64,000 bases of DNA from a virus. Under the pieces are notes generated by a model. It ran no database searches. It saw only the letters and a list, made by a program, of their open reading frames with translations, and was not told the origin of the DNA. The position numbers and the translations under genes were made by a program. This document shows positions 1 through 64,000 of this stretch, piece by piece (position 1 is the stretch's first letter; every line of letters begins with the position of its first letter). The DNA lies in the IMG/VR virus record IMGVR_UViG_3300027749_000058, positions 46,936 to 110,935 of that record, one strand, 5' to 3'.

Positions 1-537
1 CAACAAGGATTAACAACAAAACAAAAACAATTTAGTGACGGATTGGTTGCTCAAGGATATGTTATTGATCCATCGCCATGGGATATCACATCTAAAAGAC
101 TTAAAAAAGCTGAAATAGAACAAATTCCAGGACTTGCAGATTTATTTCCAAATGGTTTAAATGTTTATTTTGACCCAACAAAAATAAAGGGAAGTAATAT
201 TACAGGATATAAAGACAGATCAGCATCAATGACACCTGACGTAAACTCTTGTAAAGATTTTGTTCAAACATATTTTAACGATTATAAAGGTGGCGGTGAA
301 GGTAATCCACAAGATACCGAATTTGCTGACTTGAAAAATAAAGTTCAAGCTTGTGCAAATAAATGGTATCCTAAATGGTCAGGATTATCAGGTGGTGTTT
401 TAGGAATCGGATCAGGTCAAAATCATTTGGATGATATGATAGACGTTTTAACAGGAGTTAAAACAAATTATGAAGGAGTTGGAATTCCATCAAGAACAAC
501 AGGTTGGGGATTAACACCTCCAAGAACAAAAAGATAA
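1..537 (+). CDS. Unknown protein, 5' end outside window
   Basis: The reading frame is open from base 1, so the gene begins upstream of the window. A TTG at 43 is probably not the start. The visible 178 residues are polar, with a Gly-rich centre (KGGGEGN), two Cys residues and a basic end (TPPRTKR). No signal peptide or membrane segment is visible and I do not recognise the family. The next gene starts 8 bp downstream, so the two are probably cotranscribed. Confidence 0.75.
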   Translation, partial: QQGLTTKQKQFSDGLVAQGYVIDPSPWDITSKRLKKAEIEQIPGLADLFPNGLNVYFDPTKIKGSNITGYKDRSASMTPDVNSCKDFVQTYFNDYKGGGEGNPQDTEFADLKNKVQACANKWYPKWSGLSGGVLGIGSGQNHLDDMIDVLTGVKTNYEGVGIPSRTTGWGLTPPRTKR

Positions 538-545
538 GAATTACT

Positions 546-1298
546 ATGAAATTAGATAAAGAAATTAAAAAGAAACTTTTAGAAACAAAAGAACAAAAAA
601 ATAAGTTAATTATTGAGCAAGAAATTGTTCGTAGTAGACTTATGATGATATTTGAAAGTGAAGATAATCTTAAAAATTGGGATAATTTATCTGATAAAAA
701 AAGGTTTAAAATTAGTTGTAAGTTTTTACAAGAAGTATCCTTTCAACAACAAAATGGAGTCATTAGTGAACAATTTTTAGATACTATTAAATCTATTTTT
801 GGGTCAAGTGTTGGAGGTGGATTTGGTCAAGCAATATTAGAACCGGCTGTTAGCTGGATTTTATCAGGATTAGGTATGGAAAGTAATTCATTCATTAAAA
901 AGTTCGTAGTATCTTTTTTAACACAACAAGAAGGGTTTTGGAATTATTTGAAAGATTGTAAAACATTAACAAAAGGTATTGCAGAATCTATTGCCAAGGC
1001 AACACTTATGCAAGTTCAACAAAGTACAGGTACTGGTGGATTTTGGATGGATGCGGTAAGAAATACTTTATATAATTATTTAACACCAAAACCTGGTGAT
1101 GATAGTGGATTTGTTGGAGGTATTGAAAAAGAAATTGAAGATAAGGTTTGTGGATATTGGAATAAAGCAACAGGAAATGCAAAAAATGTTTTAACTAAAC
1201 TAAATGGTGAAAAACAAGCACAAAGTACAGAAACAAACACACAAACAACTCCACCACCACCTGCAGGAACAACTGCAGTATTTCCAACAGGTAAATAA
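546..1298 (+). CDS. Unknown protein with hydrophobic Gly-rich centre
   Basis: The ATG at 546 (MKLDKEIKKK) was chosen because the in-frame TTG at 504 lies inside the upstream gene. The 250-residue protein has a charged helical N-terminus (1-80), a Gly/Ala-rich partly hydrophobic stretch (about 80-170) and a Thr/Pro/Gln-rich tail ending near TPPPPAG. This build is common in phage virion or membrane-active proteins, but nothing specific identifies it. It lies 8 bp after the preceding gene. A bidirectional terminator follows it, facing clpP. Confidence 0.7.
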   Translation: MKLDKEIKKKLLETKEQKNKLIIEQEIVRSRLMMIFESEDNLKNWDNLSDKKRFKISCKFLQEVSFQQQNGVISEQFLDTIKSIFGSSVGGGFGQAILEPAVSWILSGLGMESNSFIKKFVVSFLTQQEGFWNYLKDCKTLTKGIAESIAKATLMQVQQSTGTGGFWMDAVRNTLYNYLTPKPGDDSGFVGGIEKEIEDKVCGYWNKATGNAKNVLTKLNGEKQAQSTETNTQTTPPPPAGTTAVFPTGK

Positions 1299-1365
1299 TA
1301 TTGATTCTTAGTGAATCATATTTATAAATGAGGACTAAAACAAAAAAGGGGGTGTTCTAAATCTA

Positions 1366-1396
1366 AAAAAAGAAGGGTTATTTACCCTTCTTTTTT
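1366..1396. terminator. Bidirectional terminator between convergent genes
   Basis: A 13-bp A/T-flanked stem (1366-1378 with 1384-1396; core GAAGGGT/ACCCTTC) has a 5-nt loop and gives a U-run in both directions. It overlaps the 3' end of the leftward clpP gene and can also stop rightward transcription from the gene ending at 1298. Confidence 0.85.
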
Positions 1397-2058
1397 GTTT
1401 TAACAATCTCATCAATAATTCCATATTCTACAGCCTCTTCAGCACTTAACCAAAAATCACGAGCAGCATCTTCCGTAACTTGTTCTGCGGATTTACCACA
1501 AAAACCACCTAATAACTCAAATAAAATTTTATTTGTCTTTTCCCATTCAACAAAATTAATTCTTGCATCTTGAATGTTACCTCCAGCACCACCTGAAGTT
1601 TGATGTAACATAGTCTTAGAGAATTTTAAAGAACTACGTTTACCTTTGGTACCTGCTCCAAGTAATACAGAACCCATTGATGCGGCCATACCTGTATTTA
1701 CAGTTCTAATGTCACAAGAGATGTAGTTCATTACATCTACCATAGATAGTCCTGATTTAACACTCCCACCTGGAGAGTCAATATGCATTGTGATATCAGT
1801 TTTATCTGAAGAATCTAAATACATTAATTGAGCTTGAACAACGGTAGACATTCTATCATCAACTCCGCCTGCGACCCATAGTAATCGGTCTCTCATTAAT
1901 CTTGAGAAAATATCCATCTGAGTTACTCTCATTTCTCTTTCTTCCAAGATATAAGGAGTCATTGATGATTCAATATGGTTTCCAATATTGTGTAAGTCTA
2001 ATGAATTCTTCCCCAAATGTTTTACGTAATAATTTTGAAAATCTTGTCCTACTGTCAT
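1378..2058 (-). CDS. clpP: ClpP-type serine protease
   Basis: The 226-residue protein matches ClpP throughout. The catalytic triad is visible: Ser127 in GMAASMGS, His152 in MLHQ and Asp201 in ARDFWLSAEEA. The oxyanion/strand motif DSPGGSV is at 94-100. ClpP forms a tetradecameric cytosolic chamber fed by a Clp ATPase. A ClpC-like ATPase with a ClpP-binding loop lies at 20176-22191. The N-terminus carries about 30 residues more than mature E. coli ClpP. The gene is third in a leftward cluster (HNH, small protein, clpP). Phage ClpP homologues can act as head-maturation proteases, but a separate T4-type prohead protease is present, so a degradative role is favoured. Confidence 0.93.
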   Translation of the reverse strand: MTVGQDFQNYYVKHLGKNSLDLHNIGNHIESSMTPYILEEREMRVTQMDIFSRLMRDRLLWVAGGVDDRMSTVVQAQLMYLDSSDKTDITMHIDSPGGSVKSGLSMVDVMNYISCDIRTVNTGMAASMGSVLLGAGTKGKRSSLKFSKTMLHQTSGGAGGNIQDARINFVEWEKTNKILFELLGGFCGKSAEQVTEDAARDFWLSAEEAVEYGIIDEIVKTKKKGK

Positions 2059-2104
2059 AATTTATATTTTTTACAAAAGTAATATTTTTTTTTTATAAAA
2101 AAAA

Positions 2105-2395
2105 TTATTCTGTAATTTCTTTATTAGATTCTGGTTCTGTTGCTTTCATATTAACTCCTGTTCCTTCGGGAATGTCTTCTTCACACATATAAATGTGAAC
2201 TTGTTCATTATTTTTAAAAACAATTACTTTTTTAACATTTTCTCCTAAATTAACATCTCCTGTAATATCAACGACAATTCCTTCATCATCTTTTAATATT
2301 AACCCTAAAGCTCTTGCAAAGATTAATGATGAGTTTAATAAATCTTGTGGATTTTGTCCTTGTCCGGCTTGATTTGGGTTTGTATAATTATCCAT
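2105..2395 (-). CDS. Small acidic protein of unknown function
   Basis: This is a 96-residue acidic protein in the clpP cluster, 46 bp upstream of clpP and 36 bp after the HNH gene. It has a Gln/Asn-rich N-terminus and a central predicted beta region (IVVDITGDVNLGE, VIVFKNNEQVHIY). There is no membrane segment. The family is not recognised. Its position suggests cotranscription with clpP and possibly an accessory role, which is inference only. Confidence 0.7.
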   Translation of the reverse strand: MDNYTNPNQAGQGQNPQDLLNSSLIFARALGLILKDDEGIVVDITGDVNLGENVKKVIVFKNNEQVHIYMCEEDIPEGTGVNMKATEPESNKEITE

Positions 2396-2431
2396 AATTA
2401 TTTTTTGTATTTTAAAGTTAATATTTTGTTT

Positions 2432-2920
2432 TTAATAAACAAATGATTTTTGATATTCATTCCAAACTTTTTGTAATCCATCTGTTTCATTTATTAATGA
2501 TGGTATAAAGGGCTTATGTTTCATTACCAATTTGGCTTCTTCAGGAGTTTTACTTCCTTTTTTGAGATTACATTTAAAACATGATGTAACCAAGTTTGTC
2601 CATTCATTTCCCCCACCTTTAGATTTAGGGATTACGTGGTCTAATGTTAGTTCTTTTTTTGACCCACAATAAACGCATTCGTGTCCATCTCTTTTATAAA
2701 TTCTTGATCTATTGGCCCTTAAATTTTTGGCTTGATGTTTAATATATTTTAATAATCTAATAATTAGTGGGCGCAAAAATGTTTTATATCCGCTAACAAT
2801 AGGGTTATCATCTGATTTAATTAATTCAGCCCTACCTTTATCAACCAATACAAAACCCCGCCTAATAGTTGTTATATTAAGAGGGGTGTAGTCATAATTT
2901 AATACTAAAACACCGCTCAT
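2432..2920 (-). CDS. HNH endonuclease
   Basis: The 162-residue protein has an HNH nuclease domain at about 72-122. It shows the zinc pair C82xxC85, the catalytic stretch LTLDHVIPKS (H95), the TNL Asn109, and the second zinc pair C114xxC117 followed by N118. The N-terminal 60 residues (VLNYDYTPLNITTIRRG) are typical of the small stand-alone HNH proteins common in Bacteroidota and their phages. It is the first gene of the leftward operon with clpP. It may be a homing-type or packaging-associated nuclease; the sequence does not decide. Confidence 0.9.
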   Translation of the reverse strand: MSGVLVLNYDYTPLNITTIRRGFVLVDKGRAELIKSDDNPIVSGYKTFLRPLIIRLLKYIKHQAKNLRANRSRIYKRDGHECVYCGSKKELTLDHVIPKSKGGGNEWTNLVTSCFKCNLKKGSKTPEEAKLVMKHKPFIPSLINETDGLQKVWNEYQKSFVY

Positions 2921-2963
2921 TACAATAATTTTTTACAATAATAGTTTATTTTATGATAAAAAC

Positions 2964-2985
2964 AAAAAAGGGGTCAAAGACCCCT
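2964..2985 (-). terminator. Terminator of a small leftward gene
   Basis: A 7-bp stem AGGGGTC/GACCCCT with a 3-nt loop (2969-2985) is followed, in the leftward direction, by six T residues. It lies upstream of the HNH gene, so it must end a transcript from the right. That supports the 32-codon reading frame at 3004-3102. Confidence 0.75.
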
Positions 2986-3003
2986 AATTAATATACTACA
3001 GAT

Positions 3004-3102
3004 TTAGTAATAGTTTATGGTTTGAGGTTTTTTAATTCTCAATACATCCGAGTTCTCATACTTAATAATCTCCAAAAGACTTTCTCTATTTCTGTTTATC
3101 AT
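3004..3102 (-). CDS. Possible 32-residue protein
   Basis: This short ATG frame starts MINRNRESLLEIIK and ends PQTINYY before TAA. It is charged with a helical first half. The support is contextual: a strong factor-independent terminator lies 18 bp beyond its stop codon, and no other leftward gene needs it. The family is unknown, and it could instead be a non-coding transcript. Confidence 0.4.
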   Translation of the reverse strand: MINRNRESLLEIIKYENSDVLRIKKPQTINYY

Positions 3103-3124
3103 AATAATAAATATCTAAAAAAAT

Positions 3125-3154
3125 TTTGTGAAATCAATTATTATATTATCTTTG
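3125..3154 (+). promoter_or_regulatory. Bacteroidota-type promoter
   Basis: TTTG (3125-3128) and TATCTTTG (3147-3154) are separated by 18 bp, matching the Bacteroidota primary sigma factor consensus (TTTG, TAnnTTTG). The start codon of the next gene is 16 bp downstream. Confidence 0.8.
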
Positions 3155-3170
3155 TAAAAATTATTGAGAT

Positions 3171-3470
3171 ATGATTCATTTACCAACAGCAACAACTATG
3201 GGAACAAGTTTCCATGATACAACATTTAAATCAACTCCGAATCAATTAATTGAGGTATTAGGAGAAATCACCTATAAAGGTAGTAGTGACGAAAAAAGCA
3301 CTATGGAATGGGTTAGAGAATTGGATAGTGCGGATGTTTTCACCGTATATGATTGGAAGTATTATAGAGAACTTGAAATGGATGAAGAAATCCTATGGCA
3401 CATTGGAGGAAAAAATAAATACATAACCGAACAGGCAAAAAAAGAAATTCTTAACCTTTTAAATAAATAA
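3171..3470 (+). CDS. Unknown 99-residue protein
   Basis: The gene starts with ATG 16 bp after a clear promoter. The protein is soluble and mildly acidic, with several Trp/Tyr residues (EWVRELDSADVFTVYDWKYY) and a Lys-rich C-terminal helix. There are no recognised motifs. It is followed after 3 bp by another small gene, so the two form a short operon leading into the lipoprotein gene. Confidence 0.7.
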   Translation: MIHLPTATTMGTSFHDTTFKSTPNQLIEVLGEITYKGSSDEKSTMEWVRELDSADVFTVYDWKYYRELEMDEEILWHIGGKNKYITEQAKKEILNLLNK

Positions 3471-3473
3471 AAT

Positions 3474-3752
3474 ATGCCAGATTTTTATGTTGATACTATT
3501 ACAGTAGATGCTTACGAGTATGTAACGAGTTGTACCAAGAGTGAAATTAAAGAATTAATTTCGGAATTAGTTGATGGTGATTACCTTCCATCATCAGTAT
3601 TAAAATTAAATAAGGAAGGTAAGGTAGACGATGGACTTGGAAGATTACAATCTGATTTTGTAGAAAAATTAGATAAATTATCTAAAGTTTATTATTCTTT
3701 ATCTAAAGAGGATGAAGAATTTTTGCAAACAATTTTTAACAAATACATATAA
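3474..3752 (+). CDS. Unknown acidic 92-residue protein
   Basis: The protein is soluble and acidic, with mostly helical sequence. It starts MPDFYVDTITVDAYEYV and has a Lys/Leu-rich C-terminal half. It lies 3 bp after the preceding gene and 9 bp before the lipoprotein gene, so a shared transcript is likely. I do not recognise the family. Confidence 0.7.
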   Translation: MPDFYVDTITVDAYEYVTSCTKSEIKELISELVDGDYLPSSVLKLNKEGKVDDGLGRLQSDFVEKLDKLSKVYYSLSKEDEEFLQTIFNKYI

Positions 3753-3761
3753 ATAAAAACT

Positions 3762-4508
3762 ATGAAAATCAAACAAATTTTCCTTGCGGTAGCTATCACC
3801 TTATTAGCAATTTCTTGTACTAAACAGGATATCCCGGTACCACAACAAGATAATGTACTTCAAACTAACTCAGTTGCTGCAACATCAAGTGTAACAACTG
3901 AAACAAATAATAAGGCATATATTTTTGTTGAACCAAATTCAAAATTCCAAACGGTTAAGACTTATTTATCAAGTTTACCGAAAACACCTTTATACCCAAT
4001 TAATTTTACAGGATTTTTTGGGGTTAATGCCAATGCTTGGAAATATACATATCAAAACTATGTAGATATGCCTTATTGGAATAACGGAACACTTCCATCG
4101 ATTATTGAATCCAATATCCCACAAACATCTGGTGGTGTTGATTCATACGGTAATGCTAAATTGGCTTATTGTTTTGAGACAATTAAAATACCAAAAAATA
4201 CCACAGTTGGAATGGCTTGGATTACAATTTTAGTCCCTGTTTCAGCAATGAACAACGATATTAAAAGACTAAGGACGGTATATTCATATGAAAAAAATGC
4301 CACAACAGGAGTTCTTATAACAAATGGTAGTATTAAAGGTTGGACATATACTATGGATAATATCATCTTTAGTTATGTAATTAACTATCAAGGAAATAGA
4401 CTTCCTAAAGGTCTTTACAGACTTTATAGTACATACCCAGATACAGGTTTAAAGGCTAACTTGAATGATAAAAATGACTATTACTTAAAAGGTAATAGTA
4501 TTGAATAG
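3762..4508 (+). CDS. Phage-encoded lipoprotein
   Basis: A type II signal peptide is clear: MKIKQ, a hydrophobic run, then the lipobox LAIS|C at residues 16-20. The mature 229-residue protein follows with a Thr/Ser/Gln-rich linker. The body is rich in Tyr, Asn and aromatic residues, with a beta-type pattern. It should be exported and lipidated on the host envelope. Phage lipoproteins often block receptors (superinfection exclusion) or alter the surface, but no motif proves that here. It is third in a small operon that starts at 3171. Confidence 0.75.
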   Translation: MKIKQIFLAVAITLLAISCTKQDIPVPQQDNVLQTNSVAATSSVTTETNNKAYIFVEPNSKFQTVKTYLSSLPKTPLYPINFTGFFGVNANAWKYTYQNYVDMPYWNNGTLPSIIESNIPQTSGGVDSYGNAKLAYCFETIKIPKNTTVGMAWITILVPVSAMNNDIKRLRTVYSYEKNATTGVLITNGSIKGWTYTMDNIIFSYVINYQGNRLPKGLYRLYSTYPDTGLKANLNDKNDYYLKGNSIE

Positions 4509-4536
4509 ACCAAATCCTAAATGGGACTCAAAAAAG

Positions 4537-4567
4537 TTTGAATTTTGAATATAATTTCTTATCTTTG
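4537..4567 (+). promoter_or_regulatory. Promoter of tRNA-Thr transcript
   Basis: TTTG (4537-4540) and TATCTTTG (4560-4567) are 19 bp apart. The transcript would enter a strong hairpin and then tRNA-Thr. Confidence 0.85.
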
Positions 4568-4584
4568 ATAAAAGTGGATAAAAT

Positions 4585-4620
4585 GTGTAGTAGCCACAGG
4601 GAAGGTACCTCCCACTACAC
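4585..4620 (+). other. Leader hairpin before tRNA-Thr
   Basis: The outer stem GTGTAGT/ACTACAC (4585-4591 with 4614-4620) stacks on an inner stem GGGA/TCCC (4599-4602 with 4610-4613). It lies between promoter and tRNA, 6 bp before the tRNA 5' end, and is probably a processing or stability element. Confidence 0.6.
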
Positions 4621-4626
4621 TCTTAA

Positions 4627-4699
4627 GCCTCCTTAGCTCAACTGGTAGAGCAATAGTTTTGTAAATTATAGGTTGTTGGTTCGATTCCGACAGGAGGCT
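4627..4699 (+). tRNA. tRNA-Thr (TGT)
   Basis: A full cloverleaf is visible. The acceptor GCCTCCT/AGGAGGC is perfect. The anticodon stem is ATAGT/ATTAT with loop TTTGTAA, giving anticodon TGT. The T-loop is TTCGATT. CCA is not encoded. Confidence 0.95.
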
Positions 4700-4714
4700 C
4701 AAAAATTATTTATT

Positions 4715-4942
4715 ATGTTTTGGATTATTTATTTATTGTGTGCGGTTTATTGTTTTATTAAATTGCAAAAAAGTTACAAAAAAAGGTCTTTGGATGGTGT
4801 TATTGGTGTTTCTCCTGGTTTGGACGCCATAATGATAATTATATTATCTCCTGTGTTAGCAATTATTGATGTTAGTTTAACTTGGATTAGGTTATATAAA
4901 GAAGCTGAACAATCAAGAATAGACCAAGAAAAAATATTATAA
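4715..4942 (+). CDS. Small membrane protein
   Basis: The ATG at 4715 was chosen because the upstream in-frame codons lie within tRNA-Thr. The 75-residue protein has two probable membrane helices: the N-terminal MFWIIYLLCAVYCFI and a second around LDAIMIIILSPVLAIIDVS. They are joined by a basic loop (KKR) and followed by a charged tail, suggesting an inner-membrane location. The family is unknown. It sits 15 bp after the tRNA and 2 bp before the next gene. Confidence 0.7.
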   Translation: MFWIIYLLCAVYCFIKLQKSYKKRSLDGVIGVSPGLDAIMIIILSPVLAIIDVSLTWIRLYKEAEQSRIDQEKIL

Positions 4943-4944
4943 CT

Positions 4945-5292
4945 ATGGCTCATCCAAACTTACACGCAAAATCATCCGCAAAAAAATTTGGTGGAAAACC
5001 TGAAGATTATATCCATTTACATGAATGGTTAGATGAAACCAAGTCTTGGTTTGGAGATTCTTTACACAGGATGTTTAGACACCATAGTGAAGGTATTTTT
5101 GAGATGGAGAAAAGGTTTGGATCAGAATTTAAAAATAGTGATGGAAAGATAGTTTATACCAGATATGTGGGAGAACAGCATGTGAAAGAAGATTGTAATA
5201 ATTATATTCCATCCGCAAAAGAATATATTAATAATATCTCAACAAATCAGCGTCCTCAATGGATGACGAGAACACTTAAACTGGAAGACTAA
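4945..5292 (+). CDS. DUF6915-like protein
   Basis: This 115-residue soluble protein has a distinctive pattern: an N-terminal HAKSSAKKFGG followed by a segment with EDYIHLHEWLDE, then HRMFRHHSEGIF, then RYVGEQHVKED. It is rich in His and Trp. I recall this pattern from the DUF6915 family, found in phages and bacteria with no known function. The assignment is from memory of the family, not a search. It lies between small genes of a rightward run. Confidence 0.65.
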   Translation: MAHPNLHAKSSAKKFGGKPEDYIHLHEWLDETKSWFGDSLHRMFRHHSEGIFEMEKRFGSEFKNSDGKIVYTRYVGEQHVKEDCNNYIPSAKEYINNISTNQRPQWMTRTLKLED

Positions 5293-5299
5293 TATTTAT
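5293..5299 (+). promoter_or_regulatory. TATTTAT box
   Basis: TATTTAT lies 5 bp before the ATG of the next gene. The same box recurs just upstream of many genes on both strands and is a candidate late-promoter element. Confidence 0.45.
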
Positions 5300-5303
5300 T
5301 GTT

Positions 5304-6032
5304 ATGAAAAGAGATGTTAATTCAATAAAGGTCTTATCACCTGACGACAAAAAATATTTAAAAAAAGTTTCCAATTATCTTAATTCATTGGGAATGCAAG
5401 ATGGTACCATTGAACTTGATTTTAGTGGAGAACGTGTAAGATTATCAGATATAAATTGGAACAGAGAAACCCATTTTACAAATAACTATAGCGCAGAAAT
5501 TCCTGATGGACTATTACCAATTCTTCAAAAGATAATAAATTATATTGATGTAAATGATTTATACCAACAACTTGATGAAGATGTAAACTATGAAAGAATA
5601 GAAATAGATATTGATACAAAAACAAAAGAAATATCTGTTTCTCATTTTTATTCATATTATGATAGGGGTAATGAAAATTCAGTTGAATTTGATTCCCAAG
5701 AAGATTTGGAACAATTTGATGGGTGGGTAAGTGATGAATTTGCAACAATAGATATACCTGAAACAGGAATATTAACATTAAGGTATAATGGTGGTGGTGA
5801 TTCAGGGTATATTGAAAATTCATTTGAAGAAAATGGTGACGCTGTTCCTGCTGAAATTGAAGATTGGTGTTATAGAGCCTTAGAACAAAACTTCGGTGGG
5901 TGGGAAATTAATGAAGGTTCCGATGGGGAATTCATTTTTGATTTTAATAATTCAATGGTTACTTTAAACCATACTATGAATACAGAAGAAAATGCAAGTA
6001 ATACTCTTTATGAAGAAAGTTTTGCTGATTAA
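5304..6032 (+). CDS. Unknown acidic protein, 242 residues
   Basis: The protein is strongly acidic throughout, with Asp/Glu-rich stretches and many Tyr/Asn residues. The pattern is mixed alpha/beta with no Cys clusters or membrane segments. A motif-like stretch LRYNGGGDSGYIE occurs at about 155-167. It is preceded 5 bp upstream by a TATTTAT box. The function is unknown. Confidence 0.7.
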   Translation: MKRDVNSIKVLSPDDKKYLKKVSNYLNSLGMQDGTIELDFSGERVRLSDINWNRETHFTNNYSAEIPDGLLPILQKIINYIDVNDLYQQLDEDVNYERIEIDIDTKTKEISVSHFYSYYDRGNENSVEFDSQEDLEQFDGWVSDEFATIDIPETGILTLRYNGGGDSGYIENSFEENGDAVPAEIEDWCYRALEQNFGGWEINEGSDGEFIFDFNNSMVTLNHTMNTEENASNTLYEESFAD

Positions 6033-6071
6033 TTTTATTTAATAAAAAAACAAAGTTTAGAGATTTTCGTA

Positions 6072-6086
6072 TATATTTGTATTTAT
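6072..6086 (+). promoter_or_regulatory. Possible stacked promoter elements
   Basis: TATATTTG (6072-6079; fits TAnnTTTG) is immediately followed by TATTTAT (6080-6086). The start codon follows 6 bp later at 6092, giving a very short leader. No convincing TTTG partner is seen at the right distance. Confidence 0.45.
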
Positions 6087-6091
6087 TAGTA

Positions 6092-6949
6092 ATGACACGA
6101 ATTATATCACTTACTGAATCTGAACTTATGAACGTTGTGAAAACAATTTTGGAACAAGTTAATCTTAATGATTATATTGCAGAAGATTTTGTAGAAGTTT
6201 CTCTTCATTATTTTAGACCATGGATTAAACAAACTCACGGTGAAGAAATTGGTCAATATCCATTATCTTTTTTGATTAAAAAATATTTGGATGAATTTTG
6301 TGAAGACAAACATATTGATTTAGGTAGCACCTATTATTCTAATAATTATAATAAATTGGCCGCGGTTGGTAAATTAATTGTAAAAAAAGGACTTCATGAA
6401 TTACCAAGCATGAAACCTAAAGGATTATTCACAGAAAAATATAAAAAAGGTATTACAGCACTACTTGATCGTTTGGATATTCCTGATTATATGGAACTTA
6501 AAATTACCGAACCAGAACCTTATAATGTTAAAATAAAAACATATATTAAATTTGAACCATTATTAAAATCTGAAAATAAATTATCGTCATCATCGGTAAT
6601 TACAAACAAGTTAAGACAATCTTTTCAAGATTATTTGGGAGTTACCTATGGATTGCCATCTCATGGAGAATTGAATTTATATATTGATGATACACCAGTA
6701 TATCTTGGTCAGGATGAATGGGTTAAAAATGTTTTTAATAAAGAACTTAAGAAAAAAATTAAAGAACTTCCTGAGGCAAAATCAGTTTTACGTTCAATTA
6801 AACTTGATGTGAGTCCATATTTATATGCCACAATAAAATTAGGATTCAATAGCAGTTCAAGATGGAATAGTCAAAAAGAATTTAAAGTAAAAGTTATTGA
6901 CCTTTTGAAAGAAATGGGATACAATACGTCAATATTAAAAGTAGAATGA
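6092..6949 (+). CDS. Unknown protein with capsid-targeting-like N-terminus
   Basis: The ATG at 6092 gives MTRIISLTESELMNVVKTILEQ; a TTG at 6077 lies inside the promoter-like sequence and was rejected. The first 22 residues match a leader pattern shared with other proteins here (basic start, LTE-x-x-L, ending ILE|Q). The remaining approximately 260 residues are soluble, mixed alpha/beta and Lys-rich, with no known motif. A terminator follows. Packaging into the head is an inference from the N-terminal peptide. Confidence 0.7.
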   Translation: MTRIISLTESELMNVVKTILEQVNLNDYIAEDFVEVSLHYFRPWIKQTHGEEIGQYPLSFLIKKYLDEFCEDKHIDLGSTYYSNNYNKLAAVGKLIVKKGLHELPSMKPKGLFTEKYKKGITALLDRLDIPDYMELKITEPEPYNVKIKTYIKFEPLLKSENKLSSSSVITNKLRQSFQDYLGVTYGLPSHGELNLYIDDTPVYLGQDEWVKNVFNKELKKKIKELPEAKSVLRSIKLDVSPYLYATIKLGFNSSSRWNSQKEFKVKVIDLLKEMGYNTSILKVE

Positions 6950-6960
6950 TTAAAACAATT

Positions 6961-6986
6961 AAATCCCTTTTATAGGGATTTTTTAT
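6961..6986 (+). terminator. Factor-independent terminator
   Basis: The 8-bp stem AAATCCCT/AGGGATTT (6961-6968 with 6974-6981) has a 5-nt loop and a T-rich tail. It ends the gene at 6092-6949 and separates it from the next tRNA transcript. Confidence 0.85.
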
Positions 6987-7016
6987 TTGTATTTATCAAT
7001 AAAACCCTTATCTTTG
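6986..7016 (+). promoter_or_regulatory. Promoter of interrupted tRNA-Arg transcript
   Basis: TTTG (6986-6989) and TATCTTTG (7009-7016) are 19 bp apart. A CACC/GGTG leader hairpin (7031-7047 region) lies between it and the tRNA. Confidence 0.85.
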
Positions 7017-7057
7017 TGGAAGAAATTACTCACCTATAATCTAAAGGTGGGGAATAC

Positions 7058-7157
7058 GGTTCGGTAGCTCAGCTGGATAGTAGCGACAGCCTTCTTGGTC
7101 TATATTTTAGTATTACCAAGAAGCTGTAGGTCATTGGTTCGAATCCAATCCGGATCA
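7058..7157 (+). tRNA. tRNA-Arg (TCT) interrupted by a 25-nt insertion
   Basis: The acceptor is GGTTCGG/CCGGATC (one G-T and one T-G). The D-arm is TAGCTCAGCTGGATA-like and the T-arm is ATTGG/CCAAT around TTCGAAT. The anticodon stem ACAGC/GCTGT (7086-7090 with 7123-7127) encloses 32 nt instead of 7. Removing 7096-7120 gives a canonical loop CTTCTAA with anticodon TCT (Arg). The insertion pairs with the anticodon side: CTTCTTGGT (7091-7099) with ACCAAGAAG (7115-7123). Either this is a small intron or the gene is inactive. CCA is not encoded. Confidence 0.75.
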
Positions 7158-7200
7158 CAAATGGAAATAATATTTTTTTAATCCATTTAAATATATTTAT

Positions 7201-7208
7201 TATCTTTG
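7201..7208 (+). promoter_or_regulatory. TATCTTTG promoter element of a small RNA
   Basis: A perfect TATCTTTG lies just upstream of a twin-hairpin RNA. The upstream TTTG element is poor. Confidence 0.55.
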
Positions 7209-7212
7209 TTTT

Positions 7213-7291
7213 GTGATTGAAGACAACCTATTTAGATACAATCGGTCACAAAATTACGGGAAGGGACAACAATTTAGATACCCTTCCTGTT
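7213..7291 (+). ncRNA. Twin-hairpin small RNA with matching loops
   Basis: Two successive hairpins follow a TATCTTTG element. The first is GATTG/CAATC (7215-7219 with 7239-7243), extended by GTG/CAC. The second is GGAAGGG/CCCTTCC (7259-7265 with 7281-7287), followed by a T-rich tail as in a terminator. The two loops share ACAAC, one or two variable bases, then ATTTAGATA, while the stems are unrelated. There is no reading frame. The repeated loop suggests a binding site presented twice. The family is unknown. Confidence 0.6.
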
Positions 7292-7699
7292 TTATTTACT
7301 CAAAATGAATTGGTCTTGAGCAGTTAATAATCCAAAATTTTCAGATGATGGAAAAATTGTAAGAATAAATAATGACCAGTAATTGTCGTCAACTATTGTC
7401 GCAAGAATCGCACAATCAATTTTTGATTCTTTGTCTTTAATGGCAAACTTATCTCCATCAATAATATATCCATTAATAATTGCTTCCGCAATATCTCTTT
7501 TATATTTTTCAATTACATCAATAATTTCTTGATTGGAAATAATTCTATTACTCAGTGCTTCCCTACCAAGATTTGACCTATCTCTTGTGTGTTTTGATGT
7601 AGAAACGTCAAATCCAAATGTTACTTGGAATGTATCAGACATTTGGGCAATTTTTCTTTCAAGTAATAGTGTTTCTTTAATAAGTTTTCTGAGGTTCAT
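7292..7699 (-). CDS. Unknown protein with capsid-targeting-like N-terminus
   Basis: The 135-residue protein begins MNLRKLIKETLLLER, a basic amphipathic leader ending LLE|R. The body contains SKHTRDRSN followed by a helix with ISNQEIIDVIEKY, which recalls small HTRDR/ERM-type domains in phages but is not assignable. The last third is hydrophobic beta (CAILATIVDDNYWSLFILTIF). A TATTTAT box lies 5 bp upstream on this strand. It converges on the twin-hairpin RNA. Confidence 0.65.
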   Translation of the reverse strand: MNLRKLIKETLLLERKIAQMSDTFQVTFGFDVSTSKHTRDRSNLGREALSNRIISNQEIIDVIEKYKRDIAEAIINGYIIDGDKFAIKDKESKIDCAILATIVDDNYWSLFILTIFPSSENFGLLTAQDQFILSK

Positions 7700-7703
7700 A
7701 AAA

Positions 7704-7710
7704 ATAAATA
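7704..7710 (-). promoter_or_regulatory. TATTTAT box, leftward
   Basis: The leftward TATTTAT box lies just before the start of the gene at 7292-7699. Confidence 0.45.
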
Positions 7711-7741
7711 TTTGACAATTCGAAGATATTCCCTATCTTTG
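7711..7741 (+). promoter_or_regulatory. Promoter of a 32-codon gene
   Basis: TTTG (7711-7714) and TATCTTTG (7734-7741) are 19 bp apart. An ATG follows at 7758 and a terminator at 7883-7919, so this is a complete small transcription unit. Confidence 0.8.
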
Positions 7742-7757
7742 ATATAATTATAATAAC

Positions 7758-7856
7758 ATGAACACTACAATGCGTCATATAGTCTTTAGTAAACAACAAG
7801 AAACTTGTTGGTATCAGATTATGCCTTGTAGTTCAGATGGTGATTCTCAAAATTAG
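7758..7856 (+). CDS. Small 32-residue protein
   Basis: The ATG frame starts MNTTMRHIVFSK and ends SSDGDSQN. It contains two Cys and one Trp (ETCWYQIMPC). It has its own consensus promoter and a strong terminator and nothing else in the transcript, which argues for a real gene. The function is unknown. Confidence 0.55.
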   Translation: MNTTMRHIVFSKQQETCWYQIMPCSSDGDSQN

Positions 7857-7882
7857 TTAATTCCTGATGTATATTTATATAC

Positions 7883-7919
7883 AAACCCTGAACGACAGAA
7901 ATGAAGTTCGGGGTTTTTT
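7883..7919 (+). terminator. Strong terminator
   Basis: The 11-bp stem AAACCCTGAAC/GTTCGGGGTTT (7883-7893 with 7906-7916) is followed by T residues. Confidence 0.9.
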
Positions 7920-7921
7920 AT

Positions 7922-7954
7922 TTTTGGCTCTTTGAAATATTGGTTGTATATTTG
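7922..7954 (+). promoter_or_regulatory. Promoter before tRNA-like element
   Basis: TTTTG (7922-7926) and TATATTTG (7947-7954) are 20 bp apart. Transcription should begin near 7960, close to the 5' end of the tRNA-like element. Confidence 0.65.
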
Positions 7955-7961
7955 TAAAAAT

Positions 7962-8013
7962 GATCCTGTTGACTATCGGTTAGGTCATCAGGTTCCGATT
8001 CCTACAAGGACTA
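7962..8013 (+). other. tRNA-like element lacking the anticodon arm
   Basis: A D-arm-like hairpin (GAC/GTC, 7971-7973 with 7984-7986, loop containing CGGTTAG) is followed after only 3 nt by a T-arm-like hairpin (AGG/CCT around TTCCGATT, 7990-8003). Partial acceptor pairing TCCT/AGGA (7964-7967 with 8007-8010) closes it. The 5' and 3' halves resemble a tRNA-Glu-type sequence with the whole anticodon arm removed. It sits in the leader of the gene at 8028. Confidence 0.5.
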
Positions 8014-8027
8014 CAAAAATTAAAATT

Positions 8028-8243
8028 ATGAAATACGTTTTTAGAGGTCATGTTGTGTTTGAATACAAACCAAATGATAAAAGAGATAAAGTGGTTCAAG
8101 GTAAGATTCATGATGCAATTCCAGCATTTGATTTTTGTCATATGATTCCTGAGGACTATAAATTGTTAGCAAAATTTTTCAACACAGTTTATAGGCATAT
8201 TCAAGGAGAAGATGTACCTTTGGAAGATATAGAAGTGTATTAA
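8028..8243 (+). CDS. Unknown 71-residue protein
   Basis: The ATG at 8028 was chosen (MKYVFRGHVVFEYKPND); a TTG at 7932 lies upstream of the promoter -7 element. The protein is a small soluble one with basic and acidic patches and a C-terminal acidic tail (GEDVPLEDIEVY). Its transcript begins with the tRNA-like element. It ends 1 bp before tRNA-Phe. No family is recognised. Confidence 0.65.
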   Translation: MKYVFRGHVVFEYKPNDKRDKVVQGKIHDAIPAFDFCHMIPEDYKLLAKFFNTVYRHIQGEDVPLEDIEVY

Positions 8244-8244
8244 T

Positions 8245-8317
8245 GGTGCTCAAGCTAACTTGGTAGAAGCGAAAGACTGAAAATCTTTAGGACTCGGCTC
8301 GGAACCGAGGAGTACCA
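8245..8317 (+). tRNA. tRNA-Phe (GAA)
   Basis: The acceptor GGTGCTC/GAGTACC has one G-T. The anticodon stem is AAAGA/TCTTT with loop CTGAAAA, giving anticodon GAA. The T-arm is CTCGG around CTCGGAA. The gene directly abuts the previous stop codon. Confidence 0.88.
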
Positions 8318-8322
8318 CGGAG

Positions 8323-8387
8323 TCCCGAAATAACGGGAAACCCCCACTCCCATATGGCAGCCAGTCCGTTAACCTGGTGAAGTGGGG
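8323..8387 (+). other. Folded inter-tRNA spacer
   Basis: There are two stems: TCCCG/CGGGA (8323-8327 with 8334-8338), then CCCCACT/AGTGGGG (8342-8348 with 8381-8387) enclosing CCAG/CTGG (8361-8364 with 8374-8377). It is unusually GC-rich for this genome, with no reading frame. Confidence 0.5.
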
Positions 8388-8392
8388 TAGGA

Positions 8393-8494
8393 TGTTAAGT
8401 AGTGGATATGTAAGCGGGCTCAAGCTCGGTAAGTCAAAAAGGTTATGACGCTCTTTACGAGACCACGTTGTCGGTTCGAGTCCGACCTTAACAA
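8393..8494 (+). tRNA. Abnormal tRNA-like gene, about 30 nt too long
   Basis: The acceptor TGTTAAG/CTTAACA is a perfect 7 bp. The T-arm GTCGG/CCGAC around TTCGAGT is perfect. A good D-arm (GTCA/TGAC with GG in the loop) occurs at 8433-8449, but it starts about 30 nt too late. The extra segment is flanked by direct TAAGT repeats (8396-8400 and 8430-8434). A CTC-TTTAC-GAG hairpin (8451-8461) is where an anticodon arm would be, but a normal anticodon cannot be assigned. It is either an interrupted or a decayed tRNA. Confidence 0.5.
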
Positions 8495-8495
8495 C

Positions 8496-8563
8496 AAAGA
8501 CATCAACGGAGTATATTCACACTTAGGAAACTATGTAATGGTCAAAATTCTAATGATGTCTTT
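8496..8563 (+). other. Inter-tRNA spacer closed by a 10-bp helix
   Basis: AAAGACATCA (8496-8505) pairs perfectly with TGATGTCTTT (8554-8563), enclosing 48 nt. There is no reading frame. The element fills the whole gap between two abnormal tRNA-like genes. Confidence 0.55.
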
Positions 8564-8567
8564 AAAT

Positions 8568-8649
8568 AGTCAGGTGGCGGAATGTTAGACGCAATAAGGT
8601 TGTTCCTACCCGAAAAGGAGCTTACAGGTTCGAATCCTTGTCCTGATTA
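8568..8649 (+). tRNA. Abnormal class II-like tRNA, anticodon unassigned
   Basis: The acceptor is AGTCAGG/CCTGATT. The D-arm TGGCGGAATGTTAGACGC is of Leu/Ser type, and the total length (82 nt) fits class II. The T-arm ACAGG/CTTGT needs an 8-nt loop (TTCGAATC). The anticodon region does not form a normal 5-bp stem and 7-nt loop; instead GTTCCT/AGGAGC encloses ACCCGAAA. It may be decayed, interrupted or highly divergent. Confidence 0.5.
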
Positions 8650-8656
8650 CAAAATT

Positions 8657-8730
8657 GACTTCGTAGCTCAGTTGGTTAGAGCACTTCACTTTTAATGAAG
8701 GAGTCCCGAGTTCGAATCTCGGCGGGGTCA
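8657..8730 (+). tRNA. tRNA-Lys (TTT)
   Basis: The acceptor is GACTTCG/CGGGGTC and the anticodon stem CTTCA/TGAAG with loop CTTTTAA, giving anticodon TTT. The D-arm (TAGCTCAGTTGGTTAGAGC) and T-arm (CCGAG around TTCGAAT) are canonical. Confidence 0.96.
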
Positions 8731-8746
8731 CAAAAAAAAATATGTT

Positions 8747-8980
8747 ATGAAAGCAGTTTTAGAATTTAATTTACCTGATGACCAACAGGATTTTGACTTG
8801 GCAACTAAAGGTTTGAAATTTTGGTCTGTGTTGTGGGAATTAGACCAGTCTTTAAGGGCTAAGACAAAATATGCGTCTGATGATTTACCACAAGATAAGT
8901 ATGATGCTTATCAAGAAATTAGAGATGAACTTCGTGAGTTAATGTCAGATAATAATCTTAGTTTTGATATGGTTCATTAA
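8747..8980 (+). CDS. Unknown 77-residue phage protein
   Basis: The protein starts MKAVLEFNLPDDQQDFDLA, then has an aromatic stretch (LKFWSVLWELDQSLRA) and an acidic C-terminus. I recall this N-terminus from small conserved proteins of many unrelated phages with no assigned role. It lies 16 bp downstream of tRNA-Lys and overlaps no other gene. Confidence 0.75.
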   Translation: MKAVLEFNLPDDQQDFDLATKGLKFWSVLWELDQSLRAKTKYASDDLPQDKYDAYQEIRDELRELMSDNNLSFDMVH

Positions 8981-8996
8981 TAAAAAAACATATATT

Positions 8997-9212
8997 ATGG
9001 AAAGAACATTTAATAGTGATGAGCTGTCTTGGATTGCATTTAGTTTACTAGAATATAGTCGCTCAATGGATTATGAAGGTGATTTAAGTGATTGTGGTAA
9101 TGAAATTGGGCATATGGTTGGGAGTAAATATAAAAATATGACTGAGGGTGAGATTGAAGATTTCATTACTGGAATAAGACATGGGATTTCATTAACAAAT
9201 GGAACCCATTAA
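8997..9212 (+). CDS. Unknown acidic 71-residue protein
   Basis: The ATG at 8997 (MERTFNSDELSW) was chosen over a longer frame that would overlap the previous gene by 17 bp. The protein is acidic and helical, with GNEIGHMVGSKY in the middle. It ends 5 bp before tRNA-Cys. The family is unknown. Confidence 0.7.
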   Translation: MERTFNSDELSWIAFSLLEYSRSMDYEGDLSDCGNEIGHMVGSKYKNMTEGEIEDFITGIRHGISLTNGTH

Positions 9213-9217
9213 AATAA

Positions 9218-9289
9218 GGTCGGTTGGCCGAGTGGTTTAGGTGTTTGTCTGCAAAACAAATTAGTCCAGTTCAATTCTGGAACCGACCT
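9218..9289 (+). tRNA. tRNA-Cys (GCA)
   Basis: The acceptor GGTCGGT/ACCGACC is perfect. The anticodon stem is TTTGT/ACAAA with loop CTGCAAA, giving anticodon GCA. The T-arm is CCAG/CTGG around TTCAATT. Confidence 0.95.
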
Positions 9290-9290
9290 C

Positions 9291-9440
9291 ATGACAGAAA
9301 AACAAATTAAACAACAGATTGAATCCATCCAAAAGGTGACAAAAGATGTCTGTAAAAGTAAAGAAACCGCTCGTCAATTTTTAATTGACGCAGGAATTAT
9401 TAAAGTTAAAAAAATGAAAAAGAAATTTGATAAGCATTAG
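9291..9440 (+). CDS. Small basic 49-residue protein
   Basis: The ATG lies 1 bp after tRNA-Cys. The protein starts MTEKQIKQQIESIQ, continues through KSKETARQFLIDAGI, and ends in a Lys-rich tail. The sentence-like core (KSKE-A-FL-DAGI) resembles small conserved phage proteins seen in Bacteroidota viruses; the function is unknown. It is followed 15 bp later by another small gene. Confidence 0.7.
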   Translation: MTEKQIKQQIESIQKVTKDVCKSKETARQFLIDAGIIKVKKMKKKFDKH

Positions 9441-9455
9441 GTAAACACCTAATGT

Positions 9456-9662
9456 ATGACCAGAAAAGAACAAAAAATCAAACAGATGAAGCGGTTATAT
9501 AACTACTGTTTCATCTGTAATAAAAGAAGTGGAAGTTGGTATTATGATTGCCATCCAAGTAGTTGGAAAATTAAACGACACGGAAGTGGAAAACCTATAT
9601 ATTTTCATAAACAAAGAGAATATCAAAGTTGGAAACATAATCGTAATACCCAATGGAAATAA
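9456..9662 (+). CDS. Small basic zinc-finger-like protein
   Basis: The 68-residue protein is very basic. A CFICNK pair at 18-21, and DCH with several His further on, could form a zinc site, although only three Cys are present. It is probably nucleic-acid binding by composition. It is compressed between a small gene and tRNA-Trp (5 bp gap). The family is unknown. Confidence 0.65.
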   Translation: MTRKEQKIKQMKRLYNYCFICNKRSGSWYYDCHPSSWKIKRHGSGKPIYFHKQREYQSWKHNRNTQWK

Positions 9663-9667
9663 AAAAC

Positions 9668-9738
9668 GCGTGTATGATGTAACGGTAGCATGAATCTCTC
9701 CAAAAGATTTCGTTCCTGTTCGAATCGGGATATGCGCG
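9668..9738 (+). tRNA. tRNA-Trp (CCA)
   Basis: The acceptor is GCGTGTA/TATGCGC. The anticodon stem is AATCT/AGATT with loop CTCCAAA, giving anticodon CCA. The T-arm is TCCTG/CGGGA around TTCGAAT. Confidence 0.94.
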
Positions 9739-9745
9739 CAAAGGT

Positions 9746-9828
9746 TGATTGGGGAATGATGTGTGTTAGCCTGTTGGTGGTATGGCCGAACACATCGGAG
9801 TTAAAACCAACATTAGTAATGCCAATCA
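9746..9828 (+). ncRNA. Inter-tRNA pseudoknot RNA
   Basis: The closing stem is TGATTGG/CCAATCA (9746-9752 with 9822-9828). Inside, GATGTGT/ACACATC (9758-9764 with 9790-9796) and TGTTGGT/ACCAACA (9772-9778 with 9806-9812) interleave, which is an H-type pseudoknot with two 7-bp stems. There is no reading frame on the coding side. The role is unknown. Confidence 0.55.
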
Positions 9829-9873
9829 TAAAAGGAGATGTCCACTCAACCATCTTCTCCTTTCCTGTTTTTT

Positions 9874-9955
9874 GGGAGTATCGCCTAGTGGCAATGGCAG
9901 GACACTGTAGATGTCCCCTCTTTTGAGTTCGTTGGTTCGAGTCCAGCTGCTCCCA
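9874..9955 (+). tRNA. tRNA-Tyr (GTA)
   Basis: This is a class II tRNA. The acceptor is GGGAGTA/TGCTCCC and the anticodon stem GGACA/TGTCC with loop CTGTAGA, giving anticodon GTA. A long variable arm is present, and the T-arm is GTTGG/CCAGC around TTCGAGT. Confidence 0.94.
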
Positions 9956-9970
9956 CAAAAATGTTCCAGC

Positions 9971-10039
9971 AGTTCTCTGAATAGAGGACTATAAAGAAAA
10001 GAAACGATGCATAGTTTCACGATAGGAGGGTCACCTATC
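9971..10039 (+). other. Three tandem hairpins between tRNAs
   Basis: The stems are AGTTCTCT/AGAGGACT (9971-9978 with 9983-9990), GAAAC/GTTTC (10001-10005 with 10014-10018) and GATAGG/CCTATC (10021-10026 with 10034-10039). The spacer holds no gene. Confidence 0.6.
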
Positions 10040-10044
10040 AAAAT

Positions 10045-10118
10045 GGACTTGTAGCTCACTCGGTTAGAGCGGCACACTCATAATGTGAAGGTAATAGGTT
10101 CGATTCCTATCTGGTCCA
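10045..10118 (+). tRNA. tRNA-Met-type (CAT)
   Basis: The acceptor GGACTTG/CTGGTCC has one mismatch. The anticodon stem is CACA/TGTG with loop CTCATAA, giving anticodon CAT. The paired first base argues for elongator Met, or Ile if C34 is modified to lysidine, rather than initiator. Confidence 0.9.
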
Positions 10119-10121
10119 CAC

Positions 10122-10316
10122 GTTCCGAAACACAACAACGGATAATATGCCCAATATGATGAGAAATGGAGTGATGTCCGTATGGGAACCTACATTGGAG
10201 TGGATGGGGATAACTTCAGGGAATATCATCCCGACCTCGTTAGGACGAAATGATTATTTCTAACTTGCCTTAGCAAGGACAGCCAAGATACCTGTAGTTG
10301 AATAAAATAGGGTATC
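10122..10316 (+). ncRNA. Highly folded 200-nt inter-tRNA RNA
   Basis: No gene is seen here. Stems in order are GTTCC/GGAAC (10122-10126 with 10185-10189) enclosing ACGGA/TCCGT (10138-10142 with 10177-10181), and GGATG/CATCC (10202-10206 with 10227-10231). TCGT/ACGA (10237-10240 with 10245-10248), CTTGC/GCAAG (10264-10268 with 10273-10277) and GATACC/GGTATC (10287-10292 with 10311-10316) follow. It is more GC-rich than its surroundings, and is either a separate RNA or a structured processing spacer. Confidence 0.5.
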
Positions 10317-10322
10317 ATTTAT

Positions 10323-10393
10323 TGTATAGTAGTGTAACGGTAACACAACTTCCTTTGACGAAGTTATTTTAAGTTCGAATCTTAACTATACAT
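10323..10393 (+). tRNA. tRNA-Gln (TTG)
   Basis: The acceptor TGTATAG/CTATACA is perfect. The anticodon stem is ACTTC/GAAGT with loop CTTTGAC, giving anticodon TTG. The D-arm is AGTGTAACGGTAACAC. The methyltransferase ATG follows 2 bp later. Confidence 0.95.
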
Positions 10394-10395
10394 CA

Positions 10396-11040
10396 ATGAA
10401 GAAAGAAATTATAAATAAGGATTTCAGAGAATGTGAAATACCTGAAGGATTGGTTATTACCGATCCACCATACAATCAAGGATATTCATATAATGAATAT
10501 AAAGACACCATGAGTGAAGAGGATTATATTGAGTTACTCTCAAAAATCCCAACACCATGTGTAATAATTCATTATCCCGAAGAAACCATTAATTTACTAC
10601 CAAAAGCATTAAAGGCAAAATGCGAACAAGTAGTTTGTTGGGTGTATAACTCAAATACGGGAAAACAAAGTAGATTGATTAGTTGGTGGGGATGTAAACC
10701 TGATTTTAGGAAGGTTAGACAAGAATATAAAAACTTGAAAGATAAAAGAATTCAAGCCAGAATTGCTGAAGGTAAAACAGGTGCTAAACTATATGATTGG
10801 TGGGAGATAAATCAGGTAAAGAATGTTAGTAAAGAAAAAACTGAACATCCTTGTCAAATACCTGAAGAATTGATTAAAAAAATTATATTAACCACCGCCA
10901 AAGAAAATCAAACAATAATTGATGTTTTTGGAGGTAGCGGAACAACAAGTAAAGTTGCAAGTGATTTGGGATTTGATTCAATCAGTTATGAGATTGATGA
11001 AAAGTATTGTGAAATCATTAAAAATAGACTAAATAAATAG
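10396..11040 (+). CDS. DNA adenine/cytosine-N4 methyltransferase
   Basis: The 214-residue protein is an N4/N6-type MTase. The catalytic motif DPPY is at 23-26. The AdoMet motif DVFGGSGTT is at 176-184, with motif X-like HPCQIPEELIKK just before it. The catalytic motif precedes the AdoMet motif, so the order is beta class (N4-cytosine or N6-adenine). It is a solitary gene with no restriction enzyme nearby, so protection of phage DNA from host restriction is the likely role. The start is 2 bp after tRNA-Gln. Confidence 0.9.
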   Translation: MKKEIINKDFRECEIPEGLVITDPPYNQGYSYNEYKDTMSEEDYIELLSKIPTPCVIIHYPEETINLLPKALKAKCEQVVCWVYNSNTGKQSRLISWWGCKPDFRKVRQEYKNLKDKRIQARIAEGKTGAKLYDWWEINQVKNVSKEKTEHPCQIPEELIKKIILTTAKENQTIIDVFGGSGTTSKVASDLGFDSISYEIDEKYCEIIKNRLNK

Positions 11041-11046
11041 TTTTAT

Positions 11047-11118
11047 GGTGTTTGAAGCATTAAGGTGATGCACTAGTTTGTGGAGCTAGAAAAGACGGGT
11101 CGGTACCGTCCTTACACC
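11047..11118 (+). tRNA. tRNA-His (GTG) with variant T-loop
   Basis: The extended acceptor GGTGTTTG/CTTACACC includes G-1:C73, diagnostic of tRNA-His, with two internal T-T mismatches. The D-arm is GCAT/ATGC. The anticodon stem is CTAGT/GCTAG with loop TTGTGGA, giving anticodon GTG. The T-stem GACGG/CCGTC encloses GTCGGTA instead of the usual TTC-purine-A loop. Confidence 0.88.
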
Positions 11119-11143
11119 CATATTTTTTTTCTTAGTATCATAC

Positions 11144-11150
11144 TATTTAT
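11144..11150 (+). promoter_or_regulatory. TATTTAT box
   Basis: The TATTTAT box lies 4 bp before the start of the DUF5856-like gene. Confidence 0.45.
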
Positions 11151-11154
11151 ATGT

Positions 11155-11616
11155 ATGGAAAAAAAAGTAACTCTAACCAAAGAACAATTATTCAAGGTGA
11201 TGAACTTGAATGAGGCTGAAAATAAAAAAGAAAAAAATGAAACATCTGATGTTGTTGATATGATTGCAACATTACTTCATTCAAGAAGCCAAACTCATAT
11301 TTTTCATTGGCAAACAAAATCACAATCATCATTTGCTGAACATATGGCATTAGGAACTTATTATGATGAAATTGTTGGACTAATTGATGGTATTGTTGAA
11401 AGTTATCAAGGAAAATATGAAATAATTACAGGATACAAAACAGTTGAAATGGTTGATTACAAATCAACAGAACAATTAATAAGTTACTTTAGAGAATTAG
11501 ATAGCAATATTGAAAAAAATAGAAAGGGGATTAAAGAATCTTATATTCAAAATCAAATTGACGGACTTCAAGAGTTAATTTTTTCTACATTATATAAATT
11601 AAGATTCTTGAAATAA
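11155..11616 (+). CDS. DUF5856-like, ferritin-fold-like protein
   Basis: The ATG at 11155 was chosen, as upstream frame codons lie in tRNA-His. The protein has 153 residues. Residues 1-20 form a leader of the kind shared in this genome, ending NLNE|A. Residues 35-150 are helical, with HSRSQTHIFHWQTKS, AEHMALGTYYDE and IVESYQGKYEI. I recall this pattern from DUF5856 phage proteins, which resemble the ferritin/Dps helical bundle. Virion packaging is suggested by the leader. The function is otherwise unknown. Confidence 0.7.
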   Translation: MEKKVTLTKEQLFKVMNLNEAENKKEKNETSDVVDMIATLLHSRSQTHIFHWQTKSQSSFAEHMALGTYYDEIVGLIDGIVESYQGKYEIITGYKTVEMVDYKSTEQLISYFRELDSNIEKNRKGIKESYIQNQIDGLQELIFSTLYKLRFLK

Positions 11617-11637
11617 GAATTAATTATTAAATAATTG

Positions 11638-11674
11638 AAAATCCCTCTAAATTAGTTGTTTAGGGGGATTTTTT
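11638..11674 (+). terminator. Factor-independent terminator
   Basis: AAATCCCTCTAAA pairs with TTTAGGGGGATTT (one wobble) and is followed by a T run. It ends the transcript of the gene at 11155-11616. Confidence 0.88.
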
Positions 11675-11683
11675 ATATATTTG
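11656..11683 (+). promoter_or_regulatory. Probable promoter of structured RNA and tRNAs
   Basis: TTG (11656-11658) and TATATTTG (11676-11683) are 17 bp apart. It overlaps the terminator and lies 7 bp before the closing helix of the structured RNA. Confidence 0.55.
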
Positions 11684-11690
11684 TATTCAG

Positions 11691-11837
11691 AGAGACAGAG
11701 AAGTTCTACAGAAGTAGATAGGGCGTCGCATAATATCGGGGTGGAACACAGGGTTCCTATACGTGATGTAACCCGAGCCGTAAACCATTGTTATCCTTGT
11801 GATGACCGAATAAATAATCGGTTGGTTCTGTCTCTTT
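11691..11837 (+). ncRNA. Multibranched structured RNA, about 147 nt
   Basis: A 9-bp closing helix AGAGACAGA/TCTGTCTCT (11691-11699 with 11827-11835) encloses several helices. They are TCTAC/GTAGA (11705-11709 with 11714-11718), and TCGGG/CCCGA (11736-11740 with 11772-11776) containing GGAAC/GTTCC (11743-11747 with 11753-11757). AACC/GGTT (11783-11786 with 11824-11827, partly competing) encloses ACCGA/TCGGT (11805-11809 with 11818-11822). A T-run follows the closing helix. There is a promoter upstream and no gene inside. The family is not recognised. Confidence 0.6.
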
Positions 11838-11841
11838 TTAT

Positions 11842-11913
11842 TGAAACGTAATTCAGTGGTAGAATGCTATTCTGATACGATAGTCGTCGGCGGTTCGAAT
11901 CCGCCCGTTTCAA
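11842..11913 (+). tRNA. tRNA-Ile (GAT)
   Basis: The acceptor TGAAACG/CGTTTCA is perfect. The anticodon stem is CTATT/GATAG with loop CTGATAC, giving anticodon GAT. The T-arm is GGCGG/CCGCC around TTCGAAT. Confidence 0.93.
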
Positions 11914-11918
11914 CATTC

Positions 11919-12006
11919 GGAGAGTTGGGTGAGTGGTTTAAACCAGCAGTTTGCTAAACTGCCGTATCTCTAAAGGATACCATTAGTTCAAATCTAATAC
12001 TCTCCG
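11919..12006 (+). tRNA. tRNA-Ser (GCT)
   Basis: This is a class II tRNA. The acceptor is GGAGAGT/ACTCTCC and the anticodon stem GCAGT/ACTGC with loop TTGCTAA, giving anticodon GCT. The variable arm is GTATC/GGATAC-like and the T-loop TTCAAAT. Confidence 0.95.
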
Positions 12007-12035
12007 CAAAAAATTAGATAAAATTCACATAAAAA

Positions 12036-12067
12036 TTGACTAAAACCAAAACTTTTACTATATTTAT
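12036..12067 (+). promoter_or_regulatory. Possible promoter of the small lipoprotein
   Basis: TTG (12036-12038) is followed after 20 bp by TATATTTA (12059-12066), one base from the TAnnTTTG consensus. It overlaps a TATTTAT box. The start codon is 46 bp further on. Confidence 0.45.
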
Positions 12068-12112
12068 AGTCTATTAAGTTTAAAAAACATTAAAAACAAA
12101 AAACAAACATTT

Positions 12113-12277
12113 ATGAAAAAAATCGTAGCATTATTTGCAATCGTAGCATTAGTTTCTTGCGGAAACGGAACATCAACTCAAGTAAAATCTGATTCTTCTA
12201 CTGTTGTAGTAGATTCAACTAAAACTGACTCTACAGTAGTTAAAGTAGATTCTGCAAAAGCCGAAAAAGTTAAATAA
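12113..12277 (+). CDS. Small lipoprotein, 54 residues
   Basis: The type II signal peptide is MKKIVALFAIVALVS|C, with the lipobox at 13-16. The mature 39 residues are a Ser/Thr/Val/Asp/Lys low-complexity chain. Closely similar small lipoproteins are typical of flavobacterial chromosomes, so the gene may have been taken from the host. A strong terminator follows. The role may be envelope modification during infection, but this is not established. Confidence 0.75.
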   Translation: MKKIVALFAIVALVSCGNGTSTQVKSDSSTVVVDSTKTDSTVVKVDSAKAEKVK

Positions 12278-12298
12278 TATAACTTTTTCTTAAAACAG

Positions 12299-12325
12299 AA
12301 AACCCATCTTACGATGGGTTTTTTT
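12299..12325. terminator. Terminator between convergent genes
   Basis: AACCCATC/GATGGGTT (12301-12308 with 12313-12320) has loop TTAC and a run of seven T. It ends the lipoprotein gene and may also serve the leftward hydrolase gene. Confidence 0.88.
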
Positions 12326-13538
12326 ATTTTAATAAGTTTTTAATTCTTTCTATATTTTCATCAATTTTTTTACTACTCATACTATTTTTATTAAAGAAAT
12401 TTTTAAGTTTAGGTTCTCCTCCCTTAGTCATTGATGGTATTTTATCATTTATTTTTTTACCTAACCCAAGTATTTTTTTACCTATCCATGGGTAAAATGG
12501 ATCATAATATTCTGTTTCTTTTTTATCCTTATCTTTGTCCTTATCTTTATCATCATCTTTCTTTTTATTTATATTATTAGTTGAAATTTCTTTATCTAAA
12601 ATTATAGGTAAATTTAATTTAGTCCATGATTTATCGTATAATGAAACTGTTACATCAGAAGATGTTTTTCCTAAAATATCTCCCTTAAATATTTTTTGAC
12701 CATCTCTAACTTCAGGGTTAGATATACCACAAAATAATAAATAATAAGTCTTATCTTCAATAGAATGTTGAATTGTTATTTGATTAGGACAACGACCTTC
12801 AGAATGATAGTTATTAATTACACCATTAGTTGGTGATTTTATCTTAGTATTCGTACTACTTGGGATAATAATTGAAGTATTATTACTTGAAATTCTATCA
12901 CCTAATTTTGAATATATTTTTTCTTCTTTTATTCCGAGTTGTGATGCGGTATTTTGCAATGCTTTAACTGTTGCATCATTATAGTCTATATGACTAGTTC
13001 CGAATTGGTCATCGTTTGGTTGTTGTGTTGTTCCGGATTGTGTTGTTCCAGATTGTGGACTAGTTGCGACTGAGTTTCCTCCATTTGTGTTAGATACGTG
13101 AACATGATTATCATGACCTTTAAATCCAAACGTTAAAACAGCTTTAGGATTTCCTGTTTCTGAATTTTTTACATATCCCATTTTAACCAATGCATTTACA
13201 AATTGGTCTGCATCTGATCTATTTGCGAGACTAACATTTTTACCATTAATCATTGCAATATCAACTGCATTTCCACTTGGATGTCTTGAAGGAAGACTTT
13301 CATGACCTGATTGAGCTGTAGTAATACTAACATTAACATTCGCAGCTTTAGCTGCGTCTTGGACATCTTTTAAAAGTTGTTGATTAATATTATCTCTTGA
13401 TGGATAACTATTTGCTCCGTCTCTAAAATCTACATTGGGACCAGGGTCAATAGCTTCTGTTGCCAAGTCTTTTTTAAAATCTCTTTTTAAATCTGAAAGA
13501 ATATCGTAAGTCTCATTAATTTTTTTAATTTCAATCAT
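12324..13538 (-). CDS. Two-domain cell-wall hydrolase (M15 plus M23-like)
   Basis: In this 404-residue protein, residues 1-10 form a leader ending KINE|T. Residues about 50-150 are an M15/VanY-type D,D-peptidase: SRHPSGNAVDIA (His86, Asp93) and DNHVHVS (His145, His147) give the zinc site. A Gln/Thr/Gly linker follows (150-180). Residues about 235-320 resemble a LytM/M23 beta domain, but I cannot find its complete HxxxD/HxH zinc set, so it may be non-catalytic. The C-terminus has a Lys/Asp repeat (DDDKDKDKDK) and a basic end. It is probably virion-associated and cuts peptidoglycan peptides on entry. A TATTTAT box lies 5 bp upstream. Confidence 0.8.
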   Translation of the reverse strand: MIEIKKINETYDILSDLKRDFKKDLATEAIDPGPNVDFRDGANSYPSRDNINQQLLKDVQDAAKAANVNVSITTAQSGHESLPSRHPSGNAVDIAMINGKNVSLANRSDADQFVNALVKMGYVKNSETGNPKAVLTFGFKGHDNHVHVSNTNGGNSVATSPQSGTTQSGTTQQPNDDQFGTSHIDYNDATVKALQNTASQLGIKEEKIYSKLGDRISSNNTSIIIPSSTNTKIKSPTNGVINNYHSEGRCPNQITIQHSIEDKTYYLLFCGISNPEVRDGQKIFKGDILGKTSSDVTVSLYDKSWTKLNLPIILDKEISTNNINKKKDDDKDKDKDKDKKETEYYDPFYPWIGKKILGLGKKINDKIPSMTKGGEPKLKNFFNKNSMSSKKIDENIERIKNLLK

Positions 13539-13542
13539 ATTA

Positions 13543-13549
13543 ATAAATA
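13543..13549 (-). promoter_or_regulatory. TATTTAT box, leftward
   Basis: The leftward TATTTAT box lies 4 bp before the hydrolase start codon. Confidence 0.45.
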
Positions 13550-13561
13550 CTACGATATTAG

Positions 13562-13588
13562 ATAAAAAAAAACCGAGGTAACTCGGTT
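13562..13588 (-). terminator. Terminator of the DUF2061-like gene
   Basis: AACCGAG/CTCGGTT (13571-13577 with 13582-13588) has loop GTAA. It is followed leftward by nine T. Confidence 0.85.
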
Positions 13589-13950
13589 TATCTATTTGAA
13601 GAATAATTTAATACTTTCTTTTGTGTTGGTTGATTCAAATTAGTAGGTTCTTTACTAAATGTTTCAGATTGAACTTGGTCTAATACTTTTGTCTCAACCT
13701 CATTTAATTGAACCTTTTTTGACTTTGGTTTTTTATCCTCAATTAAACCAAATTTAATCCATCTATACCATATCCTTTCATGAAAATAATATATTACAGG
13801 TTTAAATATCATTTCAGCAACTCCAAACGCCGCTCCAATTTTAATACTACCAGTTATACACCACATAATTAAAAATCCGGCAAATGTGCTAATAATTCTA
13901 TAACTTATTGTTTTTCCTATATGCCTTTTGGTTGATACTTTATAACTCAT
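13588..13950 (-). CDS. DUF2061-like membrane protein
   Basis: The 120-residue protein's first 65 residues match the DUF2061 pattern. KTISYRIISTFAGFLIMWCITGS and IKIGAAFGVAEMIFKPVIYYFHERIW form two membrane helices with conserved ISYR and HER motifs. Residues 70-120 are a hydrophilic Lys/Gln/Asn-rich tail, longer than usual for the family. It is an inner-membrane protein of unknown role, found in bacteria and many phages. The transcript ends at a terminator touching its stop codon. Confidence 0.85.
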   Translation of the reverse strand: MSYKVSTKRHIGKTISYRIISTFAGFLIMWCITGSIKIGAAFGVAEMIFKPVIYYFHERIWYRWIKFGLIEDKKPKSKKVQLNEVETKVLDQVQSETFSKEPTNLNQPTQKKVLNYSSNR

Positions 13951-13982
13951 ATTGAATAATTATCATGAAAATTGAATTATGT

Positions 13983-14053
13983 GTTCACGGACTGGTGAGA
14001 TATTATATTTCGGAGTGAACTTTCTTTCACCGACGCAGTCGATTACCACCAGT
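13983..14053. other. Interleaved inverted repeats (possible pseudoknot)
   Basis: GTTCAC/GTGAAC (13983-13988 with 14015-14020) and ACTGGTG/CACCAGT (13991-13997 with 14047-14053) interleave. A competing CGGAGTGAA/TTCACCG-type hairpin exists inside. It lies in a 119-bp gap between leftward genes, and the transcribed strand is uncertain. Confidence 0.45.
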
Positions 14054-14069
14054 TTAACCATTTTGAAAT

Positions 14070-14258
14070 TTAAGACTTTTTATTTTCCTCCATCTCAATT
14101 CTGTTTTTTAAATCTAATTCAATAATTTTATTTTTCCACTCTTTCCAAATCTCAAAATCTTGTAAATTTTGAATTGTCTTCTCATGTAGTAAAACAAATC
14201 CCTCAGGAGCAACTCCTGAATATCTATTCTTAACTATCTCATTTATTGATATCTTCAT
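14070..14258 (-). CDS. Unknown 62-residue protein
   Basis: The small basic protein begins MKISINEIVKNRYSG, so an INE|I occurs at residues 5-7, similar to other leaders here. The rest is helical and charged. It overlaps the 3' end of the upstream HAD gene by 20 bp, indicating translational coupling. The family is unknown. Confidence 0.65.
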   Translation of the reverse strand: MKISINEIVKNRYSGVAPEGFVLLHEKTIQNLQDFEIWKEWKNKIIELDLKNRIEMEENKKS

Positions 14259-14847
14259 TTAATTTTTTGATTATTTTATCTTTTAACCCTGTTTGTTTTA
14301 ATCCTTCTCCACTCTTAGTTAAAAAGAAATTGTCAACTGGTTTTAATCCACCTTGTCTTAAATCCAAATCGTCAATTGCGATGAATTCAGTTACATTATA
14401 ATCCTTAACAAATTTATCAACCTCAAAAAATCGATTTCTTTCTAAATCAAAAGATGATTTTAAATTTTCGGTTACAAATTTAGGTGAACGGATTACACCA
14501 TTTTCCTTAAAAATAGTGTCTAATTGTGATAAATCCCAATGTAATTTCCAATCTGAACTAAGAACGATGACCGCTTCAGTTTTCTCTAATATTTCGTTAA
14601 AAACTTTAACACATCCTTTATCAAATCCGTACGGTACTCTTAATTCTTTCGCCCAATCATTGTTTTGACTAAATTTATTTCGGTTTCCCATAAATTGTTT
14701 ATCGGTAGCCAATACACCATCTATGTCTAAAAATATTACTTTCATATTTGTTAATTTTTGTATATGTTCACTAATAGTAAGTTCTTCACATTTCCAACAC
14801 CATTCATTATCTTGTGTGTCCCAAATATGTCTATCGCATTTTGCCAT
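14239..14847 (-). CDS. HAD-type phosphatase with N-terminal Cys cluster
   Basis: In this 202-residue protein, HAD motif I is FLDIDGVLATD (nucleophile Asp41, Asp43). Motif II is VLSSDWK (Ser97/98) and motif IV is IDDLDLR. This resembles the small HAD proteins related to polynucleotide 3'-phosphatase and RNA-repair domains. The first 34 residues hold C4, H7, C17 and C20, a possible zinc site. Met35 is an alternative start that would remove it. Substrate is unknown; nucleic-acid end repair is an inference. Confidence 0.75.
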   Translation of the reverse strand: MAKCDRHIWDTQDNEWCWKCEELTISEHIQKLTNMKVIFLDIDGVLATDKQFMGNRNKFSQNNDWAKELRVPYGFDKGCVKVFNEILEKTEAVIVLSSDWKLHWDLSQLDTIFKENGVIRSPKFVTENLKSSFDLERNRFFEVDKFVKDYNVTEFIAIDDLDLRQGGLKPVDNFFLTKSGEGLKQTGLKDKIIKKLNEDINK

Positions 14848-14862
14848 AATGTAAAGATACGA

Positions 14863-14870
14863 TATTTATA
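14863..14870 (+). promoter_or_regulatory. TATTTATA box
   Basis: TATTTATA lies 53 bp before the small membrane protein gene. Confidence 0.3.
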
Positions 14871-14923
14871 TTAAAATACCAAGGTTATTTAACCTATAAA
14901 ATTTAAACAGTAATAAATGGAAG

Positions 14924-15148
14924 ATGGAGATAAACAGAAAAACGTGGAGAGGAACCTTTCAGGAGAATCTTTCTCAAATATTTTTAATGCTGGCACTGTT
15001 TTTCAATCCTTTTGGATTCGATGCCGTTCAATATTCCCTAATATTACTGACAGGCAGTTTATGGAAAGCGAACTTCGTCTTGTATTGTATAGCGGGAGTA
15101 TTTTTTGGTTGTTATATCTACTTTCGCAGATTATCTAAAAAAAATTAA
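14924..15148 (+). CDS. Small membrane protein, 74 residues
   Basis: The frame at 14924 was chosen over the overlapping frame at 14917. It encodes two clear membrane helices (LSQIFLMLALFFNPFGFDA and ANFVLYCIAGVFFGCYIYF) with a basic start (MEINRKTWRG) and basic end (RRLSKKN). I recall similar NPFGFDA proteins in other Bacteroidota phages, without function. It overlaps the convergent neighbour by 4 bp. Confidence 0.7.
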   Translation: MEINRKTWRGTFQENLSQIFLMLALFFNPFGFDAVQYSLILLTGSLWKANFVLYCIAGVFFGCYIYFRRLSKKN

Positions 15149-16638
15149 AGAGCTCTTAATTCACCATTTTTAAATGATTCAAAATTTGGACCAGGTATTA
15201 TAATAAAACGTCTACCTTCTCTTTTGTATTGGATAATACCTGCCAAAACAGCGGCAGAAAAGAATGATGAATATTGACCATCCCACCTACTTGCCGCTGA
15301 AAATTCAGAACTTCCTGGTCTGGCATATTCTTTTTTACCATCAACAACTCTTGATTTAAGAGTACCGATATATTCCAAGAAATCTAATTTTGTTCCATTA
15401 TCATATCCCGCATCTAAATAATCAACCATTTTTTTAATCATTCCTTTGTTTTTACCAAAGGTATAACCGCTATTTGGTTTGTTCCAAACTTTTGATGTTT
15501 CTGTACCAGATGCTTTTCGAACAAGTTTTGGGTTATTTTGAACATGTGTTAATATTCTGCTGCCAATATGTTTTCTAATTCCTTCGGCCATTTGAGAAAT
15601 AGTGTTTTGAATAATGTAAGTTGAATCAATTCCCCATTCTTCTAAACCGAGGTCTACATGATATGGTGTATTATCGTCACTCATAAACCCTATACTAGCA
15701 GTAAATGACTTAGTATCTTTAGTATCATATTTAATAAACATTTGATATTCATCAAAGAATCTGTTAGTACTCTTTGAATCAATTAATGATACTGTAACCA
15801 TACCTCCAGAACGTCCAAAATCAAAATTAGGAATATTTTCAAATCCTCTTACAAATACTGATAAAGTATAAGTTGATTGTAAATAATTTTTAATGTCTAC
15901 TGAGGTGTAACCCATTGAGTTAAAAACTGATATTAATAGTTTGGAAGTACCACTTGTTCTAATTATTTCATAATCTTTGTTAATTGCATCTATTATTTCA
16001 GGAAATGCGTAATTCATAACATCAATTTCTCTTTGGTTCATTGGTACGTCTTGAGAATCATAATATCTTGTATGTCCTTCATTATCAAAATGAATTGCAA
16101 TTTTTGAATAAGTTCTGTTTGTGGAATTGTCTTTGTTAATAATAAAATAAAGGGCTTGGTTACCTTGAGTATATCTTCCAAAATGTCCTGAGCTATGTGA
16201 GGATACACACCATTTTGTGTTGTAACCGTATTTACAGGAAGCTTCCTCGGTTTTTGGTTTTATAACTAAAAACTTATTATCTTCGTAAATCTTATCAGCT
16301 TGTTTTTCTAATTCTTTCTCTTTTTCTTTCTCATGAAATGGTTTTAAAGCTTCTTCCAATTCAGAAAAAGTATTGTATTGATTGATATCTTTCTTTTTTA
16401 ATTGAGATTGGTATTTGTCAAAATCTTTTACTAAATCAACGGCAATATCAACATTCATGTCAATATCCGAATTTGGGTCTAAAACCTTTAAGATAAAATC
16501 TGTGTATTTGTGATTAAAATCTTGTAAATCAGAAATACCCAACACAAAGTCTAACACTTCATCATCAAACTTGCTTGAATATTTTTTCTTTAAATCTTCT
16601 TTTCTACCTTCTTTAACAAGGATTGATATTAATTTCAT
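15145..16638 (-). CDS. Large protein with WC...Y motif, unknown function
   Basis: The 497-residue protein starts MKLISILVKEGRKEDLKKKY, a basic leader-like start. Around residues 110-185 there is DNKFLVIKPKTEEASCKYG, then TKWCVSSHSSGHFGRYT and ALYFIINK. This WC/F/Y module recurs in many large-phage proteins, but its role is unknown to me. The rest is soluble mixed alpha/beta with a C-terminal Phe-rich domain. A TATTTAT box lies just upstream. A virion-internal location is possible from the leader. Confidence 0.7.
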   Translation of the reverse strand: MKLISILVKEGRKEDLKKKYSSKFDDEVLDFVLGISDLQDFNHKYTDFILKVLDPNSDIDMNVDIAVDLVKDFDKYQSQLKKKDINQYNTFSELEEALKPFHEKEKEKELEKQADKIYEDNKFLVIKPKTEEASCKYGYNTKWCVSSHSSGHFGRYTQGNQALYFIINKDNSTNRTYSKIAIHFDNEGHTRYYDSQDVPMNQREIDVMNYAFPEIIDAINKDYEIIRTSGTSKLLISVFNSMGYTSVDIKNYLQSTYTLSVFVRGFENIPNFDFGRSGGMVTVSLIDSKSTNRFFDEYQMFIKYDTKDTKSFTASIGFMSDDNTPYHVDLGLEEWGIDSTYIIQNTISQMAEGIRKHIGSRILTHVQNNPKLVRKASGTETSKVWNKPNSGYTFGKNKGMIKKMVDYLDAGYDNGTKLDFLEYIGTLKSRVVDGKKEYARPGSSEFSAASRWDGQYSSFFSAAVLAGIIQYKREGRRFIIIPGPNFESFKNGELRAL

Positions 16639-16642
16639 ACAA

Positions 16643-16649
16643 ATAAATA
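16643..16649 (-). promoter_or_regulatory. TATTTAT box, leftward
   Basis: The leftward TATTTAT box lies 4 bp before the start of the 497-residue gene. Confidence 0.45.
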
Positions 16650-16659
16650 TACCAATAAG

Positions 16660-17010
16660 TTACTTCCAAAGAAATTGGATTGATAATATTATAAAACATA
16701 AGAATAGACATACTGATGTTTTTAATGTTAAAGGTTCTTTGAGTAGAAACCAAGACATTGCAGTAAAAACTATAACACCCAAACTAAACCCTATTAGACG
16801 ATTTGGCCACGTTTGTCCTCCCCACAGTTCGACCATTGTTCTGCTTGCCATAATGACGTAATACCCTATAGGAATCCCTAATATTGCCATAATCATTGGG
16901 TTGTCTTTTATCCATTTATTAAAGAGATGTCCTTGTAGTTGGTAAAATGTGAAAACTTGCGACACTAAATAAACAAATAAGACAAAAAAAATTGATGATA
17001 CCTTATTCAT
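16660..17010 (-). CDS. Small four-helix membrane protein (DMT-like)
   Basis: The ATG at 17010 (MNKVSSIFFVLFVYLV) was chosen; the longer frame runs through a terminator. The 116-residue protein has four hydrophobic segments, with RTMVELWGGQTWPNR between the second and third, and FLLKEPLTLKT before the last. Similar small DMT-superfamily-like proteins are common in flavobacteria, so host acquisition is plausible. Substrate is unknown. Confidence 0.7.
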   Translation of the reverse strand: MNKVSSIFFVLFVYLVSQVFTFYQLQGHLFNKWIKDNPMIMAILGIPIGYYVIMASRTMVELWGGQTWPNRLIGFSLGVIVFTAMSWFLLKEPLTLKTSVCLFLCFIILSIQFLWK

Positions 17011-17040
17011 TTTGTAATGATAATAAAATAAATGAAATAA

Positions 17041-17066
17041 AAAAGGGTTCAAAATAGAACCCTTTT
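17041..17066. terminator. Terminator of the tmRNA gene
   Basis: AAAAGGGTTC/GAACCCTTTT (17041-17050 with 17057-17066) has a 6-nt loop, with A/T runs on both sides. It lies 8 bp beyond the tmRNA 3' end on the leftward strand. Confidence 0.88.
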
Positions 17067-17074
17067 TTATTATG

Positions 17075-17470
17075 TGGTGGAGGTGCAGGATTCCGCCTCC
17101 TGGTCTTGTTCGCCACACCATAGATGGACTACACGTTTAGTACAACATCGGTTCTCAATGTTACGAAATATTAGGTTTGATATAAGTGAGAAACTAACCT
17201 ACAAACAACTTGGTCTCAGAGTTATTTTAGAGGAGCTCTGACCTGTGACCCCTTTGACTCATTTCTGTTCCAAGGTACGTATGAGAAACCCCGTGGTTGT
17301 TCTCTACAATTAAGCAGCAACAACAACAGCTTCTCTAGTTAAACCTAAAGTAGCCATTTTAGACAATGTATTGTCATTTGAATTTTATCATCATAGATTT
17401 AAGTCATAGATGAAGTTTGACTACGTGCCCATTTACCATATAAACGCCAATCAATGCTAACGTCACCCCC
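17075..17470 (-). ncRNA. ssrA: Transfer-messenger RNA (tmRNA)
   Basis: Read leftward (396 nt): 5' GGGGGTG (17470-17464) pairs with CACCTCC (17085-17079), followed by A and an encoded CCA. The T-stem CAGGA/TCCTG lies at 17102-17086. The tag frame ATG-GCT-ACT... ends at TAA (17312-17310) and reads ATLGLTREAVVVAA after Met, with the AA end typical of degradation tags. A hairpin encloses the region after the stop codon (17283-17304), and further stems occur at 17212-17243 and 17173-17200, where pseudoknots are expected. The promoter and terminator fit exactly. The T-loop is GGCGGAA, not the usual TTC-purine-A. The exact resume codon is uncertain. Confidence 0.87.
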
Positions 17471-17489
17471 ATATGTTAAAGAACTTATT

Positions 17490-17520
17490 CAAAGATAAGT
17501 ATAAATATTGAAATTCCAAA
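17490..17520 (-). promoter_or_regulatory. Promoter of the tmRNA gene
   Basis: On the leftward strand, TTTG (17520-17517) and TATCTTTG (17497-17490) are 19 bp apart, ending 20 bp before the tmRNA 5' end. Confidence 0.88.
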
Positions 17521-17529
17521 TAAAACCGG

Positions 17530-17537
17530 TATTTATA
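17530..17537 (+). promoter_or_regulatory. TATTTATA box
   Basis: The box lies 6 bp before the ATG at 17544. A TTG lies 19 bp further upstream. Confidence 0.45.
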
Positions 17538-17543
17538 AACAAT

Positions 17544-18584
17544 ATGGCATCATTTGACACATTTATGGCTTTGAGGGATTACGTTAAAGGTAAAATCCAA
17601 AAATCAGAATTAGAGGATTCTGATCCAGACATTTATCATGTTCGAGAAGACAGGTCTAACCGTGGACAAAGCGTTATTAAAATAGGTTTTAATGATGATA
17701 AATTTTGGGAAAAAGTAGGTTTACACGAAGATGATGTTTGGTTTATGAAGATGCTTAAATCACCTTATTCGGATTATGAGTTTAGGGATTCGTATAGTGT
17801 TACTGATGATTTTAGAAATGGGTATATCATTTTTTATGACTTTAATGAGGATAATATTGAAAAATTAAAACGAATATCAAGATACATTTATCCTAAAAAA
17901 TTTGACTTGGAGAATGAAGATTTTAGGTGTGACTTTGCCGACAAATTATTAAGTTCATTTAAAAGTCAAACTCAAGATATTATTTACGACTACCAAACTG
18001 AAAAAAATAGGGAAATGACACAAGTTGCTGAAGAAAGCATTGATAAAGAGTTAAATAACTATTTTAATGAATTTGGGTTTACCTTTGTAGCTGACGATGA
18101 ATTTACAACAACTGTCGCAAATCTCATGATGTGGTATATCAGGGAAAATTCATTACAACTCTCAATTTCAGAATTATTACCTAAAATTTTTAGTTCAAGT
18201 AAACTTTCAATAGGTGGATGGCAAGAAAATTCTTATGAATTTCAAGATTCTGAAAAATTTGATAGTATTTCATTTAATAATTATGCTGAACGTAAATTAG
18301 ATGAAATAATTGAAAAGATTGAAGATGGTGCGGATGATGATTTTAATATGCAAGATTATATTGCTATGATAGATAGAGTTAGTAAAAAGTTTGAGGTCGG
18401 TAGATGGTATAATTTACCAAAAAAGAAAGATATTAGGTTTTATGTTGAAAATTTTGAAATGAACCCAAATAAGGTTGTCGTTAAACTTTCTAGGGCACTC
18501 CAACAAAAAAAATTAAAATTAAGTGAAGAGAATTTTTACCACTTACTTTATCAACCTACATTATTTAATTTGGAAGAAATATAA
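17544..18584 (+). CDS. Unknown acidic protein, 346 residues
   Basis: The ATG at 17544 (MASFDTFMALRDYV) was chosen over a TTG at 17508, which lies upstream of the TATTTATA box. The protein is acidic, Phe/Tyr/Asp-rich and mostly helical, without Cys clusters, signal peptide or membrane segments. No family is recognised. The promoter of the next gene lies inside its 3' end. Confidence 0.72.
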   Translation: MASFDTFMALRDYVKGKIQKSELEDSDPDIYHVREDRSNRGQSVIKIGFNDDKFWEKVGLHEDDVWFMKMLKSPYSDYEFRDSYSVTDDFRNGYIIFYDFNEDNIEKLKRISRYIYPKKFDLENEDFRCDFADKLLSSFKSQTQDIIYDYQTEKNREMTQVAEESIDKELNNYFNEFGFTFVADDEFTTTVANLMMWYIRENSLQLSISELLPKIFSSSKLSIGGWQENSYEFQDSEKFDSISFNNYAERKLDEIIEKIEDGADDDFNMQDYIAMIDRVSKKFEVGRWYNLPKKKDIRFYVENFEMNPNKVVVKLSRALQQKKLKLSEENFYHLLYQPTLFNLEEI

Positions 18585-18600
18585 TTTTTTTGTATCTTTG
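18569..18600 (+). promoter_or_regulatory. Promoter giving a nearly leaderless mRNA
   Basis: TTTG (18569-18572) and TATCTTTG (18593-18600) are 20 bp apart. The ATG begins only 4 bp after TATCTTTG, where transcription itself should start. Confidence 0.75.
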
Positions 18601-18604
18601 TTAT

Positions 18605-19447
18605 ATGATACAAGATTTACAATTACTTAAAGACGTTTTAAGCGTCCCCACCAAAACATATCAAGAAGACCTAATGGTTCAATACTTGGTTAATTGGTTA
18701 ACAGAAAACAATATCGAGTATTTTGTTGATGAATATAAGAATGTTTATGCAACAAAACAAGAATCGGTATTAATTCCAGAAAATTTCTATTTTCCGTGTG
18801 TGGTTGCGCATACAGATACTGTTCACAATATTGATGTAATCAATATTCGAGAAGAAATGTTACCAAATACTCAAGGTGAGTTAAAGTTGTCTTATAAGGC
18901 ATATAATGACGATCAACTCCCAACAGGTATTGGTGGTGATGATAAATGTGGTGTATTTGCGTGTTTAACTCTACTAAAAGAATTACCTTATTTAAAGGCG
19001 GCATTTTTTGTATCTGAAGAAACAGGTTGTCATGGTTCCATGAAAGCGAAAGAAGAATTTTTCACAAATGTTGGATATGGTATTCAGTTTGATGCTCCTG
19101 AAAATTGGATGATTACTGAAAAATGTTTTGGACAGGTTTTATTTGATAGAGATTCTGAATTTTTTGAAGCTTGTGATAAAGTATTAACTGAAGGAATGGT
19201 TAATGAAGATATGCAATATATGGTTCATCCATATACCGATGTTTATGCTTTAAGAGGAAAATTCAATTTTTCTTGTATTAATTTTTCAATAGGATATTAT
19301 AGATATCATACTGCTAATGAGTATGTAGTTGTTGAAGATGTGTTTAACGGAATTAATATGGGTCGTAAGATGATATCAAATCTTGGATACAAATTACACT
19401 ACAAAGAGGCTAAAGTATATGATTGGAAAAGTAGAAGTGTTTTTTAA
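18605..19447 (+). CDS. M20/M42-type zinc metallopeptidase
   Basis: The ATG at 18605 was chosen (280 residues). The two-zinc peptidase pattern is complete: VAHTDTVH (His69, Asp71), GIGGDDKCG (bridging Asp112/113), SEETGCHGS (catalytic Glu138, Glu139), FDAP (Asp163) and a late His235 (RYHTANEY). It is shorter than peptidase T because the dimerisation domain is missing or reduced. It is probably a cytosolic aminopeptidase or dipeptidase acting on short peptides. A possible link to the Clp proteases here, trimming peptide products, is inference. It overlaps the convergent gene by 4 bp. Confidence 0.85.
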   Translation: MIQDLQLLKDVLSVPTKTYQEDLMVQYLVNWLTENNIEYFVDEYKNVYATKQESVLIPENFYFPCVVAHTDTVHNIDVINIREEMLPNTQGELKLSYKAYNDDQLPTGIGGDDKCGVFACLTLLKELPYLKAAFFVSEETGCHGSMKAKEEFFTNVGYGIQFDAPENWMITEKCFGQVLFDRDSEFFEACDKVLTEGMVNEDMQYMVHPYTDVYALRGKFNFSCINFSIGYYRYHTANEYVVVEDVFNGINMGRKMISNLGYKLHYKEAKVYDWKSRSVF

Positions 19448-20124
19448 ATAAAATCTTCTAACTTATCTAAATATTTTTTTACCATCGGGTGATCGGCAAT
19501 ATCTGAATATTCCTCACCCGATTTTTTTATTTGTTTTATTTGGTCAATTATTTGTCTTAACGACATTTCAACCATTCTGGACATAGATGGATAATTTTCA
19601 ATGTAAGAAGACAACTTAAATTGACTCTTTGCGAATTCTATTGGGATATTAAGTTTAATCACTAATTTGGCAACCATTTGTTTTGCGAATCTATCTGCAT
19701 CTAATTCTAGATTCCAATATTCTTCATATAACTTTTCAAAGTCTTCTAAATCACCCGTTAATGGGTTTTCTAATTTGAACTTAGTCATTTGTTCTTCGTG
19801 TCTTATTTCGTGAAATATGGTATAAAGAAAATCACCTATTGTAATCATATTTCTAGGTGCACAGATAATGATTTGGTCTCTTGTTCTTACACCTGAATAT
19901 CCAGGACAAGCGTTCAAGAACTTAATCGTGAAGTTATTTTCTTGTATATAATTTTTAACAAAGTTTTTAATTTCCGAAACTTTTTCTTTTTGGTCTATAG
20001 GAAAGCTTCGTTTAAAATGATTCACTAATCTATCAAAATTAGAAATTTTTGGTGTATTATCATGTCCACTTGATTCTAAATTTGTGACAGATTCTAATAA
20101 AACTTTTCTGATTAAATATTTCAT
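19444..20124 (-). CDS. HExxH zincin-like protein
   Basis: The 226-residue protein's zinc motif HEIRH is at 105-109, and a downstream acidic helix (EEYWNLELDADRFA, about 134-147) supplies a likely third ligand. The first 11 residues (MKYLIRKVLLE|S) fit the leader pattern seen in other genes here. It is therefore a candidate protease packaged in the head and injected, or active in head maturation. A TATTTATA box lies 5 bp upstream on this strand. Confidence 0.75.
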   Translation of the reverse strand: MKYLIRKVLLESVTNLESSGHDNTPKISNFDRLVNHFKRSFPIDQKEKVSEIKNFVKNYIQENNFTIKFLNACPGYSGVRTRDQIIICAPRNMITIGDFLYTIFHEIRHEEQMTKFKLENPLTGDLEDFEKLYEEYWNLELDADRFAKQMVAKLVIKLNIPIEFAKSQFKLSSYIENYPSMSRMVEMSLRQIIDQIKQIKKSGEEYSDIADHPMVKKYLDKLEDFI

Positions 20125-20128
20125 TAGT

Positions 20129-20136
20129 TATAAATA
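20129..20136 (-). promoter_or_regulatory. TATTTATA box, leftward
   Basis: The leftward TATTTATA box lies 5 bp before the HExxH gene. Confidence 0.5.
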
Positions 20137-20141
20137 TAACA

Positions 20142-20165
20142 AACCCCCACATTTCTGTGAGGGTT
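20142..20165 (-). terminator. Probable terminator after the Clp ATPase gene
   Basis: AACCCCCAC/GTGAGGGTT (20142-20150 with 20157-20165) has one mismatch and a moderate T-rich tail leftward. Confidence 0.55.
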
Positions 20166-20175
20166 ATGTTTTAGG

Positions 20176-22191
20176 TTATTTACCTTTCTTCTGTATCTTG
20201 ATTTCTTCACCTTCTACTTTTATTGTATAAGTTTTACCTTCAATCATTTTACCTGTTAATACTTCTTCGGATAATAGGTCTTCGACCTTATCTTGAATTG
20301 CTCTTTTAAGAGGTCTTGCTCCATAAGATTCGTCAAATCCTACTTTTGCAAGATATTCAATCAAGGTATCATCATAAGTGATGGTGTATTTCATGTCTTT
20401 AAGACGATGCACCAATTTCTTAAGTTCAATATCAGTAATTTTCTTAATATCTTCAGGACTTAATGAATTGAATATAATTGTATCATCAATACGGTTCAAG
20501 AATTCAGGAGAGAAGAAATTTTTCATTTCTTTCATCAATACTTGTTTTTTAGCTTCCTCATTTGCATATACATTATTTGAGAAACCAATACCTGTACCAA
20601 AGTCTTGTAATTTTTTAACACCCAAGTTTGAGGTTAAAATAATTAATGTGTTCTTGAAATTAATTTTTCTACCAAGACTATCTGTTGCGTGTCCATCATC
20701 CAAGATTTGTAGTAAGATAGAAAACACATCTTTATGTGCTTTTTCTACTTCATCAAATAAGATTACTGAATATGGTTTGTTTTTAACTTTTTCAGTTAAT
20801 TGCCCACCTTCTTCATATCCAACATATCCTGGAGGAGCTCCCACCAATTTGGATATTGTATGTTTTTCTTGGTATTCACTCATATCCACACGGATTAAGG
20901 AATCTTCAGAACCAAACATTTCTTTTGCCAATTGTTTTGCCAAGTGTGTTTTACCTACACCAGTTGAACCTAAGAATATAAATGAACCAATTGGACGGTT
21001 AGGGTCTTTAATTCCCAATCTGTTTCTTTTGATTGATTTTGCAATCTTGATAACTGCGGCATCTTGACCAATTACCTTACCCATTAATTCTTTATCTAAA
21101 TTAATTAATGCGTTTTTATCATCAACATTCATTCTATTCACAGGAATTTTTACCATACTAGATACAACATCATATACGTTTTCAAGTGAGATTATTTTCT
21201 TGTCTTTTGATTGTTCTTCTTCAAACTTATTTTTTTCGCTTTCAAGTTTGGTCAACAATTTCTTTTCTTTATCGCGTAAATCTGCAGCTTGTTCGTAGTT
21301 TTGTTTTTTAACTACATCAATTTTTAATTGCTTAAGTTCCAATGCCTTTCTTTTTAAATCTTCAATTATTTCAGGAACTTTTATGTCGGTTTGCATACGA
21401 GCTCCAACTTCATCCAAGACATCAAATGCTTTATCAGGAAATTCACGTTCAGTAATATATCTGTCTGCCAATTTCACACAAGCTTCAATAATTTCATCAG
21501 AATAAGATACTTTATGAAATGTTTCGTATTTTTCACGAACATTTTTAAGAATTTGAATTGTTTCTACAACCGTAGATGGGTCAACAATTACCTTTTGAAA
21601 CCTGCGTTCCAACGCTCCGTCTTTTTCAATATTTTTGCGGAATTCATCAAGAGTTGTTGCTCCGATACATTGTAATTCACCACGAGATAATGCTGGTTTG
21701 AAAATATTGGAACCATCCATTGAACCTGCCGAATTACCTGACCCAACAAGAGTATGTATCTCATCAATGAAGATGATGATGTTTGGGTTTGCCTGAAGTT
21801 CTTCAATAATTACCTTCATTCTTTCTTCAAACTGACCACGATATTTTGTGCCAGCAACAACTGAAGTTAAATCAAGATTTACGATTCTTTTATCAATAAG
21901 ATTTTTTGGACATTCTCCACTTACAATCTTCATCGCCAAACCTTCAACAATTGCAGTTTTACCACAACCAGGTTCTCCTATAATAATAGGGTTATTTTTC
22001 TTTCTACGAGATAAGATTTGAGCTATTCTCAAAATCTCTTTATCACGTCCAATAACAGGATCTAACTTACCGGCTTCAGCCAATTTATTTAAATCCCTAC
22101 TGAAATTATCCAATACAGGTGTGTTACTGTCTGAATTTTGTTTTTCTTTTTTACTCATTATTTTGTCGTCATCATCAATAATATCATTCAT
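20176..22191 (-). CDS. clpC: ClpC-like AAA+ unfoldase
   Basis: The 671-residue protein has two AAA+ modules. D1 has Walker A GEPGCGKT at 72-79 and Walker B IIIFIDEIH at 138-146. D2 has Walker A GSTGVGKT at 408-415 and Walker B VILFDEVEKAH at 476-486. A short UVR-like insert (about 285-320, NYEQAADLRDKEKKL) separates them as in ClpC. The ClpP-docking loop IGF is at 535-537 (GTGIGFSNN). The N-terminal adaptor-binding domain of ClpA/C is absent, replaced by an acidic 25-residue start. It probably feeds the phage or host ClpP. It is divergent from hsp20 across a shared control region. Confidence 0.94.
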   Translation of the reverse strand: MNDIIDDDDKIMSKKEKQNSDSNTPVLDNFSRDLNKLAEAGKLDPVIGRDKEILRIAQILSRRKKNNPIIIGEPGCGKTAIVEGLAMKIVSGECPKNLIDKRIVNLDLTSVVAGTKYRGQFEERMKVIIEELQANPNIIIFIDEIHTLVGSGNSAGSMDGSNIFKPALSRGELQCIGATTLDEFRKNIEKDGALERRFQKVIVDPSTVVETIQILKNVREKYETFHKVSYSDEIIEACVKLADRYITEREFPDKAFDVLDEVGARMQTDIKVPEIIEDLKRKALELKQLKIDVVKKQNYEQAADLRDKEKKLLTKLESEKNKFEEEQSKDKKIISLENVYDVVSSMVKIPVNRMNVDDKNALINLDKELMGKVIGQDAAVIKIAKSIKRNRLGIKDPNRPIGSFIFLGSTGVGKTHLAKQLAKEMFGSEDSLIRVDMSEYQEKHTISKLVGAPPGYVGYEEGGQLTEKVKNKPYSVILFDEVEKAHKDVFSILLQILDDGHATDSLGRKINFKNTLIILTSNLGVKKLQDFGTGIGFSNNVYANEEAKKQVLMKEMKNFFSPEFLNRIDDTIIFNSLSPEDIKKITDIELKKLVHRLKDMKYTITYDDTLIEYLAKVGFDESYGARPLKRAIQDKVEDLLSEEVLTGKMIEGKTYTIKVEGEEIKIQKKGK

Positions 22192-22245
22192 AGTTAATTA
22201 ATTTTTACAAAGGTGTATCAAATTTGGGACATTACCAAATTATTA

Positions 22246-22286
22246 GACAAATTGTCGGTAATATTTTTTTTAACTGACATATTGTC
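22246..22286. promoter_or_regulatory. Paired operator sites between clpC and hsp20
   Basis: Two copies of the palindrome GACA-N3-TGTC (22246-22256 and 22276-22286) lie exactly 30 bp apart, about three helical turns, in the divergent clpC/hsp20 region. A repressor or activator of stress genes is a likely binder. Its identity is unknown. Confidence 0.6.
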
Positions 22287-22302
22287 GTATTTGTGATTCG
22301 AT

Positions 22303-22321
22303 AACTGAAAATTTTTCAGTT
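22303..22321. promoter_or_regulatory. Perfect palindrome upstream of hsp20
   Basis: AACTGAAAA-T-TTTTCAGTT is a 9+1+9 palindrome, either an operator or a hairpin in the hsp20 leader. Confidence 0.5.
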
Positions 22322-22390
22322 TATTTATGGTGGTATATAGTTTGATTATGTAAAGATAATCAAATAAATTAAAAAAAAAACAAAACAATT

Positions 22391-22786
22391 ATGATTTACG
22401 GTACTACAAATTTTAATGACATGATAGACCATGTTTTTGGTAGACAACCAAATAACTATTATGCAACTTCAGTAACAACTAAAACATCTGATGATGAGAA
22501 CTATGAGATAAACCATACTAAAGATGGTGCATATCTTTTCTTCAAAGCCGCGGGCTTTAATAAATCAAATCTAAAAGTTGAAATGGAAAGTGGTATTATC
22601 CATATCGAAGGAAAAAGAGTTTATAAATTAAATGGTGAAGAAAAAACCAAATCAATTTCTAAACAATTTAAAATCGGAGATACATATAACCCAACTTCCA
22701 TCGAGGCAACCATCGAAGATGGACTTTTAACGGTATTCGTACCTAATTACAAAAAACAAGAAAAGAAAAGAATAAACCTTCTCTAA
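22391..22786 (+). CDS. hsp20: Small heat-shock protein (Hsp20)
   Basis: The 131-residue protein has an alpha-crystallin domain at about 42-128: YLFFKAAGFNKSNLKVEMESG, then IHIEGKR and the second-strand block ISKQFKIGD, with the signature DGLLTVFVP. The C-terminal tail is short and ends INLL. It is an ATP-independent holdase. It is divergent from the Clp ATPase gene, which is consistent with a protein-quality-control pair. T4-like phages of cyanobacteria also carry Hsp20 genes. The start at ATG 22391 is preceded by an A-rich leader. Confidence 0.93.
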   Translation: MIYGTTNFNDMIDHVFGRQPNNYYATSVTTKTSDDENYEINHTKDGAYLFFKAAGFNKSNLKVEMESGIIHIEGKRVYKLNGEEKTKSISKQFKIGDTYNPTSIEATIEDGLLTVFVPNYKKQEKKRINLL

Positions 22787-22803
22787 TCGATCTCATTAAC
22801 AGA

Positions 22804-22834
22804 TAAACCCTCATCATTTTTTTGGTGGGGGTTT
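22804..22834 (+). terminator. Possible terminator after hsp20
   Basis: AAACCCTCA pairs with TGGGGGTTT around a T-rich loop. The downstream T-run is weak. Confidence 0.5.
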
Positions 22835-22835
22835 A

Positions 22836-22842
22836 TATTTAT
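22836..22842 (+). promoter_or_regulatory. TATTTAT box
   Basis: The box lies 5 bp before the ATG at 22848. Confidence 0.45.
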
Positions 22843-22847
22843 GTTTA

Positions 22848-23183
22848 ATGAAACCATTTGAAAAATTTTTAGAACATAGCACATCATTAAGAGAATTATT
22901 GGACACTTATCTTGAATTAAGACAACATTTCCAAGAACTTGGATTTAGTGAAGAAGATTTAATTAGTCCACCAACATATACTCAAAAAATGATGTCTTTA
23001 TATCATAAATTTGATACCACACAAAAGGCTTTATTTCAACAAGTAAAAGACTATGGTTTTAATATAAATCTGAATGATTTTACTGGTTATACCACAAAAT
23101 TATTATCTAAAATTGATAAATTAACACCACTTAAAGAAAATGGCAATAACAAAAGAAGAAATCAAGGGGACAAAGATTATTAA
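22848..23183 (+). CDS. Unknown helical protein, 111 residues
   Basis: The protein is soluble and predominantly helical, with MKPFEKFLEHSTSLRELLD at the start and a Lys/Arg/Asn-rich end. Its 3' end overlaps the KTSC gene by 44 bp. No motif is recognised. Confidence 0.65.
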   Translation: MKPFEKFLEHSTSLRELLDTYLELRQHFQELGFSEEDLISPPTYTQKMMSLYHKFDTTQKALFQQVKDYGFNINLNDFTGYTTKLLSKIDKLTPLKENGNNKRRNQGDKDY

Positions 23184-23382
23184 CGAAATCAAATCGTCCA
23201 ATATTAAGAAAACAGAATACGATATAGAAACCAAAAAATTGATTGCAGAATTCAATAATGGTTTAAAATATCAATACGATAATGTACCTCATCAGGTATA
23301 TACAGCCTTCAGAAAGGCCCAATCTCAGGGTCAATTTTTCACTACAGATATTTCAAAGAAATATACTTATAAAAAAGTGTAG
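23140..23382 (+). CDS. KTSC-domain protein
   Basis: The 80-residue protein's C-terminal half matches the KTSC domain: a YDIETKKLIAEFNNG strand pair, then YQYDNVPHQVYTAFRKAQSQG and an FF-T-ISKKY end. The domain is small and probably nucleic-acid or protein binding, and is often fused to other domains. Here it stands alone behind a basic N-terminus. It overlaps the preceding gene by 44 bp, suggesting coupled translation. Confidence 0.8.
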   Translation: MAITKEEIKGTKIINEIKSSNIKKTEYDIETKKLIAEFNNGLKYQYDNVPHQVYTAFRKAQSQGQFFTTDISKKYTYKKV

Positions 23383-23391
23383 CTTATTGAG

Positions 23392-23399
23392 TATTTATA
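23392..23399 (+). promoter_or_regulatory. TATTTATA box
   Basis: The box lies 4 bp before the ATG at 23404. Confidence 0.5.
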
Positions 23400-23403
23400 T
23401 GTG

Positions 23404-24156
23404 ATGAGTAATACCCAAAAAATTCTTGATAGTTTTTCCGTAAAAGAAACTCTTAACCCAAAAGTATGGGAAAATTGTGAAAGCGCAGAAAATGCAACAA
23501 TGAAACCCAAAGTTAGACAGGCTCTTATGCGTATTGCAGAAGAATTTATTGAAGATTTGGGTGATGATGTATTTGTTGAAGAAATTTATCTTATGGGATC
23601 ATTAGCAAATTTTAATTGGTCAGAATATTCTGATTTTGATTTACACGTTATTGTTGATTTTGAAAGATATGGAAAACAAGAAGACCTTTATAAAGAACTT
23701 TTTGATTTAAAAAAGAAACTTTTTAACGACAAACACAATATTAAAATTTTTGGATATGACGTTGAAGTTTATGCTCAAGGAACTTCCGATGAAGCTCATA
23801 GTGATGGTGTTTATTCTGTTATGAATAACGAATGGATTCACAAGCCAAAAAAGACACATAAAAATTTAGATATGTCAGTTTTAAAAACCAAAATAAAAAG
23901 TTGGACAGATAAAATTGATGACTCAATTGAAGAAGCAAAATCTGAAGGAAATACTGAAACTTTAAAGAGGTTAAAAGATAAACTAAAAGAGTATAGACAA
24001 TCAGGGTTAGATAAAGATGGAGAGTTTTCTTATGAGAATTTGGTTTTTAAATATTTAAGAAGATCAGGTCATATCGGTAAACTTTTTGACGAAAAAACTA
24101 AAATAAAAGATAAAGAGTTGTCTATAGAAACACAAATTCAAGAAATCCGTAAATAA
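23404..24156 (+). CDS. Nucleotidyltransferase (pol-beta fold)
   Basis: The ATG at 23404 was chosen over the adjacent GTG. The 250-residue protein has the nucleotidyltransferase signature MGS (65-66), N8, then SDFDLHVIVDF (Asp77, Asp79), with a later acidic strand YDVEVYAQG as the probable third carboxylate. It has a helical C-terminal half. The fold transfers a nucleotide to RNA, protein or small molecules. An antibiotic-type, tRNA-type or toxin-type role cannot be told apart. The start MSNTQKILDSFSVKE and location before structural genes suggest it may be packaged. Confidence 0.8.
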   Translation: MSNTQKILDSFSVKETLNPKVWENCESAENATMKPKVRQALMRIAEEFIEDLGDDVFVEEIYLMGSLANFNWSEYSDFDLHVIVDFERYGKQEDLYKELFDLKKKLFNDKHNIKIFGYDVEVYAQGTSDEAHSDGVYSVMNNEWIHKPKKTHKNLDMSVLKTKIKSWTDKIDDSIEEAKSEGNTETLKRLKDKLKEYRQSGLDKDGEFSYENLVFKYLRRSGHIGKLFDEKTKIKDKELSIETQIQEIRK

Positions 24157-24171
24157 TTAGTATAAATCATA

Positions 24172-24179
24172 TATTTATA
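24172..24179 (+). promoter_or_regulatory. TATTTATA box
   Basis: The box lies 17 bp before the start at 24197, at the head of the structural module. Confidence 0.5.
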
Positions 24180-24196
24180 AAGAAAAAAAAACTTAG

Positions 24197-24424
24197 ATGC
24201 CAAGTCCAACTCCAACACCAAGTTCAACACCTTTTTATACAGGTATATCAGTAAACGCTATTTACGAATACACTAATGATATGTTTGGTTCTTTTAGTGG
24301 TGGAACTTGGCAACCATCTTACGGTCCAGTACCACATGCAATATATACCAATAATAATGGTACCGAAGCTGTCGTTCAATTAAACGCAATATCTCTTGGA
24401 GGATTTAACGGATTAAATAATTAA
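24197..24424 (+). CDS. Small Pro/Thr/Ser-rich protein
   Basis: The 75-residue protein starts with a PTPTPSSTP repeat. It then has a Gly/Asn/Tyr-rich beta-type body (MFGSFSGGTWQPSYG). It is probably a small structural or decoration protein by composition and position, at the front of the rightward structural module. There is no recognised domain. Confidence 0.6.
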   Translation: MPSPTPTPSSTPFYTGISVNAIYEYTNDMFGSFSGGTWQPSYGPVPHAIYTNNNGTEAVVQLNAISLGGFNGLNN

Positions 24425-24445
24425 AAAAATTTAAAAATACAAAAT

Positions 24446-25681
24446 ATGTCAGATTTAAAAGCAATAGGAAGTGAAAAACTTACAGGCCAAAATAAATTAA
24501 ATAGAATAATGGAAATTGCTCGTTTTAATGAAGTAATTCCATCTAAAGTTAATGAAACTTCAAATTCAGAATATAGTATTTCTCTTGCAGATGGTTATAA
24601 ATATGAAATCGTAAAAGAAAGACAAGGATATATAATTAAAAAAAATATTAATGAATCTGAAGCTGATTATATTGAACCAATGAAAAATAGAAAATATTAT
24701 TCTTCATATTCACAAGCTCTAAAAAGATTAAATTTATTAACTAAAGAAGTTAATAGGATTAATGAAAATGAAGAAGGTATTTCTTTATTTGGTGAACAAA
24801 AAAAGTTTACTTTAAAATTACCAAAACCAGCTCCATCTCCTGAAGTTGCAGCTGCTCCACCAGCAGAACCTCCAGCGGTTCCATCACCAGAATTACCTCC
24901 ATCACCTGATATGGGTACGGGTGCTGATATGGGAGGTGAAGATGTAAATGTTGATATGAATACTGATATGGGAGGTGAAGATGTAAATGTTGATATGAAT
25001 GATGATATGAGTGCTAATACAGGATCAGGAGACTCCGAAGAACACGTAACATTTAAAACAATTCAAAAACTTACAGGTAAATTAACACAAAAAATTAGAA
25101 CATTAGATAATGAAGAAGGAATGACTTCTGAAAATATCAAATATGTTATCAATATGGTTTTATCATCTTTAGAATTAAAGACTTTATCTGAAGAAGATAA
25201 AGAAGATATCATATCTAAATTTGATGAAGATTCTGAAGATTTAGGTGGAGATGATATGGGAGGCAAAGATATGACCGATGATTCTGAAGTTGAAGATATT
25301 CAAACAGATATGGACGTTCCTATTGAAGGAGGTGACGGTTCTGAAATGACAGAATATGGTAACGGAGCAATAATGGATAGTATCTTCAAAGAATCTAAAG
25401 TCGATAAAGTAATTTCAAAATATTTTGAAGTAACAAAACAAGAAATAAGAGAATCTGCAAATAAAAAAGCTCAAAAACAAATTAAAATTAACTCTGACGT
25501 TAAAAAGAAAATGAATTCAGTTATTAAATTAACAGAAACAATTGAGCAAGAATTAGCAGCTAAGAAATTTTTAGAGAAAAATTCTAACTATAACTTTATT
25601 GGACTTACCAATAAGAAAAATTTAGTTTTTGAAAATAATGGTAAACAAAAAAGAATTTCGATAGAAGGAAATGTTATATGA
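24446..25681 (+). CDS. Acidic repeat-containing structural protein
   Basis: In this 411-residue protein, residues 1-115 are mixed and basic. Residues 128-155 are Pro/Ala-rich. Residues 155-190 carry two perfect copies of a 12-residue acidic unit (DMGGEDVNVDMN). The remainder is acidic and helical, with a Lys-rich C-terminus. The composition is like the T4 scaffold type, similar to the protein at 34636. A prohead core or internal protein role is an inference. The stop overlaps the next start (ATGA). Confidence 0.65.
   Translation: MSDLKAIGSEKLTGQNKLNRIMEIARFNEVIPSKVNETSNSEYSISLADGYKYEIVKERQGYIIKKNINESEADYIEPMKNRKYYSSYSQALKRLNLLTKEVNRINENEEGISLFGEQKKFTLKLPKPAPSPEVAAAPPAEPPAVPSPELPPSPDMGTGADMGGEDVNVDMNTDMGGEDVNVDMNDDMSANTGSGDSEEHVTFKTIQKLTGKLTQKIRTLDNEEGMTSENIKYVINMVLSSLELKTLSEEDKEDIISKFDEDSEDLGGDDMGGKDMTDDSEVEDIQTDMDVPIEGGDGSEMTEYGNGAIMDSIFKESKVDKVISKYFEVTKQEIRESANKKAQKQIKINSDVKKKMNSVIKLTETIEQELAAKKFLEKNSNYNFIGLTNKKNLVFENNGKQKRISIEGNVI
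24926..25000 (+). repeat. Tandem 36-nt repeat inside a gene
   Basis: Two identical 36-nt copies (24926-24961 and 24965-25000) are separated by 3 nt, a 39-nt period, and encode the acidic repeat. Confidence 0.85.
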
Positions 25682-26073
25682 GTAATTTAATCTACGTAAA
25701 CGGTTTAGGACCTAATTATAAAGGAGATAATCTTTACGAGTTTATTTTTTCTGATAAAACTGATGTGTGGGGGGAATTTTGGGAAAGTAAACCATCTAAT
25801 GGTTATCCAACTCCACCTGAATTAAAATATATTAAGAAGGTAGGAGTTTTGAGAAATACTGATATAAAATTGGAATTGATTCAAAACTCCGATTTTTTTT
25901 GTATGGTAGATGCAATAGATGATGTTGTTGCATTAGCATGGGAAACAGAAGAATCTGAAGGACAAAAAAGAATGGTGTTTAGATTTGGAGAAACAGAACA
26001 AAAAATAAAAGACAAACTCTACGAAAGAGATTTGATTCTAGAATTTGAAAAGAAATTTGTGTATGAAAACTAA
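25678..26073 (+). CDS. Unknown 131-residue protein
   Basis: It starts within the stop of the previous gene (ATGA overlap), so translation is coupled. The protein is acidic alpha/beta, with YVNGLGPNYKGDNLYEFIFSD at the start and aromatic residues (DVWGEFWESKPSNGYP). The position fits a small virion component such as a neck or tail-completion protein, without motif proof. Confidence 0.7.
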   Translation: MSNLIYVNGLGPNYKGDNLYEFIFSDKTDVWGEFWESKPSNGYPTPPELKYIKKVGVLRNTDIKLELIQNSDFFCMVDAIDDVVALAWETEESEGQKRMVFRFGETEQKIKDKLYERDLILEFEKKFVYEN

Positions 26074-27103
26074 TATAAAAGCCCTTGAACTAATTGAAAA
26101 AGGAATGACAGCTAAAACTGTTTCTAAATTAACTGAATCTCAAGTTAATATTTTACATTCAAAATTACTTGGTGAACAAGGATCTCCGTCAGGAAAAGGT
26201 GTTACAACTATAAGTAGTAAAAACCCACAAGCATCTCAAATTGCAAAAAACTTGAATTCACAAGGTGTTAATGTTTCAATGACTGAAATTGAGGAAGATG
26301 AAACTGATGACTTAACTGACTCTGATGCATTAGCATCTGATGTATTACAAAATGTTACAGGTCAAGACACTCCTCATGATAATAATGATGAGGCTCCTGA
26401 TGGAATGGATGATGACTCAGATGATAATAGAAAGATGATGGGTATGGCTGAAGCCAACGATAAAGAAAACAAACCAAATCCTTGGGCGATATGCCATACA
26501 CAAGTTGGTCCTAAAAAATCAAGAAAGTGGGAAAGATGTGTAAGAGAAGTAAAAAAACAATTGGGAGAAGGAAAAAATCCCGTATCTTTATTTTTAGAAA
26601 ATGAAATTATGAAAATTGTTGAAAGAAATATATTACCAAGAATTACTAAGGGAGATTTAATTAAACATCTTAATGAGGGAGAAAATTTTGCAACAAAACA
26701 TATTCAATCGTTTGGAACAAAATCATCTCCAAAAAATAAAAAAGAAGTTGATGAATCAGAACCTGCGGTATCACCAACAAAACCAAAAACAAAACCGACA
26801 ACTGATCCTGGTACAAAACCAAAAAAACCTTCACATCCAGGAAAAAATCCTAATCCAGGTGAAAATCCCTCACCGAAAGCTAAAGTAAAGAAAGAAGTTG
26901 ATGAACAAAATCCATCACCAGCTCCTACAACAAAACCAGCTCCTACAAAGCCAGGTACTAAAAACCCTACAAAACCAAGACCAAGTCATCCTGGAAAAAA
27001 TCCTAACCCTGGTGAAAATCCTTCACCAAAGGCTAAGAAAATTTCACCTGAAAATGCAAAAAATGAGGTAATTGATGTTATTATTAAAATGTTAGAAAAA
27101 TAA
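26063..27103 (+). CDS. Pro/Lys-rich repeat protein with WAIC module
   Basis: The ATG at 26063 was chosen (346 residues). The first part is helical (about 1-40). Residues about 80-120 are acidic. A module NPWAICHTQVGPKKSRKWERC is similar to short Cys/Lys modules in many phage proteins. The C-terminal 120 residues have two copies of the unit PSHPGKNPNPGENPSPKAK within a Thr/Pro/Lys linker. It is likely an internal or scaffold-associated virion protein. It overlaps the previous gene by 11 bp. Confidence 0.65.
   Translation: MKTNIKALELIEKGMTAKTVSKLTESQVNILHSKLLGEQGSPSGKGVTTISSKNPQASQIAKNLNSQGVNVSMTEIEEDETDDLTDSDALASDVLQNVTGQDTPHDNNDEAPDGMDDDSDDNRKMMGMAEANDKENKPNPWAICHTQVGPKKSRKWERCVREVKKQLGEGKNPVSLFLENEIMKIVERNILPRITKGDLIKHLNEGENFATKHIQSFGTKSSPKNKKEVDESEPAVSPTKPKTKPTTDPGTKPKKPSHPGKNPNPGENPSPKAKVKKEVDEQNPSPAPTTKPAPTKPGTKNPTKPRPSHPGKNPNPGENPSPKAKKISPENAKNEVIDVIIKMLEK
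26830..27036 (+). repeat. Imperfect Pro-Lys repeat pair
   Basis: Two copies of a 19-residue Pro/Asn/Gly/Lys unit, about 150 nt apart, lie in the C-terminal part of the gene. The DNA copies differ at synonymous sites. Confidence 0.65.
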
Positions 27104-27108
27104 ATAAA

Positions 27109-28431
27109 ATGGCAAAGAAATTAAAAGAACAAGTAGAATACGGTAATAGACCTGAAAGAATGGATCCTAATTTAGAAAGAAAATTAGGAGACCCTGAAGG
27201 TTTATATGCAAAGAATCCTGCAATGAAAAAAGGGTCTCAAGATGTTCAAAGATTGGTAAGCCAAAGATTTGGTAAAGTTGCCGATAAACTTAAAGAAGTT
27301 ACGGGTAATAGAAATATTAGTTCTCAACAAGTTCAAGGAATGATTTATCAAGAAATGATGAGGAAACTTCCAAATATTATGAGAATTGAAAGCGCTCATA
27401 AAGAAGAACTTGAACAATTGGCTATTGATGCATCTTTAGAAGAAGGTGAAGTACCTGAAGGATGGTATCAGATTGATGCTAAATTGGGTATGCCGGATAC
27501 TTCTAATTTTAGGTTTAATCCTGAAGAACCAGAAGATGACGAGGAAGAAGATGATGAAGAAGGTGAAGAAAAACTTCAAATACCTTCATTTGATGTTGAA
27601 GATTTGACAGATGAAGAACAATTAGAATTAGAAAAACATAAAAGAAATATTATAAATGCGATTATTCAAGGAGCAGCAAAAAAAGGACATTACCTTTTCC
27701 AAAAGCCCGATGTAAAAGCAAGATTAGATGCTATTGACCCTTCTCTTTACAGAGATTATTTAGGAATTATGGCAATCAATGATTTCATGTATTTTACAAT
27801 GGAACAAATGATTGAAATGATGAGTGAAACAGGTCAAGGTGTTGCTGGTAAAGTAGAATTAGGTGATTCAGACGATGAAGGAGAAGAAGGTGGAGAAGGT
27901 GGAGAAGAAACACCTGACACAAAAATTACAGCTACAGGAATGATTTTCCCAATATTATGTCACGAAATAATTAAAGGATTAGAAGAGGCAAAAGGAAGAC
28001 ACGGTCTTCCAACAGATTCTGAAATGAGACAAAAAGTTCAAGGACAAGTTGATACTTTAGCTAACGAACCAATGCAATTAAGAATAGGCCCTGAAATTGT
28101 AGAAAAACTTAGACACGCTCTACCAGACGCAATGTTTGACGAATCAAACAAAGGTCTAATAAACTGGTTCCATATCTTGTTATACCAAATACCAGCCCAA
28201 GAATTCTTGGAAATTATAGGAAACGCCATCTCTCAAGATGAATCTAAAGTAAGAAAGGCTACTTCAAAATTTGAAGAAATTATGAAAGAAGCTCAAAATA
28301 TGAAAGGTGAATTTGAGGATTATAAAGAAGAAAATGATATCGATTCTGATGATTCTGACGAAAATGACGAAGATGATGAAGACGGATTAGATGATTTCTT
28401 AGGTAGTTTGGGGATATCAAGACCCAAATAA
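27109..28431 (+). CDS. Acidic helical protein before terminase
   Basis: The 440-residue protein starts basic (MAKKLKEQVEYGNRPERMDPN). It has two strongly acidic stretches (about 142-158 and 252-268) and an acidic C-terminus (about 405-430). The rest is helical with Met-rich segments (MYFTMEQMIEMM). It lies immediately 5' of the large terminase, where a small terminase or neck protein would be expected, but its size and composition do not fit a small terminase. The role is unknown. Confidence 0.65.
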   Translation: MAKKLKEQVEYGNRPERMDPNLERKLGDPEGLYAKNPAMKKGSQDVQRLVSQRFGKVADKLKEVTGNRNISSQQVQGMIYQEMMRKLPNIMRIESAHKEELEQLAIDASLEEGEVPEGWYQIDAKLGMPDTSNFRFNPEEPEDDEEEDDEEGEEKLQIPSFDVEDLTDEEQLELEKHKRNIINAIIQGAAKKGHYLFQKPDVKARLDAIDPSLYRDYLGIMAINDFMYFTMEQMIEMMSETGQGVAGKVELGDSDDEGEEGGEGGEETPDTKITATGMIFPILCHEIIKGLEEAKGRHGLPTDSEMRQKVQGQVDTLANEPMQLRIGPEIVEKLRHALPDAMFDESNKGLINWFHILLYQIPAQEFLEIIGNAISQDESKVRKATSKFEEIMKEAQNMKGEFEDYKEENDIDSDDSDENDEDDEDGLDDFLGSLGISRPK

Positions 28432-28437
28432 TAATAT

Positions 28438-30198
28438 GTGACTAAAGAACAATTAATTATAGAAGTTACGAAGTGTATGAGGAACACTCCTTATGCACTT
28501 CGTACTTATTTACAGACATTCGATAATACCGTATCCAAATACGTTCCATTAGATTTATTTCCAGACCAAATTACCTTAATCGAAGATTACGATAATTACA
28601 ATGAAAATGTTGCTCTGAAATACAGACAGGCAGGAGTTTCTACAGTTACTGCCGCATGGGCATCAAAAAAACTTGCATTCGCAAAAAAAAGTAAGCCAGA
28701 AAAGATTCTGATTATTGCCAACAAATTGGATACTGCCGTGGAAATGGCAAACAAGGTTAGAGGATTTACCGAACAATGGCCAGCATGGGTTGGAATTGGA
28801 TTCTCCCAAGAAAAAAATTCACAAAGACATTTCAAACTTAATAATGATTGCGAAGTTAAAGCCGTTGCAACTTCAAAGGATGCCCTTCGTGGATATACCC
28901 CAACCATATTGATATTTGATGAGGCAGCCTACATTGAAGCAGATAGTGATTTCTGGTCTGCCTGTATGGCCTCACTATCTACGGGTGGTAAGGTTATTGT
29001 TGTATCCACACCAAATGGATATGATCCAATCTATTATGAAATTTATGACCAATCATTACGAGGAATGAATGATTTCAAAATCTCTGAAATGTATTGGTAT
29101 AAAGACCCAAGGTATACAAAAGATTTGTATATGGTTAAAACCCCTGATTTAGTTCATTTTTTATTAAACAGAGAAGATTACCCTAAAGATAGTATTGTTA
29201 GTTTACATAATGAAAATCCGTATGAAAGAGACTTACAAATTGTTAAAGACTATATAGACCAAGGGTATAAACCATGTTCAACTTGGTTTGAAGGGATGGT
29301 TAAAAAGTTAAAGTTTGATAGAAGAAGAGTGGCACAAGAGTTGGAATGTAACTTTTTAGGATCAGGAGATAACGTATTCGATTCTGATTTAATGCAAAAC
29401 ATTTCTAAAAATCAATTAAGAGACCCTCAAGCCAAAATGATGGGTGGAAATCTTTGGATATTTAAAGAACCTGAAAACGGACATAAATACGTCATGGGTG
29501 TGGACGTATCAAGAGGGGATTCTGAGGACTTTACTTCAATTCAGATAATTGACTTCGACACGAGAGAACAAGTCCTTGAATATGTCGGAAAAGTACCTCC
29601 AGACGTAACCGCAGAGATTGCTTATAAGTGGGGAACAATGTATAATGCGTATTGTGTTGTAGATTTGACAGGAGGAATGGGAGTTGCAACGGCAAGAAAA
29701 ATGCAAGAATTACAATATGCTGGTGGAATGTATGTTGACAATGTTGATACAAGTAATAAGTGGAAATATGATCCAAAATTAAATGAAAAAATTCCTGGTA
29801 TAAATTTTAATAATAAAAGGGTTCAAATTATTGCTTCTCTTGAAGAAGCCGTTAGACATGAATTTAAAGTTTATTCACATAGGTTATATAATGAAATGAA
29901 TACCTTCATTTATGTAAATGGAAGACCTGACCATCAAAAGGGTCATCATGATGACTGTATTATGGCAATATCTATGGCAATTTATGTTGCAGAAAAATCT
30001 TTCCAATCTCTTACAAAGGTAGTTAATCATACCAAGGCTATGCTAAATTCTTGGTCTACAGTAGTTACTGAAAACAAAAACTCTTCAGAATTTTTCAATC
30101 CAATGGTTCCACAAATGGGACGAGATAGTAGACAATATAATTCTGGTCCTACAAAAAAAGACTACGAAACATATGGATGGTTATTTGGGGTTAAATAA
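28438..30198 (+). CDS. terL: Terminase large subunit
   Basis: This 586-residue protein packages DNA into proheads. The ATPase domain has a Walker A-like RQAGVST at 63-69, as in T4 gp17-type enzymes, and Walker B ILIFDEAAY at 157-165. The RNase H-type nuclease domain has the acidic motif VMGVDVSRGDS at about 350-360 and a late HHDDCIMA near 504. The start is GTG at 28438, 6 bp after the previous gene. It is followed by the portal gene, as in T4-like modules. Confidence 0.95.
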   Translation: MTKEQLIIEVTKCMRNTPYALRTYLQTFDNTVSKYVPLDLFPDQITLIEDYDNYNENVALKYRQAGVSTVTAAWASKKLAFAKKSKPEKILIIANKLDTAVEMANKVRGFTEQWPAWVGIGFSQEKNSQRHFKLNNDCEVKAVATSKDALRGYTPTILIFDEAAYIEADSDFWSACMASLSTGGKVIVVSTPNGYDPIYYEIYDQSLRGMNDFKISEMYWYKDPRYTKDLYMVKTPDLVHFLLNREDYPKDSIVSLHNENPYERDLQIVKDYIDQGYKPCSTWFEGMVKKLKFDRRRVAQELECNFLGSGDNVFDSDLMQNISKNQLRDPQAKMMGGNLWIFKEPENGHKYVMGVDVSRGDSEDFTSIQIIDFDTREQVLEYVGKVPPDVTAEIAYKWGTMYNAYCVVDLTGGMGVATARKMQELQYAGGMYVDNVDTSNKWKYDPKLNEKIPGINFNNKRVQIIASLEEAVRHEFKVYSHRLYNEMNTFIYVNGRPDHQKGHHDDCIMAISMAIYVAEKSFQSLTKVVNHTKAMLNSWSTVVTENKNSSEFFNPMVPQMGRDSRQYNSGPTKKDYETYGWLFGVK

Positions 30199-30199
30199 C

Positions 30200-30207
30200 T
30201 ATTTATA
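30200..30207 (+). promoter_or_regulatory. TATTTATA box before portal gene
   Basis: The box lies 29 bp before the portal start codon. Confidence 0.5.
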
Positions 30208-30236
30208 TTATTAAAGTAACAACTTAAAATTATATT

Positions 30237-32063
30237 ATGAGTGATCAAAATCTAACCGTTTGGCAACGTTTGTCCAAAACTTTTGGCCCAAATTCTTTGC
30301 TGAATCAAGATTATCCAACTTTTAAGTTTGATAAAAAAGAATTATTACGTACACCTAATCGTGATGAATACGAAAAAGAAAAATTACAAGCACAACAAAC
30401 TTTTTATTTATCATCCCAATGGGCTAAAGTTGAGAATAATATGTATTCTCAAGCAATGTATTATGAACCGACAAGGCTTTCCGCACAATATGATTATGAA
30501 TCAATGGAATATACTCCTGAGATTTCAGCAGCATTAGATATCTATGCCGAAGAATCAACAACAACAAATGAAGATGGATTTATTTTACAAATTTATTCTG
30601 AATCAAAACGTATCAAATCTGTATTAGCCGATTTATTTAATAACTCTTTGGATATCAATACTAACTTACCAATGTGGACAAGAAACACTTGTAAGTATGG
30701 TGATAATTTTGTTTATTTAAAACTTGACCCTGAAAAAGGTATTGTTGGGGTTCAACAACTTCCGACAATTGAAATTGAAAGACATGAAGCGGGAGCAAGT
30801 GCAAAAATAACTGTTAACGTTGAAAAACCAGAAAAACCAAAGGCATTAGAATTTACTTGGAAAAATAAAAATATGACTTTTCAATCATGGGAAATTGCTC
30901 ACTTTAGATTATTAGGTGATGATAGAAAACTTCCGTATGGTACTTCTATGTTAGAAAAAGCAAGAAGAATTTGGAAACAATTATTATTGTCTGAAGATGC
31001 AATGTTAATTTATCGTACATCAAGAGCTCCCGAAAGAAGAATGTTTAAAGTATTCGTGGGAAATATGAACGATGATGATGTTGAAGCATATGTTCAACGT
31101 GTTGCCAACAAATTCAAAAGAGAACAAATTGTTGACCAAAAAACAGGTAATGTGGATATGAGGTTCAACCAAATGGCTGTTGACCAAGATTATTTTATTC
31201 CTGTAAGAGATCCAGCGGCTCCAGATCCAATTACAACCCTACCAGGTGCAACTAACTTATCTGAAATTGCTGATATTGAATATATTCAAAAGAAATTATT
31301 AACAGCTCTTCGTGTTCCAAAAGCATTCTTAGGATTTGAAGAAGTTGTTGGAGATGGTAAAAATTTATCTTTACAAGATATTAGATTTGCTCGTACAATT
31401 AACAGGATTCAAAAAAGTATGTTGCAAGAATTAAATAAAATTGCAATTGTACATTTATTTTTATTGGGATTTGAAGACGAACTTTCAAATTTTACATTAG
31501 GACTTAGCAATCCATCTACACAAGCCGATTTATTAAAGATTGATGTATGGAAAGAAAAAGTTTTACTTTATAAAGATCTTGTTGCAGATCCAGGAAATGG
31601 TATTCAAGCCACTTCATCAACATGGGCCAAAAAACATATTTTTGGATGGTCTGATGATGAAATTAGATTGGATTTACAACAACAAAGAATTGAAAGAGCC
31701 GTAGGAGAAGAACTTAAAGCAACTCCAACAGTTATTACTAAAACAGGAATATTTGATAACATAGACAAATTATATGGTTCATCTTCAGGAGGAACTGCAC
31801 CATCAACTTCTACAGCAACTGAGCCACCACCACCAAGTGGAAATTTAGGTGGAGGTGATTTAGGATTACCACCGCCACCAGAAGGAGGAACTGAAGCACC
31901 TCCACCTGCTGAAGGTGCGGTAACACCAGAATCAAGGATGGACAGTCTCAATATTTTAGTTGAAAATAACTTAATTGAGGGTACACAATTCTTAGATTTA
32001 GGTCAAGGTCAAGATTCTTTAGGAGAAATTTCAAAAGAATTGGATAAGTTATTAAATTCATAA
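30237..32063 (+). CDS. Portal protein
   Basis: The 608-residue protein forms the dodecameric portal vertex through which DNA enters the head. It fits the T4 gp20 type: an early YEPTRLSAQYDYESMEYTPEI block, DIYAEESTT, the LPYGTSMLEKARRIWKQ helix with IYRTSRAPERR, and PKAFLGFEE followed by SLQDIRFARTINRIQ. The C-terminal 90 residues are a Pro/Gly/Glu-rich linker and an acidic helix not needed for the fold. It sits between terminase and protease. Confidence 0.94.
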   Translation: MSDQNLTVWQRLSKTFGPNSLLNQDYPTFKFDKKELLRTPNRDEYEKEKLQAQQTFYLSSQWAKVENNMYSQAMYYEPTRLSAQYDYESMEYTPEISAALDIYAEESTTTNEDGFILQIYSESKRIKSVLADLFNNSLDINTNLPMWTRNTCKYGDNFVYLKLDPEKGIVGVQQLPTIEIERHEAGASAKITVNVEKPEKPKALEFTWKNKNMTFQSWEIAHFRLLGDDRKLPYGTSMLEKARRIWKQLLLSEDAMLIYRTSRAPERRMFKVFVGNMNDDDVEAYVQRVANKFKREQIVDQKTGNVDMRFNQMAVDQDYFIPVRDPAAPDPITTLPGATNLSEIADIEYIQKKLLTALRVPKAFLGFEEVVGDGKNLSLQDIRFARTINRIQKSMLQELNKIAIVHLFLLGFEDELSNFTLGLSNPSTQADLLKIDVWKEKVLLYKDLVADPGNGIQATSSTWAKKHIFGWSDDEIRLDLQQQRIERAVGEELKATPTVITKTGIFDNIDKLYGSSSGGTAPSTSTATEPPPPSGNLGGGDLGLPPPPEGGTEAPPPAEGAVTPESRMDSLNILVENNLIEGTQFLDLGQGQDSLGEISKELDKLLNS

Positions 32064-32071
32064 TATTTATA
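32064..32071 (+). promoter_or_regulatory. TATTTATA box
   Basis: The box lies 15 bp before the gene at 32087. Confidence 0.5.
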
Positions 32072-32086
32072 TCAAAACTATCACTA

Positions 32087-32782
32087 ATGACTTTCGGACA
32101 AGTAAAATCCATAATTGAAACAAGTTTAATTGAATCCTACAAGAATGAGTCGGATTTCAAAAAATCTTTAAGAGAATTCAAACATAATGTATTGAGTAAT
32201 AAAACTATGTCAAAGGTATACTCATTATATGACCAGTTAACTACTCCACAGGGGTTATCTGAATCTGATGCCAAAGATTTTTTAGAAGAAGGTATTAATG
32301 TTATCCAAAAATTATTAAAGGATATTAAATTACCTAAAACAGTTTCCGAATCAAGAAATGAATATTCTGACATTGATACATTAGTTTATATTAATAAAAT
32401 TAATTTATTGGAGAGAGTAACTTCAAAGAAAAAAATTATTAATATTTTAACTTCAGAAAAAAAGACGTTAAAAGAAACAATTAATATTCCAATTAAATCA
32501 ATGGTTAGTATTGCTAATCAAACTCTTAGAAGTTATATTGAAAATTTGAGTGAGAATGATAAAAAAGAATTTTTACAATTAATTTCTGAAGATACTAAAA
32601 CTTTAGAAACTAAATTTGAAACACTTCGAGAAAGTACTATAGTTAAATTAAATTCTATTTTAGAAAAAGAAGAAGAATTTGAAATAAAAACAAAAATTTC
32701 TGAAACAATTGATAGAATCAAAAATGAAAAATTTGATCAATTAAACTTCTTAAAATTAAAAAATTTAGAAAACTCTATTTAA
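32087..32782 (+). CDS. Lys/Glu-rich helical protein between portal and protease
   Basis: The 231-residue protein is almost entirely helical, with repeated Leu/Ile/Lys/Glu heptad-like stretches (coiled coil likely at about 150-225). The N-terminus MTFGQVKSIIETSLIE|S matches the leader pattern (LIE|S). Position and composition suggest a prohead core component, comparable in place to T4 gp67/gp68. That is inference. Its 3' end overlaps the leftward bS21 gene by 18 bp. Confidence 0.68.
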   Translation: MTFGQVKSIIETSLIESYKNESDFKKSLREFKHNVLSNKTMSKVYSLYDQLTTPQGLSESDAKDFLEEGINVIQKLLKDIKLPKTVSESRNEYSDIDTLVYINKINLLERVTSKKKIINILTSEKKTLKETINIPIKSMVSIANQTLRSYIENLSENDKKEFLQLISEDTKTLETKFETLRESTIVKLNSILEKEEEFEIKTKISETIDRIKNEKFDQLNFLKLKNLENSI

Positions 32783-32959
32783 TTTTTTACTTTGAATATA
32801 TTTCGCTTTTAAAATTTCGGTTCTTCTTAGAACCGATTTCTTTTTATACTCTTTCCTCTCAAATAAAATTTGATTCTGTTTTGTTTTAATTATTTTAGAC
32901 TTTAATTTTTTAAGAGATTTCTCAATGTTTTCATTATTTTTTATTTCAACTATTATCAT
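32765..32959 (-). CDS. rpsU: Ribosomal protein bS21 homologue
   Basis: The 64-residue basic protein matches bS21, Bacteroidota type: MIIVEIKNNENIEKSLKKL at the start, a basic central helix, and KSVLRRTEILKAKYIQ near the end. bS21 sits by the anti-Shine-Dalgarno end of 16S rRNA in the small subunit. Phage-encoded bS21 is known from large phages and is thought to bias ribosomes to phage mRNA. It is a lone leftward gene inside the rightward head module, overlapping its convergent neighbour by 18 bp. No clear promoter was seen. Confidence 0.9.
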   Translation of the reverse strand: MIIVEIKNNENIEKSLKKLKSKIIKTKQNQILFERKEYKKKSVLRRTEILKAKYIQSKKLNRVF

Positions 32960-33004
32960 ATATTAAAAATATCTCATTTTTTATAAAAATTTGATTGTGG
33001 AGAA

Positions 33005-33012
33005 TATATTTG
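33005..33012 (+). promoter_or_regulatory. Possible TATATTTG promoter element
   Basis: It matches TAnnTTTG, 41 bp before the next start. The upstream TTTG is only 11 bp away, so the site is weak. Confidence 0.35.
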
Positions 33013-33052
33013 TTATTTTTTAACAAATAAACGTATAATAATATGAAAATTA

Positions 33053-33487
33053 ATGAAAAAGGGTAAAAGTGTAAAAATAAATCTGTATTATCCAATTAAG
33101 TCCACTTATGGAACTGTGGATTCGAAAAATTTAAAATCAGTCTACATAAACATCCAATCATGGGTTACACCAAAATTTGAACAAGATAATTGGAACCGAA
33201 TTGTAGGAAATTTAAATAGAGAGATAAAACATTCAGTTTTTAATTCAATCCCATTATCAATCTTTAAAGAAAAAAGTATTGTTGATTTAGATTTACGAAC
33301 AAGCGGGATATCACATGGAAAAAAATCATTTTTTAATTTAGAAGTTAATTTATATACAACAATTGAAGTTGATTTTAAATCTCAAGAAATTAAAGAATCA
33401 ATAAAAAAGATTATTAAAAATATATTCAATAATAACATAAATGAAAACAAATATTTTGAGTTTTCAATATCAAAAAAAATAAACTAA
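33053..33487 (+). CDS. Unknown basic protein, 144 residues
   Basis: The protein starts MKKGKSVKINLYYPIKSTYG. It has a beta-rich first half and an Ile/Lys/Asn-rich helical end. It is strongly basic (Lys) with no Cys. It lies between bS21 and the prohead protease, so it may be a small head protein. The family is unknown. Confidence 0.65.
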   Translation: MKKGKSVKINLYYPIKSTYGTVDSKNLKSVYINIQSWVTPKFEQDNWNRIVGNLNREIKHSVFNSIPLSIFKEKSIVDLDLRTSGISHGKKSFFNLEVNLYTTIEVDFKSQEIKESIKKIIKNIFNNNINENKYFEFSISKKIN

Positions 33488-33496
33488 TCAATAAAC

Positions 33497-33517
33497 TATT
33501 TATTATTAGATATTTAT
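33497..33517 (+). promoter_or_regulatory. Two TATTTAT boxes before protease gene
   Basis: TATTTAT occurs at 33497-33503 and again at 33511-33517. The ATG is at 33531. Confidence 0.5.
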
Positions 33518-33530
33518 TTTAAAACCCTTG

Positions 33531-34247
33531 ATGAAAAATCTTAGAATATTAGAAGCGAACGAACTTGGTCATGGTATCCTAGTTGAAATGGATGCTGGTT
33601 ATGTCTCACCAAAAGACAAACATAATTCCAAATTTTTAAAAGAATCTGCAAATTTAGATTATAGAAATCCATTTGAATTTTATGCTGTTCTTCAAAAATT
33701 TGACACACCAAATAGAAATGGTAGATTTTATCCTGAAAGAATCCTTAAAAGAGAATCTGAAAATTATAAAAAAACTATTGCTAAAGGTTTATCGACCTCA
33801 GAACTAAATCATCCAGAATCTTCTCTTATTGATTTAGATAGAGTATCTCACATCATAACAGATATATGGTGGGATAAAAATATATTAATGGGTAAGTTAA
33901 AACTATTAACTTCACCAGGATTTCATGAAACTGGAGTAGTATCTACAAAAGGGGATATTGCTGCAAATTTAATGAGACAAGGTGTTACTTTAGGTATATC
34001 ATCTCGTGGAGTTGGATCACTTAAAAAAGTTGGAGAAAGAAATGAAGTACAAGATGATTTTGAATTAATTTGTTTTGACTTGGTATCATCTCCATCAACT
34101 CCAGGAGCTTACTTATTTTCAAACCCTGAAGATAGAAATAAATACGAAGAAAATTTAGATGAAGAAAAAAATCGTAAAGAACCAAATCAATTTGTTGATA
34201 AGTCTGTTGACTTAATGAAAAAATTAAACGATTTTTTAGGCAAATAA
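33531..34247 (+). CDS. Prohead core protease (T4 gp21-like)
   Basis: The ATG at 33531 was chosen (238 residues). The serine-protease pattern of the T4 gp21 / herpesvirus assemblin group is visible: His in SELNHPESS (about 86-94), the nucleophile Ser in LGISSRGVGSL (about 150-160), and DLVSSPSTPGAYL further on. It cleaves scaffold, capsid protein and internal proteins during head maturation, with T4 gp21 cutting after (L/I)xE. Its own N-terminus MKNLRILE|A fits that rule. It lies directly before scaffold-like and capsid genes. Confidence 0.92.
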   Translation: MKNLRILEANELGHGILVEMDAGYVSPKDKHNSKFLKESANLDYRNPFEFYAVLQKFDTPNRNGRFYPERILKRESENYKKTIAKGLSTSELNHPESSLIDLDRVSHIITDIWWDKNILMGKLKLLTSPGFHETGVVSTKGDIAANLMRQGVTLGISSRGVGSLKKVGERNEVQDDFELICFDLVSSPSTPGAYLFSNPEDRNKYEENLDEEKNRKEPNQFVDKSVDLMKKLNDFLGK

Positions 34248-34253
34248 ATAAAT

Positions 34254-34463
34254 ATGGAAGAAAAATATTTTGTAGCAAAAATTCAGTATGACTTACCTGA
34301 TGAAAACTCAGGAAAAATTAAAAAAATTAGAGAAGAAAAACTTGTTAAAGGTTATTCTGTTACCGATGTTGAAGCAAAGGTCACTAAAAAGTATGAAGGA
34401 TTTACCCATGATTGGAGAATAACTTCAGTATCTGAAAGTAAAATTGATGAAGTAATTGAGTAA
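34254..34463 (+). CDS. DUF4494-like small protein
   Basis: The 69-residue protein has the order YFVAKIQYD, a Lys-rich strand, GYSVTDVEAKV and a final SKIDEVIE. This resembles the DUF4494 family of Bacteroidota, whose proteins have the same strand-helix-strand layout. It lies 6 bp after the protease gene and before a terminator. The function is unknown. Confidence 0.6.
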   Translation: MEEKYFVAKIQYDLPDENSGKIKKIREEKLVKGYSVTDVEAKVTKKYEGFTHDWRITSVSESKIDEVIE

Positions 34464-34480
34464 AATCAATCAATTAACAA

Positions 34481-34507
34481 AAAAAGTGGTCTATGACCAC
34501 TTTTTTT
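34481..34507. terminator. Strong terminator
   Basis: AAAAAGTGGTC/GACCACTTTTT (34481-34491 with 34495-34505) has loop TAT and a long T-run. It separates the protease operon from the scaffold/capsid operon. Confidence 0.9.
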
Positions 34508-34607
34508 GTTTTATGGAAATATTTATTATAAATAAATAATTTACGTGTCTTATTGTAAAATAAGTTGCTTTGTTATCGTATAACATAAACTTTTTTCAAG
34601 TTGGCAC

Positions 34608-34615
34608 TATTTATA
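34608..34615 (+). promoter_or_regulatory. TATTTATA box before scaffold/capsid operon
   Basis: The box lies 20 bp before the scaffold-like gene, downstream of a terminator in a 128-bp gap. This operon must therefore have its own promoter here. TTGGCAC precedes the box immediately. Confidence 0.6.
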
Positions 34616-34635
34616 AGTTAAATAAATAATTTTTC

Positions 34636-36273
34636 ATGCAAGAAAATAAAAATTTAGTACAAGAGGCTCTTATTCAAATGAAACAAGTTGAAGAAGCTAT
34701 TGCCGAAAATGCAAAAGGAATACTTCATTCTACAATGAAAGAAGAAATCAATCAATTAGTAAAAGAATCTCTCTCAGAACAAGATGATGAAGAAGAGATT
34801 GATCTAGATACAGACATGGACGACACAGATGTAGATACTGATGTTGACATGAATGTAGATAACGATGAAATGGATATGGATGTAGATACAGACATGGACA
34901 TGGATTCAGAAGAAAGTCCTATAGATTTAACTGACGCATCTGATGAAGAAATTCTGAAAGTGTTCAAAGCTATGGGTGAAGAAGATGGTATCATTGTTAA
35001 AAAAGATGGTAACAATATTCACCTAACAGATGATGACTCTGATACAGAATATCTTGTTAAGCTTGGTGAGTCTGAAGAAGACGAAGAAATAAACATGAAT
35101 GAAATGGATGAAATTATGAACCAAGAAACAGACGAATCAGTACAAGACGTTATTGATGCTATTTTCTCTAAAAACGGAGACACATCAGAAGTTGATATGG
35201 ATGATGTAAAATCTGATGATGATTCTGAAGAAGTCGTTTACGAAATTCATTTAGATGATGATGATGAAGAATCGGATATGGACGAAGAAATGGACGAAGA
35301 AATCGACGAACAAGACGAAGATGATGAAGAATGGGAAATGGACGAAGAAATGGACGAAGAAATGGACGAAGAAATGGACGAAGAAATCGACGAACAAGAC
35401 GAAGATGATGAAGAATCAGACATGGATGAATCTTACATTAGAGAAGGTAAATCAACCATTAAACCTAAAGGTGTTGGAATTGGATCAGGACCTAAATTCG
35501 CTTACAAAAAATCTGCTGGCGGATTTAAAGAGGACAAAAAACAAGGTCCTAAATCAGTAGGTACTGGTAAAGCAAAATTTGAATACAAGAAAGGTGGTAA
35601 CATGGAAGGTAAATCTAAAGTTGTTAAAGCTGAAACTAAAGAAGGTCAAGGATACAAAGATAAAGAAGACGAAAGATTGGCGATGAAGCACGGTAAAATT
35701 GCTTCAAAAGATCTTAAATCTACTAAAGCTCGTAGAGATGACGCTGGTTTTGAAAAAAAAGAAACTAAAGAAGCTGCAAGAACTTACGGTATGGGTTCTA
35801 AAGAAGGTAGAGGTTTAAGAAAAGGTATTACAAACAACAGAAATTACGTTTATAGTAATTCTGGTGTTAAAGTAGAATCTACACAAGCAGAAGTTAGTAT
35901 GTTGAGAGAAAAGAACGAAGAGTATAGAAAAGCATTAAATGTTTTCAGAGAAAAACTTAATGAAGTTGCTACATTCAATTCAAACTTAGCTTATGCTACG
36001 AGATTGTTCACAGAACATTCAACAACTAAAAAAGAAAAAATAAATATCCTTAGGAGATTTGACGGAGTTGAAACTTTAAAAGAATCAAAAAGTCTTTACA
36101 AATCAATAAAAGACGAATTAACTAAAGGAGATACACAACCAATTACAGAATCGGTTGAAACAAAATTAAACAAACAAGTTTCTACAGGTTCATCAGTTAA
36201 TCTAATTGAGTCTAAAACATATGAAAATCCTCAGTTCTTAAGAATGAAAGATTTGATGTCTAAATTAGGTTAA
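34636..36273 (+). CDS. Acidic scaffold-like protein
   Basis: The 545-residue protein lies between protease and capsid genes, the place of T4 gp22 scaffold. Residues 1-45 are helical (MQENKNLVQEALIQMKQVEE). Residues 50-270 are extremely acidic, including a tandem MDEE/IDEQDEDDEE repeat (about 214-260). Residues 270-420 are basic and Gly/Lys-rich, and residues 420-545 are a helical C-terminal core. The charge switch from very acidic to very basic is unusual and fits core assembly around the portal. It is likely degraded by the prohead protease. Confidence 0.75.
   Translation: MQENKNLVQEALIQMKQVEEAIAENAKGILHSTMKEEINQLVKESLSEQDDEEEIDLDTDMDDTDVDTDVDMNVDNDEMDMDVDTDMDMDSEESPIDLTDASDEEILKVFKAMGEEDGIIVKKDGNNIHLTDDDSDTEYLVKLGESEEDEEINMNEMDEIMNQETDESVQDVIDAIFSKNGDTSEVDMDDVKSDDDSEEVVYEIHLDDDDEESDMDEEMDEEIDEQDEDDEEWEMDEEMDEEMDEEMDEEIDEQDEDDEESDMDESYIREGKSTIKPKGVGIGSGPKFAYKKSAGGFKEDKKQGPKSVGTGKAKFEYKKGGNMEGKSKVVKAETKEGQGYKDKEDERLAMKHGKIASKDLKSTKARRDDAGFEKKETKEAARTYGMGSKEGRGLRKGITNNRNYVYSNSGVKVESTQAEVSMLREKNEEYRKALNVFREKLNEVATFNSNLAYATRLFTEHSTTKKEKINILRRFDGVETLKESKSLYKSIKDELTKGDTQPITESVETKLNKQVSTGSSVNLIESKTYENPQFLRMKDLMSKLG
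35278..35418 (+). repeat. Tandem acidic-codon repeat in scaffold-like gene
   Basis: Repeated GACGAAGAAATG units form two larger near-copies of a segment ending GACGAACAAGACGAAGATGA, about 72 nt apart. The array is likely to vary in length. Confidence 0.75.
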
Positions 36274-36308
36274 TTAACAAAATAAAATAAAAACAAAACA
36301 ATACTAAA

Positions 36309-38129
36309 ATGGGAGCATTATTAGAATCAGGTCTTGTTGGTAACATCGGTCTTAAGCACCTTAAAGTTATCAAAGAAGATACAATCAACAAATGGGACAA
36401 ATTAGGCTTTTTAGAAGGTCTTAAAGGTCACATGAGAGAAAACGTGGCACAATTATATGAAAACCAAGCATCATTTTTAATCAATGAAGCATCATCTACT
36501 TCTGATACAGGAGCATTTGAAACAGTGGTTTTCCCAATTGTTAGACGTGTATTCTCTAAATTATTGGCGAATGACATCGTTTCAGTACAAGCAATGAACT
36601 TACCAATTGGTAAATTATTCTACTTTGTACCTAACATTCAAAATTACGAAACAGGTGGATCAGAATATGGTGATGGTGGAACACACTACGCACCTTACGG
36701 AGCACCAAATGGTCCAGATAGTCCTAACGCAGGTTATGACTATAATGTGGGTAAAGATCTTTATGATAGATTTTATGAAGGTAATGAACCAGCATTAGAC
36801 CCTCCAGGTTTATTTGACTACTCTAAAGGTCAATTCTCAGCTATAACAGGTACTGCAGTAACGGCGCTTTGGAATAACGCAACGTTAAACTTAGAACCAG
36901 CAGCTTACGCTTTAACTGATTACAGAAAAGTATTACTTATTATGTCAGGTTTTGCATCTGATGCGGCTGGTAAATTAATCGGACCAGATGGTAACCCAAT
37001 CGACAACGAATCATTCTTGTCTGATTTGACTATTTGGGGTATAGGTACTAACACAACTACTGCTGGATCAGGTCAAGGCGGTGGATCAGGTCCTTACTTA
37101 TTCAGAGTTGTAACTCAAAGATACGGTAAAGGTATTGTTCAATACGGTAACAACAACCAAACATTAACTTTCCCTAACAGTAAAACAGGTGGTGGTCAAT
37201 ACGACAACATTTGTGACGCTCAAGGTTTCATTTACTTAGAGGTTGATTTACAAGTTCCAGTATGTATTACTTGTAACGGTTCTATGGATGGTTATACAGG
37301 TTCTACTTTCTCTTCTTCAACAGAAAATAACAACGCTTTTGTTCCTACTTATAGAATCTATAAGAACTTGGAATTTGAAGATAGAATTGGTGAGGTTTCA
37401 TTTGACTTAATGTCAGTAACAGTTTCTGTGACTGAAAGAAAATTAAGAGCACAATGGTCTCCTGAAATGGCTCAAGACGTTGCGGCTTTCCACAACATTG
37501 ACGCTGAAGCTGAATTAACAGCATTGTTATCTGAGCAAGTTGCAGCAGAAATTGATAGAGAAATCTTGAGAGATTTGAGAAAAGGTGCAGCTTGGAACTT
37601 AAGATGGGATTACAATGGTTGGAAGAGACTGGGTTCAAGTGCTGTTCCATATACTCAAAAAGATTGGAATCAAACTTTAATCACAGCAATCAACCAAATT
37701 TCAGCTCAAATCCACAAATCTACATTAAGAGGTGGAGCAAACTGGATTGTTGTTTCTTCTGAAATCAGTGCTATTTTTGATGACTTGGAGTATTTCCACG
37801 TTTCAAACGCAGCTCCTGAGCAAGACCAATACAACATGGGTATTGAAAGAGTTGGTACTTTAGCTGGTCGTTACCAAGTTTATAGAGACCCTTACTTCCC
37901 TGCTAACCAAGTGTTAATGGGTCACAAAGGTACATCTTTATTAGATACTGGTTACATCTACGCACCTTACGTACCTTTACAATTAACTCCAACAATGTAC
38001 AATCCGTTCAACTTTACTCCGATTAAGGGTATTATGACGAGATACGCAAAAAAGGTTGTAAACAACCGTTTTTACGGACGTATTACAGTTGATGGTGTTA
38101 GAACATTTGATTTAAGAGAATTGAGATAA
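36309..38129 (+). CDS. Major capsid protein (T4 gp23-like)
   Basis: The 606-residue protein has a gp23-type N-terminal leader ending FLINE|A at Glu60-Ala61, the expected prohead-protease cut. The conserved block SDTGAFETVVFPIVRRVFSK follows, with PIGKLFYFVPNI and an HK97-fold body. Later come WSPEMAQDVAAFHNIDAEAE, GGANWIVVSSEIS and GRYQVYRDPYFP. Codon use is more regular than in its neighbours, fitting high expression. A strong terminator lies 22 bp downstream. Confidence 0.95.
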   Translation: MGALLESGLVGNIGLKHLKVIKEDTINKWDKLGFLEGLKGHMRENVAQLYENQASFLINEASSTSDTGAFETVVFPIVRRVFSKLLANDIVSVQAMNLPIGKLFYFVPNIQNYETGGSEYGDGGTHYAPYGAPNGPDSPNAGYDYNVGKDLYDRFYEGNEPALDPPGLFDYSKGQFSAITGTAVTALWNNATLNLEPAAYALTDYRKVLLIMSGFASDAAGKLIGPDGNPIDNESFLSDLTIWGIGTNTTTAGSGQGGGSGPYLFRVVTQRYGKGIVQYGNNNQTLTFPNSKTGGGQYDNICDAQGFIYLEVDLQVPVCITCNGSMDGYTGSTFSSSTENNNAFVPTYRIYKNLEFEDRIGEVSFDLMSVTVSVTERKLRAQWSPEMAQDVAAFHNIDAEAELTALLSEQVAAEIDREILRDLRKGAAWNLRWDYNGWKRLGSSAVPYTQKDWNQTLITAINQISAQIHKSTLRGGANWIVVSSEISAIFDDLEYFHVSNAAPEQDQYNMGIERVGTLAGRYQVYRDPYFPANQVLMGHKGTSLLDTGYIYAPYVPLQLTPTMYNPFNFTPIKGIMTRYAKKVVNNRFYGRITVDGVRTFDLRELR

Positions 38130-38151
38130 TCAATTTCTTATGAAATACACT

Positions 38152-38180
38152 AAAAGGGACAAGAAATTGTCCCTTTTTTT
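38152..38180 (+). terminator. Terminator after the capsid gene
   Basis: AAAAGGGACAA/TTGTCCCTTTT (38152-38162 with 38167-38177) has a GAAA tetraloop and T-run. Confidence 0.93.
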
Positions 38181-38206
38181 ATTCATGATAATAAGGGTTT
38201 ATGATA

Positions 38207-38214
38207 TATTTATA
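38207..38214 (+). promoter_or_regulatory. TATTTATA box
   Basis: The box lies 15 bp before the ATG at 38230, after the capsid terminator. Confidence 0.55.
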
Positions 38215-38229
38215 ATAAAGTTATTAGTA

Positions 38230-39069
38230 ATGATTAAGCAAACATGGAATATTAATAGTGAAGAAAAATTACGAATTTTAAATCTTCATGAGTCTGCAAC
38301 AAAGAATTTGTATCTTGTAAAAGAACAATTAACACCAAATACACCATTTACAGTTGATTTTGAAAATGCATTCGATAGTGGACAATATAATTTTACTCCA
38401 AAATATATGAATGTTGTCAATGATAGTGTTATCAAAATATCTGATTACATTAAAGATAAAAATTTAAAAGACTTTAAGTTAGTAATAACACCGGGAGAAT
38501 CTCAAGTACCAAATCCAAAAGGATTTGAACAAAAAGGTTCATTGGCTATGGAAAGGGCTAAAGTTTTAAAAAAATATTTAGAAACCGCATTACCACCAAT
38601 ATTAAATATGAATCCTCAAATTGAGATTTCAGAACCTGTTATTGGAACAACAAAATGGGATGATAGATTAGGTAAGGATAATGATGTTTATAAAAAAGAA
38701 CAATTTGTGAAAGTAAGTATTATTTTAAATACTAAAACCACTCTAATCCCAACCCCAATTGAATCCCCATATAAAATTACTGCATCAGATAAGGTATCAA
38801 TATATTTCCCATTAAATGGTAGTAGTTATTTAGGTGCATTAGCTCATTACCCAACAAGAGATAGTTCAAATATTAAAAATGCAGGTAGTCTGGATACTGG
38901 AATTCAAGATGTAACACTTAAAGTAATTAAAAAAGATACGGTACCTTTCCAAGTTACTGACGTTTATCAAATACCATTTGATTGGTGGAATAATAGACAA
39001 GGTGCATCTACAAACGTTCTAAATCCGCAAGATTTAGAATATATTAAGAAAAATTTCAAAAGGCTTTAA
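38230..39069 (+). CDS. OmpA-like domain protein with leader peptide
   Basis: The ATG at 38230 was chosen, because upstream frame codons run through the terminator. In this 279-residue protein, residues 1-21 form a leader ending RILNLHE|S. Residues about 40-165 resemble an OmpA/MotB peptidoglycan-binding domain: FENAFDSGQYNFTP, VVNDSVIKISDYIKD, and SLAMERAKVLKKYLE (the RA..V..YL helix). The C-terminal 100 residues are beta-rich. It is possibly a packaged protein acting at the host cell wall. Confidence 0.7.
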   Translation: MIKQTWNINSEEKLRILNLHESATKNLYLVKEQLTPNTPFTVDFENAFDSGQYNFTPKYMNVVNDSVIKISDYIKDKNLKDFKLVITPGESQVPNPKGFEQKGSLAMERAKVLKKYLETALPPILNMNPQIEISEPVIGTTKWDDRLGKDNDVYKKEQFVKVSIILNTKTTLIPTPIESPYKITASDKVSIYFPLNGSSYLGALAHYPTRDSSNIKNAGSLDTGIQDVTLKVIKKDTVPFQVTDVYQIPFDWWNNRQGASTNVLNPQDLEYIKKNFKRL

Positions 39070-39073
39070 TAAA

Positions 39074-39283
39074 TTATCTAATAGGTTTTACTTTATTTAA
39101 AGAATCACAAAACATTAAATACATTTTATTTAATGAATCTCTAAATTGTTTATTAGTAACTTTTACTCCTTTCCATGTCCTTAATGTATCAAAATTTTTT
39201 TTTGGTAAAATATGATTTGATTTTTGGGAAATCCCTATTAAATGGATTAAAGTAAAAATCATAATTAAAATAATTTTTTTCAT
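39074..39283 (-). CDS. Small secreted protein
   Basis: The ATG at 39283 (MKKIILIMIFTLIHLIGIS) gives a typical signal peptide with probable cleavage after GIS or ISQ. The mature part is about 50 residues, basic, with one Cys. It is probably exported to the periplasm or anchored by an uncleaved signal. It is a lone leftward gene within rightward structural genes. The role is unknown. Confidence 0.65.
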   Translation of the reverse strand: MKKIILIMIFTLIHLIGISQKSNHILPKKNFDTLRTWKGVKVTNKQFRDSLNKMYLMFCDSLNKVKPIR

Positions 39284-39375
39284 AATTAACATTTTTACAA
39301 AAAATAAGAAATTATTTGTTTAAAACAAATTATTTTTTTTTATATTTATTTTTAGATTTTAGTTTATCAGTCCCC

Positions 39376-39390
39376 AGTCTCAATGACTGT
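39376..39390 (+). other. Leader hairpin CAGTC/GACTG
   Basis: A hairpin lies in the 160-bp gap before the gene at 39454. The gap holds no convincing gene. A TATTTAT sequence lies near 39345. Confidence 0.35.
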
Positions 39391-39453
39391 AGAGTATTCA
39401 CGGATATAAAGGTATTGGTAACGTAGTCATAAGCTAATATAAAATTAAAAAAC

Positions 39454-40284
39454 ATGAATTACGCAACACAAGTGGGCAATCCGACGGCGCACATCACAAA
39501 GAAAAAGTCGAGATTAAAAGTCTATAACGGACACGTAGTCTTCCTTAACGATAAAGACAACTTCGAATTCGAAATCCATAATCCAAAAAACAAAACGGTT
39601 CTCTGTAAAATCAAATTGAATGGTGAATACATTTCCACAAGTGGTGTTGTATTAAGACCAGGTCAGAGAGTGTTTTTAGAACGTTTCCTTGACTCTAATA
39701 ACAAGTTTGAGTTCAGTACCTATGAAGTTAAAGATACGTCTGAAAATAGGTCTGCAATTGATTTAAATGGTGATGTAGAAATAGAGTTCTATGATCAACA
39801 GGAAGTTAGTAATAATTTTTTATACTTGAATAGTAATAGAACAATTTATGGAAGTCCAAGTACAACTGTTCCTTCGTATTATGGAACAACACTTACTACC
39901 ACAGGAGGAGTCGGATATGGAACTACAACATTTACAACACAAAATTCATCAAATGCGACTTTTACAAGTTCTGTTAGTTCAGATACTTTTAGAAGTAAAT
40001 TTGATATATCAAGTACGTTGTTGAACGGTAAACCTAATTCACTAAAGAATAAAAGTAAGTCACTTGAAACAGGTAGAGTTGAAAAGGGAGAACAATCAAA
40101 TCAATCTTTCACTAATTCATACGAACAATTTAATTATTACACATCTTATACAATTAAATTTAAGATTCAACCTATAGGTATAAAAAATATTAATGTTGAA
40201 GAAATAAGACAATATTGTACTGAATGTGGAACCAAGACAAAATCAAACTATAAGTTCTGTCCATCTTGTGGAAATAAAATATAA
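39454..40284 (+). CDS. Virion-like protein with C-terminal zinc ribbon
   Basis: In this 276-residue protein, residues 1-115 form a beta-rich domain (RLKVYNGHVVFLNDKDNFEFE, ISTSGVVLRPGQRVFLERF). Residues 115-215 are a Thr/Ser/Gly/Asn/Tyr low-complexity region. The last 25 residues hold CTECGTKTKSNYKFCPSCG, a complete four-Cys zinc ribbon. Early codons are unusually GC-rich (aatccgacggcgcac), unlike the neighbours, perhaps a recently acquired 5' end. It may be a head decoration or host-takeover factor. Confidence 0.65.
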   Translation: MNYATQVGNPTAHITKKKSRLKVYNGHVVFLNDKDNFEFEIHNPKNKTVLCKIKLNGEYISTSGVVLRPGQRVFLERFLDSNNKFEFSTYEVKDTSENRSAIDLNGDVEIEFYDQQEVSNNFLYLNSNRTIYGSPSTTVPSYYGTTLTTTGGVGYGTTTFTTQNSSNATFTSSVSSDTFRSKFDISSTLLNGKPNSLKNKSKSLETGRVEKGEQSNQSFTNSYEQFNYYTSYTIKFKIQPIGIKNINVEEIRQYCTECGTKTKSNYKFCPSCGNKI

Positions 40285-40290
40285 ATAAAA

Positions 40291-40317
40291 AAAGGACCCC
40301 GTGAGGTCCTTTTTTTA
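40291..40317. terminator. Terminator between convergent genes
   Basis: AAAGGACC/GGTCCTTT (40291-40298 with 40305-40312) has loop CCGTGA and T-runs on both sides. Confidence 0.9.
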
Positions 40318-40530
40318 TTTTAAATTCTTTGTGAGTACTCTTATTGCTTTAGATAATATCTCCGATTCTTGAAGAGAATACACACCTCTGGTATGTCCCA
40401 TCTCTATTGCCTTTGTTAAAACATAAAATGATTGGATGGAATCCATTGATTCTACAAATTTTTCTACATCTTCAGGGGACTTATATCTTATTGATTCAAA
40501 TAAAAATTCTCCTTGTTCTTCCATATTCAT
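40315..40530 (-). CDS. Unknown 71-residue protein
   Basis: The ATG at 40530 (MNMEEQGEFLFES) was chosen; the longer frame covers the start of the divergent gene at 40562. The protein is helical and acidic in the first half and basic at the C-terminus (SKAIRVLTKNLK). The family is unknown. Confidence 0.65.
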   Translation of the reverse strand: MNMEEQGEFLFESIRYKSPEDVEKFVESMDSIQSFYVLTKAIEMGHTRGVYSLQESEILSKAIRVLTKNLK

Positions 40531-40540
40531 AATTAAAAGA

Positions 40541-40547
40541 TATTTAT
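40541..40547 (+). promoter_or_regulatory. TATTTAT box
   Basis: The box lies 14 bp before the start at 40562. Confidence 0.5.
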
Positions 40548-40561
40548 TGTAAGTTAAGTAT

Positions 40562-41305
40562 ATGAAAATAAATAGAATAAATGAAGCTACAGGTTCAGGA
40601 TCTGCTGGAAGTTTTAAAAGTCCGGCTAGCTTTGCTCCAATTATTTGGACTGAAGATGAAACCGCTCCATTTACAATACCTGTTAGTGAATATCTAAATG
40701 CCACTTTGGCATATGATAGTTATGATGGAACGATGGATATTAGCCAAAAAGAAATAAATTCTATTGAGAATAAAACAAAAAGATTGGCGTTAAAGTCACA
40801 AAAAGATTTTCAACAAACCGATGATGATGGAAATAATTTTAACGGATATAATCCACCAGGTCCTGACGGTGGAGGAACTCCTGATTATATAAAAAAAATT
40901 GCTAAATTACCTAAATCAGATACACAGCCAATTTACGATAAAAAAGATTTGGCAATTAACCTTAAAGAAGATTTGGCTGTTTGGTTCGGAACAAAGAAAA
41001 AACCTAAAGGTAGTAAGCAACCTGCAGGTCCTTGGGTTAATATATGTCGTAAAAAAGAAGGTGGAGGACATCCTCCATGTGGTAGACCTGAAGCAGGTGA
41101 TAAGGGATATCCAAAATGTAGGGCCGCTGGAGTTGCAAGTAAAATGAGCGACTCTCAAAAAAAATCAGCATGTCAACAAAAAAGAACTGCAGAAAAAACA
41201 CATTCAAAATCAGGTACAGGTAACAAACCTAAAATGACTCATTACAAACCTAAAAATGAATCTCTTAAAGATTTAATTAAAAAAATATTAAGAGAGTCCC
41301 TCTAA
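40562..41305 (+). CDS. Packaged-type protein with Cys/Lys-rich module
   Basis: The 247-residue protein begins MKINRINE|A, the cleanest match to the capsid protein cut site (INE|A). A Pro/Gly linker lies at about 98-110. Residues about 145-215 hold GPWVNICRKKEGGGHPPCG and KGYPKCRAAGVASKM, a Cys/Lys/Gly-rich module that I have seen in many phage and giant-virus proteins of unknown role (DUF5872-like). The C-terminus NESLKDLIKKILRESL again resembles the leader peptides. Confidence 0.7.
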   Translation: MKINRINEATGSGSAGSFKSPASFAPIIWTEDETAPFTIPVSEYLNATLAYDSYDGTMDISQKEINSIENKTKRLALKSQKDFQQTDDDGNNFNGYNPPGPDGGGTPDYIKKIAKLPKSDTQPIYDKKDLAINLKEDLAVWFGTKKKPKGSKQPAGPWVNICRKKEGGGHPPCGRPEAGDKGYPKCRAAGVASKMSDSQKKSACQQKRTAEKTHSKSGTGNKPKMTHYKPKNESLKDLIKKILRESL

Positions 41306-41689
41306 TATTTTTGTTAATGAATGTTTAATATTATTGGTAATTTTATCTTCTAATTCAATTTTTTTCTTTTCAGAAATTTCATCAAATTTTCTTAATATTT
41401 TACTGTAACACTCATTATTTTCCATATATATGCTATAACTATATACGTGATTGATAATATGTACAACTCTATTTTCAATAGTAATTGCCATACCTTTTTG
41501 TTCATTAATAATAAATCTTTTTTCGGATACTGGTGCAAAGACTAAATCTGTGTCTTCGTAGTCAAGAACTTTTAACACGATATTCGTACAAGTATCTACT
41601 TCTTCTGGTATAGGAGGTTTTGGGTCAAATTTATTTTTCAAATATAGAAAAATATTGAATAATATTCCTGAATTTTTATTTGTTTCCAT
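41288..41689 (-). CDS. Unknown 133-residue protein
   Basis: The soluble protein has a short hydrophobic N-terminal helix (SGILFNIFLYLKNKF), a mixed alpha/beta middle and a charged coiled-coil-like C-terminus. Its stop overlaps the convergent gene by 18 bp. The family is unknown. Confidence 0.65.
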   Translation of the reverse strand: METNKNSGILFNIFLYLKNKFDPKPPIPEEVDTCTNIVLKVLDYEDTDLVFAPVSEKRFIINEQKGMAITIENRVVHIINHVYSYSIYMENNECYSKILRKFDEISEKKKIELEDKITNNIKHSLTKILEGLS

Positions 41690-41716
41690 TTAACAAATAT
41701 AAATTAATTTTTTGAA

Positions 41717-42196
41717 TTAACAATATGCTCCTGAACAATGTTTTTTACCGTCTAATCCTTTTATTTTACCCTTACATACTTGAACTCCATAACCTGAACT
41801 ATACGCACTTGGAAAAACTTTAAATTTAGCTTTAGCTGCAGAATACCCTCTTGCACAAAGTTTTGTGCCAGTTTTTTTTCTACCTTCAGATAATGAATTT
41901 TCTTCCATATCCTCATAATCAACATATTCAGATTCTTTATCCATTTCATTTTTAAAAAAATCAAATACTTGGTCAATATTTGTTTTAGCTTCAGTTATAT
42001 GGTCGTCAGCCCAATCATGACCATGTTGAATAATATTATCTATTTCATTTGGGTCCATCTCAAGCATCATTTCACATTGTCTTTTGATTTGCTTTAAATT
42101 ACTAAAGAACATATAGTTTACTTCTTCTTGTTCTTTTAAAACTTTCTTTACAAGAATGTTTAAATCTTTTTCTGTTAATTTTATTATCTTATTCAT
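41717..42196 (-). CDS. Leader-bearing protein with Cys-rich C-terminus
   Basis: In this 159-residue protein, residues 1-22 (MNKIIKLTEKDLNILVKKVLKE|Q) are a clear example of the LTE-type leader. The middle is acidic (25-105). The last 55 residues hold TKLCARGYSAAKAKFKVFPSA and VQVCKGKIKGLDGKKHC, a Cys/Lys module of the type seen in other T4-like virion-associated proteins. It is probably packaged. The start codon is 1 bp after the next gene upstream. Confidence 0.7.
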   Translation of the reverse strand: MNKIIKLTEKDLNILVKKVLKEQEEVNYMFFSNLKQIKRQCEMMLEMDPNEIDNIIQHGHDWADDHITEAKTNIDQVFDFFKNEMDKESEYVDYEDMEENSLSEGRKKTGTKLCARGYSAAKAKFKVFPSAYSSGYGVQVCKGKIKGLDGKKHCSGAYC

Positions 42197-42197
42197 T

Positions 42198-43709
42198 TTA
42201 TTTTTTATTTACAATATTAAAAGTTAATTGTTTTTTATAAGTATCTTTTTCTCCAGAAGTATTTACTTGAATATCAACATAATATTGATTTGGAATTTTA
42301 TCTCTCATATCAAATATAAAATAATATTCATTTGGCGTTCTGTTAATAGGAGTCCAATCTTGAACTTGAACTTCAGTAGTTCCTTCTTTAACATATACTC
42401 TATAAAAAGCAGATACATTTTCTAAAAGTTGTTGACCTGTATATGCCCTCTTAATCGTTACACCAACTTTACGAATATCGGAATTAAGAATTTGTTCGTT
42501 TTGTAATATACCATAAAAACTGAATCCGAATTTTTTAGGGTCTTGAGACAAAGTTCCAATTTGGATACCAGCACGATACTGTTGTAAAATAAATTGGTTT
42601 TGTACGTTTGGTACACACTGTCCATTAATTGTTAAACCTGACCATACATCATAATACATACAAGGTGTTGCACCTGTAAAATTATTTGGTACTACAACTT
42701 CATAAACACCTTTAGTTCTTAAACAAGTTGATAATGAAACCATTCCCGGAACTGCATCCCCGCCATTAGTTTCAATTCTTACAAATGGATCGGAATCCAG
42801 ATTAACCAAATCTCCATTTTGATAAACATATAAATATAGTTTGTTTACTTGGTTTTTTAAGAATAAATTTCTATCATCTTTAATTAAGTCATCATAATTT
42901 GTTAATAAAAATGGTTGATAAAATGTTTGAGTGTCTTTTGAGAAAAAGGCTACACTATAACTGTCGGTTAATCCTGTGATGTTTTCTATTTGAGGTAAGT
43001 AGGCCAAACCCCATCCTGTAACACCTGTAATAGACCCATTTAATACACCGTTAATTTCGGCAGTCATATCCATATTAAGGTCTTCATTTCCAAGTTCAAA
43101 ATGTTGTGTTGCAATAATATGTATTGGATTTGTACATCCACTAAAATTAACTAATCCTTCACATTTATTATTATAAATTCCTGGTTGAGACCAATTATGT
43201 ATTGTTGTTGTTTGATACCAGTTTGACGGTCTTGTTGAGAATGATCTGCTATCCACATAAGTAAGTGGTGTAGAACCCCCAACGGCACTATTTTTTGCCA
43301 AATTAAAATCATTATAATCAAATCCCACACCTTCATCCCAGTATTGTGGATTTCCCGTATCTCCTGATGTTTTTGGTATTCTAAATAATATTAAATCAAA
43401 TGATGTTGCCCTTCTTCTTTCATTTGACATGAATGTGTTAAGTAATTCATTATCAAATGATGATGTATTTGTCATTTGAAGGGTATGGGTCATTGCCGAA
43501 GTACATCCTGTTGATATAACCCCCGAAGCGATATCTTCTTTTAATAGTTTTAAATCCAAATTAAAGATATATCTTGTATATCCGTAGTTGGGAACAACAT
43601 AATCTGACGCACCAAAATTCAACTCAACAATGGGGTTCCTTGCTGTGTTAACATATGAATTTGATGTGATAGTATTATTTTTATCTATGTATGACCTTAA
43701 AATTGACAT
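42198..43709 (-). CDS. Tail/baseplate structural protein
   Basis: The 503-residue protein is beta-rich, Asn/Thr/Gly-heavy and without leader, with aromatic repeats (YVVPNYGYTRYIFNL). This is typical of virion tail or baseplate wedge proteins. Several Cys are present but scattered. It lies in a leftward run with the spike/hub proteins. Exact equivalence to a T4 gene is not recognised. Confidence 0.65.
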   Translation of the reverse strand: MSILRSYIDKNNTITSNSYVNTARNPIVELNFGASDYVVPNYGYTRYIFNLDLKLLKEDIASGVISTGCTSAMTHTLQMTNTSSFDNELLNTFMSNERRRATSFDLILFRIPKTSGDTGNPQYWDEGVGFDYNDFNLAKNSAVGGSTPLTYVDSRSFSTRPSNWYQTTTIHNWSQPGIYNNKCEGLVNFSGCTNPIHIIATQHFELGNEDLNMDMTAEINGVLNGSITGVTGWGLAYLPQIENITGLTDSYSVAFFSKDTQTFYQPFLLTNYDDLIKDDRNLFLKNQVNKLYLYVYQNGDLVNLDSDPFVRIETNGGDAVPGMVSLSTCLRTKGVYEVVVPNNFTGATPCMYYDVWSGLTINGQCVPNVQNQFILQQYRAGIQIGTLSQDPKKFGFSFYGILQNEQILNSDIRKVGVTIKRAYTGQQLLENVSAFYRVYVKEGTTEVQVQDWTPINRTPNEYYFIFDMRDKIPNQYYVDIQVNTSGEKDTYKKQLTFNIVNKK

Positions 43710-43722
43710 TTAATCTTTTTCA

Positions 43723-43729
43723 ATAAATA
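43723..43729 (-). promoter_or_regulatory. TATTTAT box, leftward
   Basis: The leftward box lies 13 bp before the start of the gene at 42198-43709. Confidence 0.45.
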
Positions 43730-45310
43730 TCAATTAATACGAATATTCTCATTTAAAACTTTTGTAACCGCATTTTGTAGTTCTGTAAGTATCTGAGTTG
43801 AAGATGTTCCGTCTTGAGTCACAGGAACTGGAGGTAATCCAGGATATGCATGTGTATGTGTTAATAAGAACCTTGTAATTAAATTTATTAATTCTAATAA
43901 TTCTTCACCTCTAACAGTACTTGATGTATTTGGCATTATATCATCAGAAAACTTATCATTAGAAATACCATATAAAGTATCATCAAAATTAATTTTTTTC
44001 TTTCCTGGAATGGCAGTCTGATGTGACAATAAAAATAATTTATCACCACCAAGAGCAGAATATGTTTGTGGGGTTCCATAATATTTTGATTGTGGAACAA
44101 TAACTTTTTTTGTATCCATTGGTGTTCCAACAGTATCTTTCTTGTAAATTAACCCATATCCTGATTGTTTTAATGGTGCCAATAATTTTACTTGAGAATA
44201 AATGTTTGAAACATTATTAAATTCAATAGTTTTTATGTCTGTGTTTGATGGTGAAATATATGAATAAGTTTTATTATTTGGTCTATAAAATATTGGATAT
44301 CTATCTGTTAAAGTTGCAGGAAATAATTGATTACCTTCTTTTGTAACAAAATCACTATTACATGATTTAATAAAGTTATTAATGTAATTAACTGTATCTG
44401 TTTTACTTAATCCAAAAAATTCTTGAAAGGTAACTAAAGTTTTTAAATTTTCATTAATGATAGAATCAACAGTAACGTTTTGAGTATTTGTTGATAAATC
44501 AGGCTTAAGTTGATATAAATAAACCCCACCCGTAAATAAATCATGAGTATTTTCTGGATTGTCTATAGACCATTCTACAAGATATCTAACAATTAAAACT
44601 TTTTCTTCTATCTCTAAATATGTTTTTGGTTCCAATGGAATTTTAACACTTTGAAATCTTGAAAGTTGTAGAAATCCTCTCTGTTGATTTGCAACAGGAA
44701 TTACATTTGGCTGTAGTTGTTCTCCTTGGAATTTTCCCGATCTTAATAATACTTCATTTTCTTTAATAATTAAATCTGCACTTCCTCTTCCTAAAAGTGC
44801 ATTATCACCTGGCTCAGGGAAAACTCCCTTATGTACACCTTTTTCTGTATAAACACCACTTGTATTGCTTCCTGCTGTTGCACTACCCGCAACTGCTCCT
44901 GATAAAGTACCTATTGTGTTTTTTAATGGTTTTGGGTTTTCAATTTGCATACCCGTACCCGTAAATTTATTTGCACCTTCTTGATATGTAAAAAAAGATG
45001 ATGTTGGAGAATAAAAACTATTTTGTACGTAGAATTGATTTTGATATTTAAAATCTTTATTCACATACATTATTTGTACCAATTCTTTTATTTTTGGTAC
45101 TTGATAAATAAAATATGGTAATAATGGATTAAATATAAAAGGGTCTCTATCTGTCCATGCATCTTTTACTTCATTCCAAGGTGGGTCATCAAAACTTCTT
45201 ATAAGGTCATTATAGTTGTCAGTTAATAAAGTTCCTCTAATTCTACCTAACATAAGAGGATCATTATTATCTAAAACTAAACATTGAAAAAATATTGGTC
45301 TACTACTCAT
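43730..45310 (-). CDS. Baseplate central-spike/hub protein (gp5-like OB domain)
   Basis: In this 526-residue protein, residues 1-100 match the N-terminal OB-fold of phage spike proteins: CLVLDNNDPLMLGRIRG, then DPFIFNPLLPYFIYQVPK and ELVQIMYV. A Ser/Gly/Ala-rich linker follows (about 125-150). The C-terminal part has THTHAYPGLPPVP, a His-rich turn common in spike stems. No lysozyme domain is present, unlike T4 gp5. It shares the run with other tail genes. Confidence 0.75.
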   Translation of the reverse strand: MSSRPIFFQCLVLDNNDPLMLGRIRGTLLTDNYNDLIRSFDDPPWNEVKDAWTDRDPFIFNPLLPYFIYQVPKIKELVQIMYVNKDFKYQNQFYVQNSFYSPTSSFFTYQEGANKFTGTGMQIENPKPLKNTIGTLSGAVAGSATAGSNTSGVYTEKGVHKGVFPEPGDNALLGRGSADLIIKENEVLLRSGKFQGEQLQPNVIPVANQQRGFLQLSRFQSVKIPLEPKTYLEIEEKVLIVRYLVEWSIDNPENTHDLFTGGVYLYQLKPDLSTNTQNVTVDSIINENLKTLVTFQEFFGLSKTDTVNYINNFIKSCNSDFVTKEGNQLFPATLTDRYPIFYRPNNKTYSYISPSNTDIKTIEFNNVSNIYSQVKLLAPLKQSGYGLIYKKDTVGTPMDTKKVIVPQSKYYGTPQTYSALGGDKLFLLSHQTAIPGKKKINFDDTLYGISNDKFSDDIMPNTSSTVRGEELLELINLITRFLLTHTHAYPGLPPVPVTQDGTSSTQILTELQNAVTKVLNENIRIN

Positions 45311-45513
45311 TATAATCTACTTTGGTATTCTTTTAATGAATTATCATATAATTCTTCTAATTTATCTAAATGATATGTCATTGAAATAATATTTTTTTTA
45401 ACCTCTTCAAATTCTAATGATAATAAATCCATCATTATAACTAAATTATTATTAGGTAAGTTTTTTAAATCTTTTTGATCTTCAATTATTTTATTAAATT
45501 CGTCTTTAGTCAT
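45310..45513 (-). CDS. Small coiled-coil protein, 67 residues
   Basis: The ATG at 45513 (MTKDEFNKIIED) was chosen, because a longer frame would overlap the upstream gene. The protein is helical, charged and heptad-like. It sits between two baseplate genes, with a 1-base junction on each side. It may be a small baseplate or assembly component. Confidence 0.6.
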   Translation of the reverse strand: MTKDEFNKIIEDQKDLKNLPNNNLVIMMDLLSLEFEEVKKNIISMTYHLDKLEELYDNSLKEYQSRL

Positions 45514-45514
45514 A

Positions 45515-47596
45515 TTATCTATCTTTACTATATGTAAATGAAACTCCAGTTGCACCAAGTGTTACTGAATCAGTAACACCATTTTCTGTTTTTTCTTTAT
45601 CAGCACCTTTATGGATTGCCTTCATATAAAAATTCATTAAATTTGGAGAACCATCAGGTAATGTTCCTGTTGGAACACCTACTTTTTGTAAAAATTGAAT
45701 TGTATTCACACTTGATCTAGACGGATCTGTGCCAGGTAAAAAATCAGTAAATGGCATTAAAAATAATGGAATTTTTGGTCTTTTAATTGGTAATCCATTA
45801 ATTAAACTTAAAAGAGCCTGAATGTCGTTTAATAAAGATTTACATTCCCTAAAATCTTTAATTATTTGTGTAATTGTTATTGCCAATTGAACTAATCTTA
45901 AAATCATTGTATATCTTTTTGATATTTGATTTTTGGCAATATCTCCAATGATTATTGATAATAAATTAATAATATCTTTTTTTAAGATATCAAAAAGAGT
46001 TTTTAAATAAATTGCACCTATTTCCGATATAACATTAATATTAAATGTTCTAAATTTACTTAAAAAATCAACTCCATTATTAATAACATTATTTGTTTGA
46101 TTACCGATGGTATTGCCAGAAGCAATATTTGTATTACCTGATGTTATTGCTTGATTAATACTATTTGTTGCACTGGTTTGTAAAACAGATAACATTGTGA
46201 ATATAGGTAATAATGTTTTTGGTGTTAATACTCCTGCAGCTACGGCCAAAGGAAGTTTTTTTAATACATTAGTATTAATTGCAACATTCACATTAAAATT
46301 AGCGGGAACAAATAATTTCCAAGAAGGGTTTTGAGAAATACTGTCAATAATATTTTCCATTGCAGTAACTTTTTGTTCTGAAGTTAATCCTGATTGTTGT
46401 AAATTAAAATTACCTAATTGTTGTGTTAATGATTCATAATCTACCGGCAATTTAACATTATTACAATCTTCAAATTCCATTACACCATTTTGTACATTAT
46501 TAATTGTAATATCTATATTTCTTAAATCTGATTCAGTAGGTACAAAAAATTCATCATCAACACCATCTAGTTCAGCAACTTTGGCAACTCCACTCACATC
46601 AATCTGTCTTCTAAAATCAAAACAAAGTCCTAAAATTCTTTGAGCTATTAACGCAAAAGATGATTGATTTCCAATATCCGCAGGACCAAGTCCTGATTTT
46701 GTACTTATAGCACCCGAAAGTAAATTAACAATTTGTAAAGTAATATCCGATGAATCAATCAATTTAATTGTTGAAAAATAATCATTTAAAAAAGGTCCGA
46801 CTTTATTCATAGGATTACCTGACCCATCTTCTCTATCTAATAGTATGACTCTATAATAATCTCCTGAAACACCAAATTCATTTGTTTTTGTATACTGAAT
46901 ATCAAACAAATCTTGATTTGAACTTCCTTTATAAACTTGTCCATATTCCTGTTTAAATGATCTGTTAACATTTGTGGCATCTAATCTTTGATACAATTCT
47001 TTATTCATTGGAAATGGTACATCTCCACCATAAGGCTTGTATTTCGTACTTGTTGATGGTGTAAATGCCTCATAATAAGCCTTTCCAACAGGAGAATCGG
47101 GAGAATTTTTTAAATTACCAAAAAAATCTAAACTTTGGACTGGAATATAAATTCCTTGTTGAACGGGAAGTTGTTGCATTGAACCAATTTGTTCATATTG
47201 GGATTTACTAAATCCTTTAAAAGTTTGTTGTTGAGAACAACCTAACGCCTTTAAAGCATTTTTTGAAAAAATATTTTTTATTTCAGGTTCAATTTTAACC
47301 GAAGCTTCTAAAAATTTTTTTCTTAAATATCTAAAAGATTCTGGTCCTTGTCCATTAGTTTTACCAAATAAATTTAAAAGTTCATCCATAGATGTTGGTG
47401 CATCTCTTTCAAATCTTTTTTGTTTATCTGTAATACTATTTAATCCTTTTGAAATTTTAGACGCAGCTTGGGATGCCGAATCTGCAGCTTTATTTAATAT
47501 ACTTTTTTCTGATTGAGAAGATGTGTTATAATCTTTAATAGCATCCAATTGATTACCTACATCTTTGAATCCTTGAGATATATCTGGTGCTGGCAT
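45515..47596 (-). CDS. Large baseplate-associated structural protein
   Basis: In this 693-residue protein, the first 70 residues are helical and charged. Residues 130-420 are mixed, with aromatic-Gly motifs. Residues about 480-620 are strongly hydrophobic with Ile/Leu-rich helices (LLSIIIGDIAKNQ, LVQLAITITQII), unusual for a soluble virion protein and possibly a membrane-contacting part. The position, upstream of the spike gene in a leftward tail run, suggests the baseplate hub or tape-like part. No T4 homologue is assigned. Confidence 0.65.
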   Translation of the reverse strand: MPAPDISQGFKDVGNQLDAIKDYNTSSQSEKSILNKAADSASQAASKISKGLNSITDKQKRFERDAPTSMDELLNLFGKTNGQGPESFRYLRKKFLEASVKIEPEIKNIFSKNALKALGCSQQQTFKGFSKSQYEQIGSMQQLPVQQGIYIPVQSLDFFGNLKNSPDSPVGKAYYEAFTPSTSTKYKPYGGDVPFPMNKELYQRLDATNVNRSFKQEYGQVYKGSSNQDLFDIQYTKTNEFGVSGDYYRVILLDREDGSGNPMNKVGPFLNDYFSTIKLIDSSDITLQIVNLLSGAISTKSGLGPADIGNQSSFALIAQRILGLCFDFRRQIDVSGVAKVAELDGVDDEFFVPTESDLRNIDITINNVQNGVMEFEDCNNVKLPVDYESLTQQLGNFNLQQSGLTSEQKVTAMENIIDSISQNPSWKLFVPANFNVNVAINTNVLKKLPLAVAAGVLTPKTLLPIFTMLSVLQTSATNSINQAITSGNTNIASGNTIGNQTNNVINNGVDFLSKFRTFNINVISEIGAIYLKTLFDILKKDIINLLSIIIGDIAKNQISKRYTMILRLVQLAITITQIIKDFRECKSLLNDIQALLSLINGLPIKRPKIPLFLMPFTDFLPGTDPSRSSVNTIQFLQKVGVPTGTLPDGSPNLMNFYMKAIHKGADKEKTENGVTDSVTLGATGVSFTYSKDR

Positions 47597-47597
47597 T

Positions 47598-47963
47598 TTA
47601 TTTTAATTTATAATTTTCTTCTTCTTTAGAAACATCTTTATCAATTAAATTTTGAATTAAATCGTCATCTAAATCTGCAAGTGAAAATGATTCAGTATTT
47701 GTATTTGATTTTTCCCAAATCCCAGATTGGAGTTTGGAAAGACTTAATTTTTTTTCAACACAATCATTAACAATTTTTTGTTGTTTTTCAATTACAGGAC
47801 CAATTGTTGTCATGTCTTCAGGGTCTTTCAACATTGCCAACATTTTATTTTGGATTCTTATTGCAGTATTTCTTTGTTCCACTAATTCATTATAAATTTC
47901 TTGCATTAGTGATAAGATGGACTCTTTACTAAAATTAATTTCTTTTCTTTGTGGTCTAGGCAT
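47598..47963 (-). CDS. Coiled-coil small protein, 121 residues
   Basis: The protein is helical throughout, with Glu/Lys/Gln-rich heptads. It starts MPRPQRKEINFSKESILSLM. There is a 1-base gap to the next gene downstream. A TATTTAT box lies upstream on this strand. It is likely a tail or baseplate assembly component by position. Confidence 0.6.
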   Translation of the reverse strand: MPRPQRKEINFSKESILSLMQEIYNELVEQRNTAIRIQNKMLAMLKDPEDMTTIGPVIEKQQKIVNDCVEKKLSLSKLQSGIWEKSNTNTESFSLADLDDDLIQNLIDKDVSKEEENYKLK

Positions 47964-47967
47964 ACTG

Positions 47968-47974
47968 ATAAATA
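47968..47974 (-). promoter_or_regulatory. TATTTAT box at head of tail operon
   Basis: The leftward box lies 4 bp before the gene at 47598-47963, the first of the leftward tail run. Confidence 0.5.
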
Positions 47975-47982
47975 CTTTTTTA

Positions 47983-48750
47983 TTAATTTTTCATTCTAGT
48001 TTGAATTATAATATATAATTTTTTAAATCTTTTGATTGAACTTCTAATTTCTTTAGTACTTAAATTAGTCATTTCTCTAAGGGACAACAAAATAACATTT
48101 TTATTAAATTTATTGTTATCTGCACCTGAAAATATAGTTTGATAATTATCAAATAAATCAATTAAGGCATAACCTAATTTTTTTTCATTGTCATTAAGAT
48201 TTTCAGAATCAATAAAGTCTTTTAGTTCTTGTAAATATTTTATAATAATGGCGTCACTCTCAACAATATCGTCGTCAATTCTATAACTCATATCAGGTCT
48301 TTGCTCTAAACTTGATGAGATATCTTCATATGATATTTTTCTATTTGTTTCTTTTTGGTCTTTAATAATTTGACCCATTAAATAATTTTTACAAATAGTT
48401 CCAAAATAAGAATAAGCTTTTTTATTTTTATCAGGCTTAAATTTATCAACTTTAGTCATTAAGAACGAATGAGTGTCAGTATGGATTTCAGTAAAATCCA
48501 TATCTTTACGATACAATTTATATCGTCTAATAATTGATGAAATCATCTTATCAAGAGGATCTTTTAAAAATTCATTGTAAATTTTATTTTTATCATATGA
48601 AGATTCCGCAAGTAAAAAATTTCTTACTGCGGTTTCTTCTCTAACATCAAAATAATTTTCTTTAACTGCTTTTCTTCCTCTTTTTTTTGAAGAAACATCT
48701 TCTGTTGCAGCAGACAATATTTCTGTAACTGCAGATAGTGTTTCTATCAT
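47983..48750 (-). CDS. RNA polymerase sigma factor (gp55-like, late)
   Basis: In this 255-residue protein, residues about 62-140 look like sigma region 2: PLDKMISSIIRRYKLYRKD, then TDTHSFLMTKVDKFKPDKNKKAYSYF and CKNYLMGQIIKDQKE (KAYSYF...N..L...IKDQKE as in phage late sigma factors). The C-terminal part (about 215-250) is helical with LREMTNLSTKEIRSSIKR, reminiscent of a weak region-4-like HTH. Residues 18-30 are basic. It would direct host polymerase to late promoters; TATTTATA boxes are candidate targets. The start overlaps the upstream stop by one base (TAATG). Confidence 0.8.
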   Translation of the reverse strand: MIETLSAVTEILSAATEDVSSKKRGRKAVKENYFDVREETAVRNFLLAESSYDKNKIYNEFLKDPLDKMISSIIRRYKLYRKDMDFTEIHTDTHSFLMTKVDKFKPDKNKKAYSYFGTICKNYLMGQIIKDQKETNRKISYEDISSSLEQRPDMSYRIDDDIVESDAIIIKYLQELKDFIDSENLNDNEKKLGYALIDLFDNYQTIFSGADNNKFNKNVILLSLREMTNLSTKEIRSSIKRFKKLYIIIQTRMKN

Positions 48751-49565
48751 TATACATTTTGTGATTGATATTTTATGACTCTATCGTCATTAAAAAAATA
48801 TTCTTTTTTTGCGGTTGCTACCCAAAATTTAACCTCATCTTCTAACATTTTTGGTTCACTATTTTTATAATTCCAAAATATTGAACCTTCTCTTAAGTTA
48901 GTATGTTTATATGCCAATCTTGGAATTGTCATAATTGATACTGAATTATAAGTTAATCTTAATAAAAATTCATATACAAATGTAAGTTTGATTGATCCCT
49001 TAAATCCTCCAAAGTCTTCAATAACAGATTTTTTAATTACAGAACCTGCTGTTTGAAAATTTTGATAGTCTTGTAATGTTTCGTTAGTTAAATAACCCAT
49101 TTCTTGTGAGAAATTTGCTGCGAATGTTGCTTCATTTGTAAATCCTACAAATACTCCTTTTTCATCTGTATCTACAACAACAGGTAGGAATACTTGAACA
49201 TCAGGATAAGCTTGAGTATATGTTAAAACATTTTTAAACCATATAGACGCATATTCATCGTCAAATTCAAAAATAGAAATCCAAGTTCCTTTAGCTTCTT
49301 TTATACCGTAATTAATCTGTTCAGAATAATTTGGTTCTTTATTCCAAATTAATTTAGTAACATTTAAATTACCAAAATCATATGACCCTAATAATGTTAC
49401 TAAACTTTCTTCTTGAGAATGAACTATTACAAGTTCTTCAACTTGAAGTTGTTGGTTTTTTAGTGAAGTAATTGCCTTTTCAAAATATTCATCAAAATTT
49501 TTTGCTTTAGATGATTTTAAAGGTAATATAACCGATATTGATAATTTGTTATTCATACTATTCAT
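48750..49565 (-). CDS. Glycosyltransferase family 2-like
   Basis: The ATG at 49565 was chosen (MNSMNNKLSISVILPLK), immediately after the upstream stop; an upstream in-frame ATG at 49598 would overlap by 32 bp. GT-A features are the opening strand SISVILPLKSSKA, the DxD-type FEFDDEYAS at about 110-118, and later TAGSVIKKSVIEDFGGF. It transfers a sugar from a nucleotide donor. It is first of the glycan cassette, read leftward after the GT-B enzyme. Confidence 0.8.
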   Translation of the reverse strand: MNSMNNKLSISVILPLKSSKAKNFDEYFEKAITSLKNQQLQVEELVIVHSQEESLVTLLGSYDFGNLNVTKLIWNKEPNYSEQINYGIKEAKGTWISIFEFDDEYASIWFKNVLTYTQAYPDVQVFLPVVVDTDEKGVFVGFTNEATFAANFSQEMGYLTNETLQDYQNFQTAGSVIKKSVIEDFGGFKGSIKLTFVYEFLLRLTYNSVSIMTIPRLAYKHTNLREGSIFWNYKNSEPKMLEDEVKFWVATAKKEYFFNDDRVIKYQSQNV

Positions 49566-49566
49566 A

Positions 49567-50622
49567 TTATTCTTCTGTTTTTGATATTTGTTGTTCAAAT
49601 GAATCAGCTCTGGTATTTAAATATCCTTCAAATAAAGAGATTACTTTTGATTCAAATTCTTGTTTATTACTAAATTGTTTAGCAGTTGCCATCATATTTT
49701 CAAAAAGATCTGGTTTAATATTATCTTCTAACCAATTTTGTATAAAATCTGCAATATAATCTGTCATCATAGTTAAATCTGTTACCCAAATACCATTATC
49801 TTCAGTCATCCATTCTGGTGATAAATCAGGTATTTTACCTAAACATGGTACATTACATGACATTGATTCTAATGGGAAAGTTCCAAATCCACTTTTATCA
49901 TCAATCCAAACACTTAAGAAACATTCTTTTAAAGATTTTGAAAATTCTTTTTCAGATAATCCTCTCATATCTCTAAATGTAAACCATCTGTATTGTGGGA
50001 ATTTAAGATAAAAAGATTTTATTAAATTAATTGCATCGCTTTGTTCTCTTGTATGAATTGCAACAATTGGCATTGCAGGTAAGTTTCTAGGTACATAACT
50101 ATCAGATATGTAAGGTGGTAGAATATCAAAAGAAGATTGTCTCATTACTCTTTCAATATATTCTTTTTGTTTGTTTGATGTTGTAATACATTTAAAGAAT
50201 CCAAATTGTGACCATGTTTGACCAGGTTGTAATGTTTCTAACATGTAAGCGTAAGACTGTGTTAGCACAATTTTAGCACATGGTAATTGTTTTACTTGTT
50301 CCATGATATACCCAAATATTTCAGGTAAAACAAAAAAATCTTCAGGACTTATTTCTAAATCTTTTCCTTCAATTGATTTGTGAGGTAATTCTTCCATATA
50401 CTCTTTACCCATCCAAGATTCTACACCAGTATAATCATTTTTTTCGTGTAAAATTATTGGATTAAACCCACTTCTTTTTAAAGTTAATGCAATATCATAA
50501 ATGTATTTTATAGAAGCCTTCGCATTCCCTTTAGTATCTTGTGTGAATAAATAAATTCTTGATTTTTTATTCCTTAATGTCTTTATAGACTCTTGAATTT
50601 TGTCTGTTGCTAAATTTGCCAT
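49567..50622 (-). CDS. GT-B fold glycosyltransferase-like
   Basis: In this 351-residue protein, the N-terminal Rossmann half runs from SRIYLFTQDTKGNAKASIKY to ILTQSYAYM. The C-terminal nucleotide-binding half has DDKSGFGTFPLESMSCNVPCLG (GT4-like E motif) and a terminal helix. It is related to glycosyltransferase family 4 by pattern. The acceptor is unknown. It belongs to the leftward glycan cassette. Confidence 0.75.
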   Translation of the reverse strand: MANLATDKIQESIKTLRNKKSRIYLFTQDTKGNAKASIKYIYDIALTLKRSGFNPIILHEKNDYTGVESWMGKEYMEELPHKSIEGKDLEISPEDFFVLPEIFGYIMEQVKQLPCAKIVLTQSYAYMLETLQPGQTWSQFGFFKCITTSNKQKEYIERVMRQSSFDILPPYISDSYVPRNLPAMPIVAIHTREQSDAINLIKSFYLKFPQYRWFTFRDMRGLSEKEFSKSLKECFLSVWIDDKSGFGTFPLESMSCNVPCLGKIPDLSPEWMTEDNGIWVTDLTMMTDYIADFIQNWLEDNIKPDLFENMMATAKQFSNKQEFESKVISLFEGYLNTRADSFEQQISKTEE

Positions 50623-50623
50623 A

Positions 50624-50905
50624 TTAATAATGATTGATAAGTTTTTTATTTAATAAACTATTGAACGCTAATCTAAACGGTATAGTTGTTTTGGATCCTG
50701 ATTTTATTCCTAATTTGTCATCTAAATCTTCGTTTTCACTTAAGACAACTTCCATCAACATTTTAACCATTTCAAATTTAATTATATTGACTCTCATTTC
50801 AGTTGATCCACTTATTGGTTCTACTGATATTTCATTTGTCATATCAATATAAGATTCAATTTCATCTAAGTCCATATAATAATTTTCTCCAAGTACACTA
50901 ATCAT
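50624..50905 (-). CDS. Unknown acidic 93-residue protein
   Basis: It starts MISVLGENYYMDLDEIES. It is acidic and helical, with a methionine-rich central helix (MVKMLMEVVLSE) and a basic end. It overlaps the upstream HAD-like gene by 8 bp. The family is unknown. Confidence 0.65.
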   Translation of the reverse strand: MISVLGENYYMDLDEIESYIDMTNEISVEPISGSTEMRVNIIKFEMVKMLMEVVLSENEDLDDKLGIKSGSKTTIPFRLAFNSLLNKKLINHY

Positions 50906-51509
50906 TTAATTTTTCTATTTTAGTTTTGAGTTCTTTCAATGTAGAAATTGATTCCTCAGTTTTTATATCCGAATTATAAAATGTGTTATATTTTATAACA
51001 ACTTTATCATCAGGATGATTTAATAATAACTTAGGATTAGCAGTAAGTAAAACGTCTACAGACTCCCAAAGAGAATTAATTGTACTTTCACTATAAAATT
51101 TAACTTGTTCTAATAAACATCCGAACTTGGCTAAAAAAAATAATGATGCTGGTTTTGATTTTCCTATTTCATCAGAAACAATAATAATTTCATGATAATC
51201 TCTCATATCAATGTAAAAATCATTTAAATCATTCATACTACTGTATTCAACAGAACTAGCGTGACCAAAAATTTCCATAGTATGTTCTTTGTAAAGAAAG
51301 TCATATATTTCGTCTTCATTTTTAAATTCTAAATGTTTTTTTAAATCTAATGACGTAACATCTGATATAACTTTTCTATCAATGTCTTTTTCATTTTCAA
51401 TAAATCCCATTTCTTTCCAATTTTCATTAAGATACCATTTTTCGTACTCTTGTTGAATTTTTTTTAAAGTATCTCTAAGAACTCCATTTATTTCTATCGC
51501 AATTCTCAT
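50898..51509 (-). CDS. HAD-like protein with degenerate nucleophile motif
   Basis: The 203-residue protein has the HAD order: motif I is IAIEINGVLRDT instead of DxDGT. The nucleophile Asp is replaced by Glu5 and the second Asp by Asn7. Motif II-like IIVSDE (about 107-112) and a KPASLFFLAKFG motif III follow. It is probably catalytically inactive and kept for binding or structure. It is cotranscribed with phoH (4-bp overlap). Confidence 0.65.
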   Translation of the reverse strand: MRIAIEINGVLRDTLKKIQQEYEKWYLNENWKEMGFIENEKDIDRKVISDVTSLDLKKHLEFKNEDEIYDFLYKEHTMEIFGHASSVEYSSMNDLNDFYIDMRDYHEIIIVSDEIGKSKPASLFFLAKFGCLLEQVKFYSESTINSLWESVDVLLTANPKLLLNHPDDKVVIKYNTFYNSDIKTEESISTLKELKTKIEKLND

Positions 51510-52255
51510 TCTTCGTATCTTTTTAATATTTTGGTTATTAACGGATTTCTAACAATATCTTCATTACCAAATTCATGAAGAACAACATTATCATTATCCA
51601 TGTTTTGAAATCTTTTAATAGCATCCCATAAACCTGTTTGTGTTTTATCTTTATGTCTATCAAATTGTTCCAAATCACCTGAAATAAAAAATTTAGAGTT
51701 AAAACCAATTCTAGTTAAAAGTAATTTCATTTGACTATGAGTCGAATTTTGAGATTCTTCAAAAATAAGAATAGAGTTGTCAATATTCATTCCTCTCATA
51801 TATGCTAAAGCGAATACTTCAATCGCTTCAATTTCTTTTAGCTTTTCACGAATTTCTTTTCCTATAATTTTATTCAATAGATAATATGACGGAAAAATAT
51901 AAGGGTCTAATTTTTCTTCGACATTACCCGGTAACGAACCTAATTTTTCTTCAGCTTCAACTGCAGGTCTAACAATAATAATTTTTTCATAAGGAGTTTC
52001 TGGATCAACTAACAGGTCTACTGCCGATTTCATTGCAACATAACTTTTACCAACACCAGCAGGTCCTGAACAAATAATGATTTCATTACTAATTAGTTTA
52101 TCATAATATTCCTTTTGACTTTCACTTAAAAATTTGTTTTTAGTTTTTTTACTAATTATTGTATTAATTAATTGTTTTTTAGTTTTAAAAATCTTTTCCT
52201 CTAATTGTACTGATGTTGGAGGTGTTGTTGAATTTCTTCTAGTCGTTTTACTCAT
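51506..52255 (-). CDS. phoH: PhoH-like ATPase
   Basis: In this 249-residue protein, Walker A is GPAGVGKS at 64-71 (ICSGPAGVGKSYVAMK). The Walker B region ILIFEESQN (162-170) has Glu where Asp is usual (DEAQN). Typical PhoH blocks IVRPAVEAEEKLGSLPGN and LEQFDRHKDKTQTG are present. PhoH proteins are RNA-associated NTPases common in marine and other phages. It overlaps the upstream of the HAD-like gene by 4 bp. Confidence 0.92.
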   Translation of the reverse strand: MSKTTRRNSTTPPTSVQLEEKIFKTKKQLINTIISKKTKNKFLSESQKEYYDKLISNEIIICSGPAGVGKSYVAMKSAVDLLVDPETPYEKIIIVRPAVEAEEKLGSLPGNVEEKLDPYIFPSYYLLNKIIGKEIREKLKEIEAIEVFALAYMRGMNIDNSILIFEESQNSTHSQMKLLLTRIGFNSKFFISGDLEQFDRHKDKTQTGLWDAIKRFQNMDNDNVVLHEFGNEDIVRNPLITKILKRYEE

Positions 52256-52278
52256 TATACTTTTTTATAGTTTATTAA

Positions 52279-52659
52279 TTAATATTTTTTGTAATCTTTA
52301 ATTTCTCTAATTTCTGATAAAGTAATTAGATTAATTTCATTTTTTAATCTAAATCTTTCATCATTTGTAAAATATACGTATCTTGCTAATTTGATAAAAT
52401 CTTCGTCAAATTTCTTTACAGATTCAATAACCCTAAGTTTATCTTCTGTATCCCATAATTTTTTATTAATTTCAACTAATTGATGATACAAGTTTTCAAC
52501 CTCTTGATTGTTTAAGTAATAAGATGATATGTTATATAATAGTTCAAATTCTTTATTAACATACTCTAATTTTTCCTCATTAGAAATTTTTAATTGTTTT
52601 ACGTGAAGAATTGATAATTTATCAATTAATTCTCCAACACTTACCGGAATTGTAATCAT
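52279..52659 (-). CDS. DUF6165-like protein
   Basis: The 126-residue protein starts ITIPVSVGELIDKLSILHVK. The middle has KLWDTEDKLRVIE and a Phe/Asp/Leu helix FDEDFIKLARYVYFTNDERF. I recall this as the DUF6165 pattern, often next to glycosyltransferases and sugar enzymes, as here. The function is unknown. Confidence 0.75.
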   Translation of the reverse strand: MITIPVSVGELIDKLSILHVKQLKISNEEKLEYVNKEFELLYNISSYYLNNQEVENLYHQLVEINKKLWDTEDKLRVIESVKKFDEDFIKLARYVYFTNDERFRLKNEINLITLSEIREIKDYKKY

Positions 52660-52660
52660 A

Positions 52661-53755
52661 TTAATTTATTTTAGTTCTTTCTATTTTAAGTGGTTCCCTT
52701 TTATAAATGGTTTTTCCTCCGTCAGGACTTTCATATATCCATGGAGTTTCTTTTTCAAAAGTGTCTACTTGAGATTTTATCCAAATAAATGTTTTTGTTA
52801 TTCCAACAGATAAAGGTTGACTAACTTTCCATCCAATTTTTTCACAATAAAGTTTGTTATCTGAATTTCTTCCTTTTACACCAAGAGGACATTTAAAACC
52901 ATATTTTTTAATGAATTCATCACCATCAATATTTTTGATAGATAAATCTTTCCCTGAAATTTGAATCACTAATTCAGCCAATTGATTAATGGTAACCATT
53001 TCTTCACTACCGATATTAACAGGTCCTGTAAAGTCACTTTCCATTAATCTTAAAACAGATTCAACACATTCATCAACATAAAGGAATGATCTTGTTTGTT
53101 GACCATTACCCCACACTTCGATGATATCTCCATCTTTAGATTCTGCGACTTTTCTACACATTGCTGCTGGTGATTTTTCTCTACCACCTTTCCATGTACC
53201 TTGAGGTCCAAAGATATTGTGGAATCTTGCGATTCTTACATTTAATCCGTAGTTTCTATGGTATGCCAAGAATACTCTTTCGGAGAATAATTTCTCCCAT
53301 CCATATTCTGAATCAGGGTTTGCCGGATATGCAGAACTTTCTTCACAATTTGGATTTAATGGGTCAAGTTGATTATGTTCAGGATACATACAAGCAGATG
53401 ACGAATAGAATACTTTTTTAACTTTTTTCTTAACACATTCTCTTGATACGTTTAAATTAATTGTTGCTGAGTTGTGCATAAGGTTTGCGTCATTCTCACC
53501 AGTGAAGATATAAAGAGCTCCACCCATGTCAGCAGCCAATTGATATACTTCATCAATATCTTCTTCGATGACCAAATCTACGACCTTAGGGTCTGTTAAA
53601 TCTCCTAAAATAAACTCATGACATATTTCATCTTCATAGAAGTGTTCATGTCTTTTAATATCACAAATTCTAACGTGATTACCTTCTTCTTTTAATCTTT
53701 TTGCGAGGTGTCCACCTATGAATCCACCACCACCTAATACCACTATTTTTTTCAT
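52661..53755 (-). CDS. GDP-mannose 3,5-epimerase-like enzyme
   Basis: In this 364-residue short-chain sugar epimerase, the NAD motif GGGGFIGG is at 8-15 and the catalytic pair Y151xxxK155 is in SEYGWEKL. SSSACMYPE supplies Cys122 at the place of the catalytic Cys in plant GDP-mannose 3,5-epimerase, and RFHNIFGPQGTWKGGREK contains the matching Lys. PAAMCRK, WGNGQQTRSF and NIGSEEMVTINQ complete the match. It should convert GDP-D-mannose to GDP-L-galactose, and the cassette holds fucosyltransferase-like enzymes that could use it. Confidence 0.85.
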   Translation of the reverse strand: MKKIVVLGGGGFIGGHLAKRLKEEGNHVRICDIKRHEHFYEDEICHEFILGDLTDPKVVDLVIEEDIDEVYQLAADMGGALYIFTGENDANLMHNSATINLNVSRECVKKKVKKVFYSSSACMYPEHNQLDPLNPNCEESSAYPANPDSEYGWEKLFSERVFLAYHRNYGLNVRIARFHNIFGPQGTWKGGREKSPAAMCRKVAESKDGDIIEVWGNGQQTRSFLYVDECVESVLRLMESDFTGPVNIGSEEMVTINQLAELVIQISGKDLSIKNIDGDEFIKKYGFKCPLGVKGRNSDNKLYCEKIGWKVSQPLSVGITKTFIWIKSQVDTFEKETPWIYESPDGGKTIYKREPLKIERTKIN

Positions 53756-53756
53756 A

Positions 53757-54368
53757 TTATTTAATTATTATTTTTCCTTTTTTTCTTAATATGGTTAAAC
53801 CATGGTTTACTGGAATTGTTACCCATTCCCATTTTTCTTTATCTAATTCTTCAACAGCCCTATAAGGTCCACCAAGTCCCCATTCACTTTTTTCATGATG
53901 GTTAATAGGGTTAAAAAAGTGAGGATGACAACTTTGTCCCATTAAATCGTGTAATAGAATTATTGTGTTTTCATCACTGATTCTATCAATTTCTTCTAAT
54001 TCTCTTTTAACGTGAGGATAACTGTGCCAGTCGTCAACATAAATCAAATCATATTTTTCGGTATTGTTTGTTAAAAACTCGATTGCATCCGATTGAATAA
54101 ATGTTTGATATTCGGCTAAATCTTCTGGTGCTTTCCAAACACTACTGTTAATATCTACAGAGGTTAAATGACCTCCTAATACCTTACAAGCAATTAAAAA
54201 AGGGTAACTTGACCCACCGTTTCTTACTCCAAGTTCTAATATTTTTTTAGTTTTCATTTGAAGTGCTATTGAGAAAAAAGTTAGCACGTGTTCAAAATAT
54301 TGTGTTTCCCCGTCATTTTCGGTTTTCAATGTACGGTTCATTAATTCTATTAAATAATCTTTCATCAT
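53757..54368 (-). CDS. Class I SAM-dependent methyltransferase
   Basis: The ATG at 54368 was chosen; its ATGA overlap joins it to the upstream gene. In this 203-residue protein, the AdoMet loop is ILELGVRNGGSSYP at about 43-56, the acidic end of strand 2 is TSVDINSS, and the catalytic-type strand is YDLIYVDDWHSYPHV. This is the methyltransferase-24 / cephalosporin-hydroxylase-like pattern, often modifying sugars. It may methylate a glycan. Confidence 0.78.
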   Translation of the reverse strand: MMKDYLIELMNRTLKTENDGETQYFEHVLTFFSIALQMKTKKILELGVRNGGSSYPFLIACKVLGGHLTSVDINSSVWKAPEDLAEYQTFIQSDAIEFLTNNTEKYDLIYVDDWHSYPHVKRELEEIDRISDENTIILLHDLMGQSCHPHFFNPINHHEKSEWGLGGPYRAVEELDKEKWEWVTIPVNHGLTILRKKGKIIIK

Positions 54369-55180
54369 ATCATTTCATCAATTATTCTTTTTATACCTTC
54401 TTTTAATGAAATTTTTGGTTTCCAAAAATCCAAAACATATGGGTCTGGTTCATTTCTTTTATTAAGTTGTACTGTATCAACATCTTTCCCCGGTGTAACT
54501 CTACAAGGAATTTCTCCGCTAATGATTAATGCAATATTAAGGATAGAGTCCCATTCAAAATTTGTAATGTGTAATTCTTTGTCTCTATCTATTTCATTAT
54601 ATTTTTGAGAAAGAATCATTAAAGCGTTTGAACAATCTTCAGCGTGTAAGAATTGTCTTTCTTCAGTTCCATCAGTCATCATGGTAATATGTCCATAGTT
54701 GTGAGCTTTCAAAATAAAATCAGTAATCACATGAGATTTTTCTAAATTATGTTCATTTCCATATACATTCCAGAACTTAACAGTAATTCCACCCAAAGAT
54801 CTTGTATAAGATTCTCCCAATGCTTTTGCAATACCATATGGTGAATAAGACATGTTAGACATCTGTGATGAAGCAAAAATAAATGGTTTTTTATACAACT
54901 TTAATGCGTTAAATGTGTTAACCATAAGTCTTGCGTTGTTATCAATAAACTCATATTCATTTTGATATTTTTTCAAATATCTTGAACCTCCAACATCAAA
55001 TGCTAAAAACATTACAAAGTCTGCTTCATGTACACGAGAATCGACTATTCCTTTTATTCTTAAATCTTGTATAGAATCATCTTCTATATCAAATGTCAAA
55101 ACTTCGTGACCTTCTTTTTTTAAGAATTTACAAAGTTCAGCACCAATTTGTCCTGATGAACCAAGTACTAAATATTTCAT
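54365..55180 (-). CDS. NAD-dependent sugar epimerase/dehydratase
   Basis: The 271-residue protein has an extended SDR Rossmann fold. GSSGQIGAE is at 7-15, and the YxxxK pair (SPYGIAKALGES) is at about 112-123. Later motifs are KFWNVYGNEHN, ERQFLHAEDC and ITNFEWDSILNIA. It probably completes or edits a nucleotide sugar. The substrate is unknown. It is cotranscribed with the methyltransferase. Confidence 0.82.
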   Translation of the reverse strand: MKYLVLGSSGQIGAELCKFLKKEGHEVLTFDIEDDSIQDLRIKGIVDSRVHEADFVMFLAFDVGGSRYLKKYQNEYEFIDNNARLMVNTFNALKLYKKPFIFASSQMSNMSYSPYGIAKALGESYTRSLGGITVKFWNVYGNEHNLEKSHVITDFILKAHNYGHITMMTDGTEERQFLHAEDCSNALMILSQKYNEIDRDKELHITNFEWDSILNIALIISGEIPCRVTPGKDVDTVQLNKRNEPDPYVLDFWKPKISLKEGIKRIIDEMI

Positions 55181-55181
55181 A

Positions 55182-56015
55182 TTAAAATAAATTTTTCAAA
55201 TAGTTCTCCCACATATAATCTTCTGCAAGTGGAAGGTTAATAGCTAATTGAAAGTTTCTTTCAATTGCTGGCATCATTGACTGATATTTTTCAATCGATA
55301 ATGTGGATAATGTTGGGTTATCTTCTAAAAAAATAACACCTTCAGGATCGAAGTATTTTTTAACTACTTTTCTTGATCCGTAGTAAATAGGTACTGTACC
55401 CATTACAAAACAATCGGTTAGTTTTTCGGTGAAATAGGTATCCGAGTTATCATTTTCAATTGCAACTGAGAACATATAATCTTTTAAACCATCTTCTTTA
55501 TCATTCAATTGATTATGTCTGCCCCTACCAAAAAGATCGACTTTATTTTTTAATTTTTCAACCCATTGCAATCTGTTTTGATGACCTTTTAACCAACCTT
55601 TATTGGATGCAATCATTGAAACTAACTTATTTTTAGGATGAATCATTCTATTTTGAGGCCAAATCCATGGGACAGCATTTGATATATTGTAAACGAAAGG
55701 AGACCCTAATTCCAAAAGACTATCCATACAGGTAAAAATCCACTTATAATGTTGTCTTGTCATTTCAAGATTATCTACAAGGTATTTTATTGTTTGTTCG
55801 TTCATTTGTGGTGATTCTAATAACCAACCAATTTTGTCTCTTTTAGGATCATTAAATCCCGAATTTTTAATATAGTTATCAACATAAATACTTACGTCGT
55901 AAGGGTCTTGAGTTTCTTTTGATAGCCATTGAATGTATTTTGGCATATTGCGGTTTGATGAACAATCGTATTCACCCCACCAATCAGATACTTTTCTAAT
56001 TAAAACTTTTTCCAT
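55182..56015 (-). CDS. GT10 (alpha-1,3-fucosyltransferase-like)
   Basis: The 277-residue protein has a GT-B fold. The family signature is clear: FSVAIENDNSDTYFTEKL (Glu187-Asn188, Thr196-Glu197-Lys198), then CFVMGTVPIYYG. GT10 enzymes move L-fucose from GDP-L-fucose to GlcNAc-type acceptors. A GDP-L-galactose donor from the epimerase next door is also plausible, since plant and animal enzymes can use it. Confidence 0.87.
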   Translation of the reverse strand: MEKVLIRKVSDWWGEYDCSSNRNMPKYIQWLSKETQDPYDVSIYVDNYIKNSGFNDPKRDKIGWLLESPQMNEQTIKYLVDNLEMTRQHYKWIFTCMDSLLELGSPFVYNISNAVPWIWPQNRMIHPKNKLVSMIASNKGWLKGHQNRLQWVEKLKNKVDLFGRGRHNQLNDKEDGLKDYMFSVAIENDNSDTYFTEKLTDCFVMGTVPIYYGSRKVVKKYFDPEGVIFLEDNPTLSTLSIEKYQSMMPAIERNFQLAINLPLAEDYMWENYLKNLF

Positions 56016-56025
56016 TTTTATCTTT

Positions 56026-56850
56026 TTAATTATTTTTAATTGGTTTTATTAATCCATTTTGAGTATCACAAGGAATTTGTTTCCAATATGATTCGTATAT
56101 ATCTTTAGGATTTGGTCCTTTATGGCCAAACCATTTAGAGGGGGCAATAATTTTTTTATCTTTATTTTTATTTAGAAAAACTCCCCACCATGAAAATGTT
56201 GAATTTGAAATGATATGGTTTTTACAGAGTCCCATCAAATATAATTCTTTCCAATCTTTATCTTCATTCACAAATACTACCGAAGGAAAGTCAAGATTTT
56301 CTTTAATCCAATTATGGTCATCACTAAAAATAAAAACTGTTGAATATTCTCCGATTAGTTTTAGAGCCTCATTGATATATTCTTTAGTAATTGTTGGATG
56401 AATATCAGGGTATTGTAAGTATTCACTTCTTCTAACGTGAATTGATAAAGTATTTTCTTGATTTAGTTGAGGGTATTTTAATAAAAATTCATCTACTAAT
56501 TCTTTTGAAGGTTCAAACATTTCTCTAATTTTATCATCGTATCCAAACCAATTTTTAGTACTTTGAAAGTAACCGTAGAATGTTGTATTTTGGTTAACAG
56601 GGTTAATTTCAGAGTATTCAAAGGGACCTTCATTTATTCGAGTGAATCCGTTTAAATTATCAATAAATTTTAATTTTCTAAAAATATTGTCCAAATAATT
56701 TTCGGTACTGTTTCCTTGACCTGGAGTCCAAGAATGTGGGATAAAAACAGATTCTCTTTTGTGTTTCCATCCTTGTGCTAATGCGTGAGCGGATTGAAAT
56801 AATTGATTCCCTAATCCACCCATAAAATTACAAGATATTAAATTTTTCAT
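56026..56850 (-). CDS. GT11 (alpha-1,2-fucosyltransferase-like)
   Basis: The 274-residue protein shows family 11 motifs in order: MGGLGNQLFQSAHALA at 10-25, SIHVRRSEYL (His138, Arg140, Arg141), IFSDDHNWIKE and SNSTFSWWGV. It transfers L-fucose (or an analogue) to galactose-like acceptors. It lies next to GT10, so a branched fucosylated glycan is likely. Confidence 0.9.
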   Translation of the reverse strand: MKNLISCNFMGGLGNQLFQSAHALAQGWKHKRESVFIPHSWTPGQGNSTENYLDNIFRKLKFIDNLNGFTRINEGPFEYSEINPVNQNTTFYGYFQSTKNWFGYDDKIREMFEPSKELVDEFLLKYPQLNQENTLSIHVRRSEYLQYPDIHPTITKEYINEALKLIGEYSTVFIFSDDHNWIKENLDFPSVVFVNEDKDWKELYLMGLCKNHIISNSTFSWWGVFLNKNKDKKIIAPSKWFGHKGPNPKDIYESYWKQIPCDTQNGLIKPIKNN

Positions 56851-56859
56851 ATATTATTT

Positions 56860-57510
56860 TTAGGATTTAACAAATAACCCATCACCCCAATTATGTGCCC
56901 AAGCATGATAATATTTTTTTTCATATCCTTTAGAGTTCATGAATTTAATAATATCCGATTCCAATTTTTGACCTGAATACATTTCTATCTGACAAGTCTC
57001 TAATTGAAATATTTGAAATTTTAAATTTTTACTAAAAAGAAGTTCAGATGTGGATAACACATCATATTCAGAACCTTGAATGTCCATATTAATATAATCG
57101 AATTCAGTAATAAGATTATTTGATGATAAAAATTCATCTATTTTAACTGAATCAACTTCAACAGTTTTTATCTTTTTTATATGAGGGTATTGTTTTGAAT
57201 GTTCTTTCAATTCTAATATTGAGGAACATCCTGTATTGGTCATATCGTTACTATAAATTAAATTAAAATTAATTTTTTTTGTTTCAGACGATACCGCATA
57301 GTTAAAAACTTTTTGTTCAATATTTGGGTATTTGAAAATATTTTTTTCTAATTCATTTATTAGTTCAGGGTTTGCTTCAAACCAATATATTACCTCAGGA
57401 TTAAGTTGTTGGTAGAATTCAATTTCATTTCCTAAATGTGCACCTAAATGAAGTATTTTTTTTATTGGGTTTACCTTATTTAATTCTAAAATTTCTTGTC
57501 TAAATGGCAT
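56860..57510 (-). CDS. FkbM-family methyltransferase
   Basis: The ATG at 57510 was chosen; it lies one base after the upstream stop, while 57543 would overlap. In this 216-residue protein, the AdoMet motif is ILHLGAHLGNE, followed by WFEANPE, the acidic motif DYINMDIQGSEYDVL, and a late FQIFQLETC. FkbM enzymes O-methylate sugars. It probably caps or blocks a hydroxyl of the glycan. Confidence 0.87.
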   Translation of the reverse strand: MPFRQEILELNKVNPIKKILHLGAHLGNEIEFYQQLNPEVIYWFEANPELINELEKNIFKYPNIEQKVFNYAVSSETKKINFNLIYSNDMTNTGCSSILELKEHSKQYPHIKKIKTVEVDSVKIDEFLSSNNLITEFDYINMDIQGSEYDVLSTSELLFSKNLKFQIFQLETCQIEMYSGQKLESDIIKFMNSKGYEKKYYHAWAHNWGDGLFVKS

Positions 57511-57511
57511 T

Positions 57512-58222
57512 TTATAATTTTTGGTAGGAGGGTTTATTTGCAATTAATTTGTGATTCTCAATTACTTTTTGTATACTAACTTTATGATCGTTAATAGGAT
57601 TTCCTTCGTTATAAACGTATAGCACATCAGGAATAAATTTAAAATGTTCAACACCTGACATTTCAATCATTGGCCACATAAAAGATAAATCTCCAGCAAC
57701 AGGCCAATAAACACCATGAGGGTCTCTTAAATCTTCATCTTTAATTTTTTTCCATAACCAAGATTTCCATGTTCTTAAATGCGATAAAGTGAATGAGGTT
57801 TTTCTAATGTTTTCTGTGGTTTCTAAAGGTTTATTAAACCCTGGTCTTCCATCGTGATACTTAAACGAACCACTAGTTATCCAAATATTTGGGTCTTTAT
57901 AAACCTCATCAATTTTTGAAAAAACATTCGGATTCGCTAACCAATCGTCCCCATTAACTTCCACGCAAATTTCATCCCCATCTAATGCTCGACCATTTAT
58001 AATTTGATTGTAGTTACCTGATGGATAAAATTTACAATGATTTTCGATTAGTATGAATCTTGAATCTCCTTTAATTGTATTTTTTATAATTTCTTTTGTA
58101 TTGTCGGTTGACATATCATCTGTAATATAACAAGTGAAATCTTTAAATTTTTGAGACATTATACTTAATAAACACCTCTCAATATATTTTTCACAATTAT
58201 ATGATGCTGTTAAAATTGTCAT
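57512..58222 (-). CDS. Glycosyltransferase family 2
   Basis: The 236-residue protein begins with the GT2 opening MTILTASYNCEKYIERCLLSI. The DxD-type motif is VEVNGDDWLA (about 88-97). An internal TSGSFKYHDG and a C-terminal FMWPMIEM region follow. It transfers one sugar. It overlaps the upstream gene by 4 bp and is the second in the leftward order of sugar-transfer genes. Confidence 0.87.
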   Translation of the reverse strand: MTILTASYNCEKYIERCLLSIMSQKFKDFTCYITDDMSTDNTKEIIKNTIKGDSRFILIENHCKFYPSGNYNQIINGRALDGDEICVEVNGDDWLANPNVFSKIDEVYKDPNIWITSGSFKYHDGRPGFNKPLETTENIRKTSFTLSHLRTWKSWLWKKIKDEDLRDPHGVYWPVAGDLSFMWPMIEMSGVEHFKFIPDVLYVYNEGNPINDHKVSIQKVIENHKLIANKPSYQKL

Positions 58223-59847
58223 GATAAAATTTGAATATATTTTTCTTTTATTTCTTTTACAACATTTGAAGTGAAATATTTTTCGATATCAACTGGTGGT
58301 TGATGTAATTCTTTTGATAGTATAAATCCATTTGAATTAACATTATAAATCCAACTTGGTTTTCCACACATCCAACCTTCTATAGTTGTTCTTCCTAATT
58401 GGATTCCAGCAGTTTCGGAACAAGAATGAATAAATCCTTCAATGTCCCAAGTAGCAGGAAAATATTTTACGTGTGGTTCAAATAATACTTGTTGTAGATA
58501 ATTTGATTCATCTTTTCCAACTAACCATAGTTCTTTTCCTTCTTCTTTTGTTCTGTCCATTAAATCTAAAATAGTTTCTTTTCTTAGATAATCTATTGTA
58601 CCAACAAATAAAACATAATTATCATCTTTAATATCTTTTGGTTGAAACTTTACGTTATCAATAGGATTATAAATTATTTCAACATCTTTCTCAGGAATTT
58701 CAAATTCATTAACAATAAAATCTTTAATTTCAGGTCTAATTGCAATGTATTTCTTGATTGAATCATGTTTAATAGGAATTTCCATTTGAATAATCTCAGA
58801 GTGAACTGAATAAATTTTATCTATATCAGGGTAAAATTGAACTATTCTTTCTGCAACTGGTTTATGTTGTATATGTATTATGTCAAAATTAACTTCAGAA
58901 ACTTTATATAAATTATTTAACACTGAAGGTTTAAACCCTTCGTCAGTATTAAATCCCCACTTTCCATCACCAAGTTTAAATCCTGGTGCTTCTTCAAATG
59001 GAAGACATTTGATACCTATTTTTTTTGCCATATCAGTTAATGGTCCACCTATTTGTGACAATACTGTGACACTACAATTAAGTTTCATTAACTCTTTTGC
59101 AAGTTCAAACACATATAATTCTGAACCTGTAAATTCTCTGAAAAACAAACAAGAAATTAAAACTTTTAATCTTTTATCTTTATCATAGGCGGTTTTTGCG
59201 GGTAAAGATTCTGAATATTTTTCTACAAATAATTTTCGGTTTTCTTCCCATTGTTCATTGGTTTGACCTATGGATTTATGGGTGATTCTAATGTTAGTTA
59301 TTACGCCAATCTTAGTACCTTTAATAAAATTCTCAAAACAAAAGGCAACATCATAAAAGTGGAAACCTTGAAAATCTTCAATAAAGGATGATTTTAATCT
59401 TTTTTTACTAACCGCAAAGAATAAACCATCAACCATTACCGTTTCCTTAATGTTATTGTTTAAGTCGTCGGAATATTTTGAAACCCATTTTTTACCTTCG
59501 TGTTCGTGGTTCACAATACCAATCATCTTTTTTCTGTCTTCCCACCATTGCCCACTTGATGGCATGTTGGTTGTACCTGCCATACCTATAATACCAAAAT
59601 CACTTTTATCAAAATGTTTCATTATTTTATTATACCATCCTGACGTATCAAAATATATATCATCATGACAAAATACAATTATGTCAGTTTCTGACTCAGA
59701 TAAAATTTCGTTGTAAACTTGAGATAATGATTTCTCTCCGTTATTAACTTTTTCTATTACATTAATTTTTTTAAATCCTGAACTTTTTTTCAAATATTCT
59801 GTAAATTCAGGATTTGGTTTTCTTGTTGAATACCCTATTGTTAACAT
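58219..59847 (-). CDS. Bifunctional glycosyltransferase (GT-A plus GT-B)
   Basis: The 542-residue protein has two catalytic halves. Residues 1-225 are GT2-like, with the metal site IIVFCHDDIYFD at about 55-66. Residues 226-542 are GT4-like: ISCLFFREFTGSELYVFELA at the start of the N-lobe, IYNPIDNVKFQP and NYVLFVGTIDYLRKE, and the nucleotide loop LGRTTIEGWMCGKP. Two sequential sugar transfers by one protein are likely. Confidence 0.82.
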   Translation of the reverse strand: MLTIGYSTRKPNPEFTEYLKKSSGFKKINVIEKVNNGEKSLSQVYNEILSESETDIIVFCHDDIYFDTSGWYNKIMKHFDKSDFGIIGMAGTTNMPSSGQWWEDRKKMIGIVNHEHEGKKWVSKYSDDLNNNIKETVMVDGLFFAVSKKRLKSSFIEDFQGFHFYDVAFCFENFIKGTKIGVITNIRITHKSIGQTNEQWEENRKLFVEKYSESLPAKTAYDKDKRLKVLISCLFFREFTGSELYVFELAKELMKLNCSVTVLSQIGGPLTDMAKKIGIKCLPFEEAPGFKLGDGKWGFNTDEGFKPSVLNNLYKVSEVNFDIIHIQHKPVAERIVQFYPDIDKIYSVHSEIIQMEIPIKHDSIKKYIAIRPEIKDFIVNEFEIPEKDVEIIYNPIDNVKFQPKDIKDDNYVLFVGTIDYLRKETILDLMDRTKEEGKELWLVGKDESNYLQQVLFEPHVKYFPATWDIEGFIHSCSETAGIQLGRTTIEGWMCGKPSWIYNVNSNGFILSKELHQPPVDIEKYFTSNVVKEIKEKYIQILS

Positions 59848-59873
59848 TATTTAATTATTTTTTATTTTTTATT

Positions 59874-60503
59874 TTAAAATAATCCAGTACTTCCAAATCC
59901 ATTATTACCACGTTCTCTCTTTTCTATATTTTCAACAAGTTCAATTTCAACATATTTTCCACATACAACAGGACATAAGACAGCTTGTCCTACTTTCATT
60001 CCTTTATTAATTGTTATTTGTTTATTAGTTGTGTTAAATATGATTACCTTTATTTCACCATCATATCCTGCGTCTACAGTCCCTGGTGTATTTAAAACGG
60101 TTAATCCTTGTTTTAATGCTAATCCACTTTTTGGTCTTATTTGGATTTCATATTCTTCTGGAATACCAAAAACTAAACCTGTAGGAACTATTGATCTACC
60201 AAGAGGTTCTACAATAACTTCTTCTACTGAATGTAAATCAAATCCTGAATCTGATTCATAATTGTATGTCGGGTTATATGCATCGGGATGAATTTTTTTA
60301 ACTTGCAGATTTCGTGTTTTTAACTTTCTATCTATATCAACTTCATATTCATCCATACTAAATCCTAACATTTCTTCTATTTCTTTTTTAGAATCATCAT
60401 CAGGTTCTATTCCAGCTTCTTTTTTTATTCTTTCAAACTGTTCCATTATTTCTTGCATCATTATTGGGTCTATCCCTTCTATATTTTCTATATCTTCTAT
60501 CAT
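59874..60503 (-). CDS. dut: dUTPase with N-terminal extension
   Basis: This is a trimeric-type dUTP pyrophosphatase lowering dUTP and supplying dUMP. The five motifs are SDSGFDLHS (85-92), RPKSGLA (123-129), NTPGTVDAGYDGEI (138-151), GQAVLCPV (172-179) and RGNNGFGSTG (198-207). The catalytic Tyr lies in DAGYDGE. About 65 extra acidic residues precede the usual start and are not needed for the fold, so they may be a partner-binding tail. It overlaps the exonuclease gene by 4 bp. Confidence 0.94.
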   Translation of the reverse strand: MIEDIENIEGIDPIMMQEIMEQFERIKKEAGIEPDDDSKKEIEEMLGFSMDEYEVDIDRKLKTRNLQVKKIHPDAYNPTYNYESDSGFDLHSVEEVIVEPLGRSIVPTGLVFGIPEEYEIQIRPKSGLALKQGLTVLNTPGTVDAGYDGEIKVIIFNTTNKQITINKGMKVGQAVLCPVVCGKYVEIELVENIEKRERGNNGFGSTGLF

Positions 60504-61201
60504 TGTAATTTTATTAATTTTTTTATTAATTCTATTAAGACTATAACATCTTTTTCACAGTATTTAACAATACCTTCAATATTTTTATCTGTCCAATACG
60601 CTTCATGAACTCTATTTCCAGTTACTTCTGTATTTTTAGAAGATTCTACTCCCATACAAACACACATTAATTCAAGGGATGCAAATTGTCCGTAACCACC
60701 ATATTGCCAAATATCTTTGGTGTCAATTGCCTTAACTTCCCAAGGTTTTGTATCATAACTTGGTAATAATTTTGGTGGTTTCAATCCATACATCATCATA
60801 CGTTTTGCCAATGTTGGAATATCAAATCCTTTTACATTATGTCCACATAAGAAAAATCCTAAGTCACCAGTACGATTTAATAATTTTTGAACATCCTTAA
60901 GTAATTTTCCCTCATCTTCACTATGAAAGGATTGAATCTTAACACTTCCATCATCTAAAACAAATGCGACACTAACACAAACTATTTTTAAAAATTCAGG
61001 AACTAGTGCTGCTCTGTTAACAAATAATTGTTCAATTGGAGTTTCAAGTTCTTCGGGAAATCTTTTTCTAAGATTGTCTTGAATATGTTCAAATTGAAAG
61101 GACAATTCTTTTTTATTTTTTTTAAATGAATCCCAATTGGATTCACATCCAACCGTTTCAATATCTAAAAAAAGTATTTTGGTTATTGGTACTGTTATCA
61201 T
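60500..61201 (-). CDS. DnaQ-like 3'-5' exonuclease
   Basis: In this 233-residue protein, Exo I is FLDIETVG (Asp13, Glu15), Exo II is GHNVKGFDIPTL (Asp127), and Exo III is YCEKDV (Asp218). It resembles the predicted PolB-like 3'-5' exonucleases of bacteria and phages, with SLELMCVCMGVE between the last two motifs. It probably serves DNA replication, repair or nucleotide recycling. It is coupled to the glycosyltransferase and dUTPase genes by 4-bp overlaps. Confidence 0.88.
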   Translation of the reverse strand: MITVPITKILFLDIETVGCESNWDSFKKNKKELSFQFEHIQDNLRKRFPEELETPIEQLFVNRAALVPEFLKIVCVSVAFVLDDGSVKIQSFHSEDEGKLLKDVQKLLNRTGDLGFFLCGHNVKGFDIPTLAKRMMMYGLKPPKLLPSYDTKPWEVKAIDTKDIWQYGGYGQFASLELMCVCMGVESSKNTEVTGNRVHEAYWTDKNIEGIVKYCEKDVIVLIELIKKLIKLQ

Positions 61202-62409
61202 ACGATTGATTTATAAAATTCTGCTCTTGATTTTGTTACTACGTTTAAATCATATTTGTCTTTAACTGTTTCATAAAGTCTCTCTCCCATATCTTTAACC
61301 ATGTTTGGATTCTTAACCAATTTCTCAATGAATTTGGCCCAATCAGAATGGTTCCTATTTTCATCAACTAATAAAGCATTTCCATCAACAAAATTACCAT
61401 GATCTAAACAATGTTTTAAATCAATAGTATAAGGTCCTAAATTAGAGGCGATAATTGCTTTTTTATAAAATCCTGCCTCAATAACTTTAAGTTGAGATTT
61501 CATTCTATTAAAGATATGATTTTTAATTGGAGCTAAAGATACATCAAATTTTGAATAATTTTTGGCATAAGATTGAACAGGTTTTGTCCATACTCTTAGG
61601 TAAGGTTCATTCATTTCATTTGGATAACTTTCATTTATAAAACTATTCAAATAATTTTTATAATCTTCTGTAACTGTAGTATAATTTTGAGTGAATATTT
61701 TTTCATATTGAGCCCATACAGTTTCGTGAGGTAAAATGTTTCTTTTCTTATGTTCTCCTGTTTCTGAATTTATTTCTGTTACAGAACCTCTAGTATCAAA
61801 TCCACATATTACATATTGTAATTTATCTTTTAATGAAGTTAACTTACTAAATGATTGGTCTAATAATTGTAAGTCGTGAAGATGTGAAGAACCTCCTAAC
61901 CATCCAACTCTTAATCTATCTGATTCAGGTGTTGGTTCATTAAATTGAGATTCATTTGGATTAATTGCGTTTGGAAAAATAACAACATTTTTATTCAATT
62001 TCATTATTTCATCAGCAAATAATGTTGTAGTTGTTGTTACATATTTTGCAACTCTAAGATTATTAGTTATTTTTTCGTTAATCTTATTAAATCTAATAAC
62101 GTCATGTATTGGATGTTCTTTTGTTGGTAACCAATAGTCATCAATATCACCTATTGTTATGATTCCCATTCCATTAAGTTTTTGAATTAAACTATATGAG
62201 GCCTCAAAATCAGGACTGATACTTCTATGGAATGCAACTATTTGGTATTCTTTCCAAAAATCCATATTATCCATAGGGACATCATAAATAATGTCAACAT
62301 GAAAATCTTCTGGGTATAATTTTTGTAAAAAGATGTGAGGGTCAACTGACCTAAATTTTCCTACTCCAGTTTTATCTGAGGGGATTACAAGCACTTTAAT
62401 TTTTGACAT
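61198..62409 (-). CDS. GT4-like glycosyltransferase
   Basis: The 403-residue GT-B enzyme has IKVLVIPSDKTGVGKFRS at the start, the mid-linker IFPNAINPNESQ and RVGWLGGSSHLHDL beginning the second domain. The nucleotide-binding helix is LKVIEAGFYKKAIIASN. A C-terminal helix returns to the first lobe. The acceptor is unknown. It is the first gene read of the long leftward cassette. Confidence 0.85.
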   Translation of the reverse strand: MSKIKVLVIPSDKTGVGKFRSVDPHIFLQKLYPEDFHVDIIYDVPMDNMDFWKEYQIVAFHRSISPDFEASYSLIQKLNGMGIITIGDIDDYWLPTKEHPIHDVIRFNKINEKITNNLRVAKYVTTTTTLFADEIMKLNKNVVIFPNAINPNESQFNEPTPESDRLRVGWLGGSSHLHDLQLLDQSFSKLTSLKDKLQYVICGFDTRGSVTEINSETGEHKKRNILPHETVWAQYEKIFTQNYTTVTEDYKNYLNSFINESYPNEMNEPYLRVWTKPVQSYAKNYSKFDVSLAPIKNHIFNRMKSQLKVIEAGFYKKAIIASNLGPYTIDLKHCLDHGNFVDGNALLVDENRNHSDWAKFIEKLVKNPNMVKDMGERLYETVKDKYDLNVVTKSRAEFYKSIV

Positions 62410-62463
62410 TAGTATAATATATTTTTTAAAAATATAATACTTTATATCAAATAAGAAAAGTAG

Positions 62464-63087
62464 TTAAGAAACTTTTTTAATTTTAGTTACTTTTCCTTCA
62501 AAAATATGTTTACCTACTCTAAACGTGAACATCTCATTAGATTTTTCGGTACTTTCAACCATAAGTCCATTTTCAGTTAATGCTTCATTAATTGCTTCTG
62601 AAATCATTTTTTTAATTAACTTATAATCTACTTGAGATGTAGTAGATGATTGTTGTGATTGAGCTGTTTTTGGCTTTGCAGAATCGGGAACATAACTACC
62701 TTGTTCTTTCATTAATCTTGATGCTCTTTCTATTAGGTCATCTGAAATTGTAACATTTTGTTGTTGTGGTTGTGCAATTGGATTTTCCATCATTAATTTT
62801 TTAATCTCATCAGGTAGTTTCGAATTTTTAATTGCATCCAAACTTGGAACACCTACAGGTTTTGTATTCTCTCTTGGTAATTGAGATAAGTAAGGTTGAG
62901 ATTGTTGAGATTGTTGTTCTTGTAAAAATTCTGAAGGTATATTATATTTTGCATTCGGTATATCAAATTGTTGAAGTGATGTTGGAGGTAATCCATCATT
63001 CATACTATTTTTACTTTTAGTAAATTTGGGACTATCCATAATCGCTTTAGATGCCACTAATCTACTCATTAAATCATTCTCGTTCAT
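62464..63087 (-). CDS. Gln-rich virion-like protein
   Basis: The 207-residue protein is acidic to neutral, rich in Gln/Ser/Pro (QQSQQSQ at 58-63). A helical segment LIKKMISEAINEALTE (about 154-170) resembles the leader peptides but lies inside. The C-terminal beta domain is FRVGKHIFEGKVTKIKK. It is the first of a short leftward set of small virion-like genes. Confidence 0.65.
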   Translation of the reverse strand: MNENDLMSRLVASKAIMDSPKFTKSKNSMNDGLPPTSLQQFDIPNAKYNIPSEFLQEQQSQQSQPYLSQLPRENTKPVGVPSLDAIKNSKLPDEIKKLMMENPIAQPQQQNVTISDDLIERASRLMKEQGSYVPDSAKPKTAQSQQSSTTSQVDYKLIKKMISEAINEALTENGLMVESTEKSNEMFTFRVGKHIFEGKVTKIKKVS

Positions 63088-63091
63088 AATA

Positions 63092-63502
63092 TTAAGCTAC
63101 GTTTTGTTGTGTGGGTTCATTACCAAATTTGGCGTTTATTATTACACTCACCATGCTTTTGTCGCCATTTAAATTATAACCTGGTCTTATTTCATTGTAA
63201 ACCTCACCTGTTGGTTTATTAGATAATATTTTATCTAATCTAAATAATCTCCAACCTGGTAGTGGTTGTTCTCCTTTATATGCTGTATGGGACGAACCTT
63301 CATTGTCCCATGCTCTTAAAACTTTATTTCCAGCCTTGCTTACTCCCAAGCAAACGGGTTCAATTTCTCTAATACCTCTACCACCTGGCTCATCTCCATC
63401 ATAATAAATTATGACTCTGTGCCTATTTTTTATTGCATTGATAACGCTATCCAAAGATGCAATTTCATTAATTATTCCTTTAAGTGATTCTTGAAGTTTC
63501 AT
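63092..63502 (-). CDS. WYL-like domain protein with leader peptide
   Basis: The 136-residue protein begins MKLQESLKGIINE|I, a leader-type peptide. Residues about 22-95 look like a WYL-type beta domain: NRHRVIIYYDGDE, REIEPVCLGVSK, VLRAWDNEGS and WRLFRLDKI. WYL domains bind nucleic acid or nucleotides, often as regulators. Here the domain stands alone and may be packaged. Confidence 0.65.
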   Translation of the reverse strand: MKLQESLKGIINEIASLDSVINAIKNRHRVIIYYDGDEPGGRGIREIEPVCLGVSKAGNKVLRAWDNEGSSHTAYKGEQPLPGWRLFRLDKILSNKPTGEVYNEIRPGYNLNGDKSMVSVIINAKFGNEPTQQNVA

Positions 63503-63795
63503 TAAAAGTTAGGATAAGGTTTAGATGAATTAAATTTATTAATTTTTATTTCACTTTTTCTTTCAATCACATCTGTGATGGTACCAGCATTTGTATTATA
63601 CACATCCAAAAAAGACCCTGTACCTCTTCCCATAGAATCACCATCTGCAACTGCATCACGATTTACTGATGAATAAGGATTACCTGCTTGATTATAATCA
63701 TTTTTTGGGATAAGTTTAGACCTTTCAACATCAGCAATTGCTGTTAATGTATTTGGTTCATTTTGTGTTAAATCTACGGTTATTTCGTTTGCCAT
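63502..63795 (-). CDS. Unknown 97-residue protein
   Basis: The soluble protein is Asn/Asp-rich, beta-type and without leader. It starts MANEITVDLTQNEPN and contains GDSMGRGTGSFLDVYN. It overlaps the WYL-like gene by one base and lies 4 bp after the gene upstream. It is probably a small virion or tail protein by position. Confidence 0.62.
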   Translation of the reverse strand: MANEITVDLTQNEPNTLTAIADVERSKLIPKNDYNQAGNPYSSVNRDAVADGDSMGRGTGSFLDVYNTNAGTITDVIERKSEIKINKFNSSKPYPNF

Positions 63796-63799
63796 ATTT

Positions 63800-63994
63800 T
63801 TATAGTTTAGAAATTATTTCATTTATTCTTTTTAAAGACTCAGTGACTGCGGAATCGTACTTATTGATGGTTGATTGGTGTTTCTGAGAGGCTCTTACAT
63901 TTGTGAAATCTTTTTTCTCATGTGGTTTAATATACTGATTCATCATTCCGGTATCAGCTTTATTTCTTTTAGATAAATCCAATCCTTGTCTCAT
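63800..63994 (-). CDS. Unknown 64-residue protein, maybe partial
   Basis: The basic helical protein starts MRQGLDLSKRNKADTG and ends KRINEIISKL. The window ends 6 bp upstream of this start, so an earlier start outside cannot be excluded. The C-terminal helix has RINEIIS, again similar to the INE motif. Confidence 0.55.
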   Translation of the reverse strand: MRQGLDLSKRNKADTGMMNQYIKPHEKKDFTNVRASQKHQSTINKYDSAVTESLKRINEIISKL

Positions 63995-64000
63995 TTTTCT

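What the first reader, a model, noticed from the sequence alone, without database searches (positions are those of the whole stretch)
1378..22191. A complete tagging-and-degradation set: tmRNA, ClpC-like unfoldase, ClpP, Hsp20
In one window the phage has a tmRNA, a ClpC-type ATPase with an IGF ClpP-docking loop but no N-terminal adaptor domain, an intact-triad ClpP, and Hsp20 sharing control with clpC. An M20/M42-type peptidase could finish peptide products. Together these could form a phage-owned trans-translation/proteolysis pathway that rescues ribosomes and destroys tagged host or phage proteins. Loss of the adaptor domain may free it from host adaptors.
Basis: partly seen in the sequence, partly recalled or inferred. 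Interest (0 to 1): 0.92.

Follow-up and report, generated by a model that had tools for sequence, protein, structure and literature searches.

The report
Phage tag-and-shred locus: tmRNA beside clpC
Large viruses of Bacteroidota-type bacteria carry their own ribosome-rescue RNA, which appends an unusually long, conserved protein tag, in the same locus as their own protein-unfolding enzyme and with their own protease elsewhere in the genome, so they may run a private protein-disposal system inside the cell they infect.

Summary
The parts are real. The window is a fragment of a jumbo phage (relatives of 309-326 kb; more distant kin are 635-642 kb mega-phages). It encodes ClpP with a full triad, an N-domain-less ClpC-like unfoldase with an IGF loop, Hsp20, an M20-type peptidase and a tmRNA at 17075-17470(-). 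ARAGORN misses the tmRNA and it scores below Rfam's cut-off, yet it is genuine. In 46 of 46 related clpC loci with enough flank a tmRNA lies 2-6 kb downstream on the same strand.

Apparently new: (1) the tag is 21-22 codons (28-29 in mega-phages), conserved as peptide, with an invariant internal Gly-Leu and no LAA end; (2) T-loop UUCRA is swapped for GGCRG, strictly coupled to D-loop GG to AG, with at least six changes on the tree; (3) group I introns sit in the T-loop of some relatives.

SmpB is absent from this contig and from four relatives of 317-326 kb, so it is probably supplied by the host; mega-phages carry it. That phage ClpC-ClpP reads the tag is inferred, not shown. Interpretation partly supported; a new variant of known kinds.

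The parts
17075..17470 (-). tmRNA gene (one-piece), CCA encoded
   Evidence: RF00023 39.9 bits, E 1.8e-12, full model; nhmmer E 6e-71 against the phage tmRNA family (family includes the window); ARAGORN negative
17310..17375 (-). tag reading frame GAC...GCT TAA: DNTLSKMATLGLTREAVVVAA*
   Evidence: resume codon set by invariant A at -4; codon-level constraint; tag table
17091..17097 (-). T-loop GGCGGAA in place of UUCRAnn
   Evidence: sequence; covaries with the D-loop, 18/18 against 54/54; T-stem covariation 100% paired
17457..17458 (-). D-loop AG in place of GG
17490..17520 (-). Bacteroidota-type promoter TTTG-N19-TATCTTTG
   Evidence: 26 of 63 tmRNA upstream regions carry it, 0.24 expected from shuffles; consensus from PMC7366714
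17039..17068 (-). intrinsic-terminator-like hairpin directly after the tmRNA
   Evidence: sequence AAAAAAGGGTTC-TATTTT-GAACCCTTTTTT
20176..22191 (-). ClpC-like AAA+ unfoldase without N-domain, IGF loop
1378..2058 (-). ClpP protease, intact triad
18590..19447 (+). M20 (PepT-like) peptidase between clpC and tmRNA
   Evidence: found beside clpC in almost all loci with enough flank
17508..18584 (+). orf358, unknown function, conserved between the M20 gene and tmRNA
   Evidence: 75 loci; confident model pLDDT 87.8, no match in PDB or BFVD
19444..20124 (-). protein with an HExxH-like motif (FHEIRHEEQ) directly downstream of clpC, in part of the lineage
   Evidence: 28 loci; no family match
22391..22786 (+). 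Hsp20 small heat-shock protein, divergent from clpC
   Evidence: Pfam HSP20 43 bits; found in about 20 of 80 clpC loci
33690..34115 (+). gp21/S77-like prohead protease (a separate head protease)
   Evidence: PF03420 78.8 bits at G000:80625-81050

Best explanation
A phage-borne trans-translation and degradation module. When ribosomes stall on cleaved or incomplete mRNAs during infection, the phage tmRNA, charged with alanine (G3.U70) and carried by the host's SmpB (a phage SmpB in some relatives), enters the ribosome and adds Ala + a 21-residue tag ending VVVAA (in relatives 21-22 residues, in mega-phages 28-29). The tag's internal K-[ML]-x3-G-L motif, not the universal LAA end, is what selection preserves, so it most likely presents the protein to the phage's own N-domain-less ClpC, which docks on the phage ClpP through its [IVL]GF loop. 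The M20 peptidase may trim the products to amino acids. SHOWN by sequence: the tmRNA family, resume codon, tag and its peptide-level conservation, clpC-tmRNA linkage, intact ClpP and ClpC motifs, a separate prohead protease, Bacteroidota-type promoters. INFERRED: charging, SmpB source, tag recognition by phage ClpC, ClpC-ClpP pairing, the role of the M20 peptidase, and which proteins are tagged.
For: Full-length tmRNA match within a set of 80 homologous sequences. Linkage 46/46 on the same strand within 2-6 kb, kept even at 56-58% ClpC identity in L168 and L169. Tag: A at -4 in 54/54 without being required, the position of E. coli A86 (PMC2481249); single-base codon changes synonymous 57% in frame against 33% and 13% out of frame; Gly11-Leu12 in 51/51 tags, Leu never at -3. 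ClpC: no N-domain and [IVL]GF in 91/91. ClpP triad motifs in about 86-88 of 90. Promoters: 26/63 against 0.24 expected.
Against: No experiment and no expression data. Linkage and tag conservation partly reflect common descent, and W01 and W02 keep both genes more than 200 kb apart. SmpB is absent in the nearest genomes, so the system is not self-contained. The tag still ends in Ala in 48 of 51 cases, so host ClpXP might still take it. The window's own T-loop is atypical and its RF00023 score is below the gathering cut-off.
Confidence: 0.55

Rival explanations
1. Ribosome rescue with host disposal: the phage tmRNA backs up or outcompetes the host tmRNA, and tagged proteins go to the host ClpXP or ClpCP. 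The phage ClpC and ClpP serve other substrates (host regulators, defence proteins), and the locus is only a neighbourhood.
For: 48 of 51 tags end in Ala with mostly small non-polar neighbours; SmpB is probably borrowed from the host; a phage with a complete tmRNA and no ClpP mentioned is known (PMC9004378).
Against: It does not explain a 21-29 residue tag with an invariant internal Gly-Leu, endings such as VVEA, VVKA, VVTI and EPATV (W01), or 46/46 linkage with clpC.
Confidence: 0.25
2. A non-degradative tag: the long tag sends stalled products to Hsp20 or to ClpC as a disaggregase, or to a compartment or complex, and ClpP is an unrelated housekeeping acquisition.
For: Hsp20 is divergent from clpC here; the tag consensus looks amphipathic (own reading).
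Against: Hsp20 was found in only about 20 of 80 clpC loci; ClpC keeps the ClpP-docking [IVL]GF loop in 91/91; ClpP occurs in all 8 genomes tested.
Confidence: 0.1
3. ClpP is the head-maturation protease and the link to tmRNA is accidental.
For: The top PHROG match is 'head maturation protease'.
Against: All 8 genomes tested also have a gp21/S77-like prohead protease (weak in W01 and W02); ClpP matches canonical ClpP far better than the ClpP-related head protease models (244 against 70-82 bits).
Confidence: 0.03
4. The window's tmRNA is a decaying pseudogene (odd T-loop, sub-threshold score).
For: 39.9 bits against a cut-off of 47; ARAGORN negative.
Against: The GGCRG loop strictly covaries with D-loop AG (18/18 against 54/54); the T-stem of this class shows both-side changes at all five pairs with 100% pairing; tag frame intact; promoter and terminator present.
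Confidence: 0.03

Closest known systems
Mesoplasma florum mf-SsrA tag and mf-Lon (dedicated tag-protease pair)
   Same: Longer tag than E. coli's, recognised by a dedicated protease (PMC9382460)
   Different: The protease is Lon and these organisms lack an active ClpXP; here a virus supplies the pair (recognition inferred) inside a host that presumably keeps its own. The mf tag keeps an NYAFA end; the phage tags have no such end and instead conserve an internal Gly-Leu.
Huge phages with tmRNA and SmpB (Al-Shayeb et al. 2020, PMC7162821)
   Same: tmRNA and SmpB reported in huge phages; the two nearest named genomes, LR745206 and LR756502, have the size of that study's largest genomes
   Different: That paper assigned tmRNAs with ARAGORN, which finds none in these two genomes, and its main text does not mention Clp. 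The clpC-tmRNA locus, the long tag and the GGCRG elbow are not described there.
Methylophage Melnitz tmRNA (PMC9004378)
   Same: Complete phage tmRNA; the authors suggest it may tag host proteins for recycling
   Different: Two-piece (permuted) tmRNA under a glutamine riboswitch; the paper's main text does not mention ClpP
Jumbo-phage ClpP, ClpS, ClpA and ClpX (PMC7824862); SPO1 adaptor-like protein acting on host ClpCP (PMC6873191)
   Same: Phages manipulate Clp proteolysis with their own parts
   Different: Not linked there to a phage tmRNA or tag
ssrA tagging by tmRNA-SmpB with ClpXP/ClpAP (E. coli)
   Same: Alanine-charged tmRNA, A at -4 of the resume codon, short ORF ending in a stop
   Different: Tag 21-29 instead of 10 codons, no LAA end, linked AAA+ unfoldase without N-domain, no SspB gene found

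Membership tests
tmRNA (RF00023) | tRNA-like domain: 7-bp acceptor with G3.U70, 5-bp T-stem, CCA | tested here: met
   T-stem 100% paired with both-side changes at all 5 pairs
tmRNA (RF00023) | internal tag ORF with conserved A four bases before the resume codon | tested here: met
   (54/54), for the rule
tmRNA (RF00023) | score over Rfam's gathering cut-off (a curator's threshold) | tested here: not met
   39.9 against 47 bits for the window; homologues reach 55.0 and 67.7, so the family is met and this member is divergent
tmRNA (RF00023) | consensus T-loop UUCRA with D-loop GG (consensus, not strictly defining) | tested here: not met
   GGCGG with AG; coupled replacement
trans-translation system | SmpB partner | tested here: inconclusive
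   none in this contig nor in G001-G004; present in G005, W01 and W02; host SmpB assumed
trans-translation system | tag is added to proteins and triggers degradation | not testable with these tools
   needs experiment
ClpC (HSP100 class I) | two AAA+ modules with Walker A and B, M-domain | tested here: met
ClpC (HSP100 class I) | N-terminal adaptor-binding domain | tested here: not met
   absent in 91/91, so filed as ClpC-like, N-domain-less
ClpC (HSP100 class I) | [IVL]GF ClpP-docking loop (absent in ClpB) | tested here: met
ClpP (S14) | Ser-His-Asp triad and full ClpP length | tested here: met
ClpP (S14) | tetradecamer that docks an AAA+ partner | not testable with these tools
   needs structure or biochemistry
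M20 peptidase | metal-binding His-Asp-Glu-Asp-His set | tested here: inconclusive
   motifs read by eye in the window protein; pattern counts across homologues incomplete for one motif

The most novel reading that the evidence does not exclude
A viral 'private degron' system: the phage tmRNA writes a long tag that host ClpXP handles poorly and that only the phage's own N-domain-less ClpC with phage ClpP reads, so stalled products are recycled on the phage's terms. In parallel the tmRNA elbow flips between two interchangeable tertiary codes (GG:UUCRA and AG:GGCRG), possibly as escape from group I introns that home into the T-loop.
Probability: 0.4. Interest if true: 0.87.

Novelty: new variant of a known kind. 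Interest (0 to 1): 0.74.

Why it matters
Dedicated tag-protease pairs are known from mollicutes; a virus carrying one would be a new way to control protein turnover in an infected cell, and it gives a new candidate orthogonal degron (21 residues, N-domain-less ClpC, ClpP). It also shows that ARAGORN overlooks or truncates these tmRNAs (10 of 49 canonical and 0 of 14 GGCRG found; a recent database lists only 79 phage tmRNAs, PMC11915505). The coupled change of the D- and T-loop is a natural experiment on the tRNA elbow: six or more swaps between two solutions in one gene family.

Tried and rejected
Head-protease role for ClpP: rejected (separate S77-like protease in 8/8 genomes). tmRNA as pseudogene: rejected (covariation). 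SspB adaptor: none found. ClpS and an RF-1/ArfB-like protein: none in the window's contig or G001-G005, present in W01 and W02. Bacterial tmRNAs with a GGCRG loop: one hit in the bacterial and archaeal genome collection, judged chance because it lies inside a long coding ORF of a GC-rich MAG contig; the pattern also fixed acceptor bases, so this is not a full census. Loose viral-contig pattern: 107 hits, mostly chance, sorted afterwards by profile. orf358 as a known adaptor: no family and no fold match. blastn of the tmRNA against phage records: no match. Genome-encoded proteins ending like the tag: none convincing. In one search locus L212 was mislabelled GGCRG; corrected. Host (Bacteroidota) SsrA tags could not be extracted here for direct comparison. 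A structure job for the HExxH protein was dropped after an alignment error.
Full report
WHAT IS THERE. The window is bases 46,936-110,935 of a 110,935-base linear IMG/VR record. Its ClpP and ClpC-like proteins are near, among named phage records, to two very large phage genomes, LR745206 (634,780 b; ClpP 65%, ClpC 58%) and LR756502 (642,428 b; ClpP 48%, ClpC 58%). Their sizes fit the Mahaphage clade of Al-Shayeb et al. 2020, whose five genomes over 634 kb were predicted to infect Bacteroidetes (PMC7162821). Much closer relatives in IMG/VR include contigs of 309-326 kb, so the window is a fragment of a genome of roughly that size (inference).

THE tmRNA. ARAGORN and Rfam at gathering level find none, but RF00023 matches end to end at 17075-17470 on the minus strand, 39.9 bits, E 1.8e-12. 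The gene has a 7-bp acceptor with G3.U70, a 5-bp T-stem, encoded CCA and a terminator-like hairpin directly after it. A profile made from related tmRNAs then finds tmRNAs across the lineage and in both mega-phages: W02 231,978-232,360 and W01 204,891-205,273. ARAGORN recovers 10 of 49 canonical and 0 of 14 GGCRG-type members, and where it succeeds it can cut the tag short (AEEAVVEA in L217).

LINKAGE. Of the 80 best ClpC loci from IMG/VR, chosen by ClpC similarity alone, 46 have at least 6.5 kb downstream; all 46 have a tmRNA there, 1.9-5.6 kb away, same strand. An M20-type peptidase (opposite strand as a rule) and usually orf358 lie between. In L168 and L169, only 56-58% identical in ClpC, the tmRNA is still downstream on the same strand although M20 and orf358 were not detected. 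In W01 and W02 the two genes are unlinked. ClpP lies about 18 kb from clpC in the window and occurs once in each of G000-G005, two to three times in W01 and W02. All eight genomes also carry a gp21/S77-like prohead protease (weak matches in W01 and W02), so ClpP is not needed for head maturation.

THE TAG. In 54 tmRNAs anchored on the KM motif, the base four before the first conserved codon is A in all. E. coli A86 at the same distance fixes the resume codon (PMC2481249), and position -5 is a pyrimidine in all 51 distinct tags. The tag is therefore 21 codons (43 of 51) or 22 (8 of 51), against a commonest length of 10 in a database of 97,179 tmRNAs (PMC11915505). Window: (A)DNTLSKMATLGLTREAVVVAA. 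Mega-phages have 28-29 codons, read by eye with the same -4 rule: W01 GNVNEVVTREDLVAALQNNMLLVEEPATV, W02 DNVSEVGTREDIVSALQNNMISVGDLAVA. Constraint is on the peptide: single-base codon differences are synonymous 57% of the time in frame, 33% and 13% in the other frames. Gly11 and Leu12 are invariant in 51 of 51, Lys6 in 46, while the C-terminus is loose: last residue A 48, I 2, S 1; penultimate V, A, T, G, E, I, K; never Leu at -3. This is the reverse of ordinary SsrA tags, where the LAA end is the conserved degron (general knowledge). Caution: tags were found with patterns that assume parts of the motif.

THE ELBOW. Canonical relatives have T-loop UUCRAnn with D-loop GG; the window and others have GGCRGnn with D-loop AG. 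Counting distinct sequences: 18 of 18 GGCRG have AG, 54 of 54 scored UUCRA have GG (Fisher p 2e-17, not corrected for relatedness; three further UUCRA rows were shifted in the alignment and read as GG by eye). On the ClpC tree the state changes at least six times, for example between L205 and L208, whose tags are identical. In the GGCRG class the T-stem pairs in 100% of cells, with both-side changes at all five pairs. It is thus a working alternative, not decay. A strict pattern for this loop in 84,980 bacterial and archaeal genomes gave one hit, judged chance.

INTRONS AND HOST. In L214, L250 and L263 a group I intron (72-98 bits) interrupts the tmRNA; exon reading puts it between U55 and C56, and L227 looks the same. 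By the numbering of PMC11915505, as I read it, this is subsite 3, which they report only in Bacteroidia. tmRNA upstream regions carry TTTG-N17-22-TAnnTTTG in 26 of 63 cases against 0.24 in shuffles, spacer 19 in 22 of 26, the primary sigma consensus of Bacteroidetes (PMC7366714). ClpP's best NCBIfam model is PRK14514, a Bacteroidetes-type ClpP from memory. Together these point to Bacteroidota hosts. GGCRG loops have no U55, so an intron-escape role is possible but untested.

CLP PARTS. ClpC: Walker A and B of both modules, D1 pore GTKYRGQFE in 89 of 89, [IVL]GF loop in 91 of 91, never an N-domain. From general knowledge, N-domain-less ClpA still degrades ssrA-tagged proteins because D1 pore loops bind the tag, so adaptor-free work by this enzyme is plausible. 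No SspB was found; ClpS and an RF-1/ArfB-like protein only in W01 and W02. SmpB: absent in G000-G004, present in G005, W01 and W02.

MECHANISM. Most likely: host (sometimes phage) SmpB delivers the phage tmRNA to stalled ribosomes, the long tag is added, and phage ClpC-ClpP reads it, with the M20 enzyme finishing peptides. The last three steps are inference. The nearest precedent for a long tag with its own protease is Mesoplasma mf-SsrA with mf-Lon (PMC9382460). Main rival: host ClpXP does the disposal.

VERDICT. Observation confirmed; interpretation partly supported. Trans-translation parts and ClpP in huge phages are known; the conserved clpC-tmRNA locus, the long internally conserved tag and the coupled elbow switch are, as far as the tools could show, new.

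Noticed in passing
L214 12871-13087, L250 15113-15340, L263 10641-10865, L227 about 15120-15334: Group I introns in the T-loop of phage tmRNAs, between U55 and C56; close relatives (L257 and L263) differ in having it.
   Followed up: partly
L263 11887-12296 (-): A GOLLD RNA (330 bits) about 1 kb from the tmRNA.
   Followed up: no
window 17508-18584: orf358: confident AlphaFold model (pLDDT 87.8) with no fold match in PDB or BFVD, conserved between clpC and tmRNA.
   Followed up: partly
W01 (LR745206) and W02 (LR756502): Mega-phages carry SmpB, ClpS, an RF-1/ArfB-like protein, two to three ClpPs, N-domain-less ClpC and tmRNAs with 28-29 codon tags; their T-stem seems to have a sixth pair.
   Followed up: partly
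window 7058-7157 (+): A tRNA-like match of 100 nt (45 bits) that ARAGORN misses; long variable arm or insertion.
   Followed up: no
window 2432-2920 (-): HNH protein whose HNH part matches the IscB model (E 1e-16) over 72 residues only.
   Followed up: no
window 11080-11616 (+): DUF5856 protein (63 bits), homologues in W01 and W02.
   Followed up: no
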